Positions 1 through 64,000 of a stretch of 64,000 nucleotides of DNA are shown here, one piece after another. Source of the stretch: Cornus controversa. Taxonomy: Eukaryota; Streptophyta; Magnoliopsida; Cornales; Cornaceae. The notes beneath the pieces are model-generated. The model was given only the letters and a program-made list of their open reading frames with translations. It made no database searches and was not told the origin of the DNA. The first letter of the stretch is position 1, and the number at the start of each line of letters is the position of its first letter. Location of the stretch: contig CM048849.1 of the NCBI GenBank assembly GCA_026545225.1, positions 26,856,836 to 26,920,835 on the forward strand, read 5' to 3'. The position numbers and the translations under genes are program-made.

Positions 1-1186
1 ACCCCTTTAACTCACTAGCTCCCCTTATTGAAATCATACTTCCAAACATGAATACATGACTTTTTTTTCTTTTTTTTTTCATCATTCCTTTTTTTTTCAT
101 TGCTTTATTGGTTGTGCAATGTCTTGATCTATTAAGCTTTCTGAAAGATCCATGTAGCAAGCTTTCAGTCAGTGACTCCCAAACCAGATGGCTTTAGGGC
201 ACTAGGCTTTAAGATACCCCGAAGACCTAATTACTCGAATCAGTTAGGCTACAATTCAAGACAACCAATGCTCATCTTTTCTCACCTTTTCACTTTTGAC
301 GCGAACACTCCGTGCTTCCTGAGGCATAGAGGCCCGGTTACTCATGAAAAGGATCAAATTGATTTGCTTATTCATCACTTTTTTTCTTTTCTTTTTCTTC
401 TCTTTTTTCATTAAAGTCAAGTATAACACAGCATCGGTACTCATTCTCAAGAGATACTAATTAATATCAAGCATATGTAACTCAATTAACTCAAAACCAA
501 AGATTATACCCCATAAGATTATGCTAGTGTGTTTGTGCATGTAAGGAAACTAAAATTAATCACTTCAAAATATGTTATTGCAAACCATGATTAAAACCAC
601 TTAATTTAAACCATAGTTTCCAAAGATTTAAAACCTACTCAAAAATTGCAAGTTAAGCACCTACATAAGGTATTAATCCCTTGAATGATGTCAAAACATT
701 CTATCTAAAAATAAAATAAAATAAAATAAAATAAACAAACTAAGAAAATAAAATAAAATAAAATCCTAATACAAAAGAATTTCACACAAATTTCCCCCAT
801 ATGCAATAAAGCACATAAATAGGCATCGCCTCACCCCCAAACTTAAACTGTACATTGTCCTCAATGGACACCCAATTAAAGCATAGAGAAGAGTAAGAAC
901 GATATTACCGGGATCATGGAGTAGTGAAAAGAAAATAGAGTACATCACTAGCACGAAGGTAATGCAAGCACACCCCCAAACTTGTATGTTTCAACCTGTC
1001 AAAACAAACCACTATACCCCAAAGATCAAGTGAAAATAGTATGTGTGAAAATAAATATGAAAGAAAAAAAATCCTAAAATAAAATATTTTTTCATTTTTC
1101 CAAAAAAATCTAACTATAAAAAGAAAAATAAAGAGAAAAATAAAAGCTAAAAATAAAATAAAATACAAAAGATGGTTACCTTCCTG
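1..1186 (-). other. 3' untranslated region of element A
   Basis: This AT-rich stretch is the reverse complement of element B at about 10080-11100. It carries PPT-like CCCCCAAACTT motifs near 832 and 971, an (AAAAT)n run at about 710-765, and at about 120-405 a block that recurs in B (10750-11010), D (25980-26210) and, duplicated, in J (50375-50679). Short ORFs across it have no recognisable domain. The conserved block is centred on CTCCCAAACCA near 176-186. Its function is unknown. Confidence 0.75.
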
Positions 1187-2410
1187 TCAAGGATGTGGTG
1201 GTGACTGAGCATCTGGATCCAAGTTTGCTTGGCGCATCAGTGCACGCATCATCCTCCTCATCTCTAGTTGCTCTTGGCGAGTGTCACGAAAGTGATCCGC
1301 CATCTCTGTTCTCATTGCACCAAACTGTGTGGAGACCTCTATCTGTAGGGTGCCAAACTAGGCTGTCAACCCAGCAATCTGCCCTTCTAAATATTGATAA
1401 TCATGGCCACCAGCCTGTACATGCACTTCCTCTTCCTCTGCCTCCATCTCTTTTAGACCGTCCACCGGGGGTGGTATATCTACATGCTCTCCTCCCTGGG
1501 CCAACCGAGATACCTCACCAGGCACCGCTATGACTCTCTCGTGCATATGAGATCGACTCAGGTTCCAGTCATGCGTGCCATAATGAAGATCACGTGGAAA
1601 GGCAAGCTCATCCTCATGGACTGCATACCCCTGTGACACAAGCAACTGATGAATAATGGTAGGGAATGGAAACTCCCAGTCACTTGCACTGTTTGGTGCC
1701 TTGGCCACAACTTTGGAATAGAATTTCTCCATCTGGCCCTAGACAATCTGTGGGAATGACAGCCAATGCCCAAAATGTATAGCATATAAGGCTCTGAGGA
1801 ACTCTTGACATCTTTCGATTTTATGTCCAATTGGACATACATTCTTGAGTAGCACAGTGTCAAGGAACCATAAATGATTTGGCATTGAAGACTTTGAAGC
1901 TACATTCCTTTTCGGCCCGGAAAATTGGTTGGTACATAAACGTGCAACCACATTGCCTACCGACAACTCGTCGGGTAGAGGAGTATAGATATGAGATAAA
2001 TCAGCTGGGCATTCATGAGGACAACCCATGGCAATGGCAATGGATGACATGTCCACCCGAACTATTGTTCCATCTACGGAAGAAGTAAGCACATCCCGCT
2101 CATCAGGTTTCGGCATTAAGTTCTGATAAAATACCTTGACAAGCCTCGGGTAAATGGTAGATGAGAGTGGAACAAAAATGGATGCCGACCGACGACGACG
2201 GATGTCGAAAATCCCCCACCGTGTCTCAGGAAACATACCATAAAGCTCAGCTATGTCAAACATTGTTTCAAAATTCAACGCCCTTGGATGCCATCTCTCT
2301 TGAATACCATCTCAGCGAGATCGTGAAGAACCTGTGGTCGGATCATGCCTCGCTCGGCGAGGATTACGTGAACTTGAAGCATCTTGGTGACTTGCTCTCT
2401 TTGGTGCCAT
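1187..2410 (-). pseudogene. Athila-type third ORF (ORF2/env-position protein), three in-frame stops
   Basis: Reading from the ATG at 2410 (MAPKRASHQD...) to the stop at 1187, one frame stays open for about 407 codons except for three nonsense codons: TGA near 2314, TAG near 1737 and TAG near 1357. Visible segments are a basic N-terminus, a central region around NFETMFDIAELYGMFPETRW, an LYAIHFGHWLSFP stretch, and an acidic then coiled-coil-like C-terminus rich in Q, E, R and M. It resembles the plant-transposon-protein domain found in the extra ORF of Athila elements, whose biochemical role is unknown. The equivalent ORF of D (27366-28046) shares the LYAFHTG..S.P pattern. The frame is strikingly well kept apart from the stops. 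Confidence 0.75.
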
Positions 2411-2860
2411 AAAAATAGAAAAAGTGTGTTTGAGGAATTAAATCGAACACTTGGTGTGCACAATTCTTTTGTATCCTTCAACCTCCTTTTTTCGGCAATT
2501 TCTCCACCCAAATCGAACAAGTAATTGCACCAAATTGATCCCCTAAACTTGGTCTTCAAAAGCCCTCAAAAACATTTGAACAATTTCTTCAAGGAAAAAC
2601 TTCACTTACTTTGATGTTGAACTTGAAAAAGTGTGAGCTTCCTTTGAGAACTAGTGATTTTTGATCCAATTTGATGTTGAAGTTGATGTTGATCAATGTT
2701 GAATTCTTGTATAATAATCACTAATTGAAGAAATTAGTTTTTCGGATGATGTAGGACTTGAATTGGAGTTCAAAGAGGTCTAGGATGCAAGTGGTAGTAA
2801 CAAAGGATGAGAGGTGGCCTTTATAGGCCTTAAAAATTCGGGCAGCCCTTCAATGGGCCT

Positions 2861-3053
2861 GGGCGATCGATCCCCCCTTGGATGGGCGATCGATCGCCCA
2901 CCTGCTGGTGGGTGATCTCTTGAAAAACCATGGGGCGATCGATCCCCCTCAAATGGGGCGATCGATCCCCCCCCTGGATGCCTGTTGGTCCCTCCATCGC
3001 CCAAGGTCGACCGAACCTTGATAATTTTGAGTCTCCATCGCCCAGGGTCGACC
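2861..3053 (-). repeat. Palindrome array, word GGGCGATCGATCGCCC, paired at 23 bp
   Basis: Four copies of a GGGCGATCGATCGCCC-like word are centred at 2868.5, 2891.5, 2940.5 and 2963.5, that is two pairs 23 bp apart with 49 bp between pairs. Two GGTCGACC palindromes follow at 3005-3012 and 3046-3053, each preceded by CCATCGCCC. The linkers between copies are unrelated. The array lies after pol and before the third ORF. Element E has the same array at the same place (23217-23407), so this is family sequence rather than chance. Confidence 0.85.
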
Positions 3054-3299
3054 GAGAGCACGATTTTTCACCCGTCTTGAGTCCAAATACCTCGGTACAC
3101 CTCTTGGCATCCTCCGGAAGCAACTTATACATCAAAAACTCAAAGAAAAAACATTAAAACGCAACTAGAATTGAAAGAAAAAGTAAGAAAACTAAAACTA
3201 AAACTTAGAATCAAAGAAAACTAAAGAAATTAAAGGATAGAAATACATACAAAACCTACAATTTAACGTCTGTAGGAGACGATTGACTCTCCGAAGGGA

Positions 3300-5060
3300 T
3301 TAAGTTGGATAGACGGGATCCGTCAAGTCGACGGACTCCACGTCTCTTCTTGGCACACATCCTTCCACACAATGTTTCAACCTTTGGCCATTAACCTTCA
3401 TCAAAGTAGTTTCAAACAATTGCTCATCCGGGAATGAGTCTCGAATAGGTAATGCACCAAATACCGACTCAGACTCGATTCGAGATAAGTGATCCGCTAC
3501 CACATTATCCGTCCCCTTTTTGTCTTTTATTTCCAAATCAAATTCTTGCAGCAATAAAATCCACCGAATAAGACGCGGTTTGGTTTCTTTCTTTGCCAAT
3601 AAGTATCTCAATGCTGCATGATCAGAGTAGACAACCACCTTGGACCCCAATAAATAAGAATGAAATTTGTCCAAGGCAAACACTACAGCTAGAAGCTCTT
3701 TCTCTGTGGTTGTATAATTGAGTTGGGCATCAGAGAGAGTCTTACTAGCATAGTAGATGACATGTGGTCGTTTCTCTTCTCTCTGTCCCAACACGGCTCC
3801 TACTGCATAATCAGAGGCATCACACATGATTTCAAAAGGTATAGCCCATTTTGGAGACAGCATAATTGGTGCAGAGGATAACAGAGACCGAAGCTTTTCA
3901 AAAGCTTTCACACAATCTTCATCAAAGATAAAGGGAACATCTTTAGATAACAAATGGCATAATGGTCGAGCCACTTTACTGAAATCCTTGATGAATCTTC
4001 TATAGAACCCGGCATGGCCTAAGAAAGATCGAACTTGCCTTACTGAAGTTGGATGAGGCAGAGTTGCAATTAGATCGATCTTTGCTTTATCAACTTCAAT
4101 GCCCCTCTCTGAAACAATATGGCCCAATACAATACCTTCTTTCACCATAAAGTGGCTCTTCTCCCAACTAAGTACCAGATTCCGTTCTCGGCACCTTTGA
4201 AGCACAAGTGATAAATTGCTCAAACAATGTTCAAAAGATGATCCAAAAACAGAAAAGTCATCCATAAACACCTCCAAGAATTTTTCCACCATGTCAGAAA
4301 AGATGGCCATCATACACCTTTGGAATGTAGCCGGAGCATTACATAATCCAAAAGGCATACGACGATACGCAAAAGTACCAAAGGGACAAGTGAAAGTGGT
4401 CTTCTCTTGATCTTCTAGATCCATAGCTACTTGGTTATAACCAGAGTAGCCATCCAGAAAGCAATAATAGCTCTGACCAGCTAACTTTTCAAGTATTTGA
4501 TCAATGAATGGAAGAAGGAAGTGATCCTTCCTTGTCATAGAATTGAGCTTTCTGTAATCAATGCAAACACGCCAACCTGTGGCAGTACGTTGTGGAACAA
4601 GCTCTCCCATGGAGTTAGGGACAATGGTAAGACCAAATTTCTTTGGAACCACTTGTGTCGGACTCACCCATGTGTTGTCAGAAATTGGATAAATGATTCC
4701 TGCATCAAGTAACTTGACAACCTCTTTCTTTACCACCTCCTTCATGTTGGGGTTCAATCGCCTCTATGCCTCTCTAGTTGGCTTACATCCTTCTTCCAAA
4801 TGGATTTTGTGCATGCAAACTGAGGGATCAATGCCCTTAAGATCAGCAACACTCCATCCAATTGCTTCACGATGTTGGTATAAAACCTCTATTAAGCTCT
4901 TCTCTTGAATTTCTGTCAGATCAGAGGCAATTATAACAGGAATAGTTTTCTGTGCCCCCAAGAATACATACTTCAATTTGTCAGGCAAAGGCTTCAACTC
5001 TAATTCTGGAGGGGACTCTAATGAAGGCACTAAGGGAGTGCTAGAGAGAAAAAGGTAGTG
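3300..5060 (-). pseudogene. pol: Reverse transcriptase and RNase H of element A, integrase core deleted
   Basis: The frame runs from about 5060 through ELELKPLPDKLKYVFLG, is cut by a TAG at 4761-4763 (CAG is expected in REAQRRLNPNM), and continues to the stop at 3300. The reverse transcriptase shows [15 protein letters not shown]-type [20 protein letters not shown] and the catalytic FMDDFSVFG. RNase H follows with [14 protein letters not shown], the TEKELLAVV box and [10 protein letters not shown], ending in [11 protein letters not shown]. Directly after FPDEQLFE the protein jumps to KVNGQRLKH, which looks like the extreme C-terminus of Athila integrase. The zinc-binding and catalytic domains of integrase are therefore missing by an apparently in-frame deletion, so the copy could not integrate by itself. 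Confidence 0.9.
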
Positions 5061-5910
5061 GCTTAATTGGAATTCTCCATGGTGGAGTATTCTGAATAGC
5101 ATCCACTTCCAGCATAGCATGCACTTCTTCACACAACCCTTCATCATTAATGTTCTCAAAGTCATAAAAAGACTTACATACCTCCAGGGAGTTTCGAGAT
5201 ATAGAGGATGAAATAAATTCCTCCACACATTCATCAATATCATCCATGCAGAACACATCACTCTGATCTGGGGGGTGTTGGATATCATTGAACACATTGA
5301 GCTTGACATTCATGTTGCCAAAGGAAATATCCATGATCCCTGACCTACAATTTATGCAAGCATCAGCAGTAGCTAAGAAAGGTCGACCAAGGATCACAGG
5401 AATGTGCCTCTTCGGATTGTGAACTGGCTCAGTGTCAAGTACAATGAAATCAACAGGAAAGTAGAACTTGTCCATTTTAATGAGCACATCTTCTATGATT
5501 CCTCGGGGTTGCTTTGTTGATCTGTCTGCAAATTGTAATACCACCGAGGTAGGCTTCAATTCTCCCAAGCCTAATTGTAAGTAAACTGAATAAGGTAGCA
5601 AATTCACACTTGCACCCAAATCAAGAAGAGCTTTATCCACATGGTGCTCCCCAATAATGCATGAGATAGTTGGAGCACCAGGATCTTTGTACTTAGGAGG
5701 AGTACACTGCTGAATTATTGAACTTACTTGTTGTGGCAGCATTACTTTCTTTGGCACATGGCTTTTAGAACGCCTTTTCTGAGTGCACAAGTCCTTCAAA
5801 AATTTTGTATAAGGAGGAATTTGCTTGATGGCATCAAGGAGTGGCAAATTAATCTTCACTTGGCGAAACACCTCCATCATGTCATGCAGCTTGTCCCCTT
5901 GCTTCCCCAA
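5041..5910 (-). pseudogene. pol: Aspartic protease region of element A
   Basis: This frame encodes a linker (QVKINLPLLDAIKQIP, FLKDLCTQKR), then ISCIIGEHHVDKALLDLGASVNLLPYSVY, where the DLGAS box is the retropepsin-like active site, then FILGRPFLATA-type VILGRPFLATADA and DISFGNMNVKLNVFN. Its product would process the Gag-Pol polyprotein. It overlaps gag by a few bases in another frame (a frameshift near 5890) and is out of frame with the reverse transcriptase downstream (another shift near 5050). The catalytic box itself is intact. Confidence 0.88.
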
Positions 5911-7565
5911 CTTAGATGCTTCAAGAAAATGTTGTGGGAAAGGAGCCTTGGGCTCATAAGGAATTCAGCACTTGGACTTGTGGTCACTTTTTCTTCTTCT
6001 TTCTTTTCACCCACCTTATTGTCAATTATTTTCCCACTTCTCAAAGTGGTAATGGCTTGAACTTGCTCATGGTGTGGGTTGCTTGTGGAAGCTTGCATCC
6101 CTCTTGGATTAGCAATTGGTTGACTAGGGAGCTTCCCTTCTTCTCTTCTGCATAGTGAAGTAGCAAGCTGTCCAAACTGAGATTCCAGTTTGGTAATGGA
6201 TTGAGAATGCGAGTGCACTAGCTGAACTGTAGATTGTACTGTTGCTGCAGTAGCTTGCACTGTCTCTATGAGAGAATCAAGCTTGTCAAATTTAGACAAG
6301 GTAAATGTCAGCTTGTCTTCAATAGCAGAAATTATTTGGGCCATAGGACTTTGTGTTTGATATTGCTGTTGAGGCACAAAAGTCCTAGGTTGATATGATG
6401 GTTGCATTGCTGCCCCTTGGTTACTGTAAGAAAAACCAGGATGATTCCTCCATGTGGGATTGTAAGTATTACCTCGTGGAGGATTCATTGGTCCAGTGAA
6501 AGCAGCTTGAACTTGCTCATGTTGAATATCAAAAAATTGCCCCACCGAAGGACAATTGCTCATGTTATGCATAGGACTAGAGCAAAATTCACAAGGGCCT
6601 AGCAATGAAGAATTTGAAGCAGAAGGAGTTTGATTGGCAGCCATGATTGCTGCTACCTTCTGTGCAATTAAGTCAATATCAGTTGGCATAACTTCTGAAG
6701 CACCAACCTCATAAATCCCATCAGTCTTCCTGGTAGTGGCAGGTCTGCTAGAACGAGTAGAGGACACATGTTGTAGAGAGTTGTCACTAAGATTTTCAAA
6801 TAAGGTCCATGCCTCTTCTTCACTCTTCAACATGAAAGTACCTCCACATGACGCATCAACCATCTGTCTGTTGGCTTCTGTGAGCCCTTCATGAAAACTC
6901 TGCACTAGTTGCCACTTAGGAACTTGATGATGGGGACACTTCCTAAGAAGGTCCTTGAATCTTTCCCATGTCTCATAAAATTGTTTCCCCTCATGTTGGA
7001 AAAAACCAGTGATAGCACATCTGAACTGATTGGTCTTCCCTATCGGAAAATACTTCTTGAGAAACTCATGTTGCATCTGAGTCCAAGTCGTGATAGAACC
7101 AGCCGGTAGAGAGTTGAACCAATACTTTGCTTTGTCTTTCAGAGAGAATGGAAAAAGTCTCATTCTGAAAGCATCTTCAGAGAAGTTGTGAATTTTTGTA
7201 GTTGAGCACACTTCAATGAAGTCATCCAGATGCTTGTAAGGGTCTTCTTGAGTCAGCCCAAAATAAGATGGTAGCATCTGAATAATGCTGGACTTGATCT
7301 CATAATTCTGTGCTGTGACATTGGGCAGTTGAAAACCTGCTGGCGAGGTATATGTCTCAGGAACATAGTAGTCCCTAAGCAATCTAGCTCTTTCTCCATC
7401 AGCATTAGGAACAAGGTTGTTATTCCTCTCTTCTGCCATGTCTTCAATTAATTCTTCCTCTTGCACAATGGTGTCAACAGGGATGTTCCTCTGTTGTCTA
7501 AGAGTACGTTCAGGCTCAGGATCAAGAGGTATCAAAGGATCAGCCACAGAACGACGACCTTGCAT
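5877..7565 (-). CDS. gag: Gag polyprotein of element A
   Basis: An uninterrupted 562-residue frame starts 123 bp inside the PBS. After a variable head it shows the Athila gag signature ARLLRDYYVPETY, the core retrotransposon gag domain (KAKYWFNSLPAGSITTWTQM, FLKKYFPIGKTNQFR, ETWERFKDLLRKCPHH) and a CCHC zinc knuckle, CEFCSSPMHNMSNC (C-X2-C-X4-H-X4-C). A Q-rich stretch and a predicted coiled coil (KLTFTLSKFDKLDSLIETV) follow. Gag forms the virus-like particle and binds element RNA. The last residues are out of frame relative to relatives, so the natural Gag-Pro join is shifted near 5890. This is the least damaged gag in the window. Confidence 0.9.
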   Translation of the reverse strand: MQGRRSVADPLIPLDPEPERTLRQQRNIPVDTIVQEEELIEDMAEERNNNLVPNADGERARLLRDYYVPETYTSPAGFQLPNVTAQNYEIKSSIIQMLPSYFGLTQEDPYKHLDDFIEVCSTTKIHNFSEDAFRMRLFPFSLKDKAKYWFNSLPAGSITTWTQMQHEFLKKYFPIGKTNQFRCAITGFFQHEGKQFYETWERFKDLLRKCPHHQVPKWQLVQSFHEGLTEANRQMVDASCGGTFMLKSEEEAWTLFENLSDNSLQHVSSTRSSRPATTRKTDGIYEVGASEVMPTDIDLIAQKVAAIMAANQTPSASNSSLLGPCEFCSSPMHNMSNCPSVGQFFDIQHEQVQAAFTGPMNPPRGNTYNPTWRNHPGFSYSNQGAAMQPSYQPRTFVPQQQYQTQSPMAQIISAIEDKLTFTLSKFDKLDSLIETVQATAATVQSTVQLVHSHSQSITKLESQFGQLATSLCRREEGKLPSQPIANPRGMQASTSNPHHEQVQAITTLRSGKIIDNKVGEKKEEEKVTTSPSAEFLMSPRLLSHNIFLKHLSWGSKGTSCMT

Positions 7566-7687
7566 ATATTTACCGAAAGCACCTGAAAAGAAAACAAAAA
7601 CAAAATTAAAAATAAAATATAAAAATTTCCTAAACTAAAAATCCAATTAAAACTAATTCTGTAAAATCCAATCAATCAAATAGATAA

Positions 7688-7705
7688 TCCCCAGCAACGG
7701 CGCCA
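7688..7705 (-). other. Primer-binding site of element A (tRNA-Asp)
   Basis: The plus strand reads TCCCCAGCAACGGCGCCA, which matches the 3' end of plant tRNA-Asp (TCCCCGGCAACGGCGCCA) at 17 of 18 positions. It lies 5 bp from the LTR edge at 7711, as expected for a minus-strand element. The leader between PBS and gag (7566-7687) is AT-rich and holds no ORF. Confidence 0.92.
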
Positions 7706-7710
7706 AAAAT

Positions 7711-9216
7711 TGATTCGTGTGTGAGTGTGACTCAAAAAGTATACCAATTAAAAATTTCCACACTTCGCAATAGAACGAATTCCTTGCAGAATAGGGCTAT
7801 CGAAAGGAATGGGTATCGTACCTCAGGGATTATGTTCTGACGAGTTGGAATACGGAACTAATTCTAATTAAATTTATAAGAAAAGAATTCTGATTTTTAA
7901 ACTAATTAAAAAGATAAAATAAAATAAATCAAAGTAAACAAGATAGTGAAGATAATAGGAGAGAAACCTAGGGTGTTTGACTTCACCACTAACTCCACAA
8001 TCAATGGTCAATTGAATCAACTATAGGGGAATTACATCATGCATAAGTGGTGTCGGTGGCTACAAGCTCACCTTCATCCGTCAAGAAGATAACATATGAT
8101 TAAGGCTAAGCCATGGACTATCTTCGATTGGCATGGGCCATCTGCCTAACTACTCTAATCTAGGGTGCAGTATGGTTCATCTTCTCTAGGCATAATCCAT
8201 CAAAGCTCATAACAATATATTCAGTGATTACCATTGTGTAATAATCTCTCTCATGATCACAGAAAACAAAAGAGATTGAGTTCAATAACAACAACTAAAT
8301 ATCTAAGACAAGATAAGAAATCATTGAGATTGAATTTAGAAGACTTTTATTGCTCAATTCCTTAATAAGAATCCTCACAATTACACAATCTATGCATGTA
8401 TATAAAGGTCCCCAATAATTAAAACAATCAAACCATTGACGCTTTGTTAGGGCTACATCAAAACCCTAGTGGATGAACTAGCCGCTCATGGTAGAAGAAG
8501 AAGCTTCAACTGTTGAGGAAGAAGACATCATCTTTCTGAATTACGCGTATGACTTCGTTCTCCAATGGCTCTGCAATATGTTTCTGTTCTCTTCAGCCCT
8601 CTCAGACTCTCCAATCTCTCTGTGTAAGCTCTCTCTCTTCAGCCCCCAAGTCTTCACTTTATTCCCCAAGAGAATATACCAAAGTCCTAATCCAATTAGG
8701 AATAAATTAGGGTTTCCCGCAGCACTAATCAGGTGGGTTTTTCCTGCTGAGTTCGGCCTGACTTTTGACCCACTAGAAGTCTGTTTTACGGAATTTTCGT
8801 GAAATACAAAAGTGTGCAGAATCAAATTTCGTTCAACCCGGGAAATAATGTCGATTTGAGGCTCGAAAATAAGACTTCTGGTCCATTTTCCAAAACGGGA
8901 TTAAGACTACATTATGCGCAGATTTGGGCTTCAGACCCGAAACCTTCTTAAGCAGCTGTAATTCTCTTGGACCTCTTTCTTGGGCTGATTTGAGTTGAAA
9001 TAAATGGTTGAGTGAATCTCCTTGATGTAGGCTTCATCTCACCATCTTGGATGTCTTCTTTAAAAACCCAAAAGCACGGTTTTAACTGAATTAATCATTA
9101 AGGCCCTGAAAATACAGAAAACACTAGAACAAAGTAAAATCACAAAATAATCTATCACTAAGAGAATAAAATACATAAGTTAAGAGGCTAGAATGCGTAA
9201 CATTCAACGCCTATCA
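7711..9216 (-). repeat. 5' LTR of element A
   Basis: On the plus strand it runs TGATTCGTGTGTG... to ...CAACGCCTATCA, the reverse complement of a TG...CA LTR. It is 1506 bp and homologous along its length to the LTRs of B, E and the solo LTR L. Unlike the LTRs of D, G, I and J it holds no obvious palindrome array; in this subfamily the array is internal. ORFs here (for example near 8488-8825) have no domain and are not called. Confidence 0.92.
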
Positions 9217-9607
9217 TCATCTATATGTGAAAACCCTAGCATAAGTTACATACGCTCACAAAATCCACATAAGCACATATTTGTCATGCTTCACCAATGC
9301 ATACATTTTTTATATAAAGAAGGCATGAATTTTAACTCATACAACATCACATAGCACAAAAATGGTCATTTAACACATTTTCACAAAAGTGTACCAAACC
9401 TAGCATATAAGTTTTCTTATCATGCATAACACCATATATATTCCCATTGCACATAAGAGACTAAAGAGAGTAGAAAACACTCACATCCCAATCCTCTTAC
9501 CACTCTAACACATGCAATACACAAGTAGAATTGTTTCCTATATTCCCTAGCTCTCATTGTTTCTCTCGAAATCCTATAATTGACAAGTAGATGAGAAGGA
9601 GAACCCT
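9217..9607. other. Unassigned AT-rich spacer between A and B
   Basis: This 391-bp stretch has no coding signal. Its composition resembles the outer part of the chromovirus LTRs seen elsewhere on the minus strand (for example 47480-47900). It may be a remnant of the 3' LTR of C, which should lie to the left of the C integrase. I could not align it convincingly by eye. Confidence 0.35.
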
Positions 9608-10000
9608 TGATCGACGTTGAATGTTGCGCATTTTAGCCTCTTAACTTGCATATTTTATTCTCTTTGTGATAGATTATTTTGGAATTTTACTTCGTTTTAG
9701 TGTTTTCTGTATTTTTAGGGCCTTAATGATTATTTCAGCTAAAATCATGATTTTAGGCTTTTCAAGAGGGTTAGATGAAACCTACATCAAAGGGATACAT
9801 TCAATACATTCAGCCCATGGAAGAGGTCCAATATAATTACAACTGCTTAAGAAGGTTACGGGCTTGAAGCCCAATTCTGCGCTTAATATAGTTTTAATCC
9901 CGTTTTAGAAAATGGACCAAAAATGTTATTTTCAAGCCTCAAATTGACTTAATTTGCATTAGGGTTGAACAAAATGCGATTCTGGGTAACATATATTGTA
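9608..10000 (+). repeat. 5' LTR fragment of element B
   Basis: It starts TGATCGACGTTGAATG, the same start as the 3' LTR at 11532, and follows it to about GATTCTGGG near 9980. It then drifts into 3' untranslated sequence. The break point is uncertain by about 20 bp. Confidence 0.8.
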
Positions 10001-11531
10001 TTTGATGAATTTGATCCTTTTATTATATTATAGTTTATTTTATTTATTTTTATTCTTATTTCCCCTATTTTCACTTGGTCTTGGCGTTTAGGGGTTGTTT
10101 TGACAGGTTGTCGCATCCAAGTTTGGGGGTGTGCGTGCATTGCCTTCATACACCTTGGTGTGCTCCATTTTCTTGCCACTACTTCTCTGGATTCCTGGTA
10201 TTCTCGTTCTAACCCTTCCTTATGCTTTTATTGAGTGTACATTGAGGACAATGTACAGTTTAAGTTTGGGGATGAGGCGATGCCTTTGATGTGCTTTATT
10301 ACAATATGGGAAAAAATTTTAGAAAATTCTTCTTGTTTTGGGATTTTTGGTTATTTTATTTTCTTAGTTGTTTTATTATTTTCTTTTGTTTTGTTTTTAG
10401 ATAGAATGTTTTAACATTATTCAAGGGATTAATACTTGATGTAGATGCTTAACTTGCAATTCTTGGGTAGGTTTTGAATTTTTGAAAACTGTGCTTTAAA
10501 TTAAGTGGTTTTAATCATGGTTTGCATTGATATGCCTTGGGGTAATTGATTTTAGTTTCCTCACATGCATAGGCACACTAACATAATCTTGTGAGGTATA
10601 AACTTTGGCTCTGAGTTATCAAGTTACATATGCCGGATATTAATTAGTATCTCTTGAGAATGAATACCGAAAATGTATTTTACTTGACTTCAATGAGAAA
10701 AAAAAGAAGAAAGAGAGAGAAAAAAAATGTTATGAATAGGCAAATCAATTTGATTCTTTTCATAAGTAACCGGGCCTCTATGCCTCGAAAAGCACGGAGT
10801 GTTCGCGTCAAAAGTGAAAGGGGGAGAAAAAATGAGCATCGGTTGTCTTGATTTGTAGCCTAACTAATTTGAGTAATTAGGTTCTTCGAGGTGGCTTAAC
10901 ACCTTGTGCCCTAAAGCCATCTAGTTTGGGAGTCACTAACTGAAAGCTTGCTAACTGGATCTTTCAGAAAGTTTAATTGAACAAGACATTGCACAACCAA
11001 TAAAGCAATGAAAAAAAATGAAAAAAAGTTATGTATTCATGTTTGGAAGTATGATTTCAATAAGGGGAGCTAGTGAGTTAAAGGGGTATGTGCCTTAATA
11101 TATTCGGAGCTGTGTTATGCTACATGAGATGACTGCTAGTTCACTTTTCACAAGGGAGCTAGAGTTGGTTGCTTTGAGATATGTTGATGTCAATTATGTG
11201 TGGGGACCATTGCTTTGAATTATAGAATTTGAAAGTTTGAAATTATTTTTGAATGCAAGTTTGTAACAATATATTGTAATCTTCTTCTTAAATTAATGTT
11301 TAAACAGAAATTCTGAATGTTTGTGGGTAACATTTCTGGAAACCCTCACGAGACTATACTCGTCCACTAGGGGGAACCTAGGGGTTTAAAGGCTTGTTGC
11401 ATATGCTAAATGCAATCGTTTCTCCCACGAAACTGGAGTAGGATAGTTTAGTTAGTATTTGTTAGTTTCCTTTGTTTTAGTTTTATTTTATTCTATTTCT
11501 AAGGGACTAACAATGTGTAAGTTTGGGGGTG
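10001..11531 (+). other. 3' untranslated region and PPT of element B
   Basis: This is the sense-strand version of the region at 1-1186 in A. It contains AAGTTTGGGGGTGTG near 10121, TTAAGTTTGGGGATG near 10260 and the true PPT AAGTTTGGGGGTG at 11519-11531, immediately before the 3' LTR. The conserved block of A, D and J lies at about 10750-11010. No protein domain is visible in the short ORFs. Confidence 0.8.
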
Positions 11532-13012
11532 TGATCGACGTTGAATGTTGCGCATTTTAGCTTCTTAACTTGCATATTTTATTCTCTTAGTGATAGATTA
11601 TTTTGTGATTTTAGTTCGTTTTAGTGTTTTCTGTATTTTCAGGGCCTTAATGATTATTTCAGTTAAAACCATGATTTTGGGCTTTTAAAGATGACATCCA
11701 AGAGGGTAGATGAAACCTACATCAAAGGGATCCATTCAACTCCATAACTTAACTCAAATCAGCCTATTGAAGAGGTCCAAGAGAATTACAACTGCTTAAG
11801 AAGGTTACAGGCTTGAAGCCCAATTCTGCACTTAATACAGTTTTAATTTTGTTTTTGAAATGGGACCAGAAGTGTTATTTTTGAGCTTCAAATCGACTTA
11901 ATTTTTGCTTAGGTAAAATGAAATTCGATTCTGGGCACTTTTGTATTTCACAAAAATTATGTGAATCGGACTTCTAGTGGGTCAAAAGTTAGGCCGAACG
12001 TCAGCAGAAAAACCCACATGTTTAGTGCTGCGGGAAAGCCTAATTAATTCCTAATTGGATTAGGACTTTGGTGTATTCTCTTGGTGCATAAAGGGGCGAA
12101 TTGGAGGCTATTTTAGAGAGTCTTAGAGAGCTTTTGGACAGAATTGAAGACATATTTTGCAAAGCTTTGAAGTGAAGAATCATTGGAGAACGAAGTCTTG
12201 CGCGTAATTAATAAAGATGATGCCTTCTTCCTCAACCGTTGAAGCTTCTTCTTCTACCATGAGCGGCTAGTTCATTCACTAGGGTTTTGATGTAAGCCTA
12301 ACTAAGCATCAATAGTTTGATTGTTTTGATTATTAGGGACCTTTATATACATGCATAGATTGTGTAATTTAGAGGATTCTTATTGTAGAATTGAGCTATA
12401 AAAGTCTAATAAATTCAGTTTCAATGATTTCTTATCTTGTCTTAGATATTTAGTTGTTGTTATTAAGATTAATCTCTCTTATTTTCTGTGTTCATGAGAG
12501 CGATTATTACACAATGGTAATCACTGAATATATCATTATACGCTTTGATGAAGTATGCCTAGAGAAGATGGACCATACTGCACCCTAGAGTAGTGTAGCT
12601 AGGCAGATGGCCCATGCCAATCAAAGATAGTCCACGACTTAGCATTAATCATATGTTATCTTTTCTACGGATGAAGGTGAGCTTGTACCCACCGACACCA
12701 CTTATGCATGATATGATTCCCATAGTTAATTTAATTGACTATTGATTGTGACGTTAGTGGTGAAGTCAAATATCCTAAATTTATCTCGTATTTTCTACAC
12801 TCTCTATTTCCTTTTTTTTGTTTTTAATTGCTTTTTAATTAGTTTAAATATAAAAATCAGAATTCTTTTCTTTTAAAATTTAATTAGAATTAATTCCGTA
12901 CTAGCTCATTCAGACCATAATCCCAGAGGTTCGACACCCCTTTCAATAGCCCTATTTTGCAAGGAATTCATTGTATTGTGAAGTGTGGTAATTTTAATTG
13001 ATACACTCACAA
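11532..13012 (+). repeat. 3' LTR of element B (3' tip lost)
   Basis: It starts TGATCGACGTTG directly after the PPT and follows the A/E/L LTR consensus up to TTTTAATTGATAC...CACTCACAACA. There it lacks the usual CACACGAATCA end. Sequence of the chromovirus C integrase (minus strand) starts within about 10 bp. Confidence 0.85.
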
Positions 13013-13017
13013 CACAT

Positions 13018-14218
13018 GTAAAGGACATGTCCTCCTCCACCTCAAGATTTGTCCAATCTAACACATGTGAAGGATCTAGCTCATACTTCCTCAACATCGA
13101 AGCGTAGAAAGTATTGTGCACACTTGACAACTGCGGTGGCAATGCCAAGTGGTATGCAACATCACCCACTCGATCTAATATCTCAAATGGACCAATAAAC
13201 CATGGGGCTAGCTTCCCGGTACGCCTAAACCTCATTAAGCCCCGTCATGGCGAGACCATCAAGAAAACATAGTCCCCCACCTCAAATGCTAAGGGCCTCT
13301 GCCTTCTATCGGCATAGCTTTTCTACTGACTCTGAGTCATAAGCAAACTCTACCGTATGATCTTTATCTTCTTTGTGGTCTATCTGACTATATCAGGCCC
13401 CAAAGCCACTATCTCACCAACCTCTATCCAACAAAACGGTGACCTGCAAGGTCTACCATACAAAGCCTCAAATGGAGCCATCGTAATACTAGTTTGACAG
13501 CTATTGTTGTATGCAAACTCCACCAATGGAAGGTGATCCTCCCAACTACCTCGAAAATCAGTGCACATGCTCTAATCATATCCTCCAAAATCTGAATGGT
13601 ACACTCTAACTAACCATTTGTCTGAGGATGGAAAGCCGTACTGAAATAGAGGTCCGTATCAAGTACAACCTAAAAATTCTACCAAAACTGTGATATGAAT
13701 CTCGGATCTCTATCAGACATAATGGAAACTGCCACTCCGTGCAGTCTCAAAATCTGATCAATGTACAGCCGACTAAGAGTATCCACATCGTCAGTCACTC
13801 AAATCGGAAGAAAATGAGCCACTTTGGTCAACCATCCATGATGACCCAAACTGCGTCGTGATTCTTCCTTGTCCTAAATAACCCCGTCACAAAATCTATA
13901 ATGACGTGCTCCCACTTCCATATAACTACCAGTAATGGTTGTAACAAACCTGTCAGCCTCTAATGTTCATCCTTCACTTGTTGACAAGTGAGGCACCTCA
14001 CCACAAATCGTGCAACATTCTTTTTTAAGCCCTTCCACCAATACTATCTACGAAGATTGTAGTACATCTTGGCACTACCGAGATGTACTATAAGTCTACA
14101 GCTGAAACTCCCTCAGAACCTCATCTCTACAAGCCAATGGAACAATCATCCTGCCTCTGAACCTCAAACCTCCGTCTGAATGAACAACCCAATCCTCAAC
14201 TGCTTCACCACCCATAAT
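13018..14218 (-). pseudogene. pol: Integrase of chromovirus C, decayed, chromodomain lost
   Basis: Scattered frames give CLTCQQVKDEH (zinc-binding region), RKNHDAVWVI of the catalytic core, EDHLPLVEFAYNNS, MAPFEALYGRPCRSP, and then the C-terminal GKLAPWFIGPFEILDRVGDVAY..LPPQLSSVHNTF...LRKYELDPSHVL. It breaks off in EEDMSFT, where the related H integrase continues into a chromodomain. Integrase inserts element cDNA into chromosomes. This copy is full of stops. Confidence 0.8.
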
Positions 14219-17013
14219 CTAAGTGCGAATGCTCTCTAACTCACTGTCGTGTTCCTGCTCCTTAACCACCCTACTCACTAGAATCGGCTCTTCTATGAGT
14301 GTGAACAAAGTGGCCTGTCCATCATTCTCACTTAAGCACAATCTCATTTTTGAGATGTTTTCCATCATCTTCCACTCACGGATAGCAATACTAGCCAAAC
14401 TGCCATGCAATTTCTGGCTCAATGCATCGGTAACCATATTAGCCTTCCCTGGTGATTCGTGTGTGAGTGTGACTCAAAAATATATCAATTAAAAATTTCC
14501 ACACTTCGCAATAGAACGAATTCCTTGCAGAATAGGGCTCTCGAAAGGGGTATCGTACCTCAGGGATTATGGTCTGATGAGTTGGAATACGGAATTAATT
14601 CTAATTAAATTTACAAGAAAGGAATTCTGATTTTTAAACTAAATTAATTAAAAAGTAAAATAAAATAAATCAAAGATAAATAAGATAGTGAAGATAATAT
14701 GAGAGAAATCTAGGGTGTTTGACTTCACCACTAACTCCACAATCAATGGTCAATTCAATCAACTATAGGGGAATTACATCATGCATAAGTGGTGTTGGTG
14801 GCCACAAGCTCACCTTCATCCGTCAAGAAGATAACATATGATTAAGGTTAAGCCATGGACTATCTTCGATTGACATGGGCCATCTGCCTAACTACTCTAA
14901 TCTAGGGTGCAGTATGGTTCATCTTCTCTAGGCATAATCCATCAAAGCTCATAACAATATATTCAGTGATTACCATTGTGTAATAATCTCTCTCATAATC
15001 ACAGAAAACAAGAGGGATTGAGTTCAATAACAACAACTAAATATCTAAGACAAGATAAGAAATCATTGAGATTGAATTTATAAGACTTTTATTCCTCAAT
15101 TCTATAATAAGAATCCTCTGAATTACACAATCTATGCATGTATATAAAGGTCCCCAATAATTAAAATAATCAAACCATTGATGCTTTGTTAGGGCTACAT
15201 CAAAACCCTAGTGGATGAACTAGCCGCTCATGGTAGAAGAAGAAGCCTCGAATATGTTTATGTTCTCTTCTCAGCCCTCTCAGACCCTCCAAGCTCTGTT
15301 CTCTCTGTCTCTAATCTCTCCCCCCAATTAGCCTCCAAGTCTTCACTTTATTCCCCAAGATAATACACCAAAGTCCTAATCCAATTAGGAATAAATTAGG
15401 GTTTCCCGCAGCACTAATCAGGTGGGTTTTTTCTGCTGACTTCGGCCCAACTTTTGGCCCACTAGAAGTCCGATTCACGGAATTTTTGTGAAATACAAAA
15501 GTGTGCAGAATCAAATTTCGTTCAAAAATTGGAAATTATGTCAATTTGAGGCTCAGAAATAAGACTTCTGGTCCATTTTCCAAAATGGGATTAAGACTGT
15601 ATTATGCGCAGATTTGGGCTTCAGGCCCGAAACCTTCTTAAGCAGCTGTAATTCTCTTGGACCTCTTCCTTGGCTGATTTGAGTTGAAATAAATGGTTGA
15701 GTGAATCTCCTTGATGTAGGCTTCATCTCACCATCTTGGATGTCTTCCTTAAAAGCCTAAAATCCTGGTTTTAACTGAAATAATCATTAAGGCCCTGAAA
15801 ATATAGAAAACACTAAAACAAAGTAAAATCATAAAATAATCTATCACTAAGAGAATAAAATACATAAGTTAAGAGACTAGAATGCGTAACATTCAACGCC
15901 TATCACCTGGGTGATACTGAAGATCAAAATTGTAGTCTTCCATGTATTCAACCCATCTCCTCTACCTGATATTCAAATCCTTTTGTGTAAAAAGGTACTT
16001 CAAACTCTTTTGATTAGAGAAAACCTCAAACTTCTCTCCGTAGAGATAATACCTCCACATTTTCAAAGCAAAAATCACAGCCGCCAACTCCAATTCATGA
16101 GTCGGGTAATTTTGCTCGTGGATCTTTAACTGTCATGAACCATATGCAACAACCCTCTCGATCTGCATCAACACACATCCCAAACCATCTCATGAAGCAT
16201 CACAGTAGATGACATAACCCAAATCGCACTCGGGAATAATCAAGATTGGAGCACTAGTCAATCTACGCTTCAATTCCATAAAGGAATGCTCGCAAGCCTC
16301 GTTCCACTCAAACTTAACTCCTTTACGAGTAAGCTTGGTCATCAATGCTGCTAACTTTGAGAAGTCTTTAACGAAATACTGGTAATATCCTGCCAACCCC
16401 AAGAAGTTACGTATCTCAAATACATTCTTAGGCCTCTCCCAATCCATTACCGCTTCTATCTTAGAAGGGTCTACCGATACTTTTCCATCCGACACCACGT
16501 GTCCTAGGAATTTCACCTCCGTTAGCCAAAATTTACATTTTTCAAATTTGGCATACAAACAGTGCTCTCTCAATGTCTACAACACTGTCCTCAAGTGGAT
16601 CTCATGCTCCTCTATAGAAGAAGAATACACAAGAACGTCATCCATGAAGACTCCCACAAACCTATCCAAGTACACCCTGAATATCCGATTCATCAAATCC
16701 ATGAACATTGCAGGTGCATTCGTCAATCCAAATTGCATCACTAGAAACTCGTAGTGGCCATATCTAGTACGAAAGGCTGTCTTCAAAATATCCTCTTCCC
16801 TTACGCTCAACTGGTAATACCCCGACTTCAAGTTGATCTTCGAAAAATAAGTCAAACCCTTAAGCTGATCAAACAAGTCATCTATCCTTGGCAAAGGATA
16901 CTTGTTCTTAATCATTACTTGGTTCAACTTACGGTAGTCTATGCATAACCGTAAAGATCCATCTTTTTTTTTAGAAAATGTAACCGGAGATCCCCATGGT
17001 GATGTACTAGGTC
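14219..17013 (-). pseudogene. pol: Reverse transcriptase and RNase H of chromovirus C, split by a solo LTR
   Basis: Reverse transcriptase (about 16980-16190) shows [28 protein letters not shown] and the catalytic FMDDVLVYS, then KFLGHVV and [15 protein letters not shown]. RNase H follows ([19 protein letters not shown]) and reads into DYNFDLQYHPG at 15906. It resumes at 14452 with GKANMVTDALSQ after removal of the solo LTR. Nonsense codons occur after HLRTVL (about 16575) and after YCDAS (about 16190). The domain order and the HPGKAN join are those of gypsy pol. Confidence 0.88.
14453..15905 (-). repeat. Solo Athila-type LTR L with perfect 5-bp TSD
   Basis: TGATTCGTGTGTG... to ...AACGCCTATCA, 1453 bp, homologous to the LTR of A. 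It is flanked on both sides by CCTGG (14448-14452 and 15906-15910). Excising the LTR and one CCTGG restores the chromovirus reading HPGKAN. This is the expected product of LTR-LTR recombination of a full element that inserted into C. Confidence 0.96.
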
Positions 17014-17760
17014 CTACAAATCCCTTATCCGATAATTCTTGTAATTAATCTTTAACTTTATTAACTCTGTTGGAGCCATTTCATACGGTGCCATAGAGAT
17101 AGGCATGGTACCAGGAGCCAAATCAATGCTAAACATAACATCGCTCATCGGAGGTAACTCTGTCAAGTCCCCCGGAAACACACCCACAAACTCACTAACC
17201 ACCGGTGAAAATTCTCCACTAGTCACAATCTCATCCTCCTCGGCTAATAAGCTAGCTAGGAAATATCCAACCCCGTCCCATACACGTGAACTAAGCAAAG
17301 ACGGAATGTAAAAATCATCCCACTCTCCCACAAAGTGAAAGCAATCACCCTCAAGTGTGCACATTGTCACTCTCCTACGGAGATAATCAATCGTGGCTCT
17401 AAATGAAGATAGCCAATCCATACCTAAAATGACATCAAAAGTGGGCATATCTAGTAGTACAAAGTCGAACACTAGTCGACGCTCGGCAACCTCGATCTCG
17501 CACAACCGACATACTCTATCTAGGGTAACCCTACCCCCAACTAGCGTATCAATGAACAATGGTGACTCTAGTGATTACACCCTCAGCCCCAAGGCACAAG
17601 CAAATGCAACATATTTGAATAAATGCAATGCACCTGAATCTATCAACACCCTAGCCTACGAGCTAGAAATCAGAAAAATACCTCTAACCACTGATGGCCC
17701 TGGTATGTCCTCTGCTAGAGTGAGTGGGAAAACACAACCCTATATCTACTAACCCTGCTG
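17014..17760 (-). pseudogene. pol: Protease region of chromovirus C
   Basis: The frame reads DIPGPSVVRG, then ARVLIDSGALH with the DSG active site near 17650, then RVTLDRVCRLCEIEVAERRLVFDFVLLD and FDVILGMDWLSS. It continues into the linker before the reverse transcriptase (PPMSDVMFSIDLAPGTMPIS). Two in-frame stops interrupt it, one before ARVLI and one before SLESP. The family cleaves Gag-Pol. The same segment is found in H (31853-32204) and F (43745-44314). Confidence 0.85.
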
Positions 17761-17999
17761 GCCAATCCCCAATAAACCTAACTATCTGAGATTCATGAAC
17801 TGACTGTGCTGGTTGAGGCTGTGGTAATACCCTAAAGCCAGACTGAACCATAATTGTCTGCCCAGATCTCTGCTGAGTCCTTGTACCACTAGGTGCCCCC
17901 TGTCTTATGGGTAGTTAGCCCTCAAGTGTACAGGTTACTTATAATAGAAGCACACCCTTTACCTAATTGTCCTTGCATGCACTGATGCCATTGCATTTT

Positions 18000-18898
18000 C
18001 CTGTGGGTAATCCTGCTGAAATGGCCAACATGTTGGCAATTAAAGCACACCACCGAAGATTGTAAGGATCCGATAGGTAAGGCCAATGAAGGTACTAGGT
18101 GAGCTTGCCGCTGTACCCAAAAACAAGACTTGCCTTCCCTGTGCCTCTTCCATCCCTGGCTACCCGAATATGCCCCGCACTCTTCACTTGCTATTTAGAG
18201 TCCCATATCCTTTGGGTGTCTCTGTCATCCTCTTCTGCTACTAAGGCTCTGTCAACCACCTCATTGTAGGTTCTCAAACCTAGAATGGATACCCTCTTTT
18301 TGAGAGAGGTTTTTAGTCCCCTTATGAACCTTTTCATTTTCATCTCTTCATTCATCACCATCTCCAGGGCAAAATGAGCCAATGATGTGAAATTGGTCTC
18401 ATACCCCATCACATCTAAGTCCCCTTGGACTAGATCTATGAACTCTTGCCTCATATGATCCCTCACCAAAGTTGGAAAGAACTTCTTGAAAAATAACCTC
18501 TTAAAGGTTTCTCAATCCATGTTCTCGGTATTGTGGACATTCCTGATTAATTGTCACCACCAATCCACTTCCCCTTGTAAGTGATGCACCACCACTCCCA
18601 CTTTCAAATTCTCATCAATTGTAAGAGCAACCATGAGTTTATGTGTTTGATCATTCCAACTTTCTGCCACTAGTGGATCATGCACACCATCAAAGGTGGG
18701 CGGCTGAAATTTCACATATTCCTTCATTTCCACCATTTTGTGGCTCAAGGCAACCCTAGGCAATGCCAGAACCTCCTCTTCACTGGCTTCTCTGGCCATT
18801 CTCCTCATAGTGTTTGCCATGTCATGCATAAATTGTGATCCTTTTGTTGGCTCCTGAGTATTATCAGCGCTTATGTCTCGCACTCTTCTTGGAGGCAT
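18000..18898 (-). pseudogene. gag: Gag of chromovirus C, frameshifted
   Basis: It begins MPPRRVRDISADN at 18898, a typical chromovirus gag start. It continues with FQPPTFDGVHDPLVAESW and LQGEVDWW, shifts frame, then FIDLVQGDLDVMGYETNFTSLAHFA and FIRGLKTSLKKRVSILGL. A zinc knuckle remnant CFNCQHVGHFSRI near 18040 keeps C-X2-C-X4-H but has lost the fourth ligand. Gag assembles the particle. Frameshifts near 18550 and 18190 make it a pseudogene. Confidence 0.85.
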
Positions 18899-19142
18899 TT
18901 TGCAATATGCACAACAAAAAAATTTTAAAGTCCAAGTAAGTTACACTTCTTACATATAGCCATCATGCTTACACACGCCATGTCAATTTAATCCATAAAG
19001 AAATGTTAAGAAAGTGTAAGCATAAATTAAGTTCCATATAAGCAATTTCAACTTAAAGTCCAAACCCTTACGTTAGTCCAGCCTTCTCAAATTCACACGT
19101 GATATAACCATCACCCGTCACCCCAAGATATTCTAACCTAGA

Positions 19143-19300
19143 GCTCTGATACCATTCTGTCATGCTCTGAAATCCAAACTGCCAGGACTCCCCTAGATCG
19201 ACCTGAATCTCGAGTGTGAACCTATTCACTCAACCCTATGAGCGACCTTAACAACCCACATGTGATAGTACCAAGCTCTGATACCACGTTGTCACGCCCC
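19143..19300 (-). other. Duplicated PBS plus LTR tail of chromovirus C
   Basis: GCTCTGATACCA, complementary to the initiator tRNA-Met PBS, occurs at 19143-19154 and again at 19275-19286. Each is followed 3 bp later by an LTR edge (TGTCATGCTCTG at 19158, TGTCACGCCCC at 19290). The two modules are exactly 132 bp apart. Element F has the same arrangement at 45673-45830. Confidence 0.85.
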
Positions 19301-19371
19301 AATTCCTGACTCTCGAAAACCGAGGGTGAACAATAGATGTTCTACCTGGTTCACGTTCGTAAATTGCTAAG
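19158..19371 (-). repeat. 3' end of the C 5' LTR, left of E
   Basis: This is the PBS-proximal end of the LTR. It is cut at 19371 by insertion of E and resumes at 29872. The flanking 5-mers are CTAAG and CCAAG, a TSD with one transition. Confidence 0.8.
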
Positions 19372-20802
19372 TGATAGGCGTTGAATGTTACGCATTCTAG
19401 CCTCTTAACTTACGTATTTTATTCTCTTAGTGATAGATTATTTTATTATTTTACTTTGTTTTAGTATTTTCTGTATTTTCAGGGCCTTAATGATTATTTT
19501 AGTTAAAACCGTGACTTTGGGCTTTTAAAGATGATATGCAAGATGGTTAGATGAAGCCTACATCAAAGGGATCCATTCAAATATATATTTCAACTCAAAT
19601 CAGCCCAAGAAAGAGGTTCAAGAGAATTACAGCTGCTTAAGAAGGTTTCGGGCCTGAAGCCCAAATCTGCGCATAATACAGTCTTAATCCCATTTTAGAA
19701 AACAGACAAGAAGTATTATTTTTGAGCCTAAAATTGACTTAATTTACGTGGGGTTGAACGGAATTCGATTCTACACACTTTTGTATTTCACAGAAATTCC
19801 GTGAATCAGACTTGTAGTGGGTCAAAAGTTGGGCCGAACGTCAGCAGGAAATACCCACCTGATTAGTGCTGCGGGAAAACCTAATTAATTCCTAATTGGA
19901 TTAAGACTTTGATGTATTCTCTTGGCTATTTAAAGTGACAAATTGGGGCTGTATGAAAAGGCTTGGCAGAAGCTTTGAAGAGCTTTTGGAGTGGAAAATC
20001 ATTGGAGAACAAGGCATATCATGAGCGGCTAGTTCAGCCACCAGGGTTTTGATGTAGCCCTAACTAAACATCACTGGTTTGATTGTTCTAATTATTGGGG
20101 ATTTTTGTATTCATTCATAGATTATGTAATTTAGAAGATTCTTATTATAGAATTGAGCAATAAAAGTCTTATAAATTCAGTTTCAATGATTTCTTATCTT
20201 GTCTTAGATATTTGATTGTTGTTATTGAACTCGTCCCTCTTATTTTCTGTGATCATGAGAGTGATTATTACACAATAGTTTTCGCTAAATATATCATTAA
20301 AAGCTTTGATGGATTATGCCTAGAGAAGATGAACCATACTACACCCTAGATTAGAGTAGTTAGGCAGATGGCCCATGCCAATCGAAAGCAGTCCATGACT
20401 TAGCCTTAATCATATGTTATCTTCTTGACGGATGGAGGTGAGCTTGTAGCCATCGACACCACTTATGCATGATATAATTCCCCATAGTTAGTTCAATTGA
20501 CCATTGATTGTGAAGTTAGTGGTGAAATCAATTACCCTAGACTTATCTTATATTTTCTACACTCCTTAGTTTTTCTTGCTTTTGTTCAATTGCTTCATTA
20601 GTTAATTTAGATATAAAAATTAGCATCTTATTTCTTTTAAATTTAATTAGAATTAGTCCTAACAATTCAACTCAGTCAGACCACAATCCCTGAGGTTCGA
20701 CACCCCTTTCGATAGCCCTATTCTGCAAGGAATTCATTCTATTGCGAAGTGTGAAAAATTTTAATTGATATAATTTTTTGAGTCACACTCACAGACGAAT
20801 CA
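19372..20802 (+). repeat. 5' LTR of element E
   Basis: TGATAGGCGTTG... to ...CAGACGAATCA. The downstream half is nearly identical to the 3' LTR at 28440-29871, while the upstream 450 bp differ at many sites. That could reflect uneven decay or gene conversion. Confidence 0.95.
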
Positions 20803-20807
20803 ATTTT

Positions 20808-20825
20808 TGGCGCCGTTGCCGGGGA
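20808..20825 (+). other. Primer-binding site of element E (tRNA-Asp)
   Basis: TGGCGCCGTTGCCGGGGA is a perfect 18-base complement of the plant tRNA-Asp 3' end, 5 bp after the LTR. The leader from 20826 to 21120 is very T-rich and has no ORF. Confidence 0.95.
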
Positions 20826-21120
20826 CTGTCTATTTGATTGTTTGGATTTTTAGAATTAGTTTTAATTGGATTTTTAGTTTAGGAATTTTTTTTATTTTTT
20901 ATTTTTATGTTACTTGATTTTTTTTCTCTTTTTATTTATTTATTTTTTCTTTTGTAGTACTAATTTGTTTTGTTTTATTTTTTTTATTATTTGTTTTTTT
21001 TTAGTTTAGAATTTTTATTTTTGCTACTAATCTAATTTATTTTATTTTGTTTATTTATTTATTTTTTTTTGATACTTCAATCACCATACCATTGAGCAAG
21101 AGGAAGAGATTATTTACACC

Positions 21121-22960
21121 ATGGATGGTGTGCGTGGTAATAATGAGGACAACAATATTGTGCCTAATGCTGTTGTGGAAAAAGCGAGATTGATCAGAGA
21201 CTACTATGTCCCAGAGACTTATAATTCACCAGCTGATTTTCAATTGCCTGATGTCACTGCACATAACTATGAGATCAAGCCCAGTATCATTCATATGTTG
21301 CCATCCTATTTTGGGTTGACTCATGAGGATCCGTACAAGCACTTGGATAAATTTTTAGAAGTTTGCTCATTAACGAAAATTCATAACTTCTCAGAAGATA
21401 CTTTTCGGATGTGACTATTTCCATTCTCTTTAAAGGAGAAGGCCAAGTATTGGTTCAGATCTCTACCGGTGAATTCTATCACAGCATGGACTCAAATGCA
21501 AAATGAGTTTTTGAAAAAATATTTTCCAATAGGGAGGACCAATCAATTCAGACGAGCTATCACTGGTTTCTCTCAATTTGAGGGAGAACAATTTTTTGAG
21601 ACATGGGAGAGATTCAAGGACCTTCTTAGGAAGTGTCCTCATCATCAAGTTCCAATGTGGCAGTTAGTGCAGTGTTTCTATGAGGGACTGATAGAAAGTA
21701 ACAGACAGATGGTGGATGCATCATGTGGGGGCACTTTTATGTTAAAAAGTGAAGATGAAGCATGGACTTTATTCCAGAATCTCAGTGACAATTCTTTGCA
21801 ACATGTGTCTTCATCTCGTTCAAGCAGACCATCCAATACAAGGAGGACAGATGATATTTTTGAGATTGGTTCTGCAGATGCTATGTCTACCCTTGTGGAA
21901 GCTGTGTCACAAAGAGTGGTGCAACTTATGGCGGTTGGTTAAATGCCTAATCAATCTTCATATCTTCCCATTTTTGAGCCATATGATTTTTGCTCGAGTC
22001 CTATGCACCATGTGAATAATTGTCCTTCACTTGGGCAATTTTTTGATCTTCCACAAGAGCAAGGGGTAGCAATTCAGCCCACTTTTCAACCTCAGAACTA
22101 TGTGCCTTCACAATTATATCAAGAACAAGTTCCTATGGCACAGAGGTATTCAGCTATTGAGAAAAAGATGACAATTGTCCTAGAAAAACTTGAGAAGCTT
22201 GACTCTATTGTAGAGATAGTGCAAGCTACTGTAGCAATAGTTCAATCCACTACTCAACTAGTTCACTCTCACTCTTAGTCGATTGCCAAACTGGAATCTC
22301 AGTTTGGGCAACTTGTCAATGCCTTGAGTAGAAGAGAGGAGGGGAAACTACCAAGCCAACCAGTTGCCAACCCAAGAGGGGTTCATGTCCTCAACAATAT
22401 TTCTTCTTCAAGCAACTCACACCATGAGCAGATTCAAGCCATCACCACTTTTAGAAGTGAAGAAATAATTGACAACAGAGTGAGGGAGAAAAAGGAAGAA
22501 GAAGAAGAAGTGCTCAAGAGTCCTAATTCTAAAATTTCTCATGAGCCTAAGGTGAAATTGAATACTTTTAATGCCATTCAACATCCTCTAGATGAGAGTT
22601 ATTGTTTCTTCATGGATGGTTTTGATGATTATGTTGAAGAAGATGATCCGGTTGCTCTATCACATGATGTTGAGAAGTCCATTAAGGGGGTGAATGCTTT
22701 ACTTGATGTAGTGGCCATGAAAGATACTCCACCTTGGAGGATTCTGATTGAGCCATTGCCTATTCTTTCTAGCACTCCTCCGATGCCACCATTAGAGTCT
22801 CCTCCATAGGTAAAATTGAAACATCTTCCGTCAAGGCAGAGAGATGTGTTTTTCGAAGCCAATGAGACCATTCCGGTTACTTTGAGTTCAATACAAGGAA
22901 GTGAGAATCATATAGGTGGGATGAAATTAAATCTCCTCAAGAGATGTGGCATTGGATGAA
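21121..22960 (+). pseudogene. gag: Gag with residual protease tail of element E
   Basis: Starting MDGVRGNNEDN, it follows the A gag closely (ARLIRDYYVPETY, FLKKYFPIGRTNQFRR, ETWERFKDLLRKCPHH). Stops fall at 21412 (CGA to TGA after TFRM), 21940, 22276 and 22807. The zinc knuckle is damaged: the first cysteine is Y in YDFCSSPMHHVNNC. Near 22540 the frame jumps from the gag tail to KVKLNTFNAIQHP, which in A lies after the protease active site, so the catalytic protease is deleted in frame. A short piece resembling the start of the reverse transcriptase linker (ANETIPV) ends near 22925, after which the 3' region begins. Confidence 0.88.
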
Positions 22961-23213
22961 CTTTCAATTCAAGTTGATGATCGTCGCCTACGGACGTTAA
23001 ATTGTAAGATTTGTATGTATTTCTATTCTTTAATTTCTTTAGTGTTCTTTTATTTTTATTTTTATTTTTGTTTTATGTTTTTCTTTATTTTTCTTCCATT
23101 ATTAGTTGCGTTTTAATGTGTTTTCTTTGAGTTTTTGATGTATAAGTTGCTTCCGGGGGATGTCAAGAGGTGTACCGAGGTATTTGGACTCAAAATGGGT
23201 GAAAAAGAGAGGT

Positions 23214-23407
23214 CTCGATCGACCTTGGGCGATGGACCCTCCAAAAATACCCTTCCCAGTCGACCCTTGGCGATAGAGACTCAACAGGCTCCAGCAGGGG
23301 GGATCGATCTCCCCTTTGAAGGGCGATCGATCGCCCCCATTATTTGGCAAAGAGAGGAGACCACCAGCTAGGCGATCGATTGCCCAGCCCATGGGGGATC
23401 GATCGCC
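23214..23407 (+). repeat. Palindrome array of element E, word GGGCGATCGATCGCCC
   Basis: Four GATCGATC-centred palindromes lie at 23305.5, 23328.5, 23377.5 and 23400.5: two 23-bp pairs with 49 bp between them, the same spacing as in A (2868.5 to 2963.5). TCGATCGACC and GTCGACCC elements with GGGCGATGG precede them at about 23215-23275. The position after pol is also the same as in A. Confidence 0.85.
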
Positions 23408-24156
23408 CCAGCCCCTGAAGGCCCAATCTGCTCTATTTTGCTATTTTTGCTCCCTCATGATGCCTTATATACTCCCACTTGAAAATACGTCACTTTGGTG
23501 ACTCTTTATGCCTTTCCAACATCAAAATACACTCTAAAATCTTCCACTTTTATTTCCATACACCTACTTGATCATCATCATTCATCACCATCATCATCCA
23601 TTCCAATCTATTTTTCTCCATCCTCATTAAATGATCAATTTTCTCAAGTTTCTTCTTCACAAAAAAGTAGACTTTGTTTAAAAATTTGGTTGGATTTCTT
23701 TGAGGGGTTTTGTGCTACAAGTTTGGGGGAGGACATTATTATATAATTGTGGACTAGCTGGTTGATTATGATGCACCATTCCGGCTATGACCTAGATGCT
23801 CCGACACATTCTCCTTGATTTTTCGGAGGTAACCATCTTTTGTATTTTTAGTTTTAATTTTTAATTTTTAATTTTCTTTTCTTTATTTTATTTTTCATTT
23901 TGTTTTTTTTATTTAGTTTCAAATATATATATATATATATATATATATTTATTTCATATTTATTTTCACCCATACTATTTCACTTGGTCTTTGGGGTATA
24001 GTGGTTTGTTTTGACAAGTTGAAACATCCAAGTTTGGGGGTGTGCTTTCATTGCCTTCATGCTATTGGTTTGCTATATTTTCTCACTACTACTCCATGGT
24101 CCTAGTAATATCGTTATTACTCTTCTCTATGCTTCGATTGGGTGTACATTGAGGAC
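23408..24156 (+). other. Remnant of third ORF and start of 3' untranslated region, element E
   Basis: The third ORF seen in A is almost wholly deleted. A match resumes near 23785 (TAGATGCTCCGACACATT), then GGTAACCATCTTTTGTATTTTT as in A. An (AT)n run lies at 23922-23949 and a PPT-like AAGTTTGGGGGTG near 24028. The sequence stops at CATTGAGGAC (24156), where D begins. Confidence 0.7.
23922..23949. repeat. (AT)n microsatellite
   Basis: Uninterrupted AT dinucleotides inside the 3' untranslated region of E. Confidence 0.95.
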
Positions 24157-25560
24157 TGATGTGGTCGGAACTAAATTATATTGTAAGCTTAATTTTGCCC
24201 TTTTTATCAAAATATAATTTAACCACTCGCAAGAGCACGAATCTTTGTAGATAAGGTTCTATATAGAGGGTATCGATCCCACGAGGACTAGTCGCAATTG
24301 TCTTAAAGGAAGATTAATTCTACTTTAATTCGAAACACAGATTTTTGAATTTGTGTTTAAAAACTATTTCATGAATGAAATGACAAGAAAAGTAAAGAGT
24401 TTAAAGTTGGGAGAGAGAACTAGGGTTGGTTTCCACCACTAGCCATTCACATGTTCATAAGTGTAGCAAGCATGGGATTCATTAATTAAATGCCTAACAA
24501 TGTCATTAGGCTTGTGACCTCAATGACATATCAAAAGATCAATGTGTGTGCTAACCTATCATAATCCATCTTCAACAAGCATAGCTCTTCAACCTAACTA
24601 ACTACCTAATTACTCTACTCTCTAAGTGAACACTACATGCATCCAAACTACCTTGTCTTGGCATGGTCTATACAAACTAACATCACACATTCATTTAAAC
24701 ACCATTATCTAGCCATCATTTGCACTTCTTGTGGAATATGCAAATGTTGTGCATTCAAGTGACAAAATCTACTCTAAGACAAGAATAAATTCCAAATCAA
24801 ATGAATATATATAAGAGATGTATTTGTGTACATAATCACTAGGCTAAATAATCAACATTTAATTACAAATCCCAAGAGCTACAAAGATGAACAAGTTTAC
24901 ATGGCTAGGGGTTGAAACCAACACCCTAGTAGAAGAGTTAGTTGCTCATGGTTGCCTTGCACCCTTCCATTGATGAAGAAAGTGAAGCTTCTTGGTCTGG
25001 TTCAGCTTCTCCTCCTCCTCTCCCGAAGGTCTCTCCTCTTGTATATTGATGTGTGTGTTGAGAGATATCAGATATGTGTGGCTTTTTGGTACTTTTTGGC
25101 TCCTTTTTCTCCTTTGGGGCCCACCATATATATATATATATATCATTATATATATCTCTTGTATCAAGAAGGCCCCCAAAAGTCTTGTTCAAGTCAGACA
25201 ATCCCCCTAAGTCGTGCAAAAAGGGGGATTTTGTTGCAAGTGGGAGAGCAGGTGAGCAAGTGGCCAAGTGGGCTCTGCAGCATCTCGATTGATCGAGATT
25301 TTGATCAATCAAAATGAGATCTCGATCAATCGAGATTTCGATTAATCGAGATCAACATCTCGATTGATCGAGATGCCTTGGGCTGCATTTTCTGATTTCT
25401 TCTCTTGACTGCAGAAAGCTTCCAACTTTGCTCCATTAACTCTAATACCTGCAAAACATCAAAAACACAAAAATACCGTAAACATATCTCGGTAAACGTG
25501 AAAATGGAACTAACGTATGTAAGAAAGAGGGTTCAAATGCATAGAATTGAACACTTATCA
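24157..25560 (-). repeat. 3' LTR of element D
   Basis: TGATGTGGTCGG... to ...GAACACTTATCA, 1404 bp, with the PPT complement CACCCCCAAACTT immediately to the right (25561-25573). It is clearly different from the A/E LTR but shares its general layout with the G LTR. It includes a (TA)n run near 25131-25157 and the palindrome array at 25282-25374. Confidence 0.88.
25282..25374 (-). repeat. Palindrome array of D, word ATCTCGATTGATCGAGAT
   Basis: Five palindromes (arms ATCTCGAT and ATCGAGAT around TG, CA or TA; one weaker TTTTGATCAATCAAAA) are centred at 25290.5, 25306.5, 25327.5, 25343.5 and 25365.5. The spacings 16, 21, 16, 22 match the 22, 16, 22 rhythm of the G array, which has a different word. 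Confidence 0.85.
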
Positions 25561-27365
25561 CACCCCCAAACTTACATATTACTAGTCCCTTAGCAATACA
25601 ATATTACAAAAATGAAATCCACTATCTTATACAAAAGTTTAATCATGCTCAGTCATCAACTAGATAAAGGGCGATCATCCGTTCATTTCACATTTGGCAA
25701 ATGCAACAAGTATTACAAAACTATGTGGTCATTAGCAAAAATGGACTTTCACAAGCTATAAATGAATGACAGTCCCCACATAATGGCCAACCCGAACAAA
25801 TATAACAATTCCAACCCCAAAATCCTCTTTGAAAAGTGAACATGCATTCCAACGTGTGGCTTTTGTCATATTTGGAGAAGAAAACGAACAAATCTATTTT
25901 TAAGAGAAAAACTCATTGAAAATGCTCGACACGGTTGTTCATTATCACAAAACATTCATGATTGCCTATGTGCGGATGACTGTGCAATGCTTAGCTCTTT
26001 TTGCTTTCTTGCAAGCCCATGTAGCGGCGTTGGGCCAATGACTCCCAAACCAATTGATTTTAGGGTATTAGGTGAACAAGCACCCCTCAGACTTAATGAC
26101 CGAGCTTACAAGGCGATGAGCATAAGCAAGCCACCCGCTTATTATTGCTCAACCTTACACACTTTTACGCGAATATTCCCTGCTTTGAGGCATAGAAATT
26201 CGGTTTATTGAGTGAGAAGGCTTATTGCATATTTTTCTCTTTTTATTTCTTTTTTTTTTTTTACAACAACCGTAACAACTTATTCTTTAAGTTGTTCAGA
26301 TAAAAACAAAAATTTTCAAAAATTCTCCCTCAGACTTATACCCCACAATTTAAAATGCATGTGTGCGAATTTGTGCGGTTAAGGACAAATTTAGGGCGAG
26401 AATTGTACGTGCTCGAATTTAGACAAAAATGTAGACCGTTCTAGCCTACTATAAAACTTGCAAAAGTGCGGGTATTTACAATGTTAAAGTTCTTAACTAC
26501 CTGCTGCATTTACCTCAAACATTTATTCGAATGACTTCCTTTAAAAAGCAAGACATCATGGCAAGCATGCAAAAATATCAAGAAGAAAAAAAACTGCTCT
26601 ACAATGACACTCAAAATAATGACCGAACATTGCATGCGTATGCAAGTGGTATAGCATACCGCACCCCCAAACTTATATGCAACATTGTCCTCAATGTTTA
26701 GACAAGAAGAACAAGGAGAGAAGTTACCGGGATGGCAGAATGCGAGAAAAATGGTATTCCACAGCAGCGGTCATCTTGTAAATAAGGAAAACCTGCACAG
26801 AACACCAACTGGATACCACGAGCATTAAAAGGAACAAAAAGTAGATAAATAGAACATAATGAATAATTATGTACAAATAGACAATGCCAATATCACTATA
26901 TATCTAAGGGTCTGAACTGGTGTTTCCCAATGGTCTAAGAGGTCTATGCGACAAGATATTGACTATCCAGGCACGCTAACGTATAGCATGCAAAGGGGCT
27001 GCCTTTCTTTATTACCGCCATACTGTGTTGAAGCAATCTCAACAGTATTGGGAATTGAAACCAGGCGGTAATAAACGGAAATCATCAACTGAATCGCATA
27101 TAACAATTAGATAAGTGGTACTACATACATAGTCAAAGTATAGAGATTAGATATATTGACAGAAAGCAAAAATAAAAACAGTAAAGATAACACATGGTAT
27201 AAAAGAAAATATAAATGTATTCCATATAGATGAAAATGAATTTGAGTACAAAGTGTACATGTAGGTGGAATACTCAGAAAGAAACTAAACATGGCCAACA
27301 TGGCCTATCAAAAATAAAGAAAGAAAAATACAGAAAGCAAAGCATAAAAGATGAAAAAAATGCAG
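25561..27365 (-). other. PPT and 3' untranslated region of element D
   Basis: It starts with the PPT complement CACCCCCAAACTT. A second PPT-like copy lies near 26660, and the conserved block of A, B and J at about 25980-26210 (CTCCCAAACCA at 26042). The structured segment at 26905-27080 is listed separately. No coding domain was seen. Confidence 0.75.
26905..27080 (-). ncRNA. Conserved structured segment in the D 3' untranslated region
   Basis: Two foldbacks are visible. The larger, 27008-27075, has a perfect 12-bp outer stem (TTTATTACCGCC with GGCGGTAATAAA) and an inner stem ATACTG..TTGA with TCAACAGTAT around the loop AGCAATC. The smaller, 26971-26991, has 8-base arms around ACGTA. The same segment occurs in J (51330-51500) with compensatory changes, so selection on RNA structure is likely. 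It lies about 290 nt after the third ORF and about 1.4 kb before the 3' LTR. Whether it is a separate RNA or a cis element of the genomic RNA is not known; the latter is more likely. Confidence 0.6.
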
Positions 27366-28046
27366 CTACTCGAGGGCGGGTGGTGGTGGTGGAGGCTCGG
27401 TGGGAGTAGAAGTGGAGGTGGAGGCTCGACCAGCGAACAGGAACTGCAGGTCCTGCCGGAAGGCTCGGAACTCGTCTAAGATCGCTCTCTGACCCTGTGC
27501 TAGAGAAGAAATGTCCGTCTGAATGCCTGCCAGCTGACTCTGCGTCACTTGGACGTGCTGGTCAAAACCCTGCTGGAGCCGCTCTACGTCAGCCGCCAGG
27601 CAGGAATAGCCCGTCGCTAAGATATCATGCCGCTCTGCAGCGACATCCATCTCCTCCTCCTCCATCTCCTCGTCCTCTGACTCAGCCCCTGCAGGCTCCC
27701 CCTCATCCGTCTCCACTGGGGCATCCATATCTACATCGTCTGGTGGATCACCCTGGTGGTCCTGTCGCTCTAAGTGTCACCTCACCAGCTCCCACTGAGT
27801 ATATGTGAAGCGGGTGGGCGGTGCCAACTGAATGTCAGTACGACTGACCAGTATACTGGCACTGCTGAGAAAAGCGGCGATCAGGAAAGGAAAGGGAAGC
27901 CGCCAACTCGCTGCTCTCCGCATCCTCTTGTTCACGAGGCCATCCCAGACCTTGAACATCTTCCCCCAGATCAGCGACGGAATCGAAACCCAAGTGCCCG
28001 TGTGGAAAGCATAGAGGCAACGGAGGAGGTCGCCCCTGCGCTCTGC
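27366..28046 (-). pseudogene. C-terminal part of the Athila-type third ORF, element D
   Basis: The frame reads ERRGDLLRCLYAFHTG, WGKMFKVWDGLVNKRM, then an acidic segment rich in E and D, then a Q-rich coiled-coil-like segment, ending in TPTEPPPPPPALE. One TGA near 27776 (CGA expected) interrupts it. It corresponds to the C-terminal half of the ORF at 1187-2410. The N-terminal half is lost at the D/E junction. Confidence 0.7.
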
Positions 28047-28439
28047 TAGTTCACTTTTCACGAGGGAGTTAGAGTTGATTATTTTGAGATATATTGATGT
28101 CAATTATGTGTGGGGACCATTACTTTGAATTATAGAATTTGAAAGTTTGAAATTATTCTTGAATGCAAGTTTGTAACTATGTATTGTAATCTTCATCTTG
28201 ATTAATGTTAAAATAGAATTTTGAATGTTTGTGGGTAACATTTCTGGAAACCCTCACGAGACTATACTCATCCACTAGGGGGAACCTAGGGGTTTAAAGG
28301 CTTGTTGCATATGCTAAATGCAATCGTTTCTCCCACGAAAGTGAAGTTGGGTAGTTTAGTTAGTATTTATTAGTTTCCTTTGTTTTAGTTTTGTTTTATT
28401 CTATTGCTAAGGGACTAGCAATACGTAAGTTTGGGGGTG
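28044..28439 (+). other. End of E 3' untranslated region with PPT
   Basis: This matches B at 11127-11531 almost base for base, ending with AAGTTTGGGGGTG at 28427-28439, the PPT of E. Confidence 0.85.
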
Positions 28440-29871
28440 TGATAGGCGTTGAATGTTACGCATTCTAACCTCTTAACTTATGTATTTTATTCTCTTAGTG
28501 ATAGATTATTTTGTTATTTTACTTTGTTTTAATGTTTCTTGTATTTTCAGGGCCTTAATGATTATTTTAGTTAAAACCGTGATTTTGGGCTTTTAAAGAT
28601 GATATGCAAGATGGTTAGATGAAGCCTACATCAAAGGGATCCATTCAAATATATATTTCAACTCAAATCAGTCCAAAAAAGAGATTCAAGAGAATTACAG
28701 CTGCTTAAGAAGGTTTCGGGCCTGAAGCCCAAATCTGCGCATAATACAGTCTTAATCCCGTTTTGGAAAATAGACCGAAAATGTTATTTTCGAGCCTAAA
28801 ATTGACTTAATTTCTATATAGATTGAATGGAATTCGATTCTGCACACTTTTGTATTTCACAGAAATTCCGTGAATCAGACTTGTAGTGGGTCAAAAGTTG
28901 GGCCGAACGTCAGCAGGAAATACCCACCTGATTAGTGCTGCGGGAAAACCTAATTAATTCCTAATTGGATTAAGACTTTGATGTATTCTCTTGGCTATTT
29001 AAAGTGACAAATTGGGGCTGTATGAAAAGGCTTGGCAGAAGCTTTGAAGAGCTTTTGGAGTGGAAAATCATTGGAGAACAAGGCATATCATGAGCGGCTA
29101 GTTCAGCCACCAGGGTTTTGATGTAGCCCTAACTAAACATCACTGGTTTGATTGTTCTAATTATTGGGGATTTTTGTATTCATTCATAGATTATGTAATT
29201 TAGAAGATTCTTATTATAGAATTGAGCAATAAAAGTCTTATAAATTCAGTTTCAATGATTTCTTATCTTGTCTTAGATATTTGATTGTTGTTATTGAACT
29301 CGTCCCTCTTATTTTCTGTGATCATGAGAGTGATTATTACACAATAGTTTTTGCTGAATATATCATTAAAAGCTTTGATGGATTATGCCTAGAGAAGATG
29401 AACCATACTACACCCTAGATTAGAGTAGTTAGGCAGATGGCCCATGCCAATCGAAGATAGTCCATGACTTAGCCTTAATCATATGTTATCTTCTTGACGG
29501 ATGGAGGTGAGGTTGTAGCCACCGACACCACTTATGCATGATATGATTCCCCATAGTTAGTTCAATTGACCATTGACTGTGAAGTTAGTGGTGAAATCAA
29601 TTACCCTAGACTTATCTTATATTCTCTACACTCCTTAGTTTTTCTTGCTTTTGTTCAATTGCTTCATTAGTTAATTTAGATATAAAAATCAGCATCTTAT
29701 TTCTTTTAAATTTAATTAGAATTAGTCCTAACAATTCAACTCAGTCAAACCACAGTCCCTGAGGTTCGATACCCCTTTCGATAGCCCTATTCTGCAAGGA
29801 ATTCATTCTGTTGCGAAGTGTGAAAAATTTTAATTGATATACTTTTTCGAGTCACACTCACACACGAATCA
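28440..29871 (+). repeat. 3' LTR of element E
   Basis: TGATAGGCGTTG... to ...ACACACGAATCA, partner of 19372-20802. It is followed by CCAAG, the right copy of the TSD. Confidence 0.95.
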
Positions 29872-30865
29872 CCAAGCATTCGGAACCTTACTTCCTATGC
29901 ATTTGGGTTTGAGTGTGATACTTAGTCCATTAGAAAGAGGGTCCAAAAATATTTGATTTAAAAAAAACCACACTCAATTCTGATTCAAAACGAAGAAGTT
30001 ATGCCCATTTGGAGTTTGTGGCAATTTTTGGGGTATGTTGTAAAAAGTGACTTCGACCCATTGAAGTGATTAGTTCAATGCATCAAAGTGACGAGTTCGA
30101 TGGATTGAACATGTATCGTCCAAAAATAGCTCGCGGGACTTTTACAATTCCAAAATCCTGCAGGTTTTTCAATGCATCGAACTGGGAACTTCGATGCATC
30201 AAACTAGGAACTTTGATGCAGCAAACTGGATGTTTCGATGCATTGAACTGTCCAAAAGCTAAAACTTTGCTAATGGTCATTCTTCTTTTTACCTTCTAGG
30301 CCATTTCTACCAACTTAATCCATTCCAACAACCTCCAAATCATACAAGAAAGGAGTCTACATCATTCACAAGTCCTAGATCATGCTCATACCCAAATCAT
30401 ACACCGATATGGGTCATTCTCCCTTATAGACACATTTTATCCAAAAATGAAACTATCCAACAACTATTTTAGTCCATCAAATGAAACTAGATGCTCTTAC
30501 AAGCATTACAAAAATAAGTCAATAGTATTATCATATTTAACAAGCTTATAGTTCAAGCATACACACTAGTTACGTTTGTCCAAAATATAACTACAACTCA
30601 AAGAGAAAGATCTTATGCCATAAGCCAGCATGGATAGCCCCAAAATATACAATATCCCAAAATGTATCAAAATGTTACAAGTCCCATCCGTCATCGATGT
30701 CTTATCTATAAAAGAGTTTAGAATAAGGGGTAAGCACCACTATGACTTAGTAGAGATACCCCAACCCACCTAAGTGCCAACTCGATGCGACCTACATGGA
30801 TACATGTCACAACATTTCACGTATCATTCAACATACACCATGTTTATTCATAACGATGAATATAT
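29872..30865 (-). repeat. Continuation of the C 5' LTR, right of E
   Basis: It continues the LTR interrupted at 19371. It aligns along its length with the F LTR (46040-47100): the AAAAAAAACCACACT block, the array position, the CATAAGCC.GCATGGA block and the TTATCT.TAAA block. It ends near a (TA)n run at 30861-30878. Sequence to the right is an LTR of the opposite orientation (H). Confidence 0.75.
30051..30249 (-). repeat. Palindrome array of C, word TTCGATGCATCGAA, exact 22-bp pitch
   Basis: Seven copies centred on GATGCATC-like cores lie at 30058.5, 30080.5, 30102.5 and 30174.5, 30196.5, 30218.5, 30240.5: runs of three and four at exactly 22 bp. The linkers differ from copy to copy. The array sits inside the LTR, next to the conserved AACGAAGAAGTTATG block. 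Confidence 0.9.
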
Positions 30866-30878
30866 ATATATATATATA
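30861..30878. repeat. (TA)n microsatellite at the C/H junction
   Basis: Nine TA units near the place where the minus-strand C LTR gives way to the plus-strand H LTR. Confidence 0.95.
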
Positions 30879-30899
30879 AGAGTATGCATTTAACATATA

Positions 30900-31852
30900 T
30901 CATGCTTCATGATTTAAAATAAAAGCAATATCACACACTTGTCTTTCTGCCTGAGTCACGGTTAAGTCAGGTGGATCATTCCTTCTAGGCGTAGTTGTAT
31001 GCTCACCCACTTCTCCCAAAACTTTTTCAAATAAAGCATCGATAGAGGACGATGCTTAGATTGGCTTGAGAAAAAACTTTTGGCATTTTTTTTGGATATG
31101 TTGATAGATGTCCATGCCTGCTCGTGGCATGATGATTTATTTTAGAAATGTTGCTTTAAATTTGAATAACTTTTATGGTATAAGTTTCAAGTGTATTCGC
31201 CATGTGTGGGATATGTGCGACTTTTGAGTAATGAAATGTATGATATATAGCTTTGGATTCCAATGTATATGTTTTAATGGATATGACCACTTGGAGATAC
31301 AAATATTAAGTTTGGATCATTTAAGGATGTCTTGGATCATTTTTATGTTTCACATATTATAGAGAATGTATGCATGTTGTAGATTGAGGATTGAAGGAGG
31401 AATTGTCACAAAATTGACTAAGTGTAAAATAGCATGATTGTTGTCGAAAGGCATTTCGATTGTGCGAAATAACTTTTTCGATTGTGAGAATTTCAATCAA
31501 AATATTTTGATAAAAGAGACCCCAATTCTAGCAGGATCACGATAATACTTCGATGGACCATCGATTAATCGAGACTTTTGATTAATCGAAAGTCTAATTT
31601 TGATCGTGTGAATACCCATTTCGATTGATCGAAGGGTATGTTTCGCACAATCAAAATTTGTAAATTCACAGCTAGACCTTGTATATGTGGCCCTGTGTGA
31701 GGCCTTAGTGAGTGATTGATGTTGACACATACATAGGTGAACGTATGTATATGATTAAGCTTCTGCAATTTTTTATAAGTTGACGTAGTTCATTAGGACT
31801 TAATGGATGGACTCACCCTCGATTCCCAAGAGTCAAAAATTGGGACGTGACA
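30900..31852 (+). repeat. 5'-truncated LTR at the left of H
   Basis: It ends ...AATTGGGACGTGACA, a chromovirus LTR 3' end. Upstream it aligns with the 3' LTR near 38740-38950 (CCTTCT..C.TAG.TGT, TCCC.AAACTTTTT, CATGCCTG..GTGGCATG). The outer half is missing. Confidence 0.7.
31434..31657 (+). repeat. Palindrome array in the H 5' LTR
   Basis: TTTCGATTGTGCGAAA-type words at 31454-31469 and 31476-31491 are 22 bp apart. TCGATTAATCGA, TTGATTAATCGAA, TTGATCGTGTGAA, TTCGATTGATCGAA and TTTCGCACAATCAAAA follow at steps of about 17, 22, 21 and 22 bp. The word is that of element F, mixed with one close to that of D. Confidence 0.8.
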
Positions 31853-32204
31853 TAGCTAGCGAGGTCAGCAAACACAAGATTATGTTTTCATGCTTGCTCA
31901 AGTAGAGGATATACCTGGACCATCAGTGGTCAGAGGTACTTTTCTGGTTTATAGCTCATAGGCTAGGGTGTTAATAGATTCGGGTGCATCTCATTCATTC
32001 ATATCTGATGGATTTGCTTATGCCTTGGGGCTAGAGGTGTCATCACTGGAGTCACCATTGTCCATTGATATGCCTGTTAGGGGTAGAGTTACCCTGGGTA
32101 GAGTATGTCAGTCTTGCAAGATCGAGGTTGCAGGATGTCGGCTAGTGTTCTACTTTGTATTGCTAGACATGGCTAATTTTGATGTCATTATAGGTATGGA
32201 TTAG
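31853..32204 (+). pseudogene. pol: Gag tail and protease of chromovirus H
   Basis: After the LTR end the frame reads DYVFMLAQVEDIPGPSVVRGTFLV, a stop, then ARVLIDSGASHSFISDGFAYALGLE with the DSG active site. It continues RVTLGRVCQSCKIEVAG to FDVIIGMD followed by TAG. The start of gag and the PBS are missing, apparently deleted between the LTR and this point. Confidence 0.85.
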
Positions 32205-33800
32205 CTATTTTTGTTTAGAGCCATGATTAATTATCTTCATAGGAAAGTGATAGTATGCATCTCGGAGGGTGACTATTTCCATTTTGTGGGAGAGTGTAAT
32301 GATTTTTATGTGCCATCACTACACGATTCTGGTGTTCAGAATAGGATTGGATATTTCTTAGCTACCTTGTTAACCAAAGAAGATGAGGTTATGACCCATG
32401 GAGGGTTTCTACTTGTACTCTGCGACTTCTTGGATGTATTTATGAAGGACTTGACAAAGTTTCCTTCAATGCGAGAAGTAGTGTCCGGCATTGATTTTAC
32501 TCCCAGTATTGTACCTATCTCTATGGCACCGTACCATATGGCTCTGGCAGAATTGAAGGAGTTGAAAGATCAATTACAATAATTATTAGACAAGGGATTT
32601 GTATGGCCTAGTACATCACCTTGGGGAGCTCTGGTCCTCTTTGCTAAAAAGAAAGACGAATCTTTATGGTTAGGTATAGACTACCAAAAATTGAACCAAG
32701 TAACGATCAAGAACAAGTATTCCTTGCCAAGGATAGATGACTTGTTTGATTAACTCAGGGGTTCAACCTGTTTTTCAAAGAATGACTTGAGGTTGGGGTA
32801 TTACCAGTTGAGGGTAAGGAATGAAGCTAGACATTCTGAAGACAGCTTTTCGGACTCGATATGGACACTATGAGTTTCTAGTGATGCCATTTGGTTTGAC
32901 AAAAGCATCGGCAACATTCATGGACTTAATGAATCGAGTCTTCAGTGCTTACTTAAACAAATTCATGGTGGTGTTTGTGGATGATATTCTCATGCACTCA
33001 TCTTCTATGGAGGAACATGAGATTCATTCGAGGACAATATTACAAATTATAAGAGAGCACCGTTTGTATGCCAAATATGAAAAATGTGAATTTTGGCTAA
33101 CAAAATTAAAGTTCCTTGGACTTGTGGTGTCAGAAGGAGGAGTTTCCATGGATCTTTCTTAGATTGAAGCGGTGATGAATTAAAAAAGGCTAATGAATAT
33201 ATTTGAGATACGTAATTTCTTGGGGCTAGCGTGTTACTACTGTCTCTTTATAAAGGACTTTTCGAAGTTAGCTGTGCCTATGACTAAACTTACTCATAAA
33301 GGAGTTAAGTTTCTATGGCATGATACTTCGAGCATTCATTTATGGAGTTGAAAAGTAGATTAACCAGTGCTTTGATATTGATAATTTTTGAACATGGTTT
33401 GGGTTATGTAATCTATTGTAATGCTTCATGGGATGGGTTAGGATGTGTACTGATGCAAACCGAGAAGATTGTTGCATATAGTTCCTGACAATTGAAGACA
33501 CATGAGCAAAATTACCTAACTCATGACTTGGAGTTAGTAGCGGTAATATTTGCATTGAAAATGTGGAGACATTATTTGTACGGTAAATTTTTTGAAGTTT
33601 TCTCTGATCATAAAAGCTTGAAGTACCTTTTCATATAAAAGGACTTGAATATGAGACAACGAAGATGGGTAGAGTACATGAAAGATTACAACTTTGATCT
33701 TCAGTATCACCCGAGAAAGGCTAATGTGTTAGCCAATGCTTTGAGCAGGAAATCACATGGAAGTTTGGCAAGCAATGCCATTCGTGAGTGGAAAATGATT
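32205..33800 (+). pseudogene. pol: Reverse transcriptase and RNase H of chromovirus H
   Basis: Segments are [66 protein letters not shown], catalytic [11 protein letters not shown] (VDD at the YxDD box), [31 protein letters not shown], and then a badly decayed RNase H ending in LQYHPRKANVLANALS. There are stops at 32204, 32580, 32750, 33160 and further on. Confidence 0.85.
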
Positions 33801-34652
33801 GAAAACATCACAGAAATAGGATTGTACTTCAGTGAAGGTAGTGAACTGTCAACTTTGTTCGCTCTTATTGCACAAACAACTCTAGTGAGTAGGGTGGTTG
33901 AGGACCAAAAACATGACAGTGGGATAGAGGATATTCACACTCGAATTACGGGTGGTGAAGTGGTGAAAGATTGAATTGTTCATTCCGATAGAGGTTTGAG
34001 GTTCAAAAGGGAAATGGTCGTACCATTGGCTTATAAGGATGACGTTCTTAGAGAATTCCATTACTCTAGTGGGAACACATCACTATCCCAGTGGTACCAT
34101 GATATATCATAACTTGTGTAGAGAGTATTGATGGAAAGCTGTGAAGAAAAACGTTCCATAGTGTGTTATGAGGTGCCTCACTTGTCAACAAGTGAAGGTC
34201 GAACATCAAAGATCGGCAGATTTGTTGCAACCATTACCGGTACCTATGTGAAAGTGGGAACACATCACTATGAACTTTGTGATAGATTGCCAACATTGAG
34301 GAAGAGTCACGATGCAGTTTGGGTCATTGTACGTGGACAGCTTGACAAAGGTGTCTCTTTTTCTCCCTATTTGGGTGTCTGATGATGTGGATACTCTTAG
34401 TCGGTTATATATTGATCAGATTCTGAAACTACATGGAGTGCCAGTTTCCATTGTATCCAGTAGAGACCCACGAGTTTTCAGACAGCACTAGACACAAACC
34501 TTCACTTTAGTACAGTTTTTCATCCTCAAATAGATGGTCAGTCAGAATGTACTATACAGATTTTGGAGGATATGCTTCGGGTATATGTGCTTGATTTTCA
34601 TGGTAGTTCGGAGGACCACCTTCCATTGGTAGTATTTGCATACAATAATAAC

Positions 34653-36398
34653 TGTTCGATGTGCAAAACACGATAAAATATTATGTATTAGTGTTGTTGT
34701 TGTTCTACAATTCAACAAAAGAAAATTTATAAAAACCTACAAATACCCTACTAAAATTAGTAAAGCGGTAAGTAGGGGTAGAACCCACAGAGACTACATT
34801 GGGTTCGTTGTTAAACTATCAAGACCTTATCTAATTTAATTCAAAAATAATTCATTTTATTTGTTTTAAATTAAGGTGCTGAAATTAAATGATATAAAAT
34901 AAAAACATAAATAAATGATAGATAAAATTCAAGAGAGAGAAGTCTAGGGTCTTGACTTCACCACTAGCATCACACCATTGTTGATTGAAATTACATTGGG
35001 AGAAATTCTACAATATGCATAAATAAGATTCATGGAACGATGAACATACAATTAAGGTCTAAGAAATAACCCATCTTCGGTTGGCACGAATCGTCTACCT
35101 AAACTTGGGTGTAGCACAACCCGTCTTTCCTAGGCATGGCCTATCAAAGTCCTTGTCTCATACACACATGTTCACAATGAAATCGTCAAGAGGATATATA
35201 CAAACACTCACTAAGCTACAATCCATCTTCGATTGGCACGAATCGTCTACCTAAACTAGGGTGTAGCATGACTCGTCTTCCCTAGGCATGGACTGTCAAA
35301 GTTATATGTCCATACATGCAATGAAACTTATTGTATAATTATCATTCATTAAAATTTAAAAATAAGAATGAGAGATATTAAATTTATCAAGTTCAGTATT
35401 AAAATCTTCTTATTCTCAGTTTTTTTTTAATCTCTCATGGGAATTATTTGAATTCAATCAAGATAAATATCATCTAAGACAAAACAACATTAAATCAAGA
35501 ATGATTATAAATATTTAAACACAACCATAAATGCTTATCTATGCAATTGTCACTTATTACACAAATGATACAAAATAGTCCTCAAAATGATACAACTATA
35601 TACATAGAAAGAACAATCCCCAAATATAACTCAATCAATAATTATACTTAGCTAGGGCTTCCGTAATCCCCTAGGAAAAAGTTAGCTCCTCATGTCAGTT
35701 GTTCAAGCCTCCCTTTTCTTTCTGTCAATTGTCACGAATCGCCTCCATCTTTTCTCTCTGCTCTCGAATAATACCCTAGTTTTCTCCCTTTTCTCTCTTT
35801 TATTTTGTGAATAAAATAGAAACGGGACACCTAGCCTCCCAAAGTGGCAAATGTGCATAAGAAAATGGCACCTATGCCTCAAAAAGTGGCATTTGCGCCC
35901 AAAAAGTGACATCTGCGTAAATAGGGCAGAAAGGTGACGTAAACGTCCATTTTAGGAAATTTTCGTGAAATATGAAATTGTACAGAATTGAATTTCCTTC
36001 AACCAAATAAAAGTTTGGATCATTTTGACAGTCATGTACAGAGTTATGATCTGAATACCAAAACCGGTCCAGAACTTTTTAGGCCCGACTTGGCCCAATC
36101 TTTAATGTGAATAGGCCCATACTCCTTTTCTTCATTTAAATTCATTTCCAGCCCACTTCTTCAATTTACTTAATTTGGATCTTCAATATAAACACACTTC
36201 TCATGGGTCAAGCTTTAGCTTCTTACTAAAATAGCACCATCTGTAGCCTGATTACACCATTATTAATCATAATTACCCTTAATCACCTGAAATCATAAAA
36301 AGATTAAAATTATTAATAAAAATACAAAATAAATATTACTAAGACACTAATTCATATAATTTTAGGGGCATTGAATACGCAACATTCATTACTTATCA
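34653..36398 (-). repeat. Solo Athila-type LTR I
   Basis: TGTTCGATGTGC... to ...CATTACTTATCA, 1746 bp, similar to the J LTR (54919-56402) over most of its length. The flanks ATAAC (34648-34652) and ATAGT (36399-36403) are a decayed TSD. Removing the LTR restores FAYNNSYQANFEMAP in the H integrase. Confidence 0.88.
35841..35926 (-). repeat. 21-bp array in LTR I, word GTGGCANNTGCGC
   Basis: Four units share (A)AAGTGGCA..TGCG. TGGCA (or TGACA in the last unit) starts at 35845, 35866, 35887 and 35907, spacing 21, 21, 20. J carries the same array with the same spacing at 55847-55926. Some units are palindromic (GGCACATGTGCC in J). Confidence 0.85.
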
Positions 36399-37078
36399 AT
36401 AGTTATCAAGCTAATTTTGAAATGGCTCCATTTGAGGCACTAAATGGTAAACCTTGTAGGTCACCTATCTATTGGACAGAGGTCAGTGAGATAGTTGCTT
36501 TGTGCCCAAATATAGTCCGAGAGACTGTAGAAAAGATTAAAGTTATAAGATAGTGGTTGCTTACTTCTCAGAGTCATCAAAAAAGTTATACCGATAGGAG
36601 GCTGCGACCTTTGGGATTTGAGATGGGAGACCACCTTATTCTCAAAGTCTCACCACGAAGAGTTTTAATGAGATTTAGGCATAGTGGAAAGCTATTGCCA
36701 TGATTTATTGGTCTGTTTAAGATATTGGATCATATGGGTGAGATTGCATACCGCTTGGCATTGCCACCACAAATGTCAAGTGTTCACAATAATTTTTATA
36801 TTTCAATGTTGAGAAAATATGAGCCGGATCTTTCACACGTGTTAGATTGGACAAATCTTAAAATGGATGAGGACTTGTCATATGAAGAGAGGCCAATTCA
36901 AATTTTGGACTCTAGAGAATAAGTGTTTCAGGGCAAAACCATTCCATTGGTTAAAGTACTTTGTAGATGTCACGGAGTCGAGGAGGCTGCGTAGGAACGG
37001 GAGCAAGAGGTTCACTCAAAGTATCCCTAGTTGTTTACCACTAGAGGTATGTTTCTAATTTTAAGGATAAAATTTCTT

Positions 37079-39652
37079 CAAGGTGAGGAGGTTATAAAGA
37101 CCAGGACTAATTTTGATCGATTTTCTTTTTATTTATCATTTTTTGTCATAAATAAATTTAAAATGATGTTATGTGTGTTTTAAATGTGGAAAACATGTTC
37201 AAAAACTTGTTTAGAGGTTCAGAAAAGTTTTGGGAGCGTTTCAAAAAATTTAAGATTTTCAAGTCATTGGGGCCTGGAACGCGAGTCTGGTAGGCTCAAA
37301 AATTTGAAATGTTTTTGAGAAATATATATATGTTTTGGTGGTTTTAGAACATTTGAAATGTTTTAGTAGATATGGAAGTGATTTCAGAGCCGTAACCCCT
37401 TTCAAAATAAAAAGGGAGTCCGGGAGGTACATTAAGTGACTTGGGGGTAAAATGGTCATTTTACACTTTATATATTGTAAATAGACATAAGTTTATATTG
37501 TTGGACAAATTTTAAAAGAGAGACGATCAGCCATTAGAGCCCTCTCTAAGTTCTTCATCTTCTACCTTCATTTTGAGAGCCTTAGAGTGAGATTTGGGGC
37601 TTGCCCCAATAATAAAAGTTGTTCTCCTCTCTTTCCTCTTCAAGTTGGTGGATTCAAAGTCACATTTTGCAAACATTCAAAATTTGAGAGGAGTTAAAGT
37701 TTGGATTCGGGTCTTGTTAAAAAATGAAGAGTTGTTCTCCTTACCCCAATCTATAATCCATTAAAAAGAAAGTGCATTTTGCTGGAGTTTGAAGCTTAGT
37801 GATTTCTAGAGTTTGCTAGGACAAGCTTCAATCTTGAGGTAGGGGTGCTTCTTCCCACTTATTCATCAATTCCTAGGTCTTGGTGAGTTTGGGAATAGTT
37901 TGGTTGTGTTGGCATGTATGGGAAAATGTGGGATTTAATGATTTTTTTTCCCTCTTTTATTGTGAATTATACATGTTTATGCTATTCATATTATGATATA
38001 GGATGTGGTCAATATATACATGCAATATGTATAGAATTTTGAGCATGTTTGGAAATATGAGGAGTTGTATGCATACTTGAATTATATGCATAATTGAGAA
38101 TATATATGTTATTATATGTTGTATGTGAGAATGTGAGGATGAAATGAATACTAGAAATCATATAAAGCAGGAATGTACATTGAAGAAGATTAAAAATATG
38201 CTATGTGTTATATGTGCCTAATGTGCATATATGTGTATATATAAGAGGATTGTCTAAGTGAGCCATACATGGGGTTTAGAGTTGCCCAATCATGTTATGG
38301 AAGTGCTGAAATTAACCACTATAGTATGACTATCGGAGTTACACAATCATACTAAGGCTAATGCCTAAAAATCAAAGTTGTCCAAAAATCTTGTGACCAT
38401 CGGAGTTGTCCACTCACAATGGCAAGACCAATATATTATCGGGAATGTATGATTCTTTGGATTTGTCCAAATCATATGGGTGTCATCAGAGTTATCCAAC
38501 ACCACATGATCGTTAGAGTTGACCAATCATGTCTATGTATCAGATTATGACTGAAAAAGATATAAATATCGTTATGCTTATGTGTTTAAATGTTAAGCAT
38601 GGTCAATGGATTAAATACATACATATTTAATTGCATTTGCGTTTATTTGACATGAGAACATTGAATATGCTATGTAGAGTAGCAACCTTGTGATTGCATA
38701 TCATATAGGTCGGTGTCGAGTCGATGCCTAGGTGGGATGGGATATTCCTTCTGACCTAGTTGTTTTCCTTACCCCTCTTCCCCAAACCTTTTTATAGATA
38801 AGGCACCGTTGGTAGATGGAACTTGATTGGCCATGGGGAGCACTCAGTAGTATTTTTTATGTATTTTTAGGATTATATATATTGTTATTCATGCAGGCAT
38901 GTGGCATGTTGAAACATTTTAATTGATATGTAATTTTGGACAAAGACTTATATATATAAATGCATGTGGAGTTGTATAATTGGTCCTATAATTTGAAATC
39001 TTGGGGATTTGAGGAAAAACATGTGTAACAATATACTTTTGGATTATATTCATGCAATATATGGATTTTGTGGAGTATTAACTACGTTTAGAGTCGTGGG
39101 TGAATGTATGCTACTAGGAAATGGACATGGACTTGAGTTGTTCAGATTTTGACCATTCTGGAGAATTTTGGTCGCTTAGTGTGTCTGCAGCAGCCAATCA
39201 AAAGTGTGAGATACTGAGAGATTGTAATTGAGATAACCAGTTTCAGATGACTAGATGAGGATTTCAGCTGGCTGAAAGCACCCTTTTAGCCTACTGAAAC
39301 TACCCCTAAGCCAACCTACAGAATTGGAATTAAATTCTAGTGTGTTGGCAAACTGGAAATTAGCTGAACCCAGGTTTTAGCTGATCGAAGGGGGTTTCAG
39401 CCTACTGAAACTTGACTGAGTTGGAATTTTATAAAATTTGGGATAAAAATGAATATGTATGGATGTACAGACCAATGTGGGGCCCATTGGGATGAATAGT
39501 GATAAGTATACGCACATGTAATCGTGTACGCATGGTTAGCTTTCGCGGTTGTAAGATTTTGGGATAGTCTATGTGGTTAAATGGATGGATTCACTCTTGG
39601 AATTTGGGCCTGAGAATGGGGATTCCAATGACTTAGATTTTGGGCCGTCACA
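37079..39652 (+). repeat. PPT and 3' LTR of chromovirus H
   Basis: The PPT CAAGGTGAGGAGG (37079-37091) is followed by an LTR from TTATAAAGACCAGG (37092; TG expected at the start) to TTTTGGGCCGTCACA (39652), 2561 bp. Its first 200 bp align with the starts of the K LTR (42338) and the F LTR (48524 leftward). LINE sequence begins right after it. Confidence 0.82.
39241..39411 (+). repeat. Palindrome array in the H 3' LTR, word TTTCAGCCTACTGAAA
   Basis: Words with arms TTTCAG and CTGAAA are centred at 39248.5, 39269.5 and 39291.5 (21 and 22 bp apart), and again near 39362.5, 39382.5 and 39402.5 (20 bp apart). The array lies about 240 bp before the LTR 3' end, the position used in the other chromovirus LTRs, but the word differs from that of the H 5' LTR. 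Confidence 0.75.
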
Positions 39653-40845
39653 ACTCCCATCTCGCCTAATTGTCTTTCACACATTGCAAGATCTTACTAG
39701 AGAAAATTCCTTTCAATGGAATTTTCTCCTTATCAAAATAATTTTCAATCAATGGGATGCCGACCTAATCCTTCAAATTCCCATACGAGAGGGGGTGGGG
39801 AAAACAAAATCATCTAGAGGGCCTCTTCAAATGCAAATTTTTTGTCAAAAGTGCTTATAAAATTGCTTATGATCTAAAAAATTTTCATTTTGATTCATCA
39901 CAAGTTGCTAGTAGTAGTAACACTATTTATCATATTTTCCTAAATGGTTTGATATGTGGAAAATCAAGACGAAGAGAAAAATTCAATTCTTTTTATGGCA
40001 ATGTGCACATTTCGTAATATGAACTCTAAAAGAATTGTCAATAATAATACTTATGAAATTTGTGATTCAAAGGAAGAATTAGTTTTCTATCTGCTTTTTC
40101 GATGTCCTTTTGCTCAACTGGTATGGTGCACTAGTCCTTTGAGGTTAGATTTTAAATCTATCCCCTGTGTTTCTTGGGCCCAAATCTGGAATTTTATCTC
40201 TTATCTCTGGAAATATCATCCTGATCATTTAAGTTTCAAGAGTTTCTTCTATTTCCTTTACTAGCAATTGTGGAAAAGCTGTAATGATTGGCATTTTAAT
40301 CATATTTGTTGGGAGCCCAAAGTTATTGTTGATCGTGGGTTATTTTGCTTCAATGAATTCAGAGAAATGGCTTTCCAAGACTCCTTTTTAGATTCTTATC
40401 TTAATCATACTCCATCTCTCCCTAGATTTAGGACTCCTCCATTAGATGGTCATTTAAAACTCAATATTAATGTTGTTGCTTCTTCTAATTTTCAAGGCAT
40501 GGGTGGTGGATTTATCCTAGGAAACCACATCGGTCATATCGAGTTGCTTCTATTTTCCATGAAAGAAAGCACTTTCCAGAAGCAATTGAGGTCAGAGCTC
40601 TTAGAAAAGGCTTGTCATTGCTTACATATTGGAGATATGAGAATGTTGATGTTGAATTTGATTACCTAAACATTGTTCAATTTTCTCCTTCTAGTGAGAT
40701 CTCCTCTATTTTACTTGAAAATGTAAAGCATATTCTGAAGACTAATCATAGTCTTAGACTTATTTGGGCTCCTCGATCAGCCAACAAATCAACCCACCTT
40801 CTTAGCCAATGGGCTGCTCAAAATATGGTATCTGAATTAATCTAG
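39653..40845 (+). pseudogene. 3' end of a plant L1-type LINE (zf-RVT and RNase H-like region)
   Basis: The first part reads FNQWDADLILQIPI and, in other frames, KSAYKIAYDLKN, FFLWQCAHF and LFRCPFAQLVW, the pattern of the zf-RVT segment downstream of plant LINE reverse transcriptases. The second part (about 40430-40840) reads PPLDGHLKLNIN, GGGFILGNHIGHIELLLF and, in another frame, LIWAPRSANKSTHLLSQWA, like the RNase H-like domain that follows. Frameshifts are frequent. The 5' side is cut at the H LTR. Confidence 0.65.
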
Positions 40846-41038
40846 GACTCTTGGCCCCTTTAGCTTATTACATCTTTAGATGATGATCTTCCTTCTTCTT
40901 CTTAGCTTTCTCTTGTATTGCCAGGGAAAAAAATCTCATGTAGCAAGCATAGTTATATAGTTATTATTACTGCTGATTTGTTTATTATGGTATAAGCTTA
41001 AGTTCAATATTTAAATCACATCTTATATACTTAAGTAT
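40846..41038. other. Tail of the LINE region
   Basis: AT-rich, non-coding; no poly(A) tail or TSD was recognised. Confidence 0.3.
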
Positions 41039-41481
41039 TGTTGCAGCTGTTATATTGATTTAAAGATCTGCCAAAGCTAAAGTGGCATTATATCTTAAGT
41101 GGAGCCTTGTAATGATGATTTTAATTGTTGTAGAGGTTTCTATTGTATTATTATTTACATTCACATCTTGTAGTCCTAGCATAGGGTTACTATGGATTGG
41201 GGGAGTGATTGTGAGCTTTTGGTGAGAGATAGCTCAAGCTTTGGGAAGCTTGAGCTGGGTTAGAGCTGAGCGCTTGTGGTGAGTTTGGTGAGAGTTAGAG
41301 TGACTATTTGGTGTGTTGGGTAAGTGATAGAGTGACTGATGAGTTGTTGTACTATCCATTCAAACATAGTGGATCTCAATTCTAGATTGACATCCAAAGA
41401 GGATGTTTCCCCACATTGGGGTTTTACCTCTATATATCCTTGTGTCATGTGCTTATGCTTTCGTGTTTACATAATTTATCA
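41039..41481 (+). repeat. Possible Ty1/copia-type solo LTR
   Basis: A 443-bp TG...CA segment (TGTTGCAGC... to ...TAATTTATCA) contains CATAGTGGATC, CCCACATTGGGGTTTTACC and a CTCTATATAT box, an arrangement common in copia LTRs. No PBS, internal region or clear TSD was found, so this is tentative. Confidence 0.35.
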
Positions 41482-42337
41482 AAAAAAATGTATTGACCCC
41501 ATTCCTCTACTAGGTACTTCATATTTATATGCGTAAATATCACTAACAACCCCTATGGTTTGGACTTATTTCACACGAAGACAAACTTTGTTTATAGTGT
41601 CAGTATAAATCCAAACATTTTGCACCATTTATTATAAAGACCCTAAACGTGTATAGGCAGGTCTGACACCATACAAAAAGACTTATATGCCGGTTGACTT
41701 TGTTAAATGACCTATTTAATATTTAAAATGACATAAAAGGACCAAAATACCCTAACTTTATTCCAAATTTTCTTTTTCATGCCATTCTCCTTTGTTTGTA
41801 CTTAAAGTCAAGTTGATTTTTTCAAAAATTATTGGTTATTTAAATTTTCAATCTATTACTTAGCAATTATTAGAGGAACAACAATTAAAATTTAGCAATC
41901 TATTGTTTAACAATTAAAATTTTGCACAATGGCATTTGAAAACTTTGGATATTTTCGGTAGTGGTGATGATGGAAATCTGTGGCTTCAGTTGTATTCATT
42001 AGTTACTTTGTGTGTAAGCGTTTATATATGTTTTATATACGTATGAACTTTTGAGTAATCAAAATGGAAGATGGGATTAGTGATATCTAGTGTCCCAATT
42101 GAGTATTTTAGTGTTTTATTACATGTAAAACTTGATCCACTGTGTGCATTTGAAGCAAGTGGGTCAAATTTGAAGAAAACATGGAATTATTTTTGAAACC
42201 CTAGAAATTGGAATTTGGGGAAAATCATGTTAGGCTTTTGTTCTTGATAATCATTGTGTCAAATGGTAGATTAAGTCTTGGCGAGTTAATTGGTGCTCTT
42301 ATTGGGTTGTTTGGTGGCTGGAAGTGGCCGGCAGAGA
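41482..42337. other. Non-coding sequence left of chromovirus K
   Basis: About 860 bp with no ORF carrying a domain. The part around 41545-41760 (CCCCTATGGTTTGGACTTATTT, CTTATATGCCGGTTGAC) reads like a dispersed repeat, but I could not name the family. This is the only place where ancestral host DNA might show. Confidence 0.3.
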
Positions 42338-43336
42338 TGCAAGAACCGTGGCCATTTTTATTCGGTTTTCCTTTATTTTCATTTATTGTCATATTAATAC
42401 TTTAAATGATTATATATGTGTTTTAAATATAAAATTCATATTTAGAGAACTTATTTGAGGTTTGGAAATGTTTTCGGAGCGTTTGGCAAAAGTTGACTTT
42501 TTTGGGTTTGGTTAACCCGGGACGTACGCCCTGTGGGCTCCGAAAATCCGAAAGTGTCAAAATGACTTCAAATTTTGAGAGTAACTTAAATAAAATATTT
42601 AACATGCTATAGAATCAATTTCGTGTCAATTGGAGTTACAGAACTCAAAAACTGAGTCTCACAAAGTTTAGTGAAAAGTAATAGCACACTTGTAAATAAG
42701 GGTATGTTAAAATTTTATAAATAGCAAGAGAATACCCGGCCCTCATTTCTCCTTTAAACTCAACCGAATGGAGAAATATACTTATATCTATATATAGCAA
42801 CATCTTATTCTTCCCTTCTCTATTGATTTTGAGAGACTTAGGTCCATAAATGGAGTTCACCAAAGAAGAGAAAAATGGTGTACACACTAAGGGCTTAAGG
42901 TTGGTCCGTCCAGAGTCAATTTTGGAGAAGGTTGAGTTTTAGTAAGCTTTGAGGAATTCATTTGGAAGCTCTTCCAAATTGAGTTAGGGATGCCTAACCG
43001 ATAGAATCTGGGATTTTTGTTAGTATTTTGGTTGTTAAGGCAACCAATTGGCTATGTGAGTATAATTAGATGTTTTTCAATATTAACACATGCTCAATTA
43101 TGCGATTAAATGTGTTATTAATGTTAGTTGATATAATTGTATGTTTATAAATGCCTTAAAAAATTTTATAAGCATGTTGGAATTGAATTGTTGAGTAATT
43201 TGGTGAATTCATGTATAATTGTGAAATATGGAGAAACATGATTTAATTATCAATTTATGAATTATATGGAATGTGGAGGATATGAGATTATGTGAAATAT
43301 GAAAATGTGAAGCATGCTCAATGTGAGTATATATAT
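42338..43336 (+). repeat. First part of the K LTR
   Basis: TGCAAGAACCGTGGCC at 42338 matches the F LTR start (TGCAGAGACCGTGCCC on the minus strand, ending at 48524). The following TTTAAAT..TTCGGAGCGTTT block matches H at 37140-37260. It is cut at 43336, where F begins. Confidence 0.78.
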
Positions 43337-43670
43337 GGTCGAACAAGTCATCTATCCTTGGCAAAGGATACTTGTTCTTGATTGTTGCCCGATTCAACTT
43401 CCGGTAGTTAATGCAAAGTCGCAAGGACTTGTCCTTCTTCTTAGCAAAAAGAATCGAAGCTCCCCAAGGCGAAGTACTAGGACGTACAAATACCTTGTCT
43501 AGTAGCTCTTGCAATTGGTCCTTTAGCTCTTTCAACTCAGCCAGTGCCATTCGATACGGTGCCATCAAAATGGGCACGGTACCCAGAGCAAGATCTATCA
43601 CAAACTCAACTTCCCGTTTTGGAGGCAACTGTGTCAAGTTCCCCTGAAATTCATCCATAAACTCACACAC
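43337..43670 (-). pseudogene. pol: Start of the reverse transcriptase of F, truncated
   Basis: The frame reads [88 protein letters not shown]. It then runs into unrelated AT-rich LTR sequence of K. The catalytic motif is absent because of the truncation. Confidence 0.85.
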
Positions 43671-44314
43671 TACACGAGGAAGCTCTGAAGTGGATCATCA
43701 TCACCATCAACTAGTAAGCTCGCTAAGAAATGCCCAATCCCTCTCTAATCACTCGAACCATGCAAAGACGACAAGTAGAAGCCATCCCGCTCCCCCACAA
43801 AACATATACAAACACCAGAGGGTGTATACAAGGTCACTCTTCCCCGATGATAATCAATATTGGCTCTATAGGTCGATAGCCAATCTATACCCAAGATCAC
43901 GTCAAAGCTAGACATCTCAAGGAGAATGAAATCAAACACTAGTCGATGTCCCGAAATCTCGATCTTGCAAGATCGGCACACATCACTCAAAACCACTCTA
44001 CCACCAACTGGCATATCAATGGATAAAATCGAGTCCAAAGATGACACCTCCAACCCCAAAGCACAAGCAAATGCATATGATATGAATGAATGTGATGTAC
44101 CCGAATCCACTAAAATCCTAGCCCACGAGCTAGATACAAGAAATATACCTCGAACCACTGACGATCCCGCCAAGGTCTCTGCTGGGACAAGAGTAAAGGC
44201 ATAACCTTGTGATCTCTGGCCCTGCTGTCCTGCACCCTGATATCCTGACTGCTGACTGGGAGCATTAGACGTAGCTCCTCTAGCAGGTGCCTGTGAACTT
44301 TGAACTAAAGGCAC
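43671..44314 (-). pseudogene. pol: Protease region of F
   Basis: GYAFTLVPAETLAGSSVVRG leads to ARILVDSGTSHSFIS with the DSG box, then RVVLSDVCRSCKIEISGHRLVFDFILLE and FDVILGIDWLSTYRANIDY. The frame is open to a stop at 43745. It is the best preserved chromovirus protease in the window. Confidence 0.87.
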
Positions 44315-44399
44315 TGTCTACTGTGGTGGCAATGCCCTAAAACCTGACTGTGAAGTCACAGGCTACGTAGGATGCTACTGAGAACCAGTACCACCCTGC

Positions 44400-45391
44400 A
44401 CACTCTTCTTCTGTGGGTAATCCCAACTAATATGCCCCATTTGATGACAATGGTAGCACTTTTTATCTGCCATTAACGGAACTTGCCCTTGAGTACACTC
44501 AGCCATTCTGTGTCCCAGTTTCTAGCAATTGAAACAGACTATTCTCGATCTCAAAGATCCAGAAGGTATAGCCACAGAAGTCACTGATTGGGTTTGTTGC
44601 CTTTGTGAGGATGACCTACCAATCCTCATCTTCTCTCTAGCACAATTGTCTGTAAGGGATCCCGTGCCCCTTGCTTGGTTCTGTGCTTCTCTTATCCTTT
44701 GGTTATCATTGCTAAACTCTTCAAAAATCAATTTTCTCTCCACTACCACTGCATAGTCGGTCAAACCTAAAATCCCAACCTTGTCTCGTATGTAGGTTCG
44801 GAGACCTCTTATGAATTGCTTAATTTTAAGCTCTTCCGTTGGGATCATCTCCTTTGCAAACCGAGCCAAGGAGGTAAACTTTGTTTCATACTCCATCACC
44901 GTCATTGTCCCTTGAACAAGGTTAAAGAATTCTCTCCTCATATTGTCCTTTACTGTCACTGGAAAGTACTTCTCGAAGAAAAGCACTTGGAATGTATGCC
45001 ATTCCATTGTCTCCAAATCATGGTAATCTCCCAAGAATTTCCACCAGCGTTTGGCATCATCCTTAAGATAGTGAATGGCTACCTTAACTTTCAAGTCCTC
45101 TTCTATTTCAAGTACATTAAGGACTGTAACCATCTCATCCAACCAACTTTCTGCTACTATTAGATCAGATCCCCCAGAATACGACGGTGGACTATGTTTT
45201 TTAATATGCCCCAACGCCATTATCATCCTACTAGGAGGAGTTGCTCTAGGTGGAGCTTGGGTTTCCTCTTGAGTTTCCCGTTGTGTTTCCCTTGCAATTT
45301 GTCGCATGGTAGTAACCATGTCGCGCATAAATTGCTCTCCTCCAATAGGGACCACTTCTGGTGTCCTCTCACGAGCTCTTTTTGGTGGCAT
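44400..45391 (-). pseudogene. gag: Gag of F with stop in the first zinc knuckle
   Basis: An open frame from MPPKRARERTPEVV (45391) shows MRDMVTTMRQIARE, SPPSYSGGSDLIVAESWLDEM, YLKDDAKRWWKFL, FEKYFPVTVKDNMRREF, YETKFTSLARFAKEM and FIRGLRTYIRDKVGILGL, a typical chromovirus gag. The first knuckle CFNC-stop-KLGHRMAEC has TAG in place of a sense codon (44522). A second knuckle, CYHCHQMGHISWDY, has lost its last cysteine. Gag packages element RNA through these knuckles. Confidence 0.88.
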
Positions 45392-45672
45392 CCTTCTATA
45401 TAGATGACAAGAAGATACTTAGAATTTGTGCATAAATGTATTGGACCAACTCACTTCATGCATACTCAACATGCTAAAGCACTTCACAATTAGCGTGCTA
45501 TGTAAACAATTAAGTACATAAGAATTTCTCATGCAATACGTACTTACTTTTAGCTTACACTGAAAAACCTGTCAGAACCTCAATTTCAAAATCCCATGAA
45601 TGACTGATTTCCTTCAATCCAACACGTGGATTAACCATCTCCCGTCGTCCGTAGGTATTCAAACCCGATTAA

Positions 45673-45831
45673 GCTCTGATACCATGTTGTCACGCCCCAG
45701 AATCTGGATCGCTGAGACTTCCCCGAACCGACCCCAAATCCCAAGTATGAACCCGTTCACTCAATCCCGTGAACTATCTCGACCACACTCATGCGATAGT
45801 ATCCATCTGTGATACCATGCCATAACGCCCC
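45673..45831 (-). other. Duplicated PBS plus LTR tail of F
   Basis: An intact PBS complement GCTCTGATACCA at 45673-45684 is followed by the LTR edge TGTCACGCCCC at 45688. A decayed second copy, TCTGTGATACCA at 45806-45817, is followed by TGCCATAACGCCCC at 45818. The spacing of about 130-133 bp equals that in C. Confidence 0.82.
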
Positions 45832-48524
45832 GATTTCCCCACTCCCGAAAGATCGGAGGTTAACTGTCCATTAAACCTAGTGAAACCTCATTACACTTAT
45901 TTACTATAGAAGCTTAACTCAATTTTTACATATAAATGCACACAAATCCACCTCAACCAATCCCCATGGGCCCTACATTGAATCATACACCTTAGTGGAA
46001 ATTTACTTGTCTACACTTTCAAGAATCACTCATTTCCAAGCCTCAAAATATACTGTGTTTGGAATATGAAACTGGGACCTACACCATTGGATAGAGAATT
46101 CAAAAATACTCAATTTAAAAAAAACCACACTATATTCCGATCTAGAACGAAGAAATTACGTCGAAACGAAGTTTGGAAAAATGCTATGAATAGTAATTTC
46201 GATTGTGCGAAATGCCAATCTCGATTGTGCGAAACTGGCATCTCGATTGTGTGGAAAAAGTATCTCGATTGTGTGAAGATTTCACCCTCTCAGAACCTCA
46301 GACCTGTAATATTTCGCACAATCGAAATGAGGGTATCGATTGTGCGAAATTCTCCCTGTCTGGACCCTAAAAATCATCATAAATCATCACCCCTTCGCAC
46401 AATCGAAATGGGGGCTTCGATTGTGCGAAATGAGCTTTTCGCATGATCGAAATGCTCTCCCCAGGTCCTCCAACAACCCTATATATGGTCTATTTGAAGC
46501 CCAATCCACATTCTATCATCCTAGAACCTCTCATACATGGTCTATAACATAAATGAAAGATTCTAACATCAATTACAAATGATATAACATAATACATATA
46601 CACAAATATATGCGTTTAAATCTCAAATCTTTCATAATCATAGAAAATTCCTAGGTTCACAATACACCCAAAACTCAAGTGAATAAACCATCCTTGATTC
46701 CCAAAATTCATTTCCATAACACCATACATATAAAAAATCAAACGGTCCCTTAAGCATATATTCATCAAGTCTCAAATGAAGGAAGCCATTATACATATAT
46801 TTCTCAAAAGTCTCCTTCCTATAAGTGTGGCATTTACATTTGGAGTTCATAAACAAGAGAAGATACAAATGTAAAGGCAACACTACAACTATGGTCAACA
46901 TGCCACAAGCCGGCATGGACATTTATCTACATCCCAAAAAGATCAAAAATCCAAAAAGAGAACCCAACAAGGTCCATTGAGCTAATCATGTTTCGTCCTC
47001 CATCGGCGCCTTATCTGAAAAAATTTATATAAGTAGGGGGTGAGCAACACTGCGGCTCAGTAGGAATGATCCACCCAACCCCACTCTAACTCAAGCGGCC
47101 ATGCATGGATGCATACGAAATCACTACATGTCTACATGACAAGTATACATGCTTTTAACCCATAAACAATCACGTTTTTCAAATCATGTGTGATGCTGCA
47201 CATCTCAATGCATTTGCATACATAGGTATATATATATCAAATTGAGCAAGCCACAATACATATATATAACTCACGCCACATAAATCCAGAAATTACTTCA
47301 ATGGGGACTAGCTTATCACACCATCCATAGTAAGGATCTCTTCGGCACCCAAACTCTGCTTACGCTTTATCGGGTTGCTAACCCGAAGGGAACGCCTCCT
47401 CTTGGCTAAGTTTTGAGTCTTTCACCCTAGGGACCATTCCCTCACCTTAATTCTCAATGTTGTCACGCCCCAAAAACTCATTTTTCATATAGTGCACATA
47501 ATCACATCAATGCACTTATTCCACACCATGGATGTATTTTTTTGTCAAATCAATGCATTTTCCTTTCACCTCAAGATTGTCACAATGACATCACACTCAT
47601 ATCATGAAAATCATCACGCTTATGCATTTCACAATAAAAATCATATATTTCATGCACAAGTCTATAAAAACTCACATTTTTCATGTTTTCACCAAATGAA
47701 CACATTTTTCATCAAGAACATTCATAGTCTCATTTGCACATACACAACATACATAAGCCCTAACTAACATGTTAGACACATCCATGTGCATAAATCACAT
47801 TTTCATACATATATAAATATACACAAAACCCTAAACTCAAGAAATTCCAATCTATCTTTCATGTCACAAATATGTGACATATAGAATCAAAGTAAAGATG
47901 AGTCTAGCACCCCTACCTCAAATCCTATACTTTGAATCCAACTTTGAGAAATCCCAGCCTTCTCAACTTCACAAAATGTGGACTTTGATCAGTTCAAACC
48001 GAAGCCCTCAACGCCCTCTACACACTTTCCTTCTTCGGGATCTTCCAAATCACACTTCAAGTGACCTAGAATCTAGAGAGAAGGGAGAGAGATGAAGTGG
48101 GAGATGTAGAGAGAGAGAGATCTATAAAATGAAATATCCCCTTTTTGATATTTATCTCAACCCTAGGGGCATGAAATGACCATTTTACCCCCAGCCACTT
48201 AATGTACCTTCCCGACCTCGGAATTAATTCCCAAAAATTTCGTTGGACTCAAAATTGCTTCCTTAATATCCTAAATATTTCATTTAGTTCATAATCAAAA
48301 GTAAAATTTCTCGGATTTCCTAGACCCACTTAACCTCATCCCGGGGCTCTAGTTGACCAAAAAGTCAAACTTTTCCAAAAGTTGCCAAAACTTTCTAAAA
48401 TCATATTTCAACCTTCTAAACATGTTGCCTGAATTTAAAACATGTTAAATATCATTTAAAATTCATTTAAAGTAATAAATGACAAAAATTAAAAAACTAG
48501 TCAAAATTGGGCACGGTCTCTGCA
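45688..48524 (-). repeat. 5' LTR of chromovirus F
   Basis: TGTCACGCCCC... to ...ACGGTCTCTGCA, about 2.84 kb, aligning with C (29872-30865), H (37092-39652) and K. It contains the 22-bp array at 46197-46452 and, on the minus strand, a CTTATATAAATTT stretch near 47022-47035 that could be a TATA box. ORFs within it are not called. Confidence 0.85.
46197..46452 (-). repeat. Palindrome array of F, word TTTCGATTGTGCGAAA, exact 22-bp pitch
   Basis: Nine 16-base words lie in three blocks: centres 46204.5, 46226.5, 46248.5, 46270.5; then 46319.5, 46341.5; then 46400.5, 46422.5, 46444.5. Within every block the step is exactly 22 bp, even where the word switches orientation (TTTCGCACAATCGAAA). The 6-base linkers differ (TGCCAA, CTGGCA, AAAGTA with ordinary drift). 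Confidence 0.92.
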
Positions 48525-49861
48525 AGCATGGTGAAGGAGGTGAGCTTAATTTGAATAGTGAAATCTATTCGATAAAAGGATGAGGTATTCTGGTAAAGAT
48601 AACCCTCATGAGGTATTTCGGTAAAGATACCCTCATAGATTGATGTGTAGTGGGGTATTTCGGTAAGAGTATCCTTTAAGAGATATTCTAGTGAAAGAGG
48701 AGGGATTGGTCATCTACGGGAATTGGAGACCAATGGATGTGTGGAGAGGATGAGGTAATTGTGCATATCATGACACATTTACACGTTGCTTATGATGTGG
48801 ATGTTATAAATTGATATTTGTGCAACATGATTAAATGCAAACATATGTTTATATCGAATTCATGGGACTTGCGAAATTATGTTTTAGACATTCCTACTGA
48901 GCATGTGGTTGCTCATCCTATGAGGATTAACTCTTTTCAAGAAATGATAATGAGGTAGTGGAGTCTTCCCAATAGGCGTGGAGTGTAAACGCGTTTTTAA
49001 ACATATGTTGTTCATGACTTATGATTTATTTCATTATAAGCATGGTACTAAGTATGGTAAAATGCTAGACATTTTATATGATAAGTTTTCATCTATGTTT
49101 ATTTCTACATGTACAACTTGTGAGAATAGTTGTGTTAATTAGTTGTATTTTCATTAATGTCCAAGCATGTTTATGAAATTTCAACATTCCATTCATGATT
49201 GGGATGTGATTGGATGAGTTTTGTGTTTTGGAAATATATGTGTATGAGGATTGGTATAAGTTTTGGGCAAAATATACCAAAAAGGAGTTTCCAGGTGGAA
49301 ATAGTCAACTGCTCCTTTAGATAAGTCGATTGTTTTTAGCAAATCATTTTTTAGCTTTTTAGAGTGATAAAGCAATCAACTGCTCCTTTAGATAAGTCAA
49401 CTGCTATAGATTTTTTTTTTCAAATATGAGGAAATAATCGACTGCTCCTTTGGATAAGTCGACCGCTATAGATTTTCAAATATGTTAAAGTAGTCGACTG
49501 CTTATTCAGATAAGTCGACTATTTTTGGTAGAGCATTTTTGAGTTTTTTAAAGCGGCAAAACAATCGACTGCTCCTTTAGATAAGTCAACTGCTAGAGAT
49601 TTTAAATTATTTTTAAATAGGTACAACTTTGTCATCTTAAACCTGATATAAGTGATGCTTTTTTTGAAATTAAGTATTTTGGAATCCTCTTTCTGTTGAT
49701 ATTTGTTGATGTTAAATTGCACACATACATGAGTGTGTACGTAATTAAGATTCTACGGTAATTATGAGTTAAGATGGTCATTTAGGGTTTAATGGGCAAG
49801 TTCACTCTCGGGATTTGGACTTGGACTGAGGGAGTCTTGGCGGTCTGAATTTCGAAATGTG
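48525..49861 (+). repeat. Second part of the K LTR
   Basis: AT-rich LTR sequence with several GAGGTATTTCGGTAAAGATA-like repeats near 48580-48690 and the K array at 49303-49591. A block at 49650-49690 (TTTTTTTGAAATTAAGTATTTTGG) is homologous to the array-flanking block of C and F. It ends at 49861, where J is inserted. Confidence 0.75.
49303..49591 (+). repeat. Paired-palindrome array of K, AGTCGACT pairs 21 bp apart
   Basis: Five pairs of TCGACT/TCAACT-type sites start at 49305/49326, 49376/49397, 49438/49459, 49494/49515 and 49565/49586, each pair exactly 21 bp apart, with GCTCCTTTAGATAA-like sequence between partners. Distances between pairs vary (71, 62, 56, 71 bp). The full palindrome AGTCGACT appears in the fourth pair. 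Confidence 0.88.
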
Positions 49862-50255
49862 TGAAATGGTGTCAATTTTACTTAACCACTCGCAATAGAA
49901 CGAGTCCTCGTTGGACAGGACTATATAGAGGGTGTCGAATCTCAAGGACTTACAAGGTTGAATTGTTATCTTACTTAGTCTTTAAGTTAATTCTAAAATA
50001 ATTAAAAAATAATTTTTGATGTTTTATCTTCAATTTAATTCAAAAAATTAAAATCATTCGTAAATTTATTTTATGAAATTTAATCAGGAAGAGAAGGTCC
50101 TAGGAATTGACTTCACCACTAACCTTCCGATAATGACAATTGTACTAATTTGGGACGTTTAATCTACGCATTCAAAAAAGAATGACTACAACCCAATTCA
50201 ACTCTATCAAGAGGATTCGTTTAAAATTCAATTAGGCATAACTCGTCGTCGCTTA
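49862..50255 (-). repeat. 3' LTR fragment of element J
   Basis: It matches the PBS-proximal 390 bp of the J 5' LTR (54919-55310). At about 50255 it joins 3' untranslated sequence matching base 1 onward of the window. The outer LTR, the PPT and about 450 bp before it are missing. Confidence 0.8.
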
Positions 50256-50320
50256 CAAACCCCTTCAATTCATTGAATCCCCTTATTGAATTTATTAGTC
50301 AAAACATGGACACATGCAAA

Positions 50321-50322
<2 letters not shown>

Positions 50323-50362
<40 letters not shown>
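50323..50362. repeat. (TA)n microsatellite
   Basis: About twenty dinucleotides in the 3' untranslated region of J. Confidence 0.95.
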
Positions 50363-50365
<3 letters not shown>

Positions 50366-50374
50366 AATAGTTGT

Positions 50375-50679
50375 GCAGTGCCTAGGTTTATTAGGGTTTC
50401 GAATTGATCTATGTAGCAAGCTTTCAACCAGTGACTCCCAAACCAAATGGTTTTCGGGCACTAGGTTTCAAGATACCCTAACGGACCTAATAACTTGAAC
50501 CAAAACGTCCACAAACCACAAACTAACTAATGACGCAATGCCTAGGTTTATTAGGCTTTCGAATTGATCCATGTAGTAAGCTTTCAGCCAATGACTCCCA
50601 AACCAAATAGCTTTAGGGCACCAGGTTTCAAGATACCCCGACGGACCTAATAACTCGAACCAAAACGGCCACAAACCAA
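50375..50679 (-). repeat. Tandem duplication of the conserved 3' untranslated block in J
   Basis: Two copies, 50375-50519 and 50535-50679, period 160 bp, both starting GC(A/G)ATGCCTAGGTTTATT-like and containing CCAATGACTCCCAAACCAAA-like sequence. The block is single in A, B and D. The copies differ at roughly one base in ten, so the duplication is not recent. Confidence 0.85.
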
Positions 50680-51329
50680 TGTTTTAAAATAATTATTCTC
50701 AAAGGATACTAACTTCTATTCAACACATATAACTGATAATTCAAAGCCAAGTAAATACCCCCACCAACTCTGCTAGTGTGCTTGTGAATTGTGAAAAGAA
50801 CTAAAGCCAACCACTACAAGTCATGCCAATGCAAATAACGACTTAAACCACTGCATTCAAACCATAATTTCTAGAAATGTTACACATGCTATACAATTGG
50901 AAGTCAAGAACCTACATAAAGTATTCAACTCTTGATTGATGTTAAAACAAAACAACCTATAAAAAGAAAACTACCAAATAATTCTTAAAAATCAATAAAA
51001 AGTTCCCTAAAACATACCATGACTTCACCTTCATATTTAAAATACATGAAATGCATCGCCTTACCCCCAAACTGGAATGGTACAGTGTCCTCAATGTACA
51101 TGGAAGAGAAACATAGATGAGAGTCAGAGCAATATTACCATGAATAGTGGAGTGGACAGATAGCAAACCAGTAGCTCGAAGTTAACAATGGTGTTCCCCC
51201 CAAACTTGGATGCAACATCCTGTCAAAAGACACCACTATACAAGCCAAGTGAAATGAATGGGGTAAAAATAAGGAAAATAAAAAACTAAAATGCATAAAA
51301 CAAGCAACTAATTTTTTTTCATTCATTCT

Positions 51330-51500
51330 CTGAACTGATGGTTCCCAATTTTTCAAGATGTATATGTGATAAGATATTGATTATCCAAACACTTTAACGT
51401 ATAGAGTACAAAGGGGCTGCCTTTCCTTAGTAAAACCATACTGTATTGAAGCAATCTCGACAGTATTGGGTATTGAAACCAGACTTTAATAAATGAAAAT
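51330..51500 (-). ncRNA. Structured segment in the J 3' untranslated region
   Basis: Counterpart of D 26905-27080. The main hairpin is 51426-51493, 68 nt as in D. In the element's sense RNA the outer arms pair at 11 of 12 positions, counting three G-U pairs. Two pairs changed from C-G in D to A-U here, which are compensatory. The loop AGCAATC (plus-strand reading) is identical. The smaller foldback with loop ACGTA is also kept. Confidence 0.6.
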
Positions 51501-51930
51501 CTTAAACTTTATCAAACATATGACAAAATATAGAATCGGTACTACATAAATAGTTAGAGAATGGAGGGCAAATTTTTTTTTTTTTTTACACAATGAACAA
51601 AAACATAAAATCACTAAAATAATAACAACAACAATAATAATAATAATAATCAAATCCTACTAAACTACCAAAAACTAAATATCTAACATACATAGGGATA
51701 CAAAATACCCCCAAGGAGCCAAGTTTAACATCTAGGCTAGACGTAAACTTGAATCTATCCTAGTCCACTTTTAAATCTGATATACGCCATCTTATCATCT
51801 CCTTATGCTCCTTAAGCACACTTAAAAGCTCACACTCTTGGTTGCTAGACATATTGGGTGCATTAAAAACTGGAAAAATGTCATTAAATCCTAAGAATAC
51901 ATATTCGAGTTTATTTGGTAAAGGCTTCAA
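51501..51930 (-). other. Remnant of pol linker and deletion scar, element J
   Basis: Fragments such as FELKPLPNKLEYVFLG and LKEHKEMIRW, the approach to the reverse transcriptase, are recognisable in the 51770-51930 part. Pol then ends. Toward 51501 the sequence is A-rich with an (AAT)n run at 51631-51650. Confidence 0.6.
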
Positions 51931-52860
51931 CTCAAATTGAAAGGGCGATTCTAAGGAAGGAATGGGAAGAGTAGTTAAAAGTAAGGGTGCAAAATTCTTT
52001 AGCTTCTTTTAATGGTGGAGAATCTAAACTGGTGGCATGCAGTAAGGAAATATTTTCACTAATGTGTTGCCTTATATCAAAGCTCTCACAACCAAAATGA
52101 GTCAAACAAGTATCTAAAGAGTTTTTAGGCAAGATAGGGGGAACTGATTCCACAACAAACTCCTCTATAACATCTAAAATAAAGCACTCAGGCTCATCAG
52201 GGGAATGCGGAGTGGCATTAAAGATATTCAATTTCACTTTCATGTTCCCAAAAGAAATATCCATGGCTTCAATACGACAATTAATGTTTGCATTAGCCAT
52301 GGCTAAGAAAGGACGACCAAGGATCACTAGAATAGATTTCTTTGGGTTAGAGACAAGTTATGTGTCAAGAACAATGAAATCCATAGGAAAATTGAACTTG
52401 TCCACCATAATTATGACATCTTCAATTATACCACATGGTTGCTTCATAGATCGATCAGCAAGTTACAACACAACCGACGTGGGTTGAAGCTCACCCAACC
52501 CTAATTGCAAATACACCGAGTAAGGTAACAGATTAACACTAGGTCCTAAGTCAAAGAGATCTCTATCAACCTTATGAACATCGATAATACAAGAAATAGT
52601 AGGAGCACCTGGATCTTTGAACTTAGGGGGAGTGTTATGCTGAATAATCGAGCTTACTTGTTCGGTGAGAAAGATTTTCTTTGGGACACTACCCCTTGAA
52701 TTACGCTTTTGAGTGCATAAATCTTTCAAAAACTTTGCATATGCTGGAATTTGTTTTATAGCATCAAGGAGAGGAAGATTTATTTTTACTTGCTTAAAAA
52801 CTTTCATCATATCTTGCGCTTTCTCCCCTTCTTTCCCAAAAGGTGCCACCTCTTGGACAT
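51930..52860 (-). pseudogene. pol: Protease region of element J
   Basis: It shows QVKINLPLLDAIKQIP, FLKDLCTQKRNSRG, ISCIIDVHKVDRDLFDLGPSVNLLPYSVYLQLGLGEL, then a stop in place of Q before LADRSMKQP, then a stop after VDKFNF..FIVLDT, and then VILGRPFLAMANANINCR and DISFGNMKVKLNIFN. The active-site alanine of DLGAS is replaced by proline (DLGPS), which would be expected to damage catalysis. Confidence 0.85.
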
Positions 52861-52912
52861 GTATAGGGAATGGCGCTTTGGGCTCAAATGTTGTCTCCAG
52901 AGTTGGAATAAG

Positions 52913-54567
52913 TCAAGAAGGTGTTGCCTTACTAATTTTATAATCCAGATTAGGACTCTTTCCCACTTCACTCTCAACCTCCCTCTTTTCTTCCACCTTA
53001 TTATCTATCATTTTCCTACTCCTCAAGGTGGTAACAGCCTGAACATGCTCATAGTGATGACCATTGGCTGTAGCATCCTCAATTGCATATTGCCCTCTTG
53101 GATTAGCTACTAGCCGACTTGGCAACTTCCCTTCCTCTCTACGGTTTAAAGTGTTAGCTAGCTGCCCCATTTAAGCCTCTAACTTGGATATGGATTGAGA
53201 TTGAGAATGAAGTAACTGAGTGTTAGCTTCGAGTAACTGAGTGTGGGCGTTAAGTTTATCTAATGTCACTAACACTTTATCCTCAAACGCTAAACTCTAA
53301 GGTAGAGACTAAGAAGTTTGATGATAATATTGATTTTGAGGCACAAAATTGGAAGAAGGATGAGTAAATTGATGACTAGACTGAAAACCTAACCTAGGGA
53401 CTAGCCCTTGGGACTGAGGGACTGGATTGTTTAGGGATGGACTACACCATGAGAGATTTGGATGATTCCTTAGACCTAGATTCTATGTATTAGAGTATAG
53501 ATTATTTTCAGGTTTAGAGAAAGCAGCATTGACTTGTTCTGGATTGGATTTAGAAATTTGCCTCGACATGGGACAATCTATATAATAGTGTAGATACCAC
53601 ATCCTTCCTATAGGATAGGAGTAGGGGTTGGAAATTGACTAGCCGCCATGAGTTGATATACTTTTCTCAATAACTTATCCACTTTGGTGGAGACATCGAG
53701 TGATGTGCCTATTTCGAAAGTTCCTCTAGTTTTACTTGTTCTAACTCGACTATTGGAATCATGCTGTGTGGAATTTTCACTCAGATTCACAAACAATGTC
53801 CATGCTTCATTCTCATTCTTAAGCATAAATGTACCCCCACAGGATGTATTTGCGATTTGCCTATACGACTCAATGAGCCCATTATAAAAAAATTATACAA
53901 GTTGCCACTTAGGAATATCATGATGGGGACACTTCTTAAGAAAATCACCATATCTCTCCCACATATCATAAAATTGTTCCCCTTCTATTTGGGAGAAACT
54001 GGTAAGGGATCACCTCATTTGATTTATTTTCCCTATTGGAAAGTATTTCTTGAGGAACTCTTGTTGCAATTGTGCCCAAGAGGTCATCATATTCGGTGTT
54101 AATGAATTCCACCAGTTTTTAGTTTTATCTTTTAGAGAGAATGGGAAAAGACATATCCGTAAAGCATCATCAAAAAAATTTTGAATTTTGACAATTGAAC
54201 AAACTTTTAATAAGTCGTCACGATGCTTATACGGATCCTCATTATTAAGTCCACAGAAAGATGGGAGCATTTGTATAGTGCTAGACTTAATCTCATAGTT
54301 TACTGCTGTGATGATAGGCAATTGCATACATGACAGGGAAATATATACCCCAGGAGCGAAGTGCTCCTTAAGGGCTCTACGATTGTTCTCAGCCATAGTT
54401 TCAGTCTCAGTTTCATTCTCAGTCCCACTCTCAGTATCAGTTAAATGTTCTTCCTCTAAGTATTGGGCCCTAATTTCTCCCCTCTGTTGATGTAAGGTTC
54501 TTTCAAGTTCAGGGTTATATGGGACTATTGGTGTGTCTAGAGACCGACGATCCCACATATACCACAA
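52913..54567 (-). pseudogene. gag: Gag of element J
   Basis: From MWYMWDRRSLDTP at 54567 it shows ERTLHQQRG, a TETETE-like acidic run, NNRRALKEHFAPGVY, KNWWNSLTPNMMTSWAQL and FLKKYFPIGKINQMR, then a stop (about 54010), CPHHDIPKWQLV, a stop, and GGTFMLKNENEAWTLFVNL. The zinc knuckle region near 53580 is beyond recognition. The tail GKLPSRLVANPRG...VTTLRSRKMIDNKV (53110-52960) matches the end of the A gag. Confidence 0.85.
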
Positions 54568-54895
54568 GTAAGGACTAAGAATTAATTAAAAAATAAATAA
54601 ACAAACTAAATAAATAAAAATAAAATAATAAGAAAAGAAATTAAAATAAAATAGATATAAAGAATGATAACAAATTAAAGCAAAGTACTAACTAGAATAA
54701 ACAAGCACAAGAATTTGAATATGAAAAGCTCACAGAGAGTTATGATGAATTCCACTCCTCTGTTCATGGTTTATAACCAAAAGCACCAGTGCTCGAAAAA
54801 AAAAAACAGAACAGAAAAGAATAAAGAAAAATCCTAACTTAACAATTAAATTAAAACTAATATTTAAGACTAGGCACCAAAATCATTTAAGCAAG

Positions 54896-54913
54896 TCCCT
54901 GGCAACAGCGCCA
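54896..54913 (-). other. Primer-binding site of element J (tRNA-Asp)
   Basis: TCCCTGGCAACAGCGCCA matches the tRNA-Asp 3' end at 16 of 18 positions. Both differences are transitions at former CpG sites. The LTR edge is 5 bp away. Confidence 0.9.
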
Positions 54914-54918
54914 AAAAT

Positions 54919-56402
54919 TGATGTAGTGTCAATTTTACATAACCACTCGCAATAGAACAAGTCCTCGTAGGATAGGGCAATATAGAGGGTGTCGAACCTC
55001 AAAGACTTGCAAGGTTAAATTGTTTTGTTACTTAGTCTTTAAGTTAATTCTAAAATAATTGGAAAATAATTGTTGATGTTTGATCTTCAATTTAATTGAG
55101 AAAATTAAAATTATTTGTAAATTTATTTTATGAAATTTAATCAGGAAGAGAAAGTCCTGGGAATTGGCTTCACCACTAACCTTCCGACAATGACAATTGT
55201 ACTCATTTGTGACGTTTACTCTATGCATTTAGAAAAGAATGGCTACAAGCCCAATTTAATTATATCAAGAGGATTCGTTCAATATTTAACTAAGCATAAC
55301 TCATCTTTGTTTAGCATGGCCTATACATCTGACTAACTAATGATATGATAACCCATTTTTGCTTAGTATGAATTATCAAAACTATAAGTTGAACGATCTG
55401 TGAAAACTATTGTATAACCCATCTTAACAAAATCACAGAAGTTGAAAAGAACCAAACCCTAATCATGCAAACTTACGTTCATTCTACAAGAACAAGAGTC
55501 AATATGCAATGACATAATCCATTAAAATTCAAACCAACAGCACAACTATTGTTTATGTCTTGGTTATATAATCAATGCACAAATTAAATAATTTTCAAAT
55601 TAATATACAAATTAAAATATTGAAAGATAGGTTAGGGTTACATCACTTCCCCGGAATGGTGTTTAGCCACTCATGATCGGAGGTCCAGGCTTGAACGATG
55701 ATGAAGTCACCATCTTCTTGCCCATATTGTCACAAATCGCCTCGTATATCTCTTTGTGTTTCTCCCCTCAAGAATATCCTCATTTTTCTTTATTTTTTCC
55801 GTTTTTTACTTTGCGAAGAAAACACAAACGGGACACCTGGGCTCCCAAAGTGGCAAATGCGCATAAAACAATGGCACATGTGCCTCGAAAAGTGGCATTT
55901 GCGTCTAAAAAGTGGCAGCTGCGCAAATAGGTAAGAAATGTGCCATAAACGTCCGTTTTAGGAAATTTTTGTTAAATATGAAAATGTACAGAATTAAATT
56001 TCTTTCAACTTACATGAAGTTTGGGTCATTTTAACAATTGTGTATGGAGTTATGGTCTGAATACCAAAATGGGTCTAGAACTTTTTAGGTCTAAATTAGC
56101 CCAATCTTCAATGTGAATAAGCCCGTTCTCCTTTACTTTATTTAAATTCATTTTTGACCCATTTCTTCAGTCCATTTAGTTTGGATCTTCAATATAAACA
56201 TATCTCATGGGTCAAACTTCAGCTTCTTACTAAAATAGTGCCATCTATAGCCCAATTGCGCCATTATTAATCAGAATTACCCTTAATCACCTAAAATCAT
56301 GAAAAGATTAAAACTATTAATAAAAACATGAAATAAATATTATTAAGACACTAATTAATATAATTTTAGGGGCATTGAATATGTAACATTATTTGCTTAT
56401 TA
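54919..56402 (-). repeat. 5' LTR of element J
   Basis: TGATGTAGTGTC... to ...ATTTGCTTATTA, about 1484 bp, where CA is expected at the right edge. Homologous to solo LTR I. It carries the 21-bp array at 55847-55926. Confidence 0.87.
55847..55926 (-). repeat. 21-bp array in the J LTR, word GTGGCANNTGCGC
   Basis: Four units with TGGCA at 55851, 55872, 55893 and 55913. One unit has the perfect palindrome GGCACATGTGCC and another GCAGCTGC. Same steps (21, 21, 20) as in LTR I. Confidence 0.85.
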
Positions 56403-56847
56403 TCGTCACAGATTGGTATCAGAGTACTAGGTTGAATACCTAAGGGTGACGGGTAAGGGTTGTATCACGTGTAGATTTGAATTGGTTAGAACCTTGAGTT
56501 TGGTAACCTAGAAACAGGTGTTGACATGACATAGTTAATACAAGAACTTATGTGCATGAAAAACGTGCTTACATGATAAAAATGTTAAGTGTTTATGTTA
56601 TGACAACATGTGATCTAATATGTGTTACGTGTTGAAATGTAAGTGTACTTATATGATAACATGTGTATATGTTATGTGTTGAGGTGAGGTGAGAACATAT
56701 TTGTTTGATTAAATGTGTTTAGAAAAGTATGCCTACGTGCTGCGTGCCAAATGATAACATATTATCATTTGAGTAGTAGTTTGATCATGTTGATTATATA
56801 GTATGTGATAACTTGTTATGTTGACCTATATCTTGAATGATAAAAAC
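56403..56847 (+). other. LTR tip, PBS and leader of chromovirus K
   Basis: TCGTCACA closes the K LTR. TGGTATCAGAG at 56414-56424 is the initiator tRNA-Met PBS. The 420-bp leader is rich in ATGTGTTA-like repeats and has no ORF. Confidence 0.82.
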
Positions 56848-57795
56848 ATGTCACCAAGACAACGAGGAGGGTAGTTAGGAGAAGAGCTCCTGAGGGGGAC
56901 CGTTTGATTAATGACTTGGCCGCGACTCTCAGAGACTTTGTGCGAACAACCACTAATGAGGTGCAACAACTAATAGAAAATGAGTTTGAAATAAGGTTTA
57001 AATTGATCACTCGCTTTAAGAAATTGATGCCTCCTAGCTTTTAAGGGAGTTCTGATCCGTTGATGGCAAATAATTGGTTGGAGCAAGTGGAGAAACACTT
57101 AAAGATGATGTCTACACCCAATGATGGCATGAAAGTCATTCTTGCTACATACTTATTTTCGGGTGGAGCTAAAGTTTGGTTTAAGTCGGTAAGTGACCAA
57201 TACAATGTCGAGACAATGCCATAGGAAGAGTTCAAGACTCTATTCCTTGAGCATTATTTTCCTAAACCAAAGAGGAGGGCTTTGAGAAAAGAGTTTGAGG
57301 ACTTGGTTCATGATGGGACGACTATGATAGAATATGAGAACAAGTTCATTTCTCTTTCACGCTTTGCACCCGAAGTACTGAAAGATAAGGAGGAAAGACG
57401 TGGAGGTTCGTCAAAGGCCTTCACCATTCGGTTAAGCTATATGTGTCCATTTTAAGATTGAAAGTGTATGTCAACGCGGTAGAAAAGGCCTTGATAGTAG
57501 AAGCTAAAGTGAAAGATAGCCAAGAGAAAAGAGAGGCATTAAGGCAAAGCAAGGCTTTGATAGTAGCTTCAGAGGGACATGTAAGGAAGAAGTTCAAGAG
57601 TGGTTCTTCTAATATAGTGGGTTCGGTGGGACAACCAATGGCACATTCTACACCTATTATTCGCTTGCCCTTAACATCTACTAGACCAGAGAGGGGGTGC
57701 TACCAGTGTAAATAACTGGGACATCTCAAGATAAATTATCCTATGCATCAGTCTAGAACGGTGACATGCTTTGGTTGTGGACAGCAAGGGCACAT
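56848..57795 (+). pseudogene. gag: Gag of chromovirus K, cut by G
   Basis: The main frame reads GDRLINDLAATLRDFVR, MPPSF-stop-GSSDPLMANNWLEQVEKHL, LFSGGAKVWFKSV, EEFKTLFLEHYFPKPKRRALRKEF and YENKFISLSRFAPEVL. It shifts near 57450 to LKVYVNAVEKALIVEAKVKDSQEKREA. The first zinc knuckle, CYQCK-stop-LGHLKINY, is broken. The second, CFGCGQQGHI, is interrupted by the G LTR at 57796. Confidence 0.82.
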
Positions 57796-59178
57796 TGATA
57801 AGCGTTGAATGTTAGACATTCTCACGCCTTTACTTATGTATTTTAATCTCATAGTTGCATATATTGTATAGTTTTACGTGTTTTATGTTTTGATGATTTC
57901 AGGTTCAAATTCAGAATTCAGCGCAATTCGACTCTTTTATCAATTCAAGAATGCATTCCTATGTCCTATCATGCTTCATAGAAATTTCATATCAAAGAAT
58001 AGTGAATGTCGTGTCAAGACCGAAGTCAGAAATTTGACGAGTTGAAGATCTGCAAAAGAAGGAAAGATCGATGCATCAAAGTCACAGCTACGATGCATCG
58101 CAGCTTCGATGCATCAAAATTACTACTTCGATGTATCGCCCAATCCTGCAGAAGATATTTTTGTGCAAATATTTTCTTCACTTGCCACTTGTCCAATTTT
58201 GCTTGGATAAAGCCTTGAACGGAATTTTTGTGATATTTGAGCCTCAAATCAGATATATAGCTAGGAAATATGTAATATAAAAGAAAGGGAACACAATTCT
58301 TATTTTAAAGACCATATATAGAATTCTAGAGAGAAAAATTAAAGTTCTAAAGAGGGAAAGCTTCAAATAGGGCTTTGTAACGCCTTGAAGACCATTTTGA
58401 GCATGGGATCATCTCTATCTATGAAGTGTTTCCAGCCCACCATGATCAACTAATTCTTCTTTGGGGTTTTGACAAACCTTAGTCTTGTAACTATGTTCTA
58501 ACTTCAATGAATTAGGGATTTTTATGTACTTTTGTGTATATATACCTTGCCTTGAGCCTTATGAGTAATATAAGTTTATAAATTCTTTATGTTCATATGA
58601 GTAATTTATCTTTTTTATCTTAGAATGCTTACTTTTCTCATATGGTTTTCAAACACTTGTAGTTCCACAAGGACTACATGTGATGGCTTTGTACTAGTTT
58701 TCACTATAACATGCATAGCTAGATTTGCATAGTCCATGCTAAGAGATGGTAAATTAGCTACACTTAGTTAATTAGGAATTTAAGTAAGTAGGTAGGTAGG
58801 GAATTTACACGTATCGAAGATGGATTATAGTATTTTAAGGTGCATGTATCCTCTTAGTACACAATTGTATGAATTTCCCCAATTTATTAGAAGTTTGGCA
58901 TACTATGAGGCTAGTGGAGAAGTCTCAAACCTAGTCCTTTACTCTTCTCTCAAACTTCGTGTTTTAATTATTTTTTATGCTTTTAAAGTAGAGTAAGAAA
59001 ACAACCAACACTTGGTTGTGATTTGAAAGAGAACCAACCCTCAACCTTTAGCGAATTATCCCTACATAGTCTCTGTGGGATCGACACCCTCAACTTAGAG
59101 CCTTATCCTTCAAGGATTCATTCTATTGTGAGTGGTAAATATAAATTGCAAAGCATCGCCTTCAAAACACGCACAACA
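57796..59178 (+). repeat. 5' LTR of element G
   Basis: TGATAAGCGTTG... to ...CACGCACAACA, 1383 bp, followed 5 bp later by the PBS. It contains the GATGCATC array at 58065-58140. The beginning is homologous to the A/E/D LTR starts. Confidence 0.9.
58065..58140 (+). repeat. Palindrome array of G, word TTCGATGCATCGAA
   Basis: Four cores GATGCATC (the last GATGTATC) are centred at 58073.5, 58095.5, 58111.5 and 58133.5: steps 22, 16, 22. The word is that of chromovirus C, an unrelated lineage, whereas the spacing rhythm is that of Athila-like D. Confidence 0.88.
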
Positions 59179-59183
59179 ATTTT

Positions 59184-59201
59184 TGGCGCCGTTGCTGGGG
59201 A
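59184..59201 (+). other. Primer-binding site of element G (tRNA-Asp)
   Basis: TGGCGCCGTTGCTGGGGA, 17 of 18 matches to the complement of the tRNA-Asp 3' end. The leader to 59582 is AT-rich and non-coding. Confidence 0.93.
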
Positions 59202-59582
59202 CTACGATTTAATCGCCAAAATTAGAGGATTGAGTCTAGTTTAAATTTTAACTCAACTCATTCTTTACATTCTTTAATTGTAATTATTTTTATCTTTATT
59301 TCTGAAGTGTTTTATTGTAGGTACTTATGTAATTAAGGCATCAAGACTTAAGCTTGGATCCATTTAAGTAGAGTACCCAACTTTATTGCACTTAAGTGTC
59401 TAAAATTTTATTTTTGCATATAGTTTAAGTTTTGTTTCTTTCATAAGCAAGGTAGGAGATCGTTGTCATTACCCTTGCTGCCGTGTAATTTTGAACTTAA
59501 AAAAACTCTTAGACAACATAGTAGCATTCCTAGGGACCCCATATTGTTTAAAGAACATAGGAGAGAAACTATTGCAAATAAT

Positions 59583-60900
59583 GGATAACCAAAATGTTCA
59601 ACAAAATTCTATTTTACCACCCCCACCGGGCTGTGAGATTCTTTGAGATTTTTATATTCCATCTACCTATGCATCACTTTTTTGTATTCATTTTTTGAAT
59701 GCAAGGAGGAATAATTTTGAAATCAAATCCTCAACAATTAATCTTCTTAATTATTTTCATGGGCTTCCTAACCAAGATCCTTATAAACATATTGATGAAT
59801 TTTTAGAAGTGTGTTGGACTCTACAGTTGAATGCACAAGCAGAAGACAACTTAAGACTTCGTCTTTTCCCTTTCTCATTTAAAGATAAAGCCAAAAAATG
59901 GTTTAACTCCTTAGAGCCAAATTCCATTAACTCTTGGGTAGAAATGTAACGAGAGTTTCTAACAAAATACTTTCTAATGAGAAAGACTAATGATGCGCAG
60001 AGAGCCATCATCAGTTTTTCACAAAGGGAAGGAGAAGCTTTTTATGAAACTTGGGAAAGGATGAAGGAGTTGTGGAGGTACATTCTTTCTAAAAAGTCCC
60101 GATAAAGCATGGATACTATTTGAGAACTTGAGCAAAAATTTGTCTCATCGTTCTTTTAATAAAAAGAAGAATAAGGTAGTTGCTCCTCTTAACGCTCATA
60201 CTGAAAGTGTCTTTGAAATGCATAAGGAGCAAGCAACAGATAGGAAGATAGAGCCTCTAGAAAAGAAATTAGATCAAGTCATGTTAGCCAGGCCTTCCTC
60301 TTCTTCATCTCCTCCTTCTTCCTCCCATCCTAGTATTCCTAATCCTACTATTCATCCCATATATGATGTATATTCCTTTTTCTCTGATCCTTCTCATTAT
60401 ATAAAGGATTGTCCTCATGCAGGGCAATACCCTGAATTCTCACAAGAGCAAGCAAATGCACTTTATTCTAGGCCGGGTCAATGATCATATCAAAACTTTT
60501 ATAATCCCGGATAGAGAGATCAAAAGCAATTCCAATATGAGAACCAAAGCTAATATCAAGGACCTCGGGGACCACATGGACAGCAAGGTCAATCTCAATT
60601 CCAACCTAGACCTTATCAACCACATCCAAATTTGAGTTTCTATTACACTCCCAATCCACCACCTTCTCAAAACCCTAGTTTTGAGGACAAGAGTTTGGCT
60701 ACTTTACGCAATATTGAAAGCAATACCCAAAAGATCAACGACCACTCACAATCTATTACAAAGCTAGAGTTCCAATTAGAACAGCTAGCCAATGCAATAA
60801 ATCGTCGAGAGGGTAGAAAATTGCCTAGCTAAACGATGGCAAACCCTAATGGAATTCAAGTAATTGATGATGTTTCTCATTCCTTTGAGTTTAACCAAGA
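59583..60900 (+). pseudogene. gag: Gag of element G
   Basis: MDNQNVQQNSILPPPPG, a stop, DFYIPSTYAS, NNFEIKSSTINLLNYFHGL, DPYKHIDEFLEVC, KAKKWFNSLEPNSINSWVEM, a stop, REFLTKYF and FYETWERMKEL. Sequence is then missing relative to A, followed by a serine-rich segment near 60300. The knuckle has decayed to YSFFSDPSHYIKDC. A coiled-coil stretch (IESNTQKINDHSQSITKLE) and NAINRREGRKLPS end the recognisable part. Confidence 0.85.
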
Positions 60901-61200
60901 AAAAGCTCAATCAATTATTACTTTAAGGAGTGGACGAGTGTTAGAAAACTAGGTTGGTAAAATGAGAAAGAAAGAATGTGGGCATCTGATGAATCCAAAG
61001 ATTCCTTTAAATCCAAATGGTTTTCCTTTAAATCTAAAAGAGTTCTCTAATAATCCAAAAGATAAAAGAAAGAAAATTTTCATTGAAGCTAAATCCTCAT
61101 CTATTCCAATTCAAGAAGGTTCATATGAACCTCCTATTCCCTTTTCTCAAAGATTAAGGAAACTTTCTCAATTCGGGAAGTAAGGAGAGAAATTGCAAGA
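60901..61200 (+). other. Gag/protease linker of element G
   Basis: SIITLRSGRVLEN marks the end of gag, as in A. Lysine- and proline-rich linker sequence follows up to FSQRLRKLSQFGK. Low complexity, no domain. Confidence 0.6.
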
Positions 61201-62150
61201 TATTATAGAATTCTTCAAATAAGTTAAAATCAATCTTCCTCTCCTAGATGTTATAAAACAAATTCCCTCCTATGCTAAATTTCTAAAAGACTTATGCACT
61301 CAAAAGCGTAAATCTAGAAATCACGTTCCTAAGAAAGTCCAGTTAACTGAGTAGGTAACTTCAATTCTTCAAAGTAACACCCCTCCAAAATTCAAGGATC
61401 CGGGTGCCCCAACAATCTCTTGTGTTATTGGTGACCTAAATTCGAGAGGGCTCTACATGACTTGGGAGCAAGTGTTAACTTACCTCCCAATTCGATTTAT
61501 CAAAAATTAGAACTAGGAGAACTTAAGCCGACCACAATTATGTTATAACTTGCTGACCGATCGATAAAGCAACCACGTGAAATAATTGAGGATGTTCTAA
61601 TCAAAGTGGACAAATTCTATTTCCTGGTGGATTTCATAGTCCTTGACATCGAACCTGTCCAAGATCCCACAAAGCATATTTTGATCATTCTAGGTCATCT
61701 ATTATTGGTTGTGGCTAACGCTCGCGTTAATTGTTGTACCAGGGTGATGGACATCTCCTTCGGGAATATGACTATTAGGTTAAATATCTTCAACGTATCC
61801 CACCATACCTCCAATGATGAGAGTGACTACTTTTGTTTGGATGTCATGGATGAACTTATGGACGAGATGCGTCCCCAAATCTTGTCGAAGGATTCTCTTG
61901 AGGCGTGTTTGAGTCGATTTAATTTTGAAGACTTTGGCATTGAGCAATCCATTGAAAATGTAAATATAATGCTCAATGCCAATGTCATTAATGACTTTCC
62001 CATATGGAAGACACAAATTGAGCCTCTTCCTACTCTTTCAAGTACTCGTCTAATTTCATCTCTTGTGTCCCCCACCCCCCTCAACTTGAGCTCACGACTT
62101 TACCATCTAATCTCAAGTATATTTTTCTTGGCCCAAGTGACACTCTACTA
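61201..62150 (+). pseudogene. pol: Protease region of element G
   Basis: QIPSYAKFLKDLCTQKRKSRNHV, KFKDPGAPTISCVIGD, then in a shifted frame LHDLGASVNLPPNSIYQKLELGELKP. A stop follows, then LADRSIKQPREIIEDVLIKVDKFYFLVDFIVLD, ILIILGHLLLVVANARVNC and DISFGNMTIRLNIFN. The DLGAS box is intact but the downstream GRPF motif has become GHLL. Confidence 0.85.
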
Positions 62151-63600
62151 GTCATTATAGCTTCAAATCTAACCCATGACCAAGAGTGTTCACTCAAAAT
62201 GCTCTTACAAGAACGTAAAGGAGCTATAGGGTGGACTATTGCTAACTTAAAAGGCATTGACCCTTCCATTTGTATGCACAACATATATTTGGAAGAGGAT
62301 GCAAAGACCTTAGGAGAGGTGCAATGTAGGTTGAACCCTAATATAAAGGAGGTAGTAATGAAATAAGTTATCAAGCTGCTAGATGCTGGTATTATATACC
62401 TCATCTCGGATAGTAAGTGGGTAAGCCCCACCTAAGTGGTGCCAAAGAAATTCGGCATCATCATACTTCTCAATGAATAAGGAGAGTTAGTTCTGTAACG
62501 CACCACCACATGATGGCATATGTGTATGAACTATAGGAAGCTAAACTCCTCAACTAGGAAAGATCACTTCCCACTTCCATTCATAGATCAAATCCTAGAG
62601 AGGCTTGTGGGTCAAAGCTTTCATTGCTTCTTAGATTGATATTCCAGCTATAATCACACCAAGAAAAAATCACCTTCACATGTTCATTCGGAACATTTGC
62701 TTATAGACGCATGCCCTTTGGGTTATGCAATGCACCAGTGACTTTTCAATGGTGTATGATGTCTATTTTTTCGCACATGGTGGAGAAATTCTTTGAAGTT
62801 TTTATGGATGAATTTTTAGTCTTTGGACCTTCCTTTGATTCATGCCTTCATAATATTACACTTGTACTCAAGCGTTGTAAGGACATGAACCTTATTCTTA
62901 GTTAGGAAAATAGTCATTTTATGGTTCAAGAGGGAATTGTACTCTGGCATATTGTGTCCAAACGAGGTATAGAGGTTGATAGAGCCAAAGTAGAACTCAT
63001 ATCTAAGCATCCTCCACCTTCTTCGGTGAGGGGCATTCGTTCATTCCTTGACCATACGAGTTTTTATCGTCGTTTTATCAAGGACTTTAGCAAGATATCA
63101 CGACCTCTATGCTGACTTCTTGAGAAAGATACCTCTTTTTTCTTTGATAAAGCGTGCCTTAAATCTTTTGAAATGCTTTGCACACTTCTATCAACCGCTC
63201 CAATTCTGCTCCCTCCAAATTGGGCTCTCCCATTTGAGGTCATGTCTGACACATCCGATTTTGCTATGGGTGCTATTTTAGGATAACGTGTAGACAAGTT
63301 GCCACATATCATTTACTATGCAAATAAATCCATTTTTGAAGCTCAAATGAATTACATAACTATGGAAAAAGAGTTGCTTGCAGTTGTCTACGCCTTGGAC
63401 AAATTTAAATCTTATCTCTTAGGATCCAAGGTTGTAGTCTTTTTAGATCATGCCGCTCTTCGGCATTTATTAGCAAAGAGGGGTACTAAACCTCGGTTGA
63501 TCTGATGGATACTTTTGTTACAAGAGTTCGATTTTGAGATCCAGAATAAAAAGGGTACCGAGAATGTGGTCGCCGACCATTTATCTCAAATTCTTGTAGA
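62151..63600 (+). pseudogene. pol: Reverse transcriptase and RNase H of element G
   Basis: GAIGWTIANLKGIDPSICMHNIYLEE, CRLNPNIKEVV, VSPT-stop-[31 protein letters not shown], then a frameshift, [19 protein letters not shown], and FMDEFLVFG where FMDD is expected. The loss of the second catalytic aspartate would by itself abolish polymerase activity. RNase H shows [44 protein letters not shown] and [10 protein letters not shown]. Confidence 0.87.
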
Positions 63601-64000
63601 GTGTCATCCCAACCAAATTTCAGTTAGCGAATCCATCCCAGATGAGCAACTGTTTGAATTCACTCACGAGAAACTTTCATGGTTTGCTGACATAGTAAAT
63701 TTCTTAGCAACTAGGAAGACCCCACCCTCTTGGTCCAAACATGAAAAAGATCATTTCTTTTCCCAAGTACGTATGTTCTTTTGGGATGATCCTTAGCTAT
63801 TCAAGTATTGCCCCGATCAAAACATCCACTGATGTGTGCCCGAGAATGAGATTCCTAGTGTTCTTACTTTCTGCCACACATTGGAATACGGAGGTCATTT
63901 TAGTGCTCAGAAGACGGCTTCCAAACTTCTTCAATGCGGTTTCTTCTAGCAAACTATGCATCGGGATGCATACTTATTCTGTCGCTCATACGAGCAATGT
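63601..64000 (+). pseudogene. pol: Integrase N-terminal zinc-binding region of element G (continues outside)
   Basis: ESIPDEQLFEF, SWFADIVNFLATRKTP, HFFSQVRMFFWDDP, a stop, LFKYCPDQN, then CVPENEIPSVLTFCH, YGGHFSAQKTASKLLQCGFF, a stop, and FCRSYEQC. The H...H and C...C ligands of the integrase zinc domain are visible. The window ends before the catalytic core. Confidence 0.8.

Follow-up and report, generated by a model that had tools for sequence, protein, structure and literature searches.

Arrays of palindromic words at a near-two-turn pitch in Tekay- and Athila-like LTR retrotransposons of Cornus controversa: candidate clusters of sites for a dimeric host protein

What are the arrays of short palindromic words, repeated at a near-constant step, that recur in LTR retrotransposons of Cornus controversa? 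Eleven of them lie in one 64,000-nucleotide stretch of the genome (the window), from which the whole case for them is drawn. The initial annotation of this DNA gave coordinates for the arrays that proved correct on re-check, while the two arrays to which it gave the single label H belong to different families and are here called H1 and H2. It had also described short palindromes or inverted-arm words throughout; clear dyad words are present in eight of the eleven arrays, but those of I and J are imperfect and K is built of weak half-words of the GTCGAC type. As A and E, and likewise I and J, are homologous pairs, the independent arrays number about nine. All spacings below are in base pairs.

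Array A, 2861..3060, minus strand: four strong GGGCGATCGATCGCCC-type words, spacings 23, 49, 23, with weaker GGTCGACC words.
Array E, 23209..23408, plus strand: homologue of A.
Array D, 25282..25375, minus strand: five CTCGATNNATCGAG-type words, spacings 16, 21, 16, 22.
Array C, 30051..30247, minus strand: seven TTCGATGCATCGAA-type words, spacings 22, 22, 72, 22, 22, 22; linkers partly conserved.
Array H1, 31434..31656, plus strand: TTTCGATTGTGCGAAA words mixed with TCGATTNATCGA-like words.
Array I, 35844..35945, plus strand: imperfect GTGGCANNTGCGC words, spacings 21, 21, 20.
Array H2, 39241..39411, plus strand: TTTCAG-N4-CTGAAA words, spacings 21, 22, 91, 20 with two weak matches removed; CpG-poor.
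Array F, 46196..46452, minus strand: nine TTTCGATTGTGCGAAA words in both orientations, spacings 22, 22, 22, 49, 22, 59, 22, 22.
Array K, 49303..49600, plus strand: GTCGAC-type half-words, three of nine steps at 20–23; longer tandem similarity.
Array J, 55850..55950, plus strand: homologue of I.
Array G, 58065..58140, plus strand: four TTCGATGCATCGAA-type words, spacings 22, 16, 22.

The hosts of the arrays are LTR retrotransposons, nested in one another. Tekay-like LTRs (Del and Tekay are one lineage) contain C, F, K, H1 and H2, Athila-like LTRs contain D and G, Athila-like elements contain A and E after pol, and a short LTR assigned to neither lineage contains I and J. The open reading frames (ORFs) of the window match Retrotrans_gag, Ty3_capsid, RVP_2, RVT_1 and RT_RNaseH, a domain set that we take to be that of Ty3/gypsy, I and J standing outside this ORF-based assignment. 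D lies 186–279 bp into an Athila-like LTR whose start is 25560, and G 270–345 bp into one whose start is 57796, with a PBS at 59184. The Tekay-like LTR of C is split by an Athila insertion at 29872, that of H1 ends at 31852, and that of F has its 3′ end at 45688–45698 and a PBS at 45673; a PBS-like site (56414, one mismatch) follows J. The Athila-like element of E has LTRs at 19372–20802 and 28440–29871, with TATATA 58 bp downstream of the array, and A is flanked by two ORFs, one for RT–RNase H and one that weakly matches Transposase_32. The idea of an array in every LTR of the window was rejected, as another Athila LTR family, with five copies in the window, has no array in the three copies whose U3 was read.

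RT–RNase H ORF, 3300..4763, minus strand: upstream of array A.
ORF with a Transposase_32 Pfam match, 1739..2311, minus strand: 26.3 bits (cut-off 45), in env position downstream of A, env identity putative.
TATAAA, 2820..2825, minus strand: 36 bp downstream of array A.
Conserved LTR module, 46084..46158, minus strand: directly downstream of F; also at C (29927–30001) and K (49615–49694).

This module, 15–50 bp downstream of the array, is common to F, C and K, and another, upstream of the array, is common to F, H1, H2 and C. A TATAWA motif lies at most 130 bp downstream in five of the eleven arrays, namely all four of Athila type (A, E, D and G, of which A and E are homologous) and H2, the chance of one within 150 bp of a random point being 0.187; for C, F, H1, K, I and J it is at least 269 bp away, the distance for C crossing the nested insertion.

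How regular is the step? With K left out and weak matches removed (two in A, two in E, two in H2 and three in J), ten arrays have 43 steps between neighbouring words, of which 32 are 20–23 bp, compared with a mean of 7.6 and a maximum of 18 in 20,000 draws of random placement; this null covers the 43-spacing set only, and keeping every match gives 34 of 61 when K is included and 31 of 52 when it is not. Steps of exactly 22 bp make up six of eight in F and five of six in C. The constant 20–23 bp pitch first described is borne out for the arrays taken together, but not by K (3/9) or by D and G taken singly, for which the spacing test is non-significant (P 0.30 and 0.25), and the 16-bp steps that had been reported in D and G are indeed there. 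Perfect-arm dyads number 31 in 2,271 bp of array, versus a shuffle mean of 8.4 (maximum 15). The proposed autocorrelation of palindrome centres against shuffles, run on the window without reference to particular words, gives modest support: nine dyad pairs are separated by 20–23 bp versus 3.0 expected (maximum 8), three of the nine within arrays, but the greatest excess is at 10–12 bp, about half the pitch (12 versus 2.7, maximum 7; seven within arrays). Another dyad-pair run gave 28 pairs versus 18.4 (maximum 34) at threshold 6, five versus 0.1 (maximum 1) at threshold 7 and zero at threshold 8. A further autocorrelation, with its greatest excess at lags 8 and 11 and z of 3.5–6.0 at lags 20–23, was not relied on, since AT-rich simple repeats contribute to it.

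Could the step be a relic of neutral tandem duplication, with short repeats produced by slippage and decaying without function? Tandem Repeats Finder reports periods of 20–22 in C, F, I and J, and K has its longer tandem similarity. When only DNA between two words is counted as linker, and with word identity raised because the words were chosen by similarity to a consensus, words and linkers score 0.86 and 0.36 in F (linkers over six), 0.97 and 0.00 in A and 0.87 and 0.14 in E (one linker pair each), and 0.77 and 0.17 in H1. Linkers reach 0.42 in H2 and 0.50 in G (one pair), which are intermediate, 0.58 versus 0.81 for words in the right part of C, 0.75 versus 0.71 in its left part (one pair), 0.62 versus 0.67 in I and 0.62 versus 0.74 in J. 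The whole repeat unit, linker included, is thus dissimilar between copies in F, A, E and H1, similar or nearly so in C left, I and J, and between these in C right, G and H2. The initial annotation had held that linkers are not conserved, that spacing and dyad symmetry are kept while they change, and that simple tandem duplication fails to explain the pitch; this fits F, A, E and H1, where linkers have diverged, but not C left, I and J, and since linkers are fairly similar in C right too, tandem duplication may account for C, I and J. Alignment of A with E finds 58 of 62 word positions identical and 111 of 137 between words (Fisher 0.03), the flanks (204 of 226) being no different from the words (0.62); between I and J, words (45 of 52) and flanks (499 of 590) do not differ, and this lack of excess word conservation also speaks for duplication. 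As a general explanation it is nonetheless quite unlikely: words exceed linkers by far in F, A, E and H1 (similarity-picked words, and one linker pair each in A and E), F holds words in both orientations at an unchanged 22-bp step with free linkers, arrays occupy matching LTR positions in several families, and a core is common to lineages.

That core is CGAT-N2-ATCG (CGATNNATCG), whose ten matches in the window all fall inside arrays A, E, D, H1 and G (expected 0.07), thereby spanning Athila- and Tekay-like elements; its arm is the most enriched among all 256 arms at that spacer, the core having been picked after the arrays had been seen. Exact matches are absent from C, F, K, H2, I and J. All 12 window matches of TCGATTGT fall inside F, K and H1. 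The words had been thought family-specific, which they are only in part, since the CGAT-N2-ATCG core recurs across families.

These features suggest that the arrays are clusters of dyad-symmetric sites for one or more dimeric DNA-binding proteins of the host, enhancing transcription, a reading that we consider probable, if only just. The LTR arrays would lie within U3, and those of the A and E elements ahead of an internal promoter after pol; a dimeric host protein, or closely related ones, would bind the dyad words, the spacing would let adjacent dimers touch or share one face of the DNA, and the bound array would raise transcription of the element. Binding on one face is plausible, but a single-face rule is broken by the steps of 16–17 bp that occur in D, G and H1, which would rotate the site. 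The matching LTR positions across families, with D and G at similar Athila-like offsets, were counted in favour of protein sites, as were the nearby TATAWA of five arrays, the confinement of CGATNNATCG and TCGATTGT to arrays and the two word orientations of F at an unchanged step. The Sirevirus repeated motifs, discussed below, are one precedent, and the ONSEN LTR bound by HSFA2 is, in the partial text available, another. Counted on the other side were the distant TATAWA of six arrays, the conserved linkers of C left, I and J and the modest autocorrelation, together with the post hoc choice of CGATNNATCG and its lack of exact matches in six arrays, the array-less Athila LTRs and the 16–17 bp steps.

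Alternatively, the words may act in RNA, as stem-loops for packaging or dimerisation of the element transcript, or as hairpins processed by the host into small RNAs. In eight of the eleven arrays the element strand is predicted to fold far more strongly than shuffles (z −5.2 to −9.7; −4 or below in one of 60 background segments), with the folding of F, D and C also run separately, and the element strand scores below the antisense strand in eight of eleven, K and I being opposite and J tied. The available parts of PMC5311732 and PMC10760457 describe an excess of mapped small RNAs over the palindrome-rich portions of LTRs in maize Sireviruses. However, palindromic DNA of any kind folds, so these z-scores cannot separate an RNA role from protein sites; I, J and K fold weakly, and imperfect arm pairs in eight arrays have no G–U bias (21 GU versus 16 AC, p 0.51), so that of the stem-loop role first suggested the strong folding stands but an RNA-specific pairing bias was not found. 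As a hairpin needs only complementary arms, and folding has no need of a core common to lineages, that core would favour a sequence-specific protein, and a role in RNA is judged unlikely.

Base composition bears on a further possibility, that a protein of the element or the host binds the arrays and keeps the element free of DNA methylation, as VANC does for VANDAL. The CpG observed/expected ratio exceeds the outside value of 0.46 in ten of eleven arrays (0.66–1.95) and exceeds that of the array's own flanks in nine, an uncharacterised ORF lies near array A, and dense, short non-coding motifs that turn over between families resemble the VANC targets of the Mutator-like VANDAL elements as far as PMC5735166 was available. 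VANDAL elements, however, are DNA transposons whose recognising protein is element-encoded, their motif is not described as palindromic in that paper, the main text of which has no “palindrom-” word, and VANC21 motifs are described there as arrayed in the same orientation. The ratio of A is no higher than that of its flanks and that of H2 is 0.11, and protection from silencing seems very unlikely. Plant Del LTRs have a similarly variable CpG-rich 5′ part with CpG islands, but the words “palindrom” and “tandem” are absent from the text of PMC4029996 as available, and eudicot Del elements are described there as lacking islands.

Is the design new? No described element class with this property had been recognised, an impression that must be withdrawn, since the repeated motif (RM) of Sireviruses (Bousios et al. 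2010; PMC2829016, as available) has most of these properties: its palindromes are peculiar to each family, lie ahead of the TATA box in the LTR and ahead of env, and fall in CpG islands. As such a design was described in 2010 in other plant elements, the present arrays extend, by analogy, a known kind to Ty3/gypsy lineages, in which the core is of CGAT type and the pitch near-constant. Both have palindromic, multi-copy words that vary by family. Sireviruses, however, are Ty1/copia, whereas the elements here are Tekay- and Athila-like and Ty3/gypsy by ORF domains, I and J outside that assignment; the RM core is CGG-CCG and that of the present words is of the CGAT/TCGA type (CGG-N0..10-CCG has three window matches, zero in arrays); and the available text of PMC2829016 makes no mention of a pitch such as the 20–23 bp found here. 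RMs number at least eight and up to 32 per element, and the arrays hold 4–9 words each, counted per array rather than per whole element (nine in F, 4–7 in the other palindromic arrays). With regard to the RM position upstream of TATA, TATAWA lies within 130 bp of the LTR arrays D, G and H2 but not of C, F, H1, K, I and J; with regard to the additional RM copies upstream of env, A lies between pol and the ORF in env position, a putative env at most, with its weak Transposase_32 match; and with regard to the CpG islands, ten arrays have a raised CpG ratio, a ratio rather than formal island criteria. Two words of A are one mismatch from the Vitis RM CGGTCGACCG. The Tnd-1 RM ACAATCGATTGT (Table 3 of PMC2829016), which also lacks the CGG-CCG core, contains TCGATTGT, the word of F, K and H1; its full 12-bp word has zero window matches at 0 or 1 mismatch and eight at two mismatches, one of them in an array (K). 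Among the papers listed by literature searches, PMC2829016 was the only one recognised as a description of this design; a literature search with six words matched one of them, in a paper on curcumin synthase.

No relative was found in viral contigs, whether the query was the Tekay-like gag, the Athila-like RT or an RT alignment; PBS-based patterns gave one match and zero matches there, and a protein search with gag gave one match. A scan of genome contigs gave nine loci, of which L001 and L002, in bacterial assemblies, are 99.6% identical over 9,025 bp, both carry a 79% identical RT and look like plant contamination. Neither Tandem Repeats Finder nor a recurrent-word detector found a palindromic array in these two, a negative that covers the internal region only, as they have no self-match showing LTRs. 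The other seven loci are 35–40% identical, their plant origin not established, and gave no recurrent word except two in L005. The detector is blind to small arrays: on the window it picked up A, E, D, C, H2, F and K, as well as two unrelated stretches, but not H1, I, J or G.

A broader proposal, which is tentative and which we would rate as doubtful, is that different Ty3/gypsy lineages in this one genome have converged on arrays with a CGAT-N2-ATCG type of core at a near two-turn pitch, because one dimeric host protein, or a small family of them, recognises such arrays cooperatively. The flanks and centres of the words would change from family to family, so that each element had an enhancer tuned to itself or an escape from silencing, and the Sirevirus RMs would be the Ty1/copia branch of the same design. 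Should the design hold genome-wide, palindromic arrays described as specific to Sireviruses would prove to be more widespread among plant LTR retrotransposons, and the core that the lineages have in common would serve as bait in a search for the protein by which these elements are driven or silenced.

The window is plant DNA built of nested LTR retrotransposons: LTRs and pol fragments recur within it on self-comparison, its ORFs match gag, protease, RT and RNase H families, and flowering plants are the source of the named proteins among the matches listed (120 out of 7,980 related to the RT ORF). Primer sites agree with known patterns, and the names Tekay-like and Athila-like derive from the primer site, the ends of the LTRs and the order of the ORFs rather than from a tree. 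A 160-bp tandem duplication (50375-50678, 90% matching) lies within an Athila internal region.

All eleven arrays of short palindromic words that the initial annotation had located in this DNA (A, C, D, E, F, G, H1, H2, I, J and K) are present at the coordinates given. In ten arrays, 32 of 43 spacings between adjacent words are 20-23 bp, whereas random placement of the same words gave a mean of 7.6 and a maximum of 18 in 20,000 draws; for this test, K was set aside, as were the weak hits of A, E, H2 and J (nine in all). With every hit, and without a null model, the count is 31/52, or 34/61 with K added. Taken singly, the arrays gave spacing P values of 0.00005 (C, F), 0.002 (H2), 0.004 (H1) and 0.02-0.04 (A, E, I, J), and D and G were not significant (P 0.30 and 0.25). 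The proposed pitch of 20-23 bp is modestly raised in a word-agnostic dyad autocorrelation of the whole window (9 vs 3.0, maximum 8), which has a bigger excess at 10-12 bp (12 vs 2.7). The sample is one window with about nine independent arrays.

In eight arrays (all except I, J and K), 224 of 275 arm positions are Watson-Crick paired, a count that falls to 69 (maximum 101) with the axis shifted by 3-7 bp but that in part restates the selection of the words as palindromes; the choice of words and of core was post hoc. The linkers, compared only on DNA between two words, had been described as unconserved, which is borne out in F (similarity 0.36 vs 0.86 for words), H1 (0.17 vs 0.77) and, with one linker pair each, A (0.00 vs 0.97) and E (0.14 vs 0.87). 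H2 (0.42 vs 0.72) lies between the extremes, as does G (0.50 vs 0.77, one pair), and the description does not hold for the right part of C (0.58 vs 0.81), its left part (0.75 vs 0.71, one pair), I (0.62 vs 0.67) or J (0.62 vs 0.74). Between the homologous arrays A and E, identity is 58/62 in words, 111/137 between words (Fisher 0.03) and 204/226 in flanks (Fisher 0.62 against words), with 2, 18 and 9 gap columns excluded, respectively; between I and J, also homologous, it is 45/52, 19/23 and 499/590.

In element orientation, Tekay-like LTRs hold C, F, K, H1 and H2. One module 5' of the array is common to F, H1, H2 and C (pairs F-H1, F-H2 and C-H2), and a second, 3' of the array, to F, C and K, at 38, 50 and 15 bp; the conserved block downstream of these three could be part of a promoter. 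Arrays A and E lie 3' of pol in Athila-like elements, followed by TATAAA after 36 bp and TATATA after 58 bp, respectively, and A then by an env-position ORF with a weak Transposase_32 match; I and J sit in a short LTR. The arrays are not universal, since the three U3 regions read of a five-copy Athila-type LTR family contain no palindromic array.

46084-46158, conserved block downstream of array F, containing GTGTGGTTTTTTTTAAAT
29927-30001, conserved block downstream of array C, containing GTGTGGTTTTTTTTAAAT
49615-49694, conserved block downstream of array K
186-279 bp into an Athila-like LTR, array D
270-345 bp into an Athila-like LTR, array G
19372-20802, Athila-type LTR, five-copy family
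28440-29871, Athila-type LTR, same family
14453-15905, Athila-type LTR, same family
7711-9216, Athila-type LTR, same family
11532-13007, Athila-type LTR, same family

Plant-like Athila sequence (RT 79% identical) also occurs in two bacterial assemblies (Solirubrobacter, Geminicoccus), as contigs that are 99.6% identical to each other across 9,025 bp and are probably contamination; no palindromic arrays were found in the internal region of this related element that they cover.

The words vary by family, as the initial annotation held, yet many have a common core. The CGAT-type core CGATNNATCG has 10 matches in the window against an expected 0.07, each of them inside A, E, D, H1 or G, and shows the top enrichment of all 256 arms at its spacer; all 12 matches to TCGATTGT fall inside F, K and H1. 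H2, I and J lack the common core. In 10 of 11 arrays, CpG observed/expected is higher than outside (0.46), and in nine it is higher than in the array's own flanks (exceptions A and H2), as expected, since the words themselves bear CpG. Array H2 (39241-39411), with TTTCAG/CTGAAA words, is CpG-poor (0.11), in contrast to the other ten.

The closest described class is the repeated motif (RM) of Sirevirus elements, presented in PMC2829016 as family-specific palindromes in CpG islands, upstream of TATA in the LTR and upstream of env; the paper terms RM Sirevirus-specific and absent from its 'classic' retrotransposons, named as Ty1/copia. Compared with this description, the window arrays are similar in general look, but they differ from it in element type and in the CGG-CCG core. 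Two words of array A (3004-3054) are one mismatch off the Vitis Sirevirus motif CGGTCGACCG. Relative to the open-licence papers searched, palindromic arrays in Tekay- and Athila-like elements appear new, and so do their nearly constant pitch and their core of CGAT type.

Roles as RNA hairpins or small-RNA sites are possible but less likely. Predicted folding is strong in 8/11 arrays, but this follows from the palindromes themselves, and a pairing bias specific to RNA is not seen (21 GU, 16 AC). That absence favours putative dimeric-protein sites within an enhancer, the reading judged likeliest and, from sequence, slightly better than evenly probable; it is also favoured because the pre-promoter position of part of the arrays, the dyads and the cross-lineage core fit together, and because array F combines inverted words, constant pitch and free linkers. 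A dimeric protein would occupy the dyad words, with the array acting as an enhancer of its host element.
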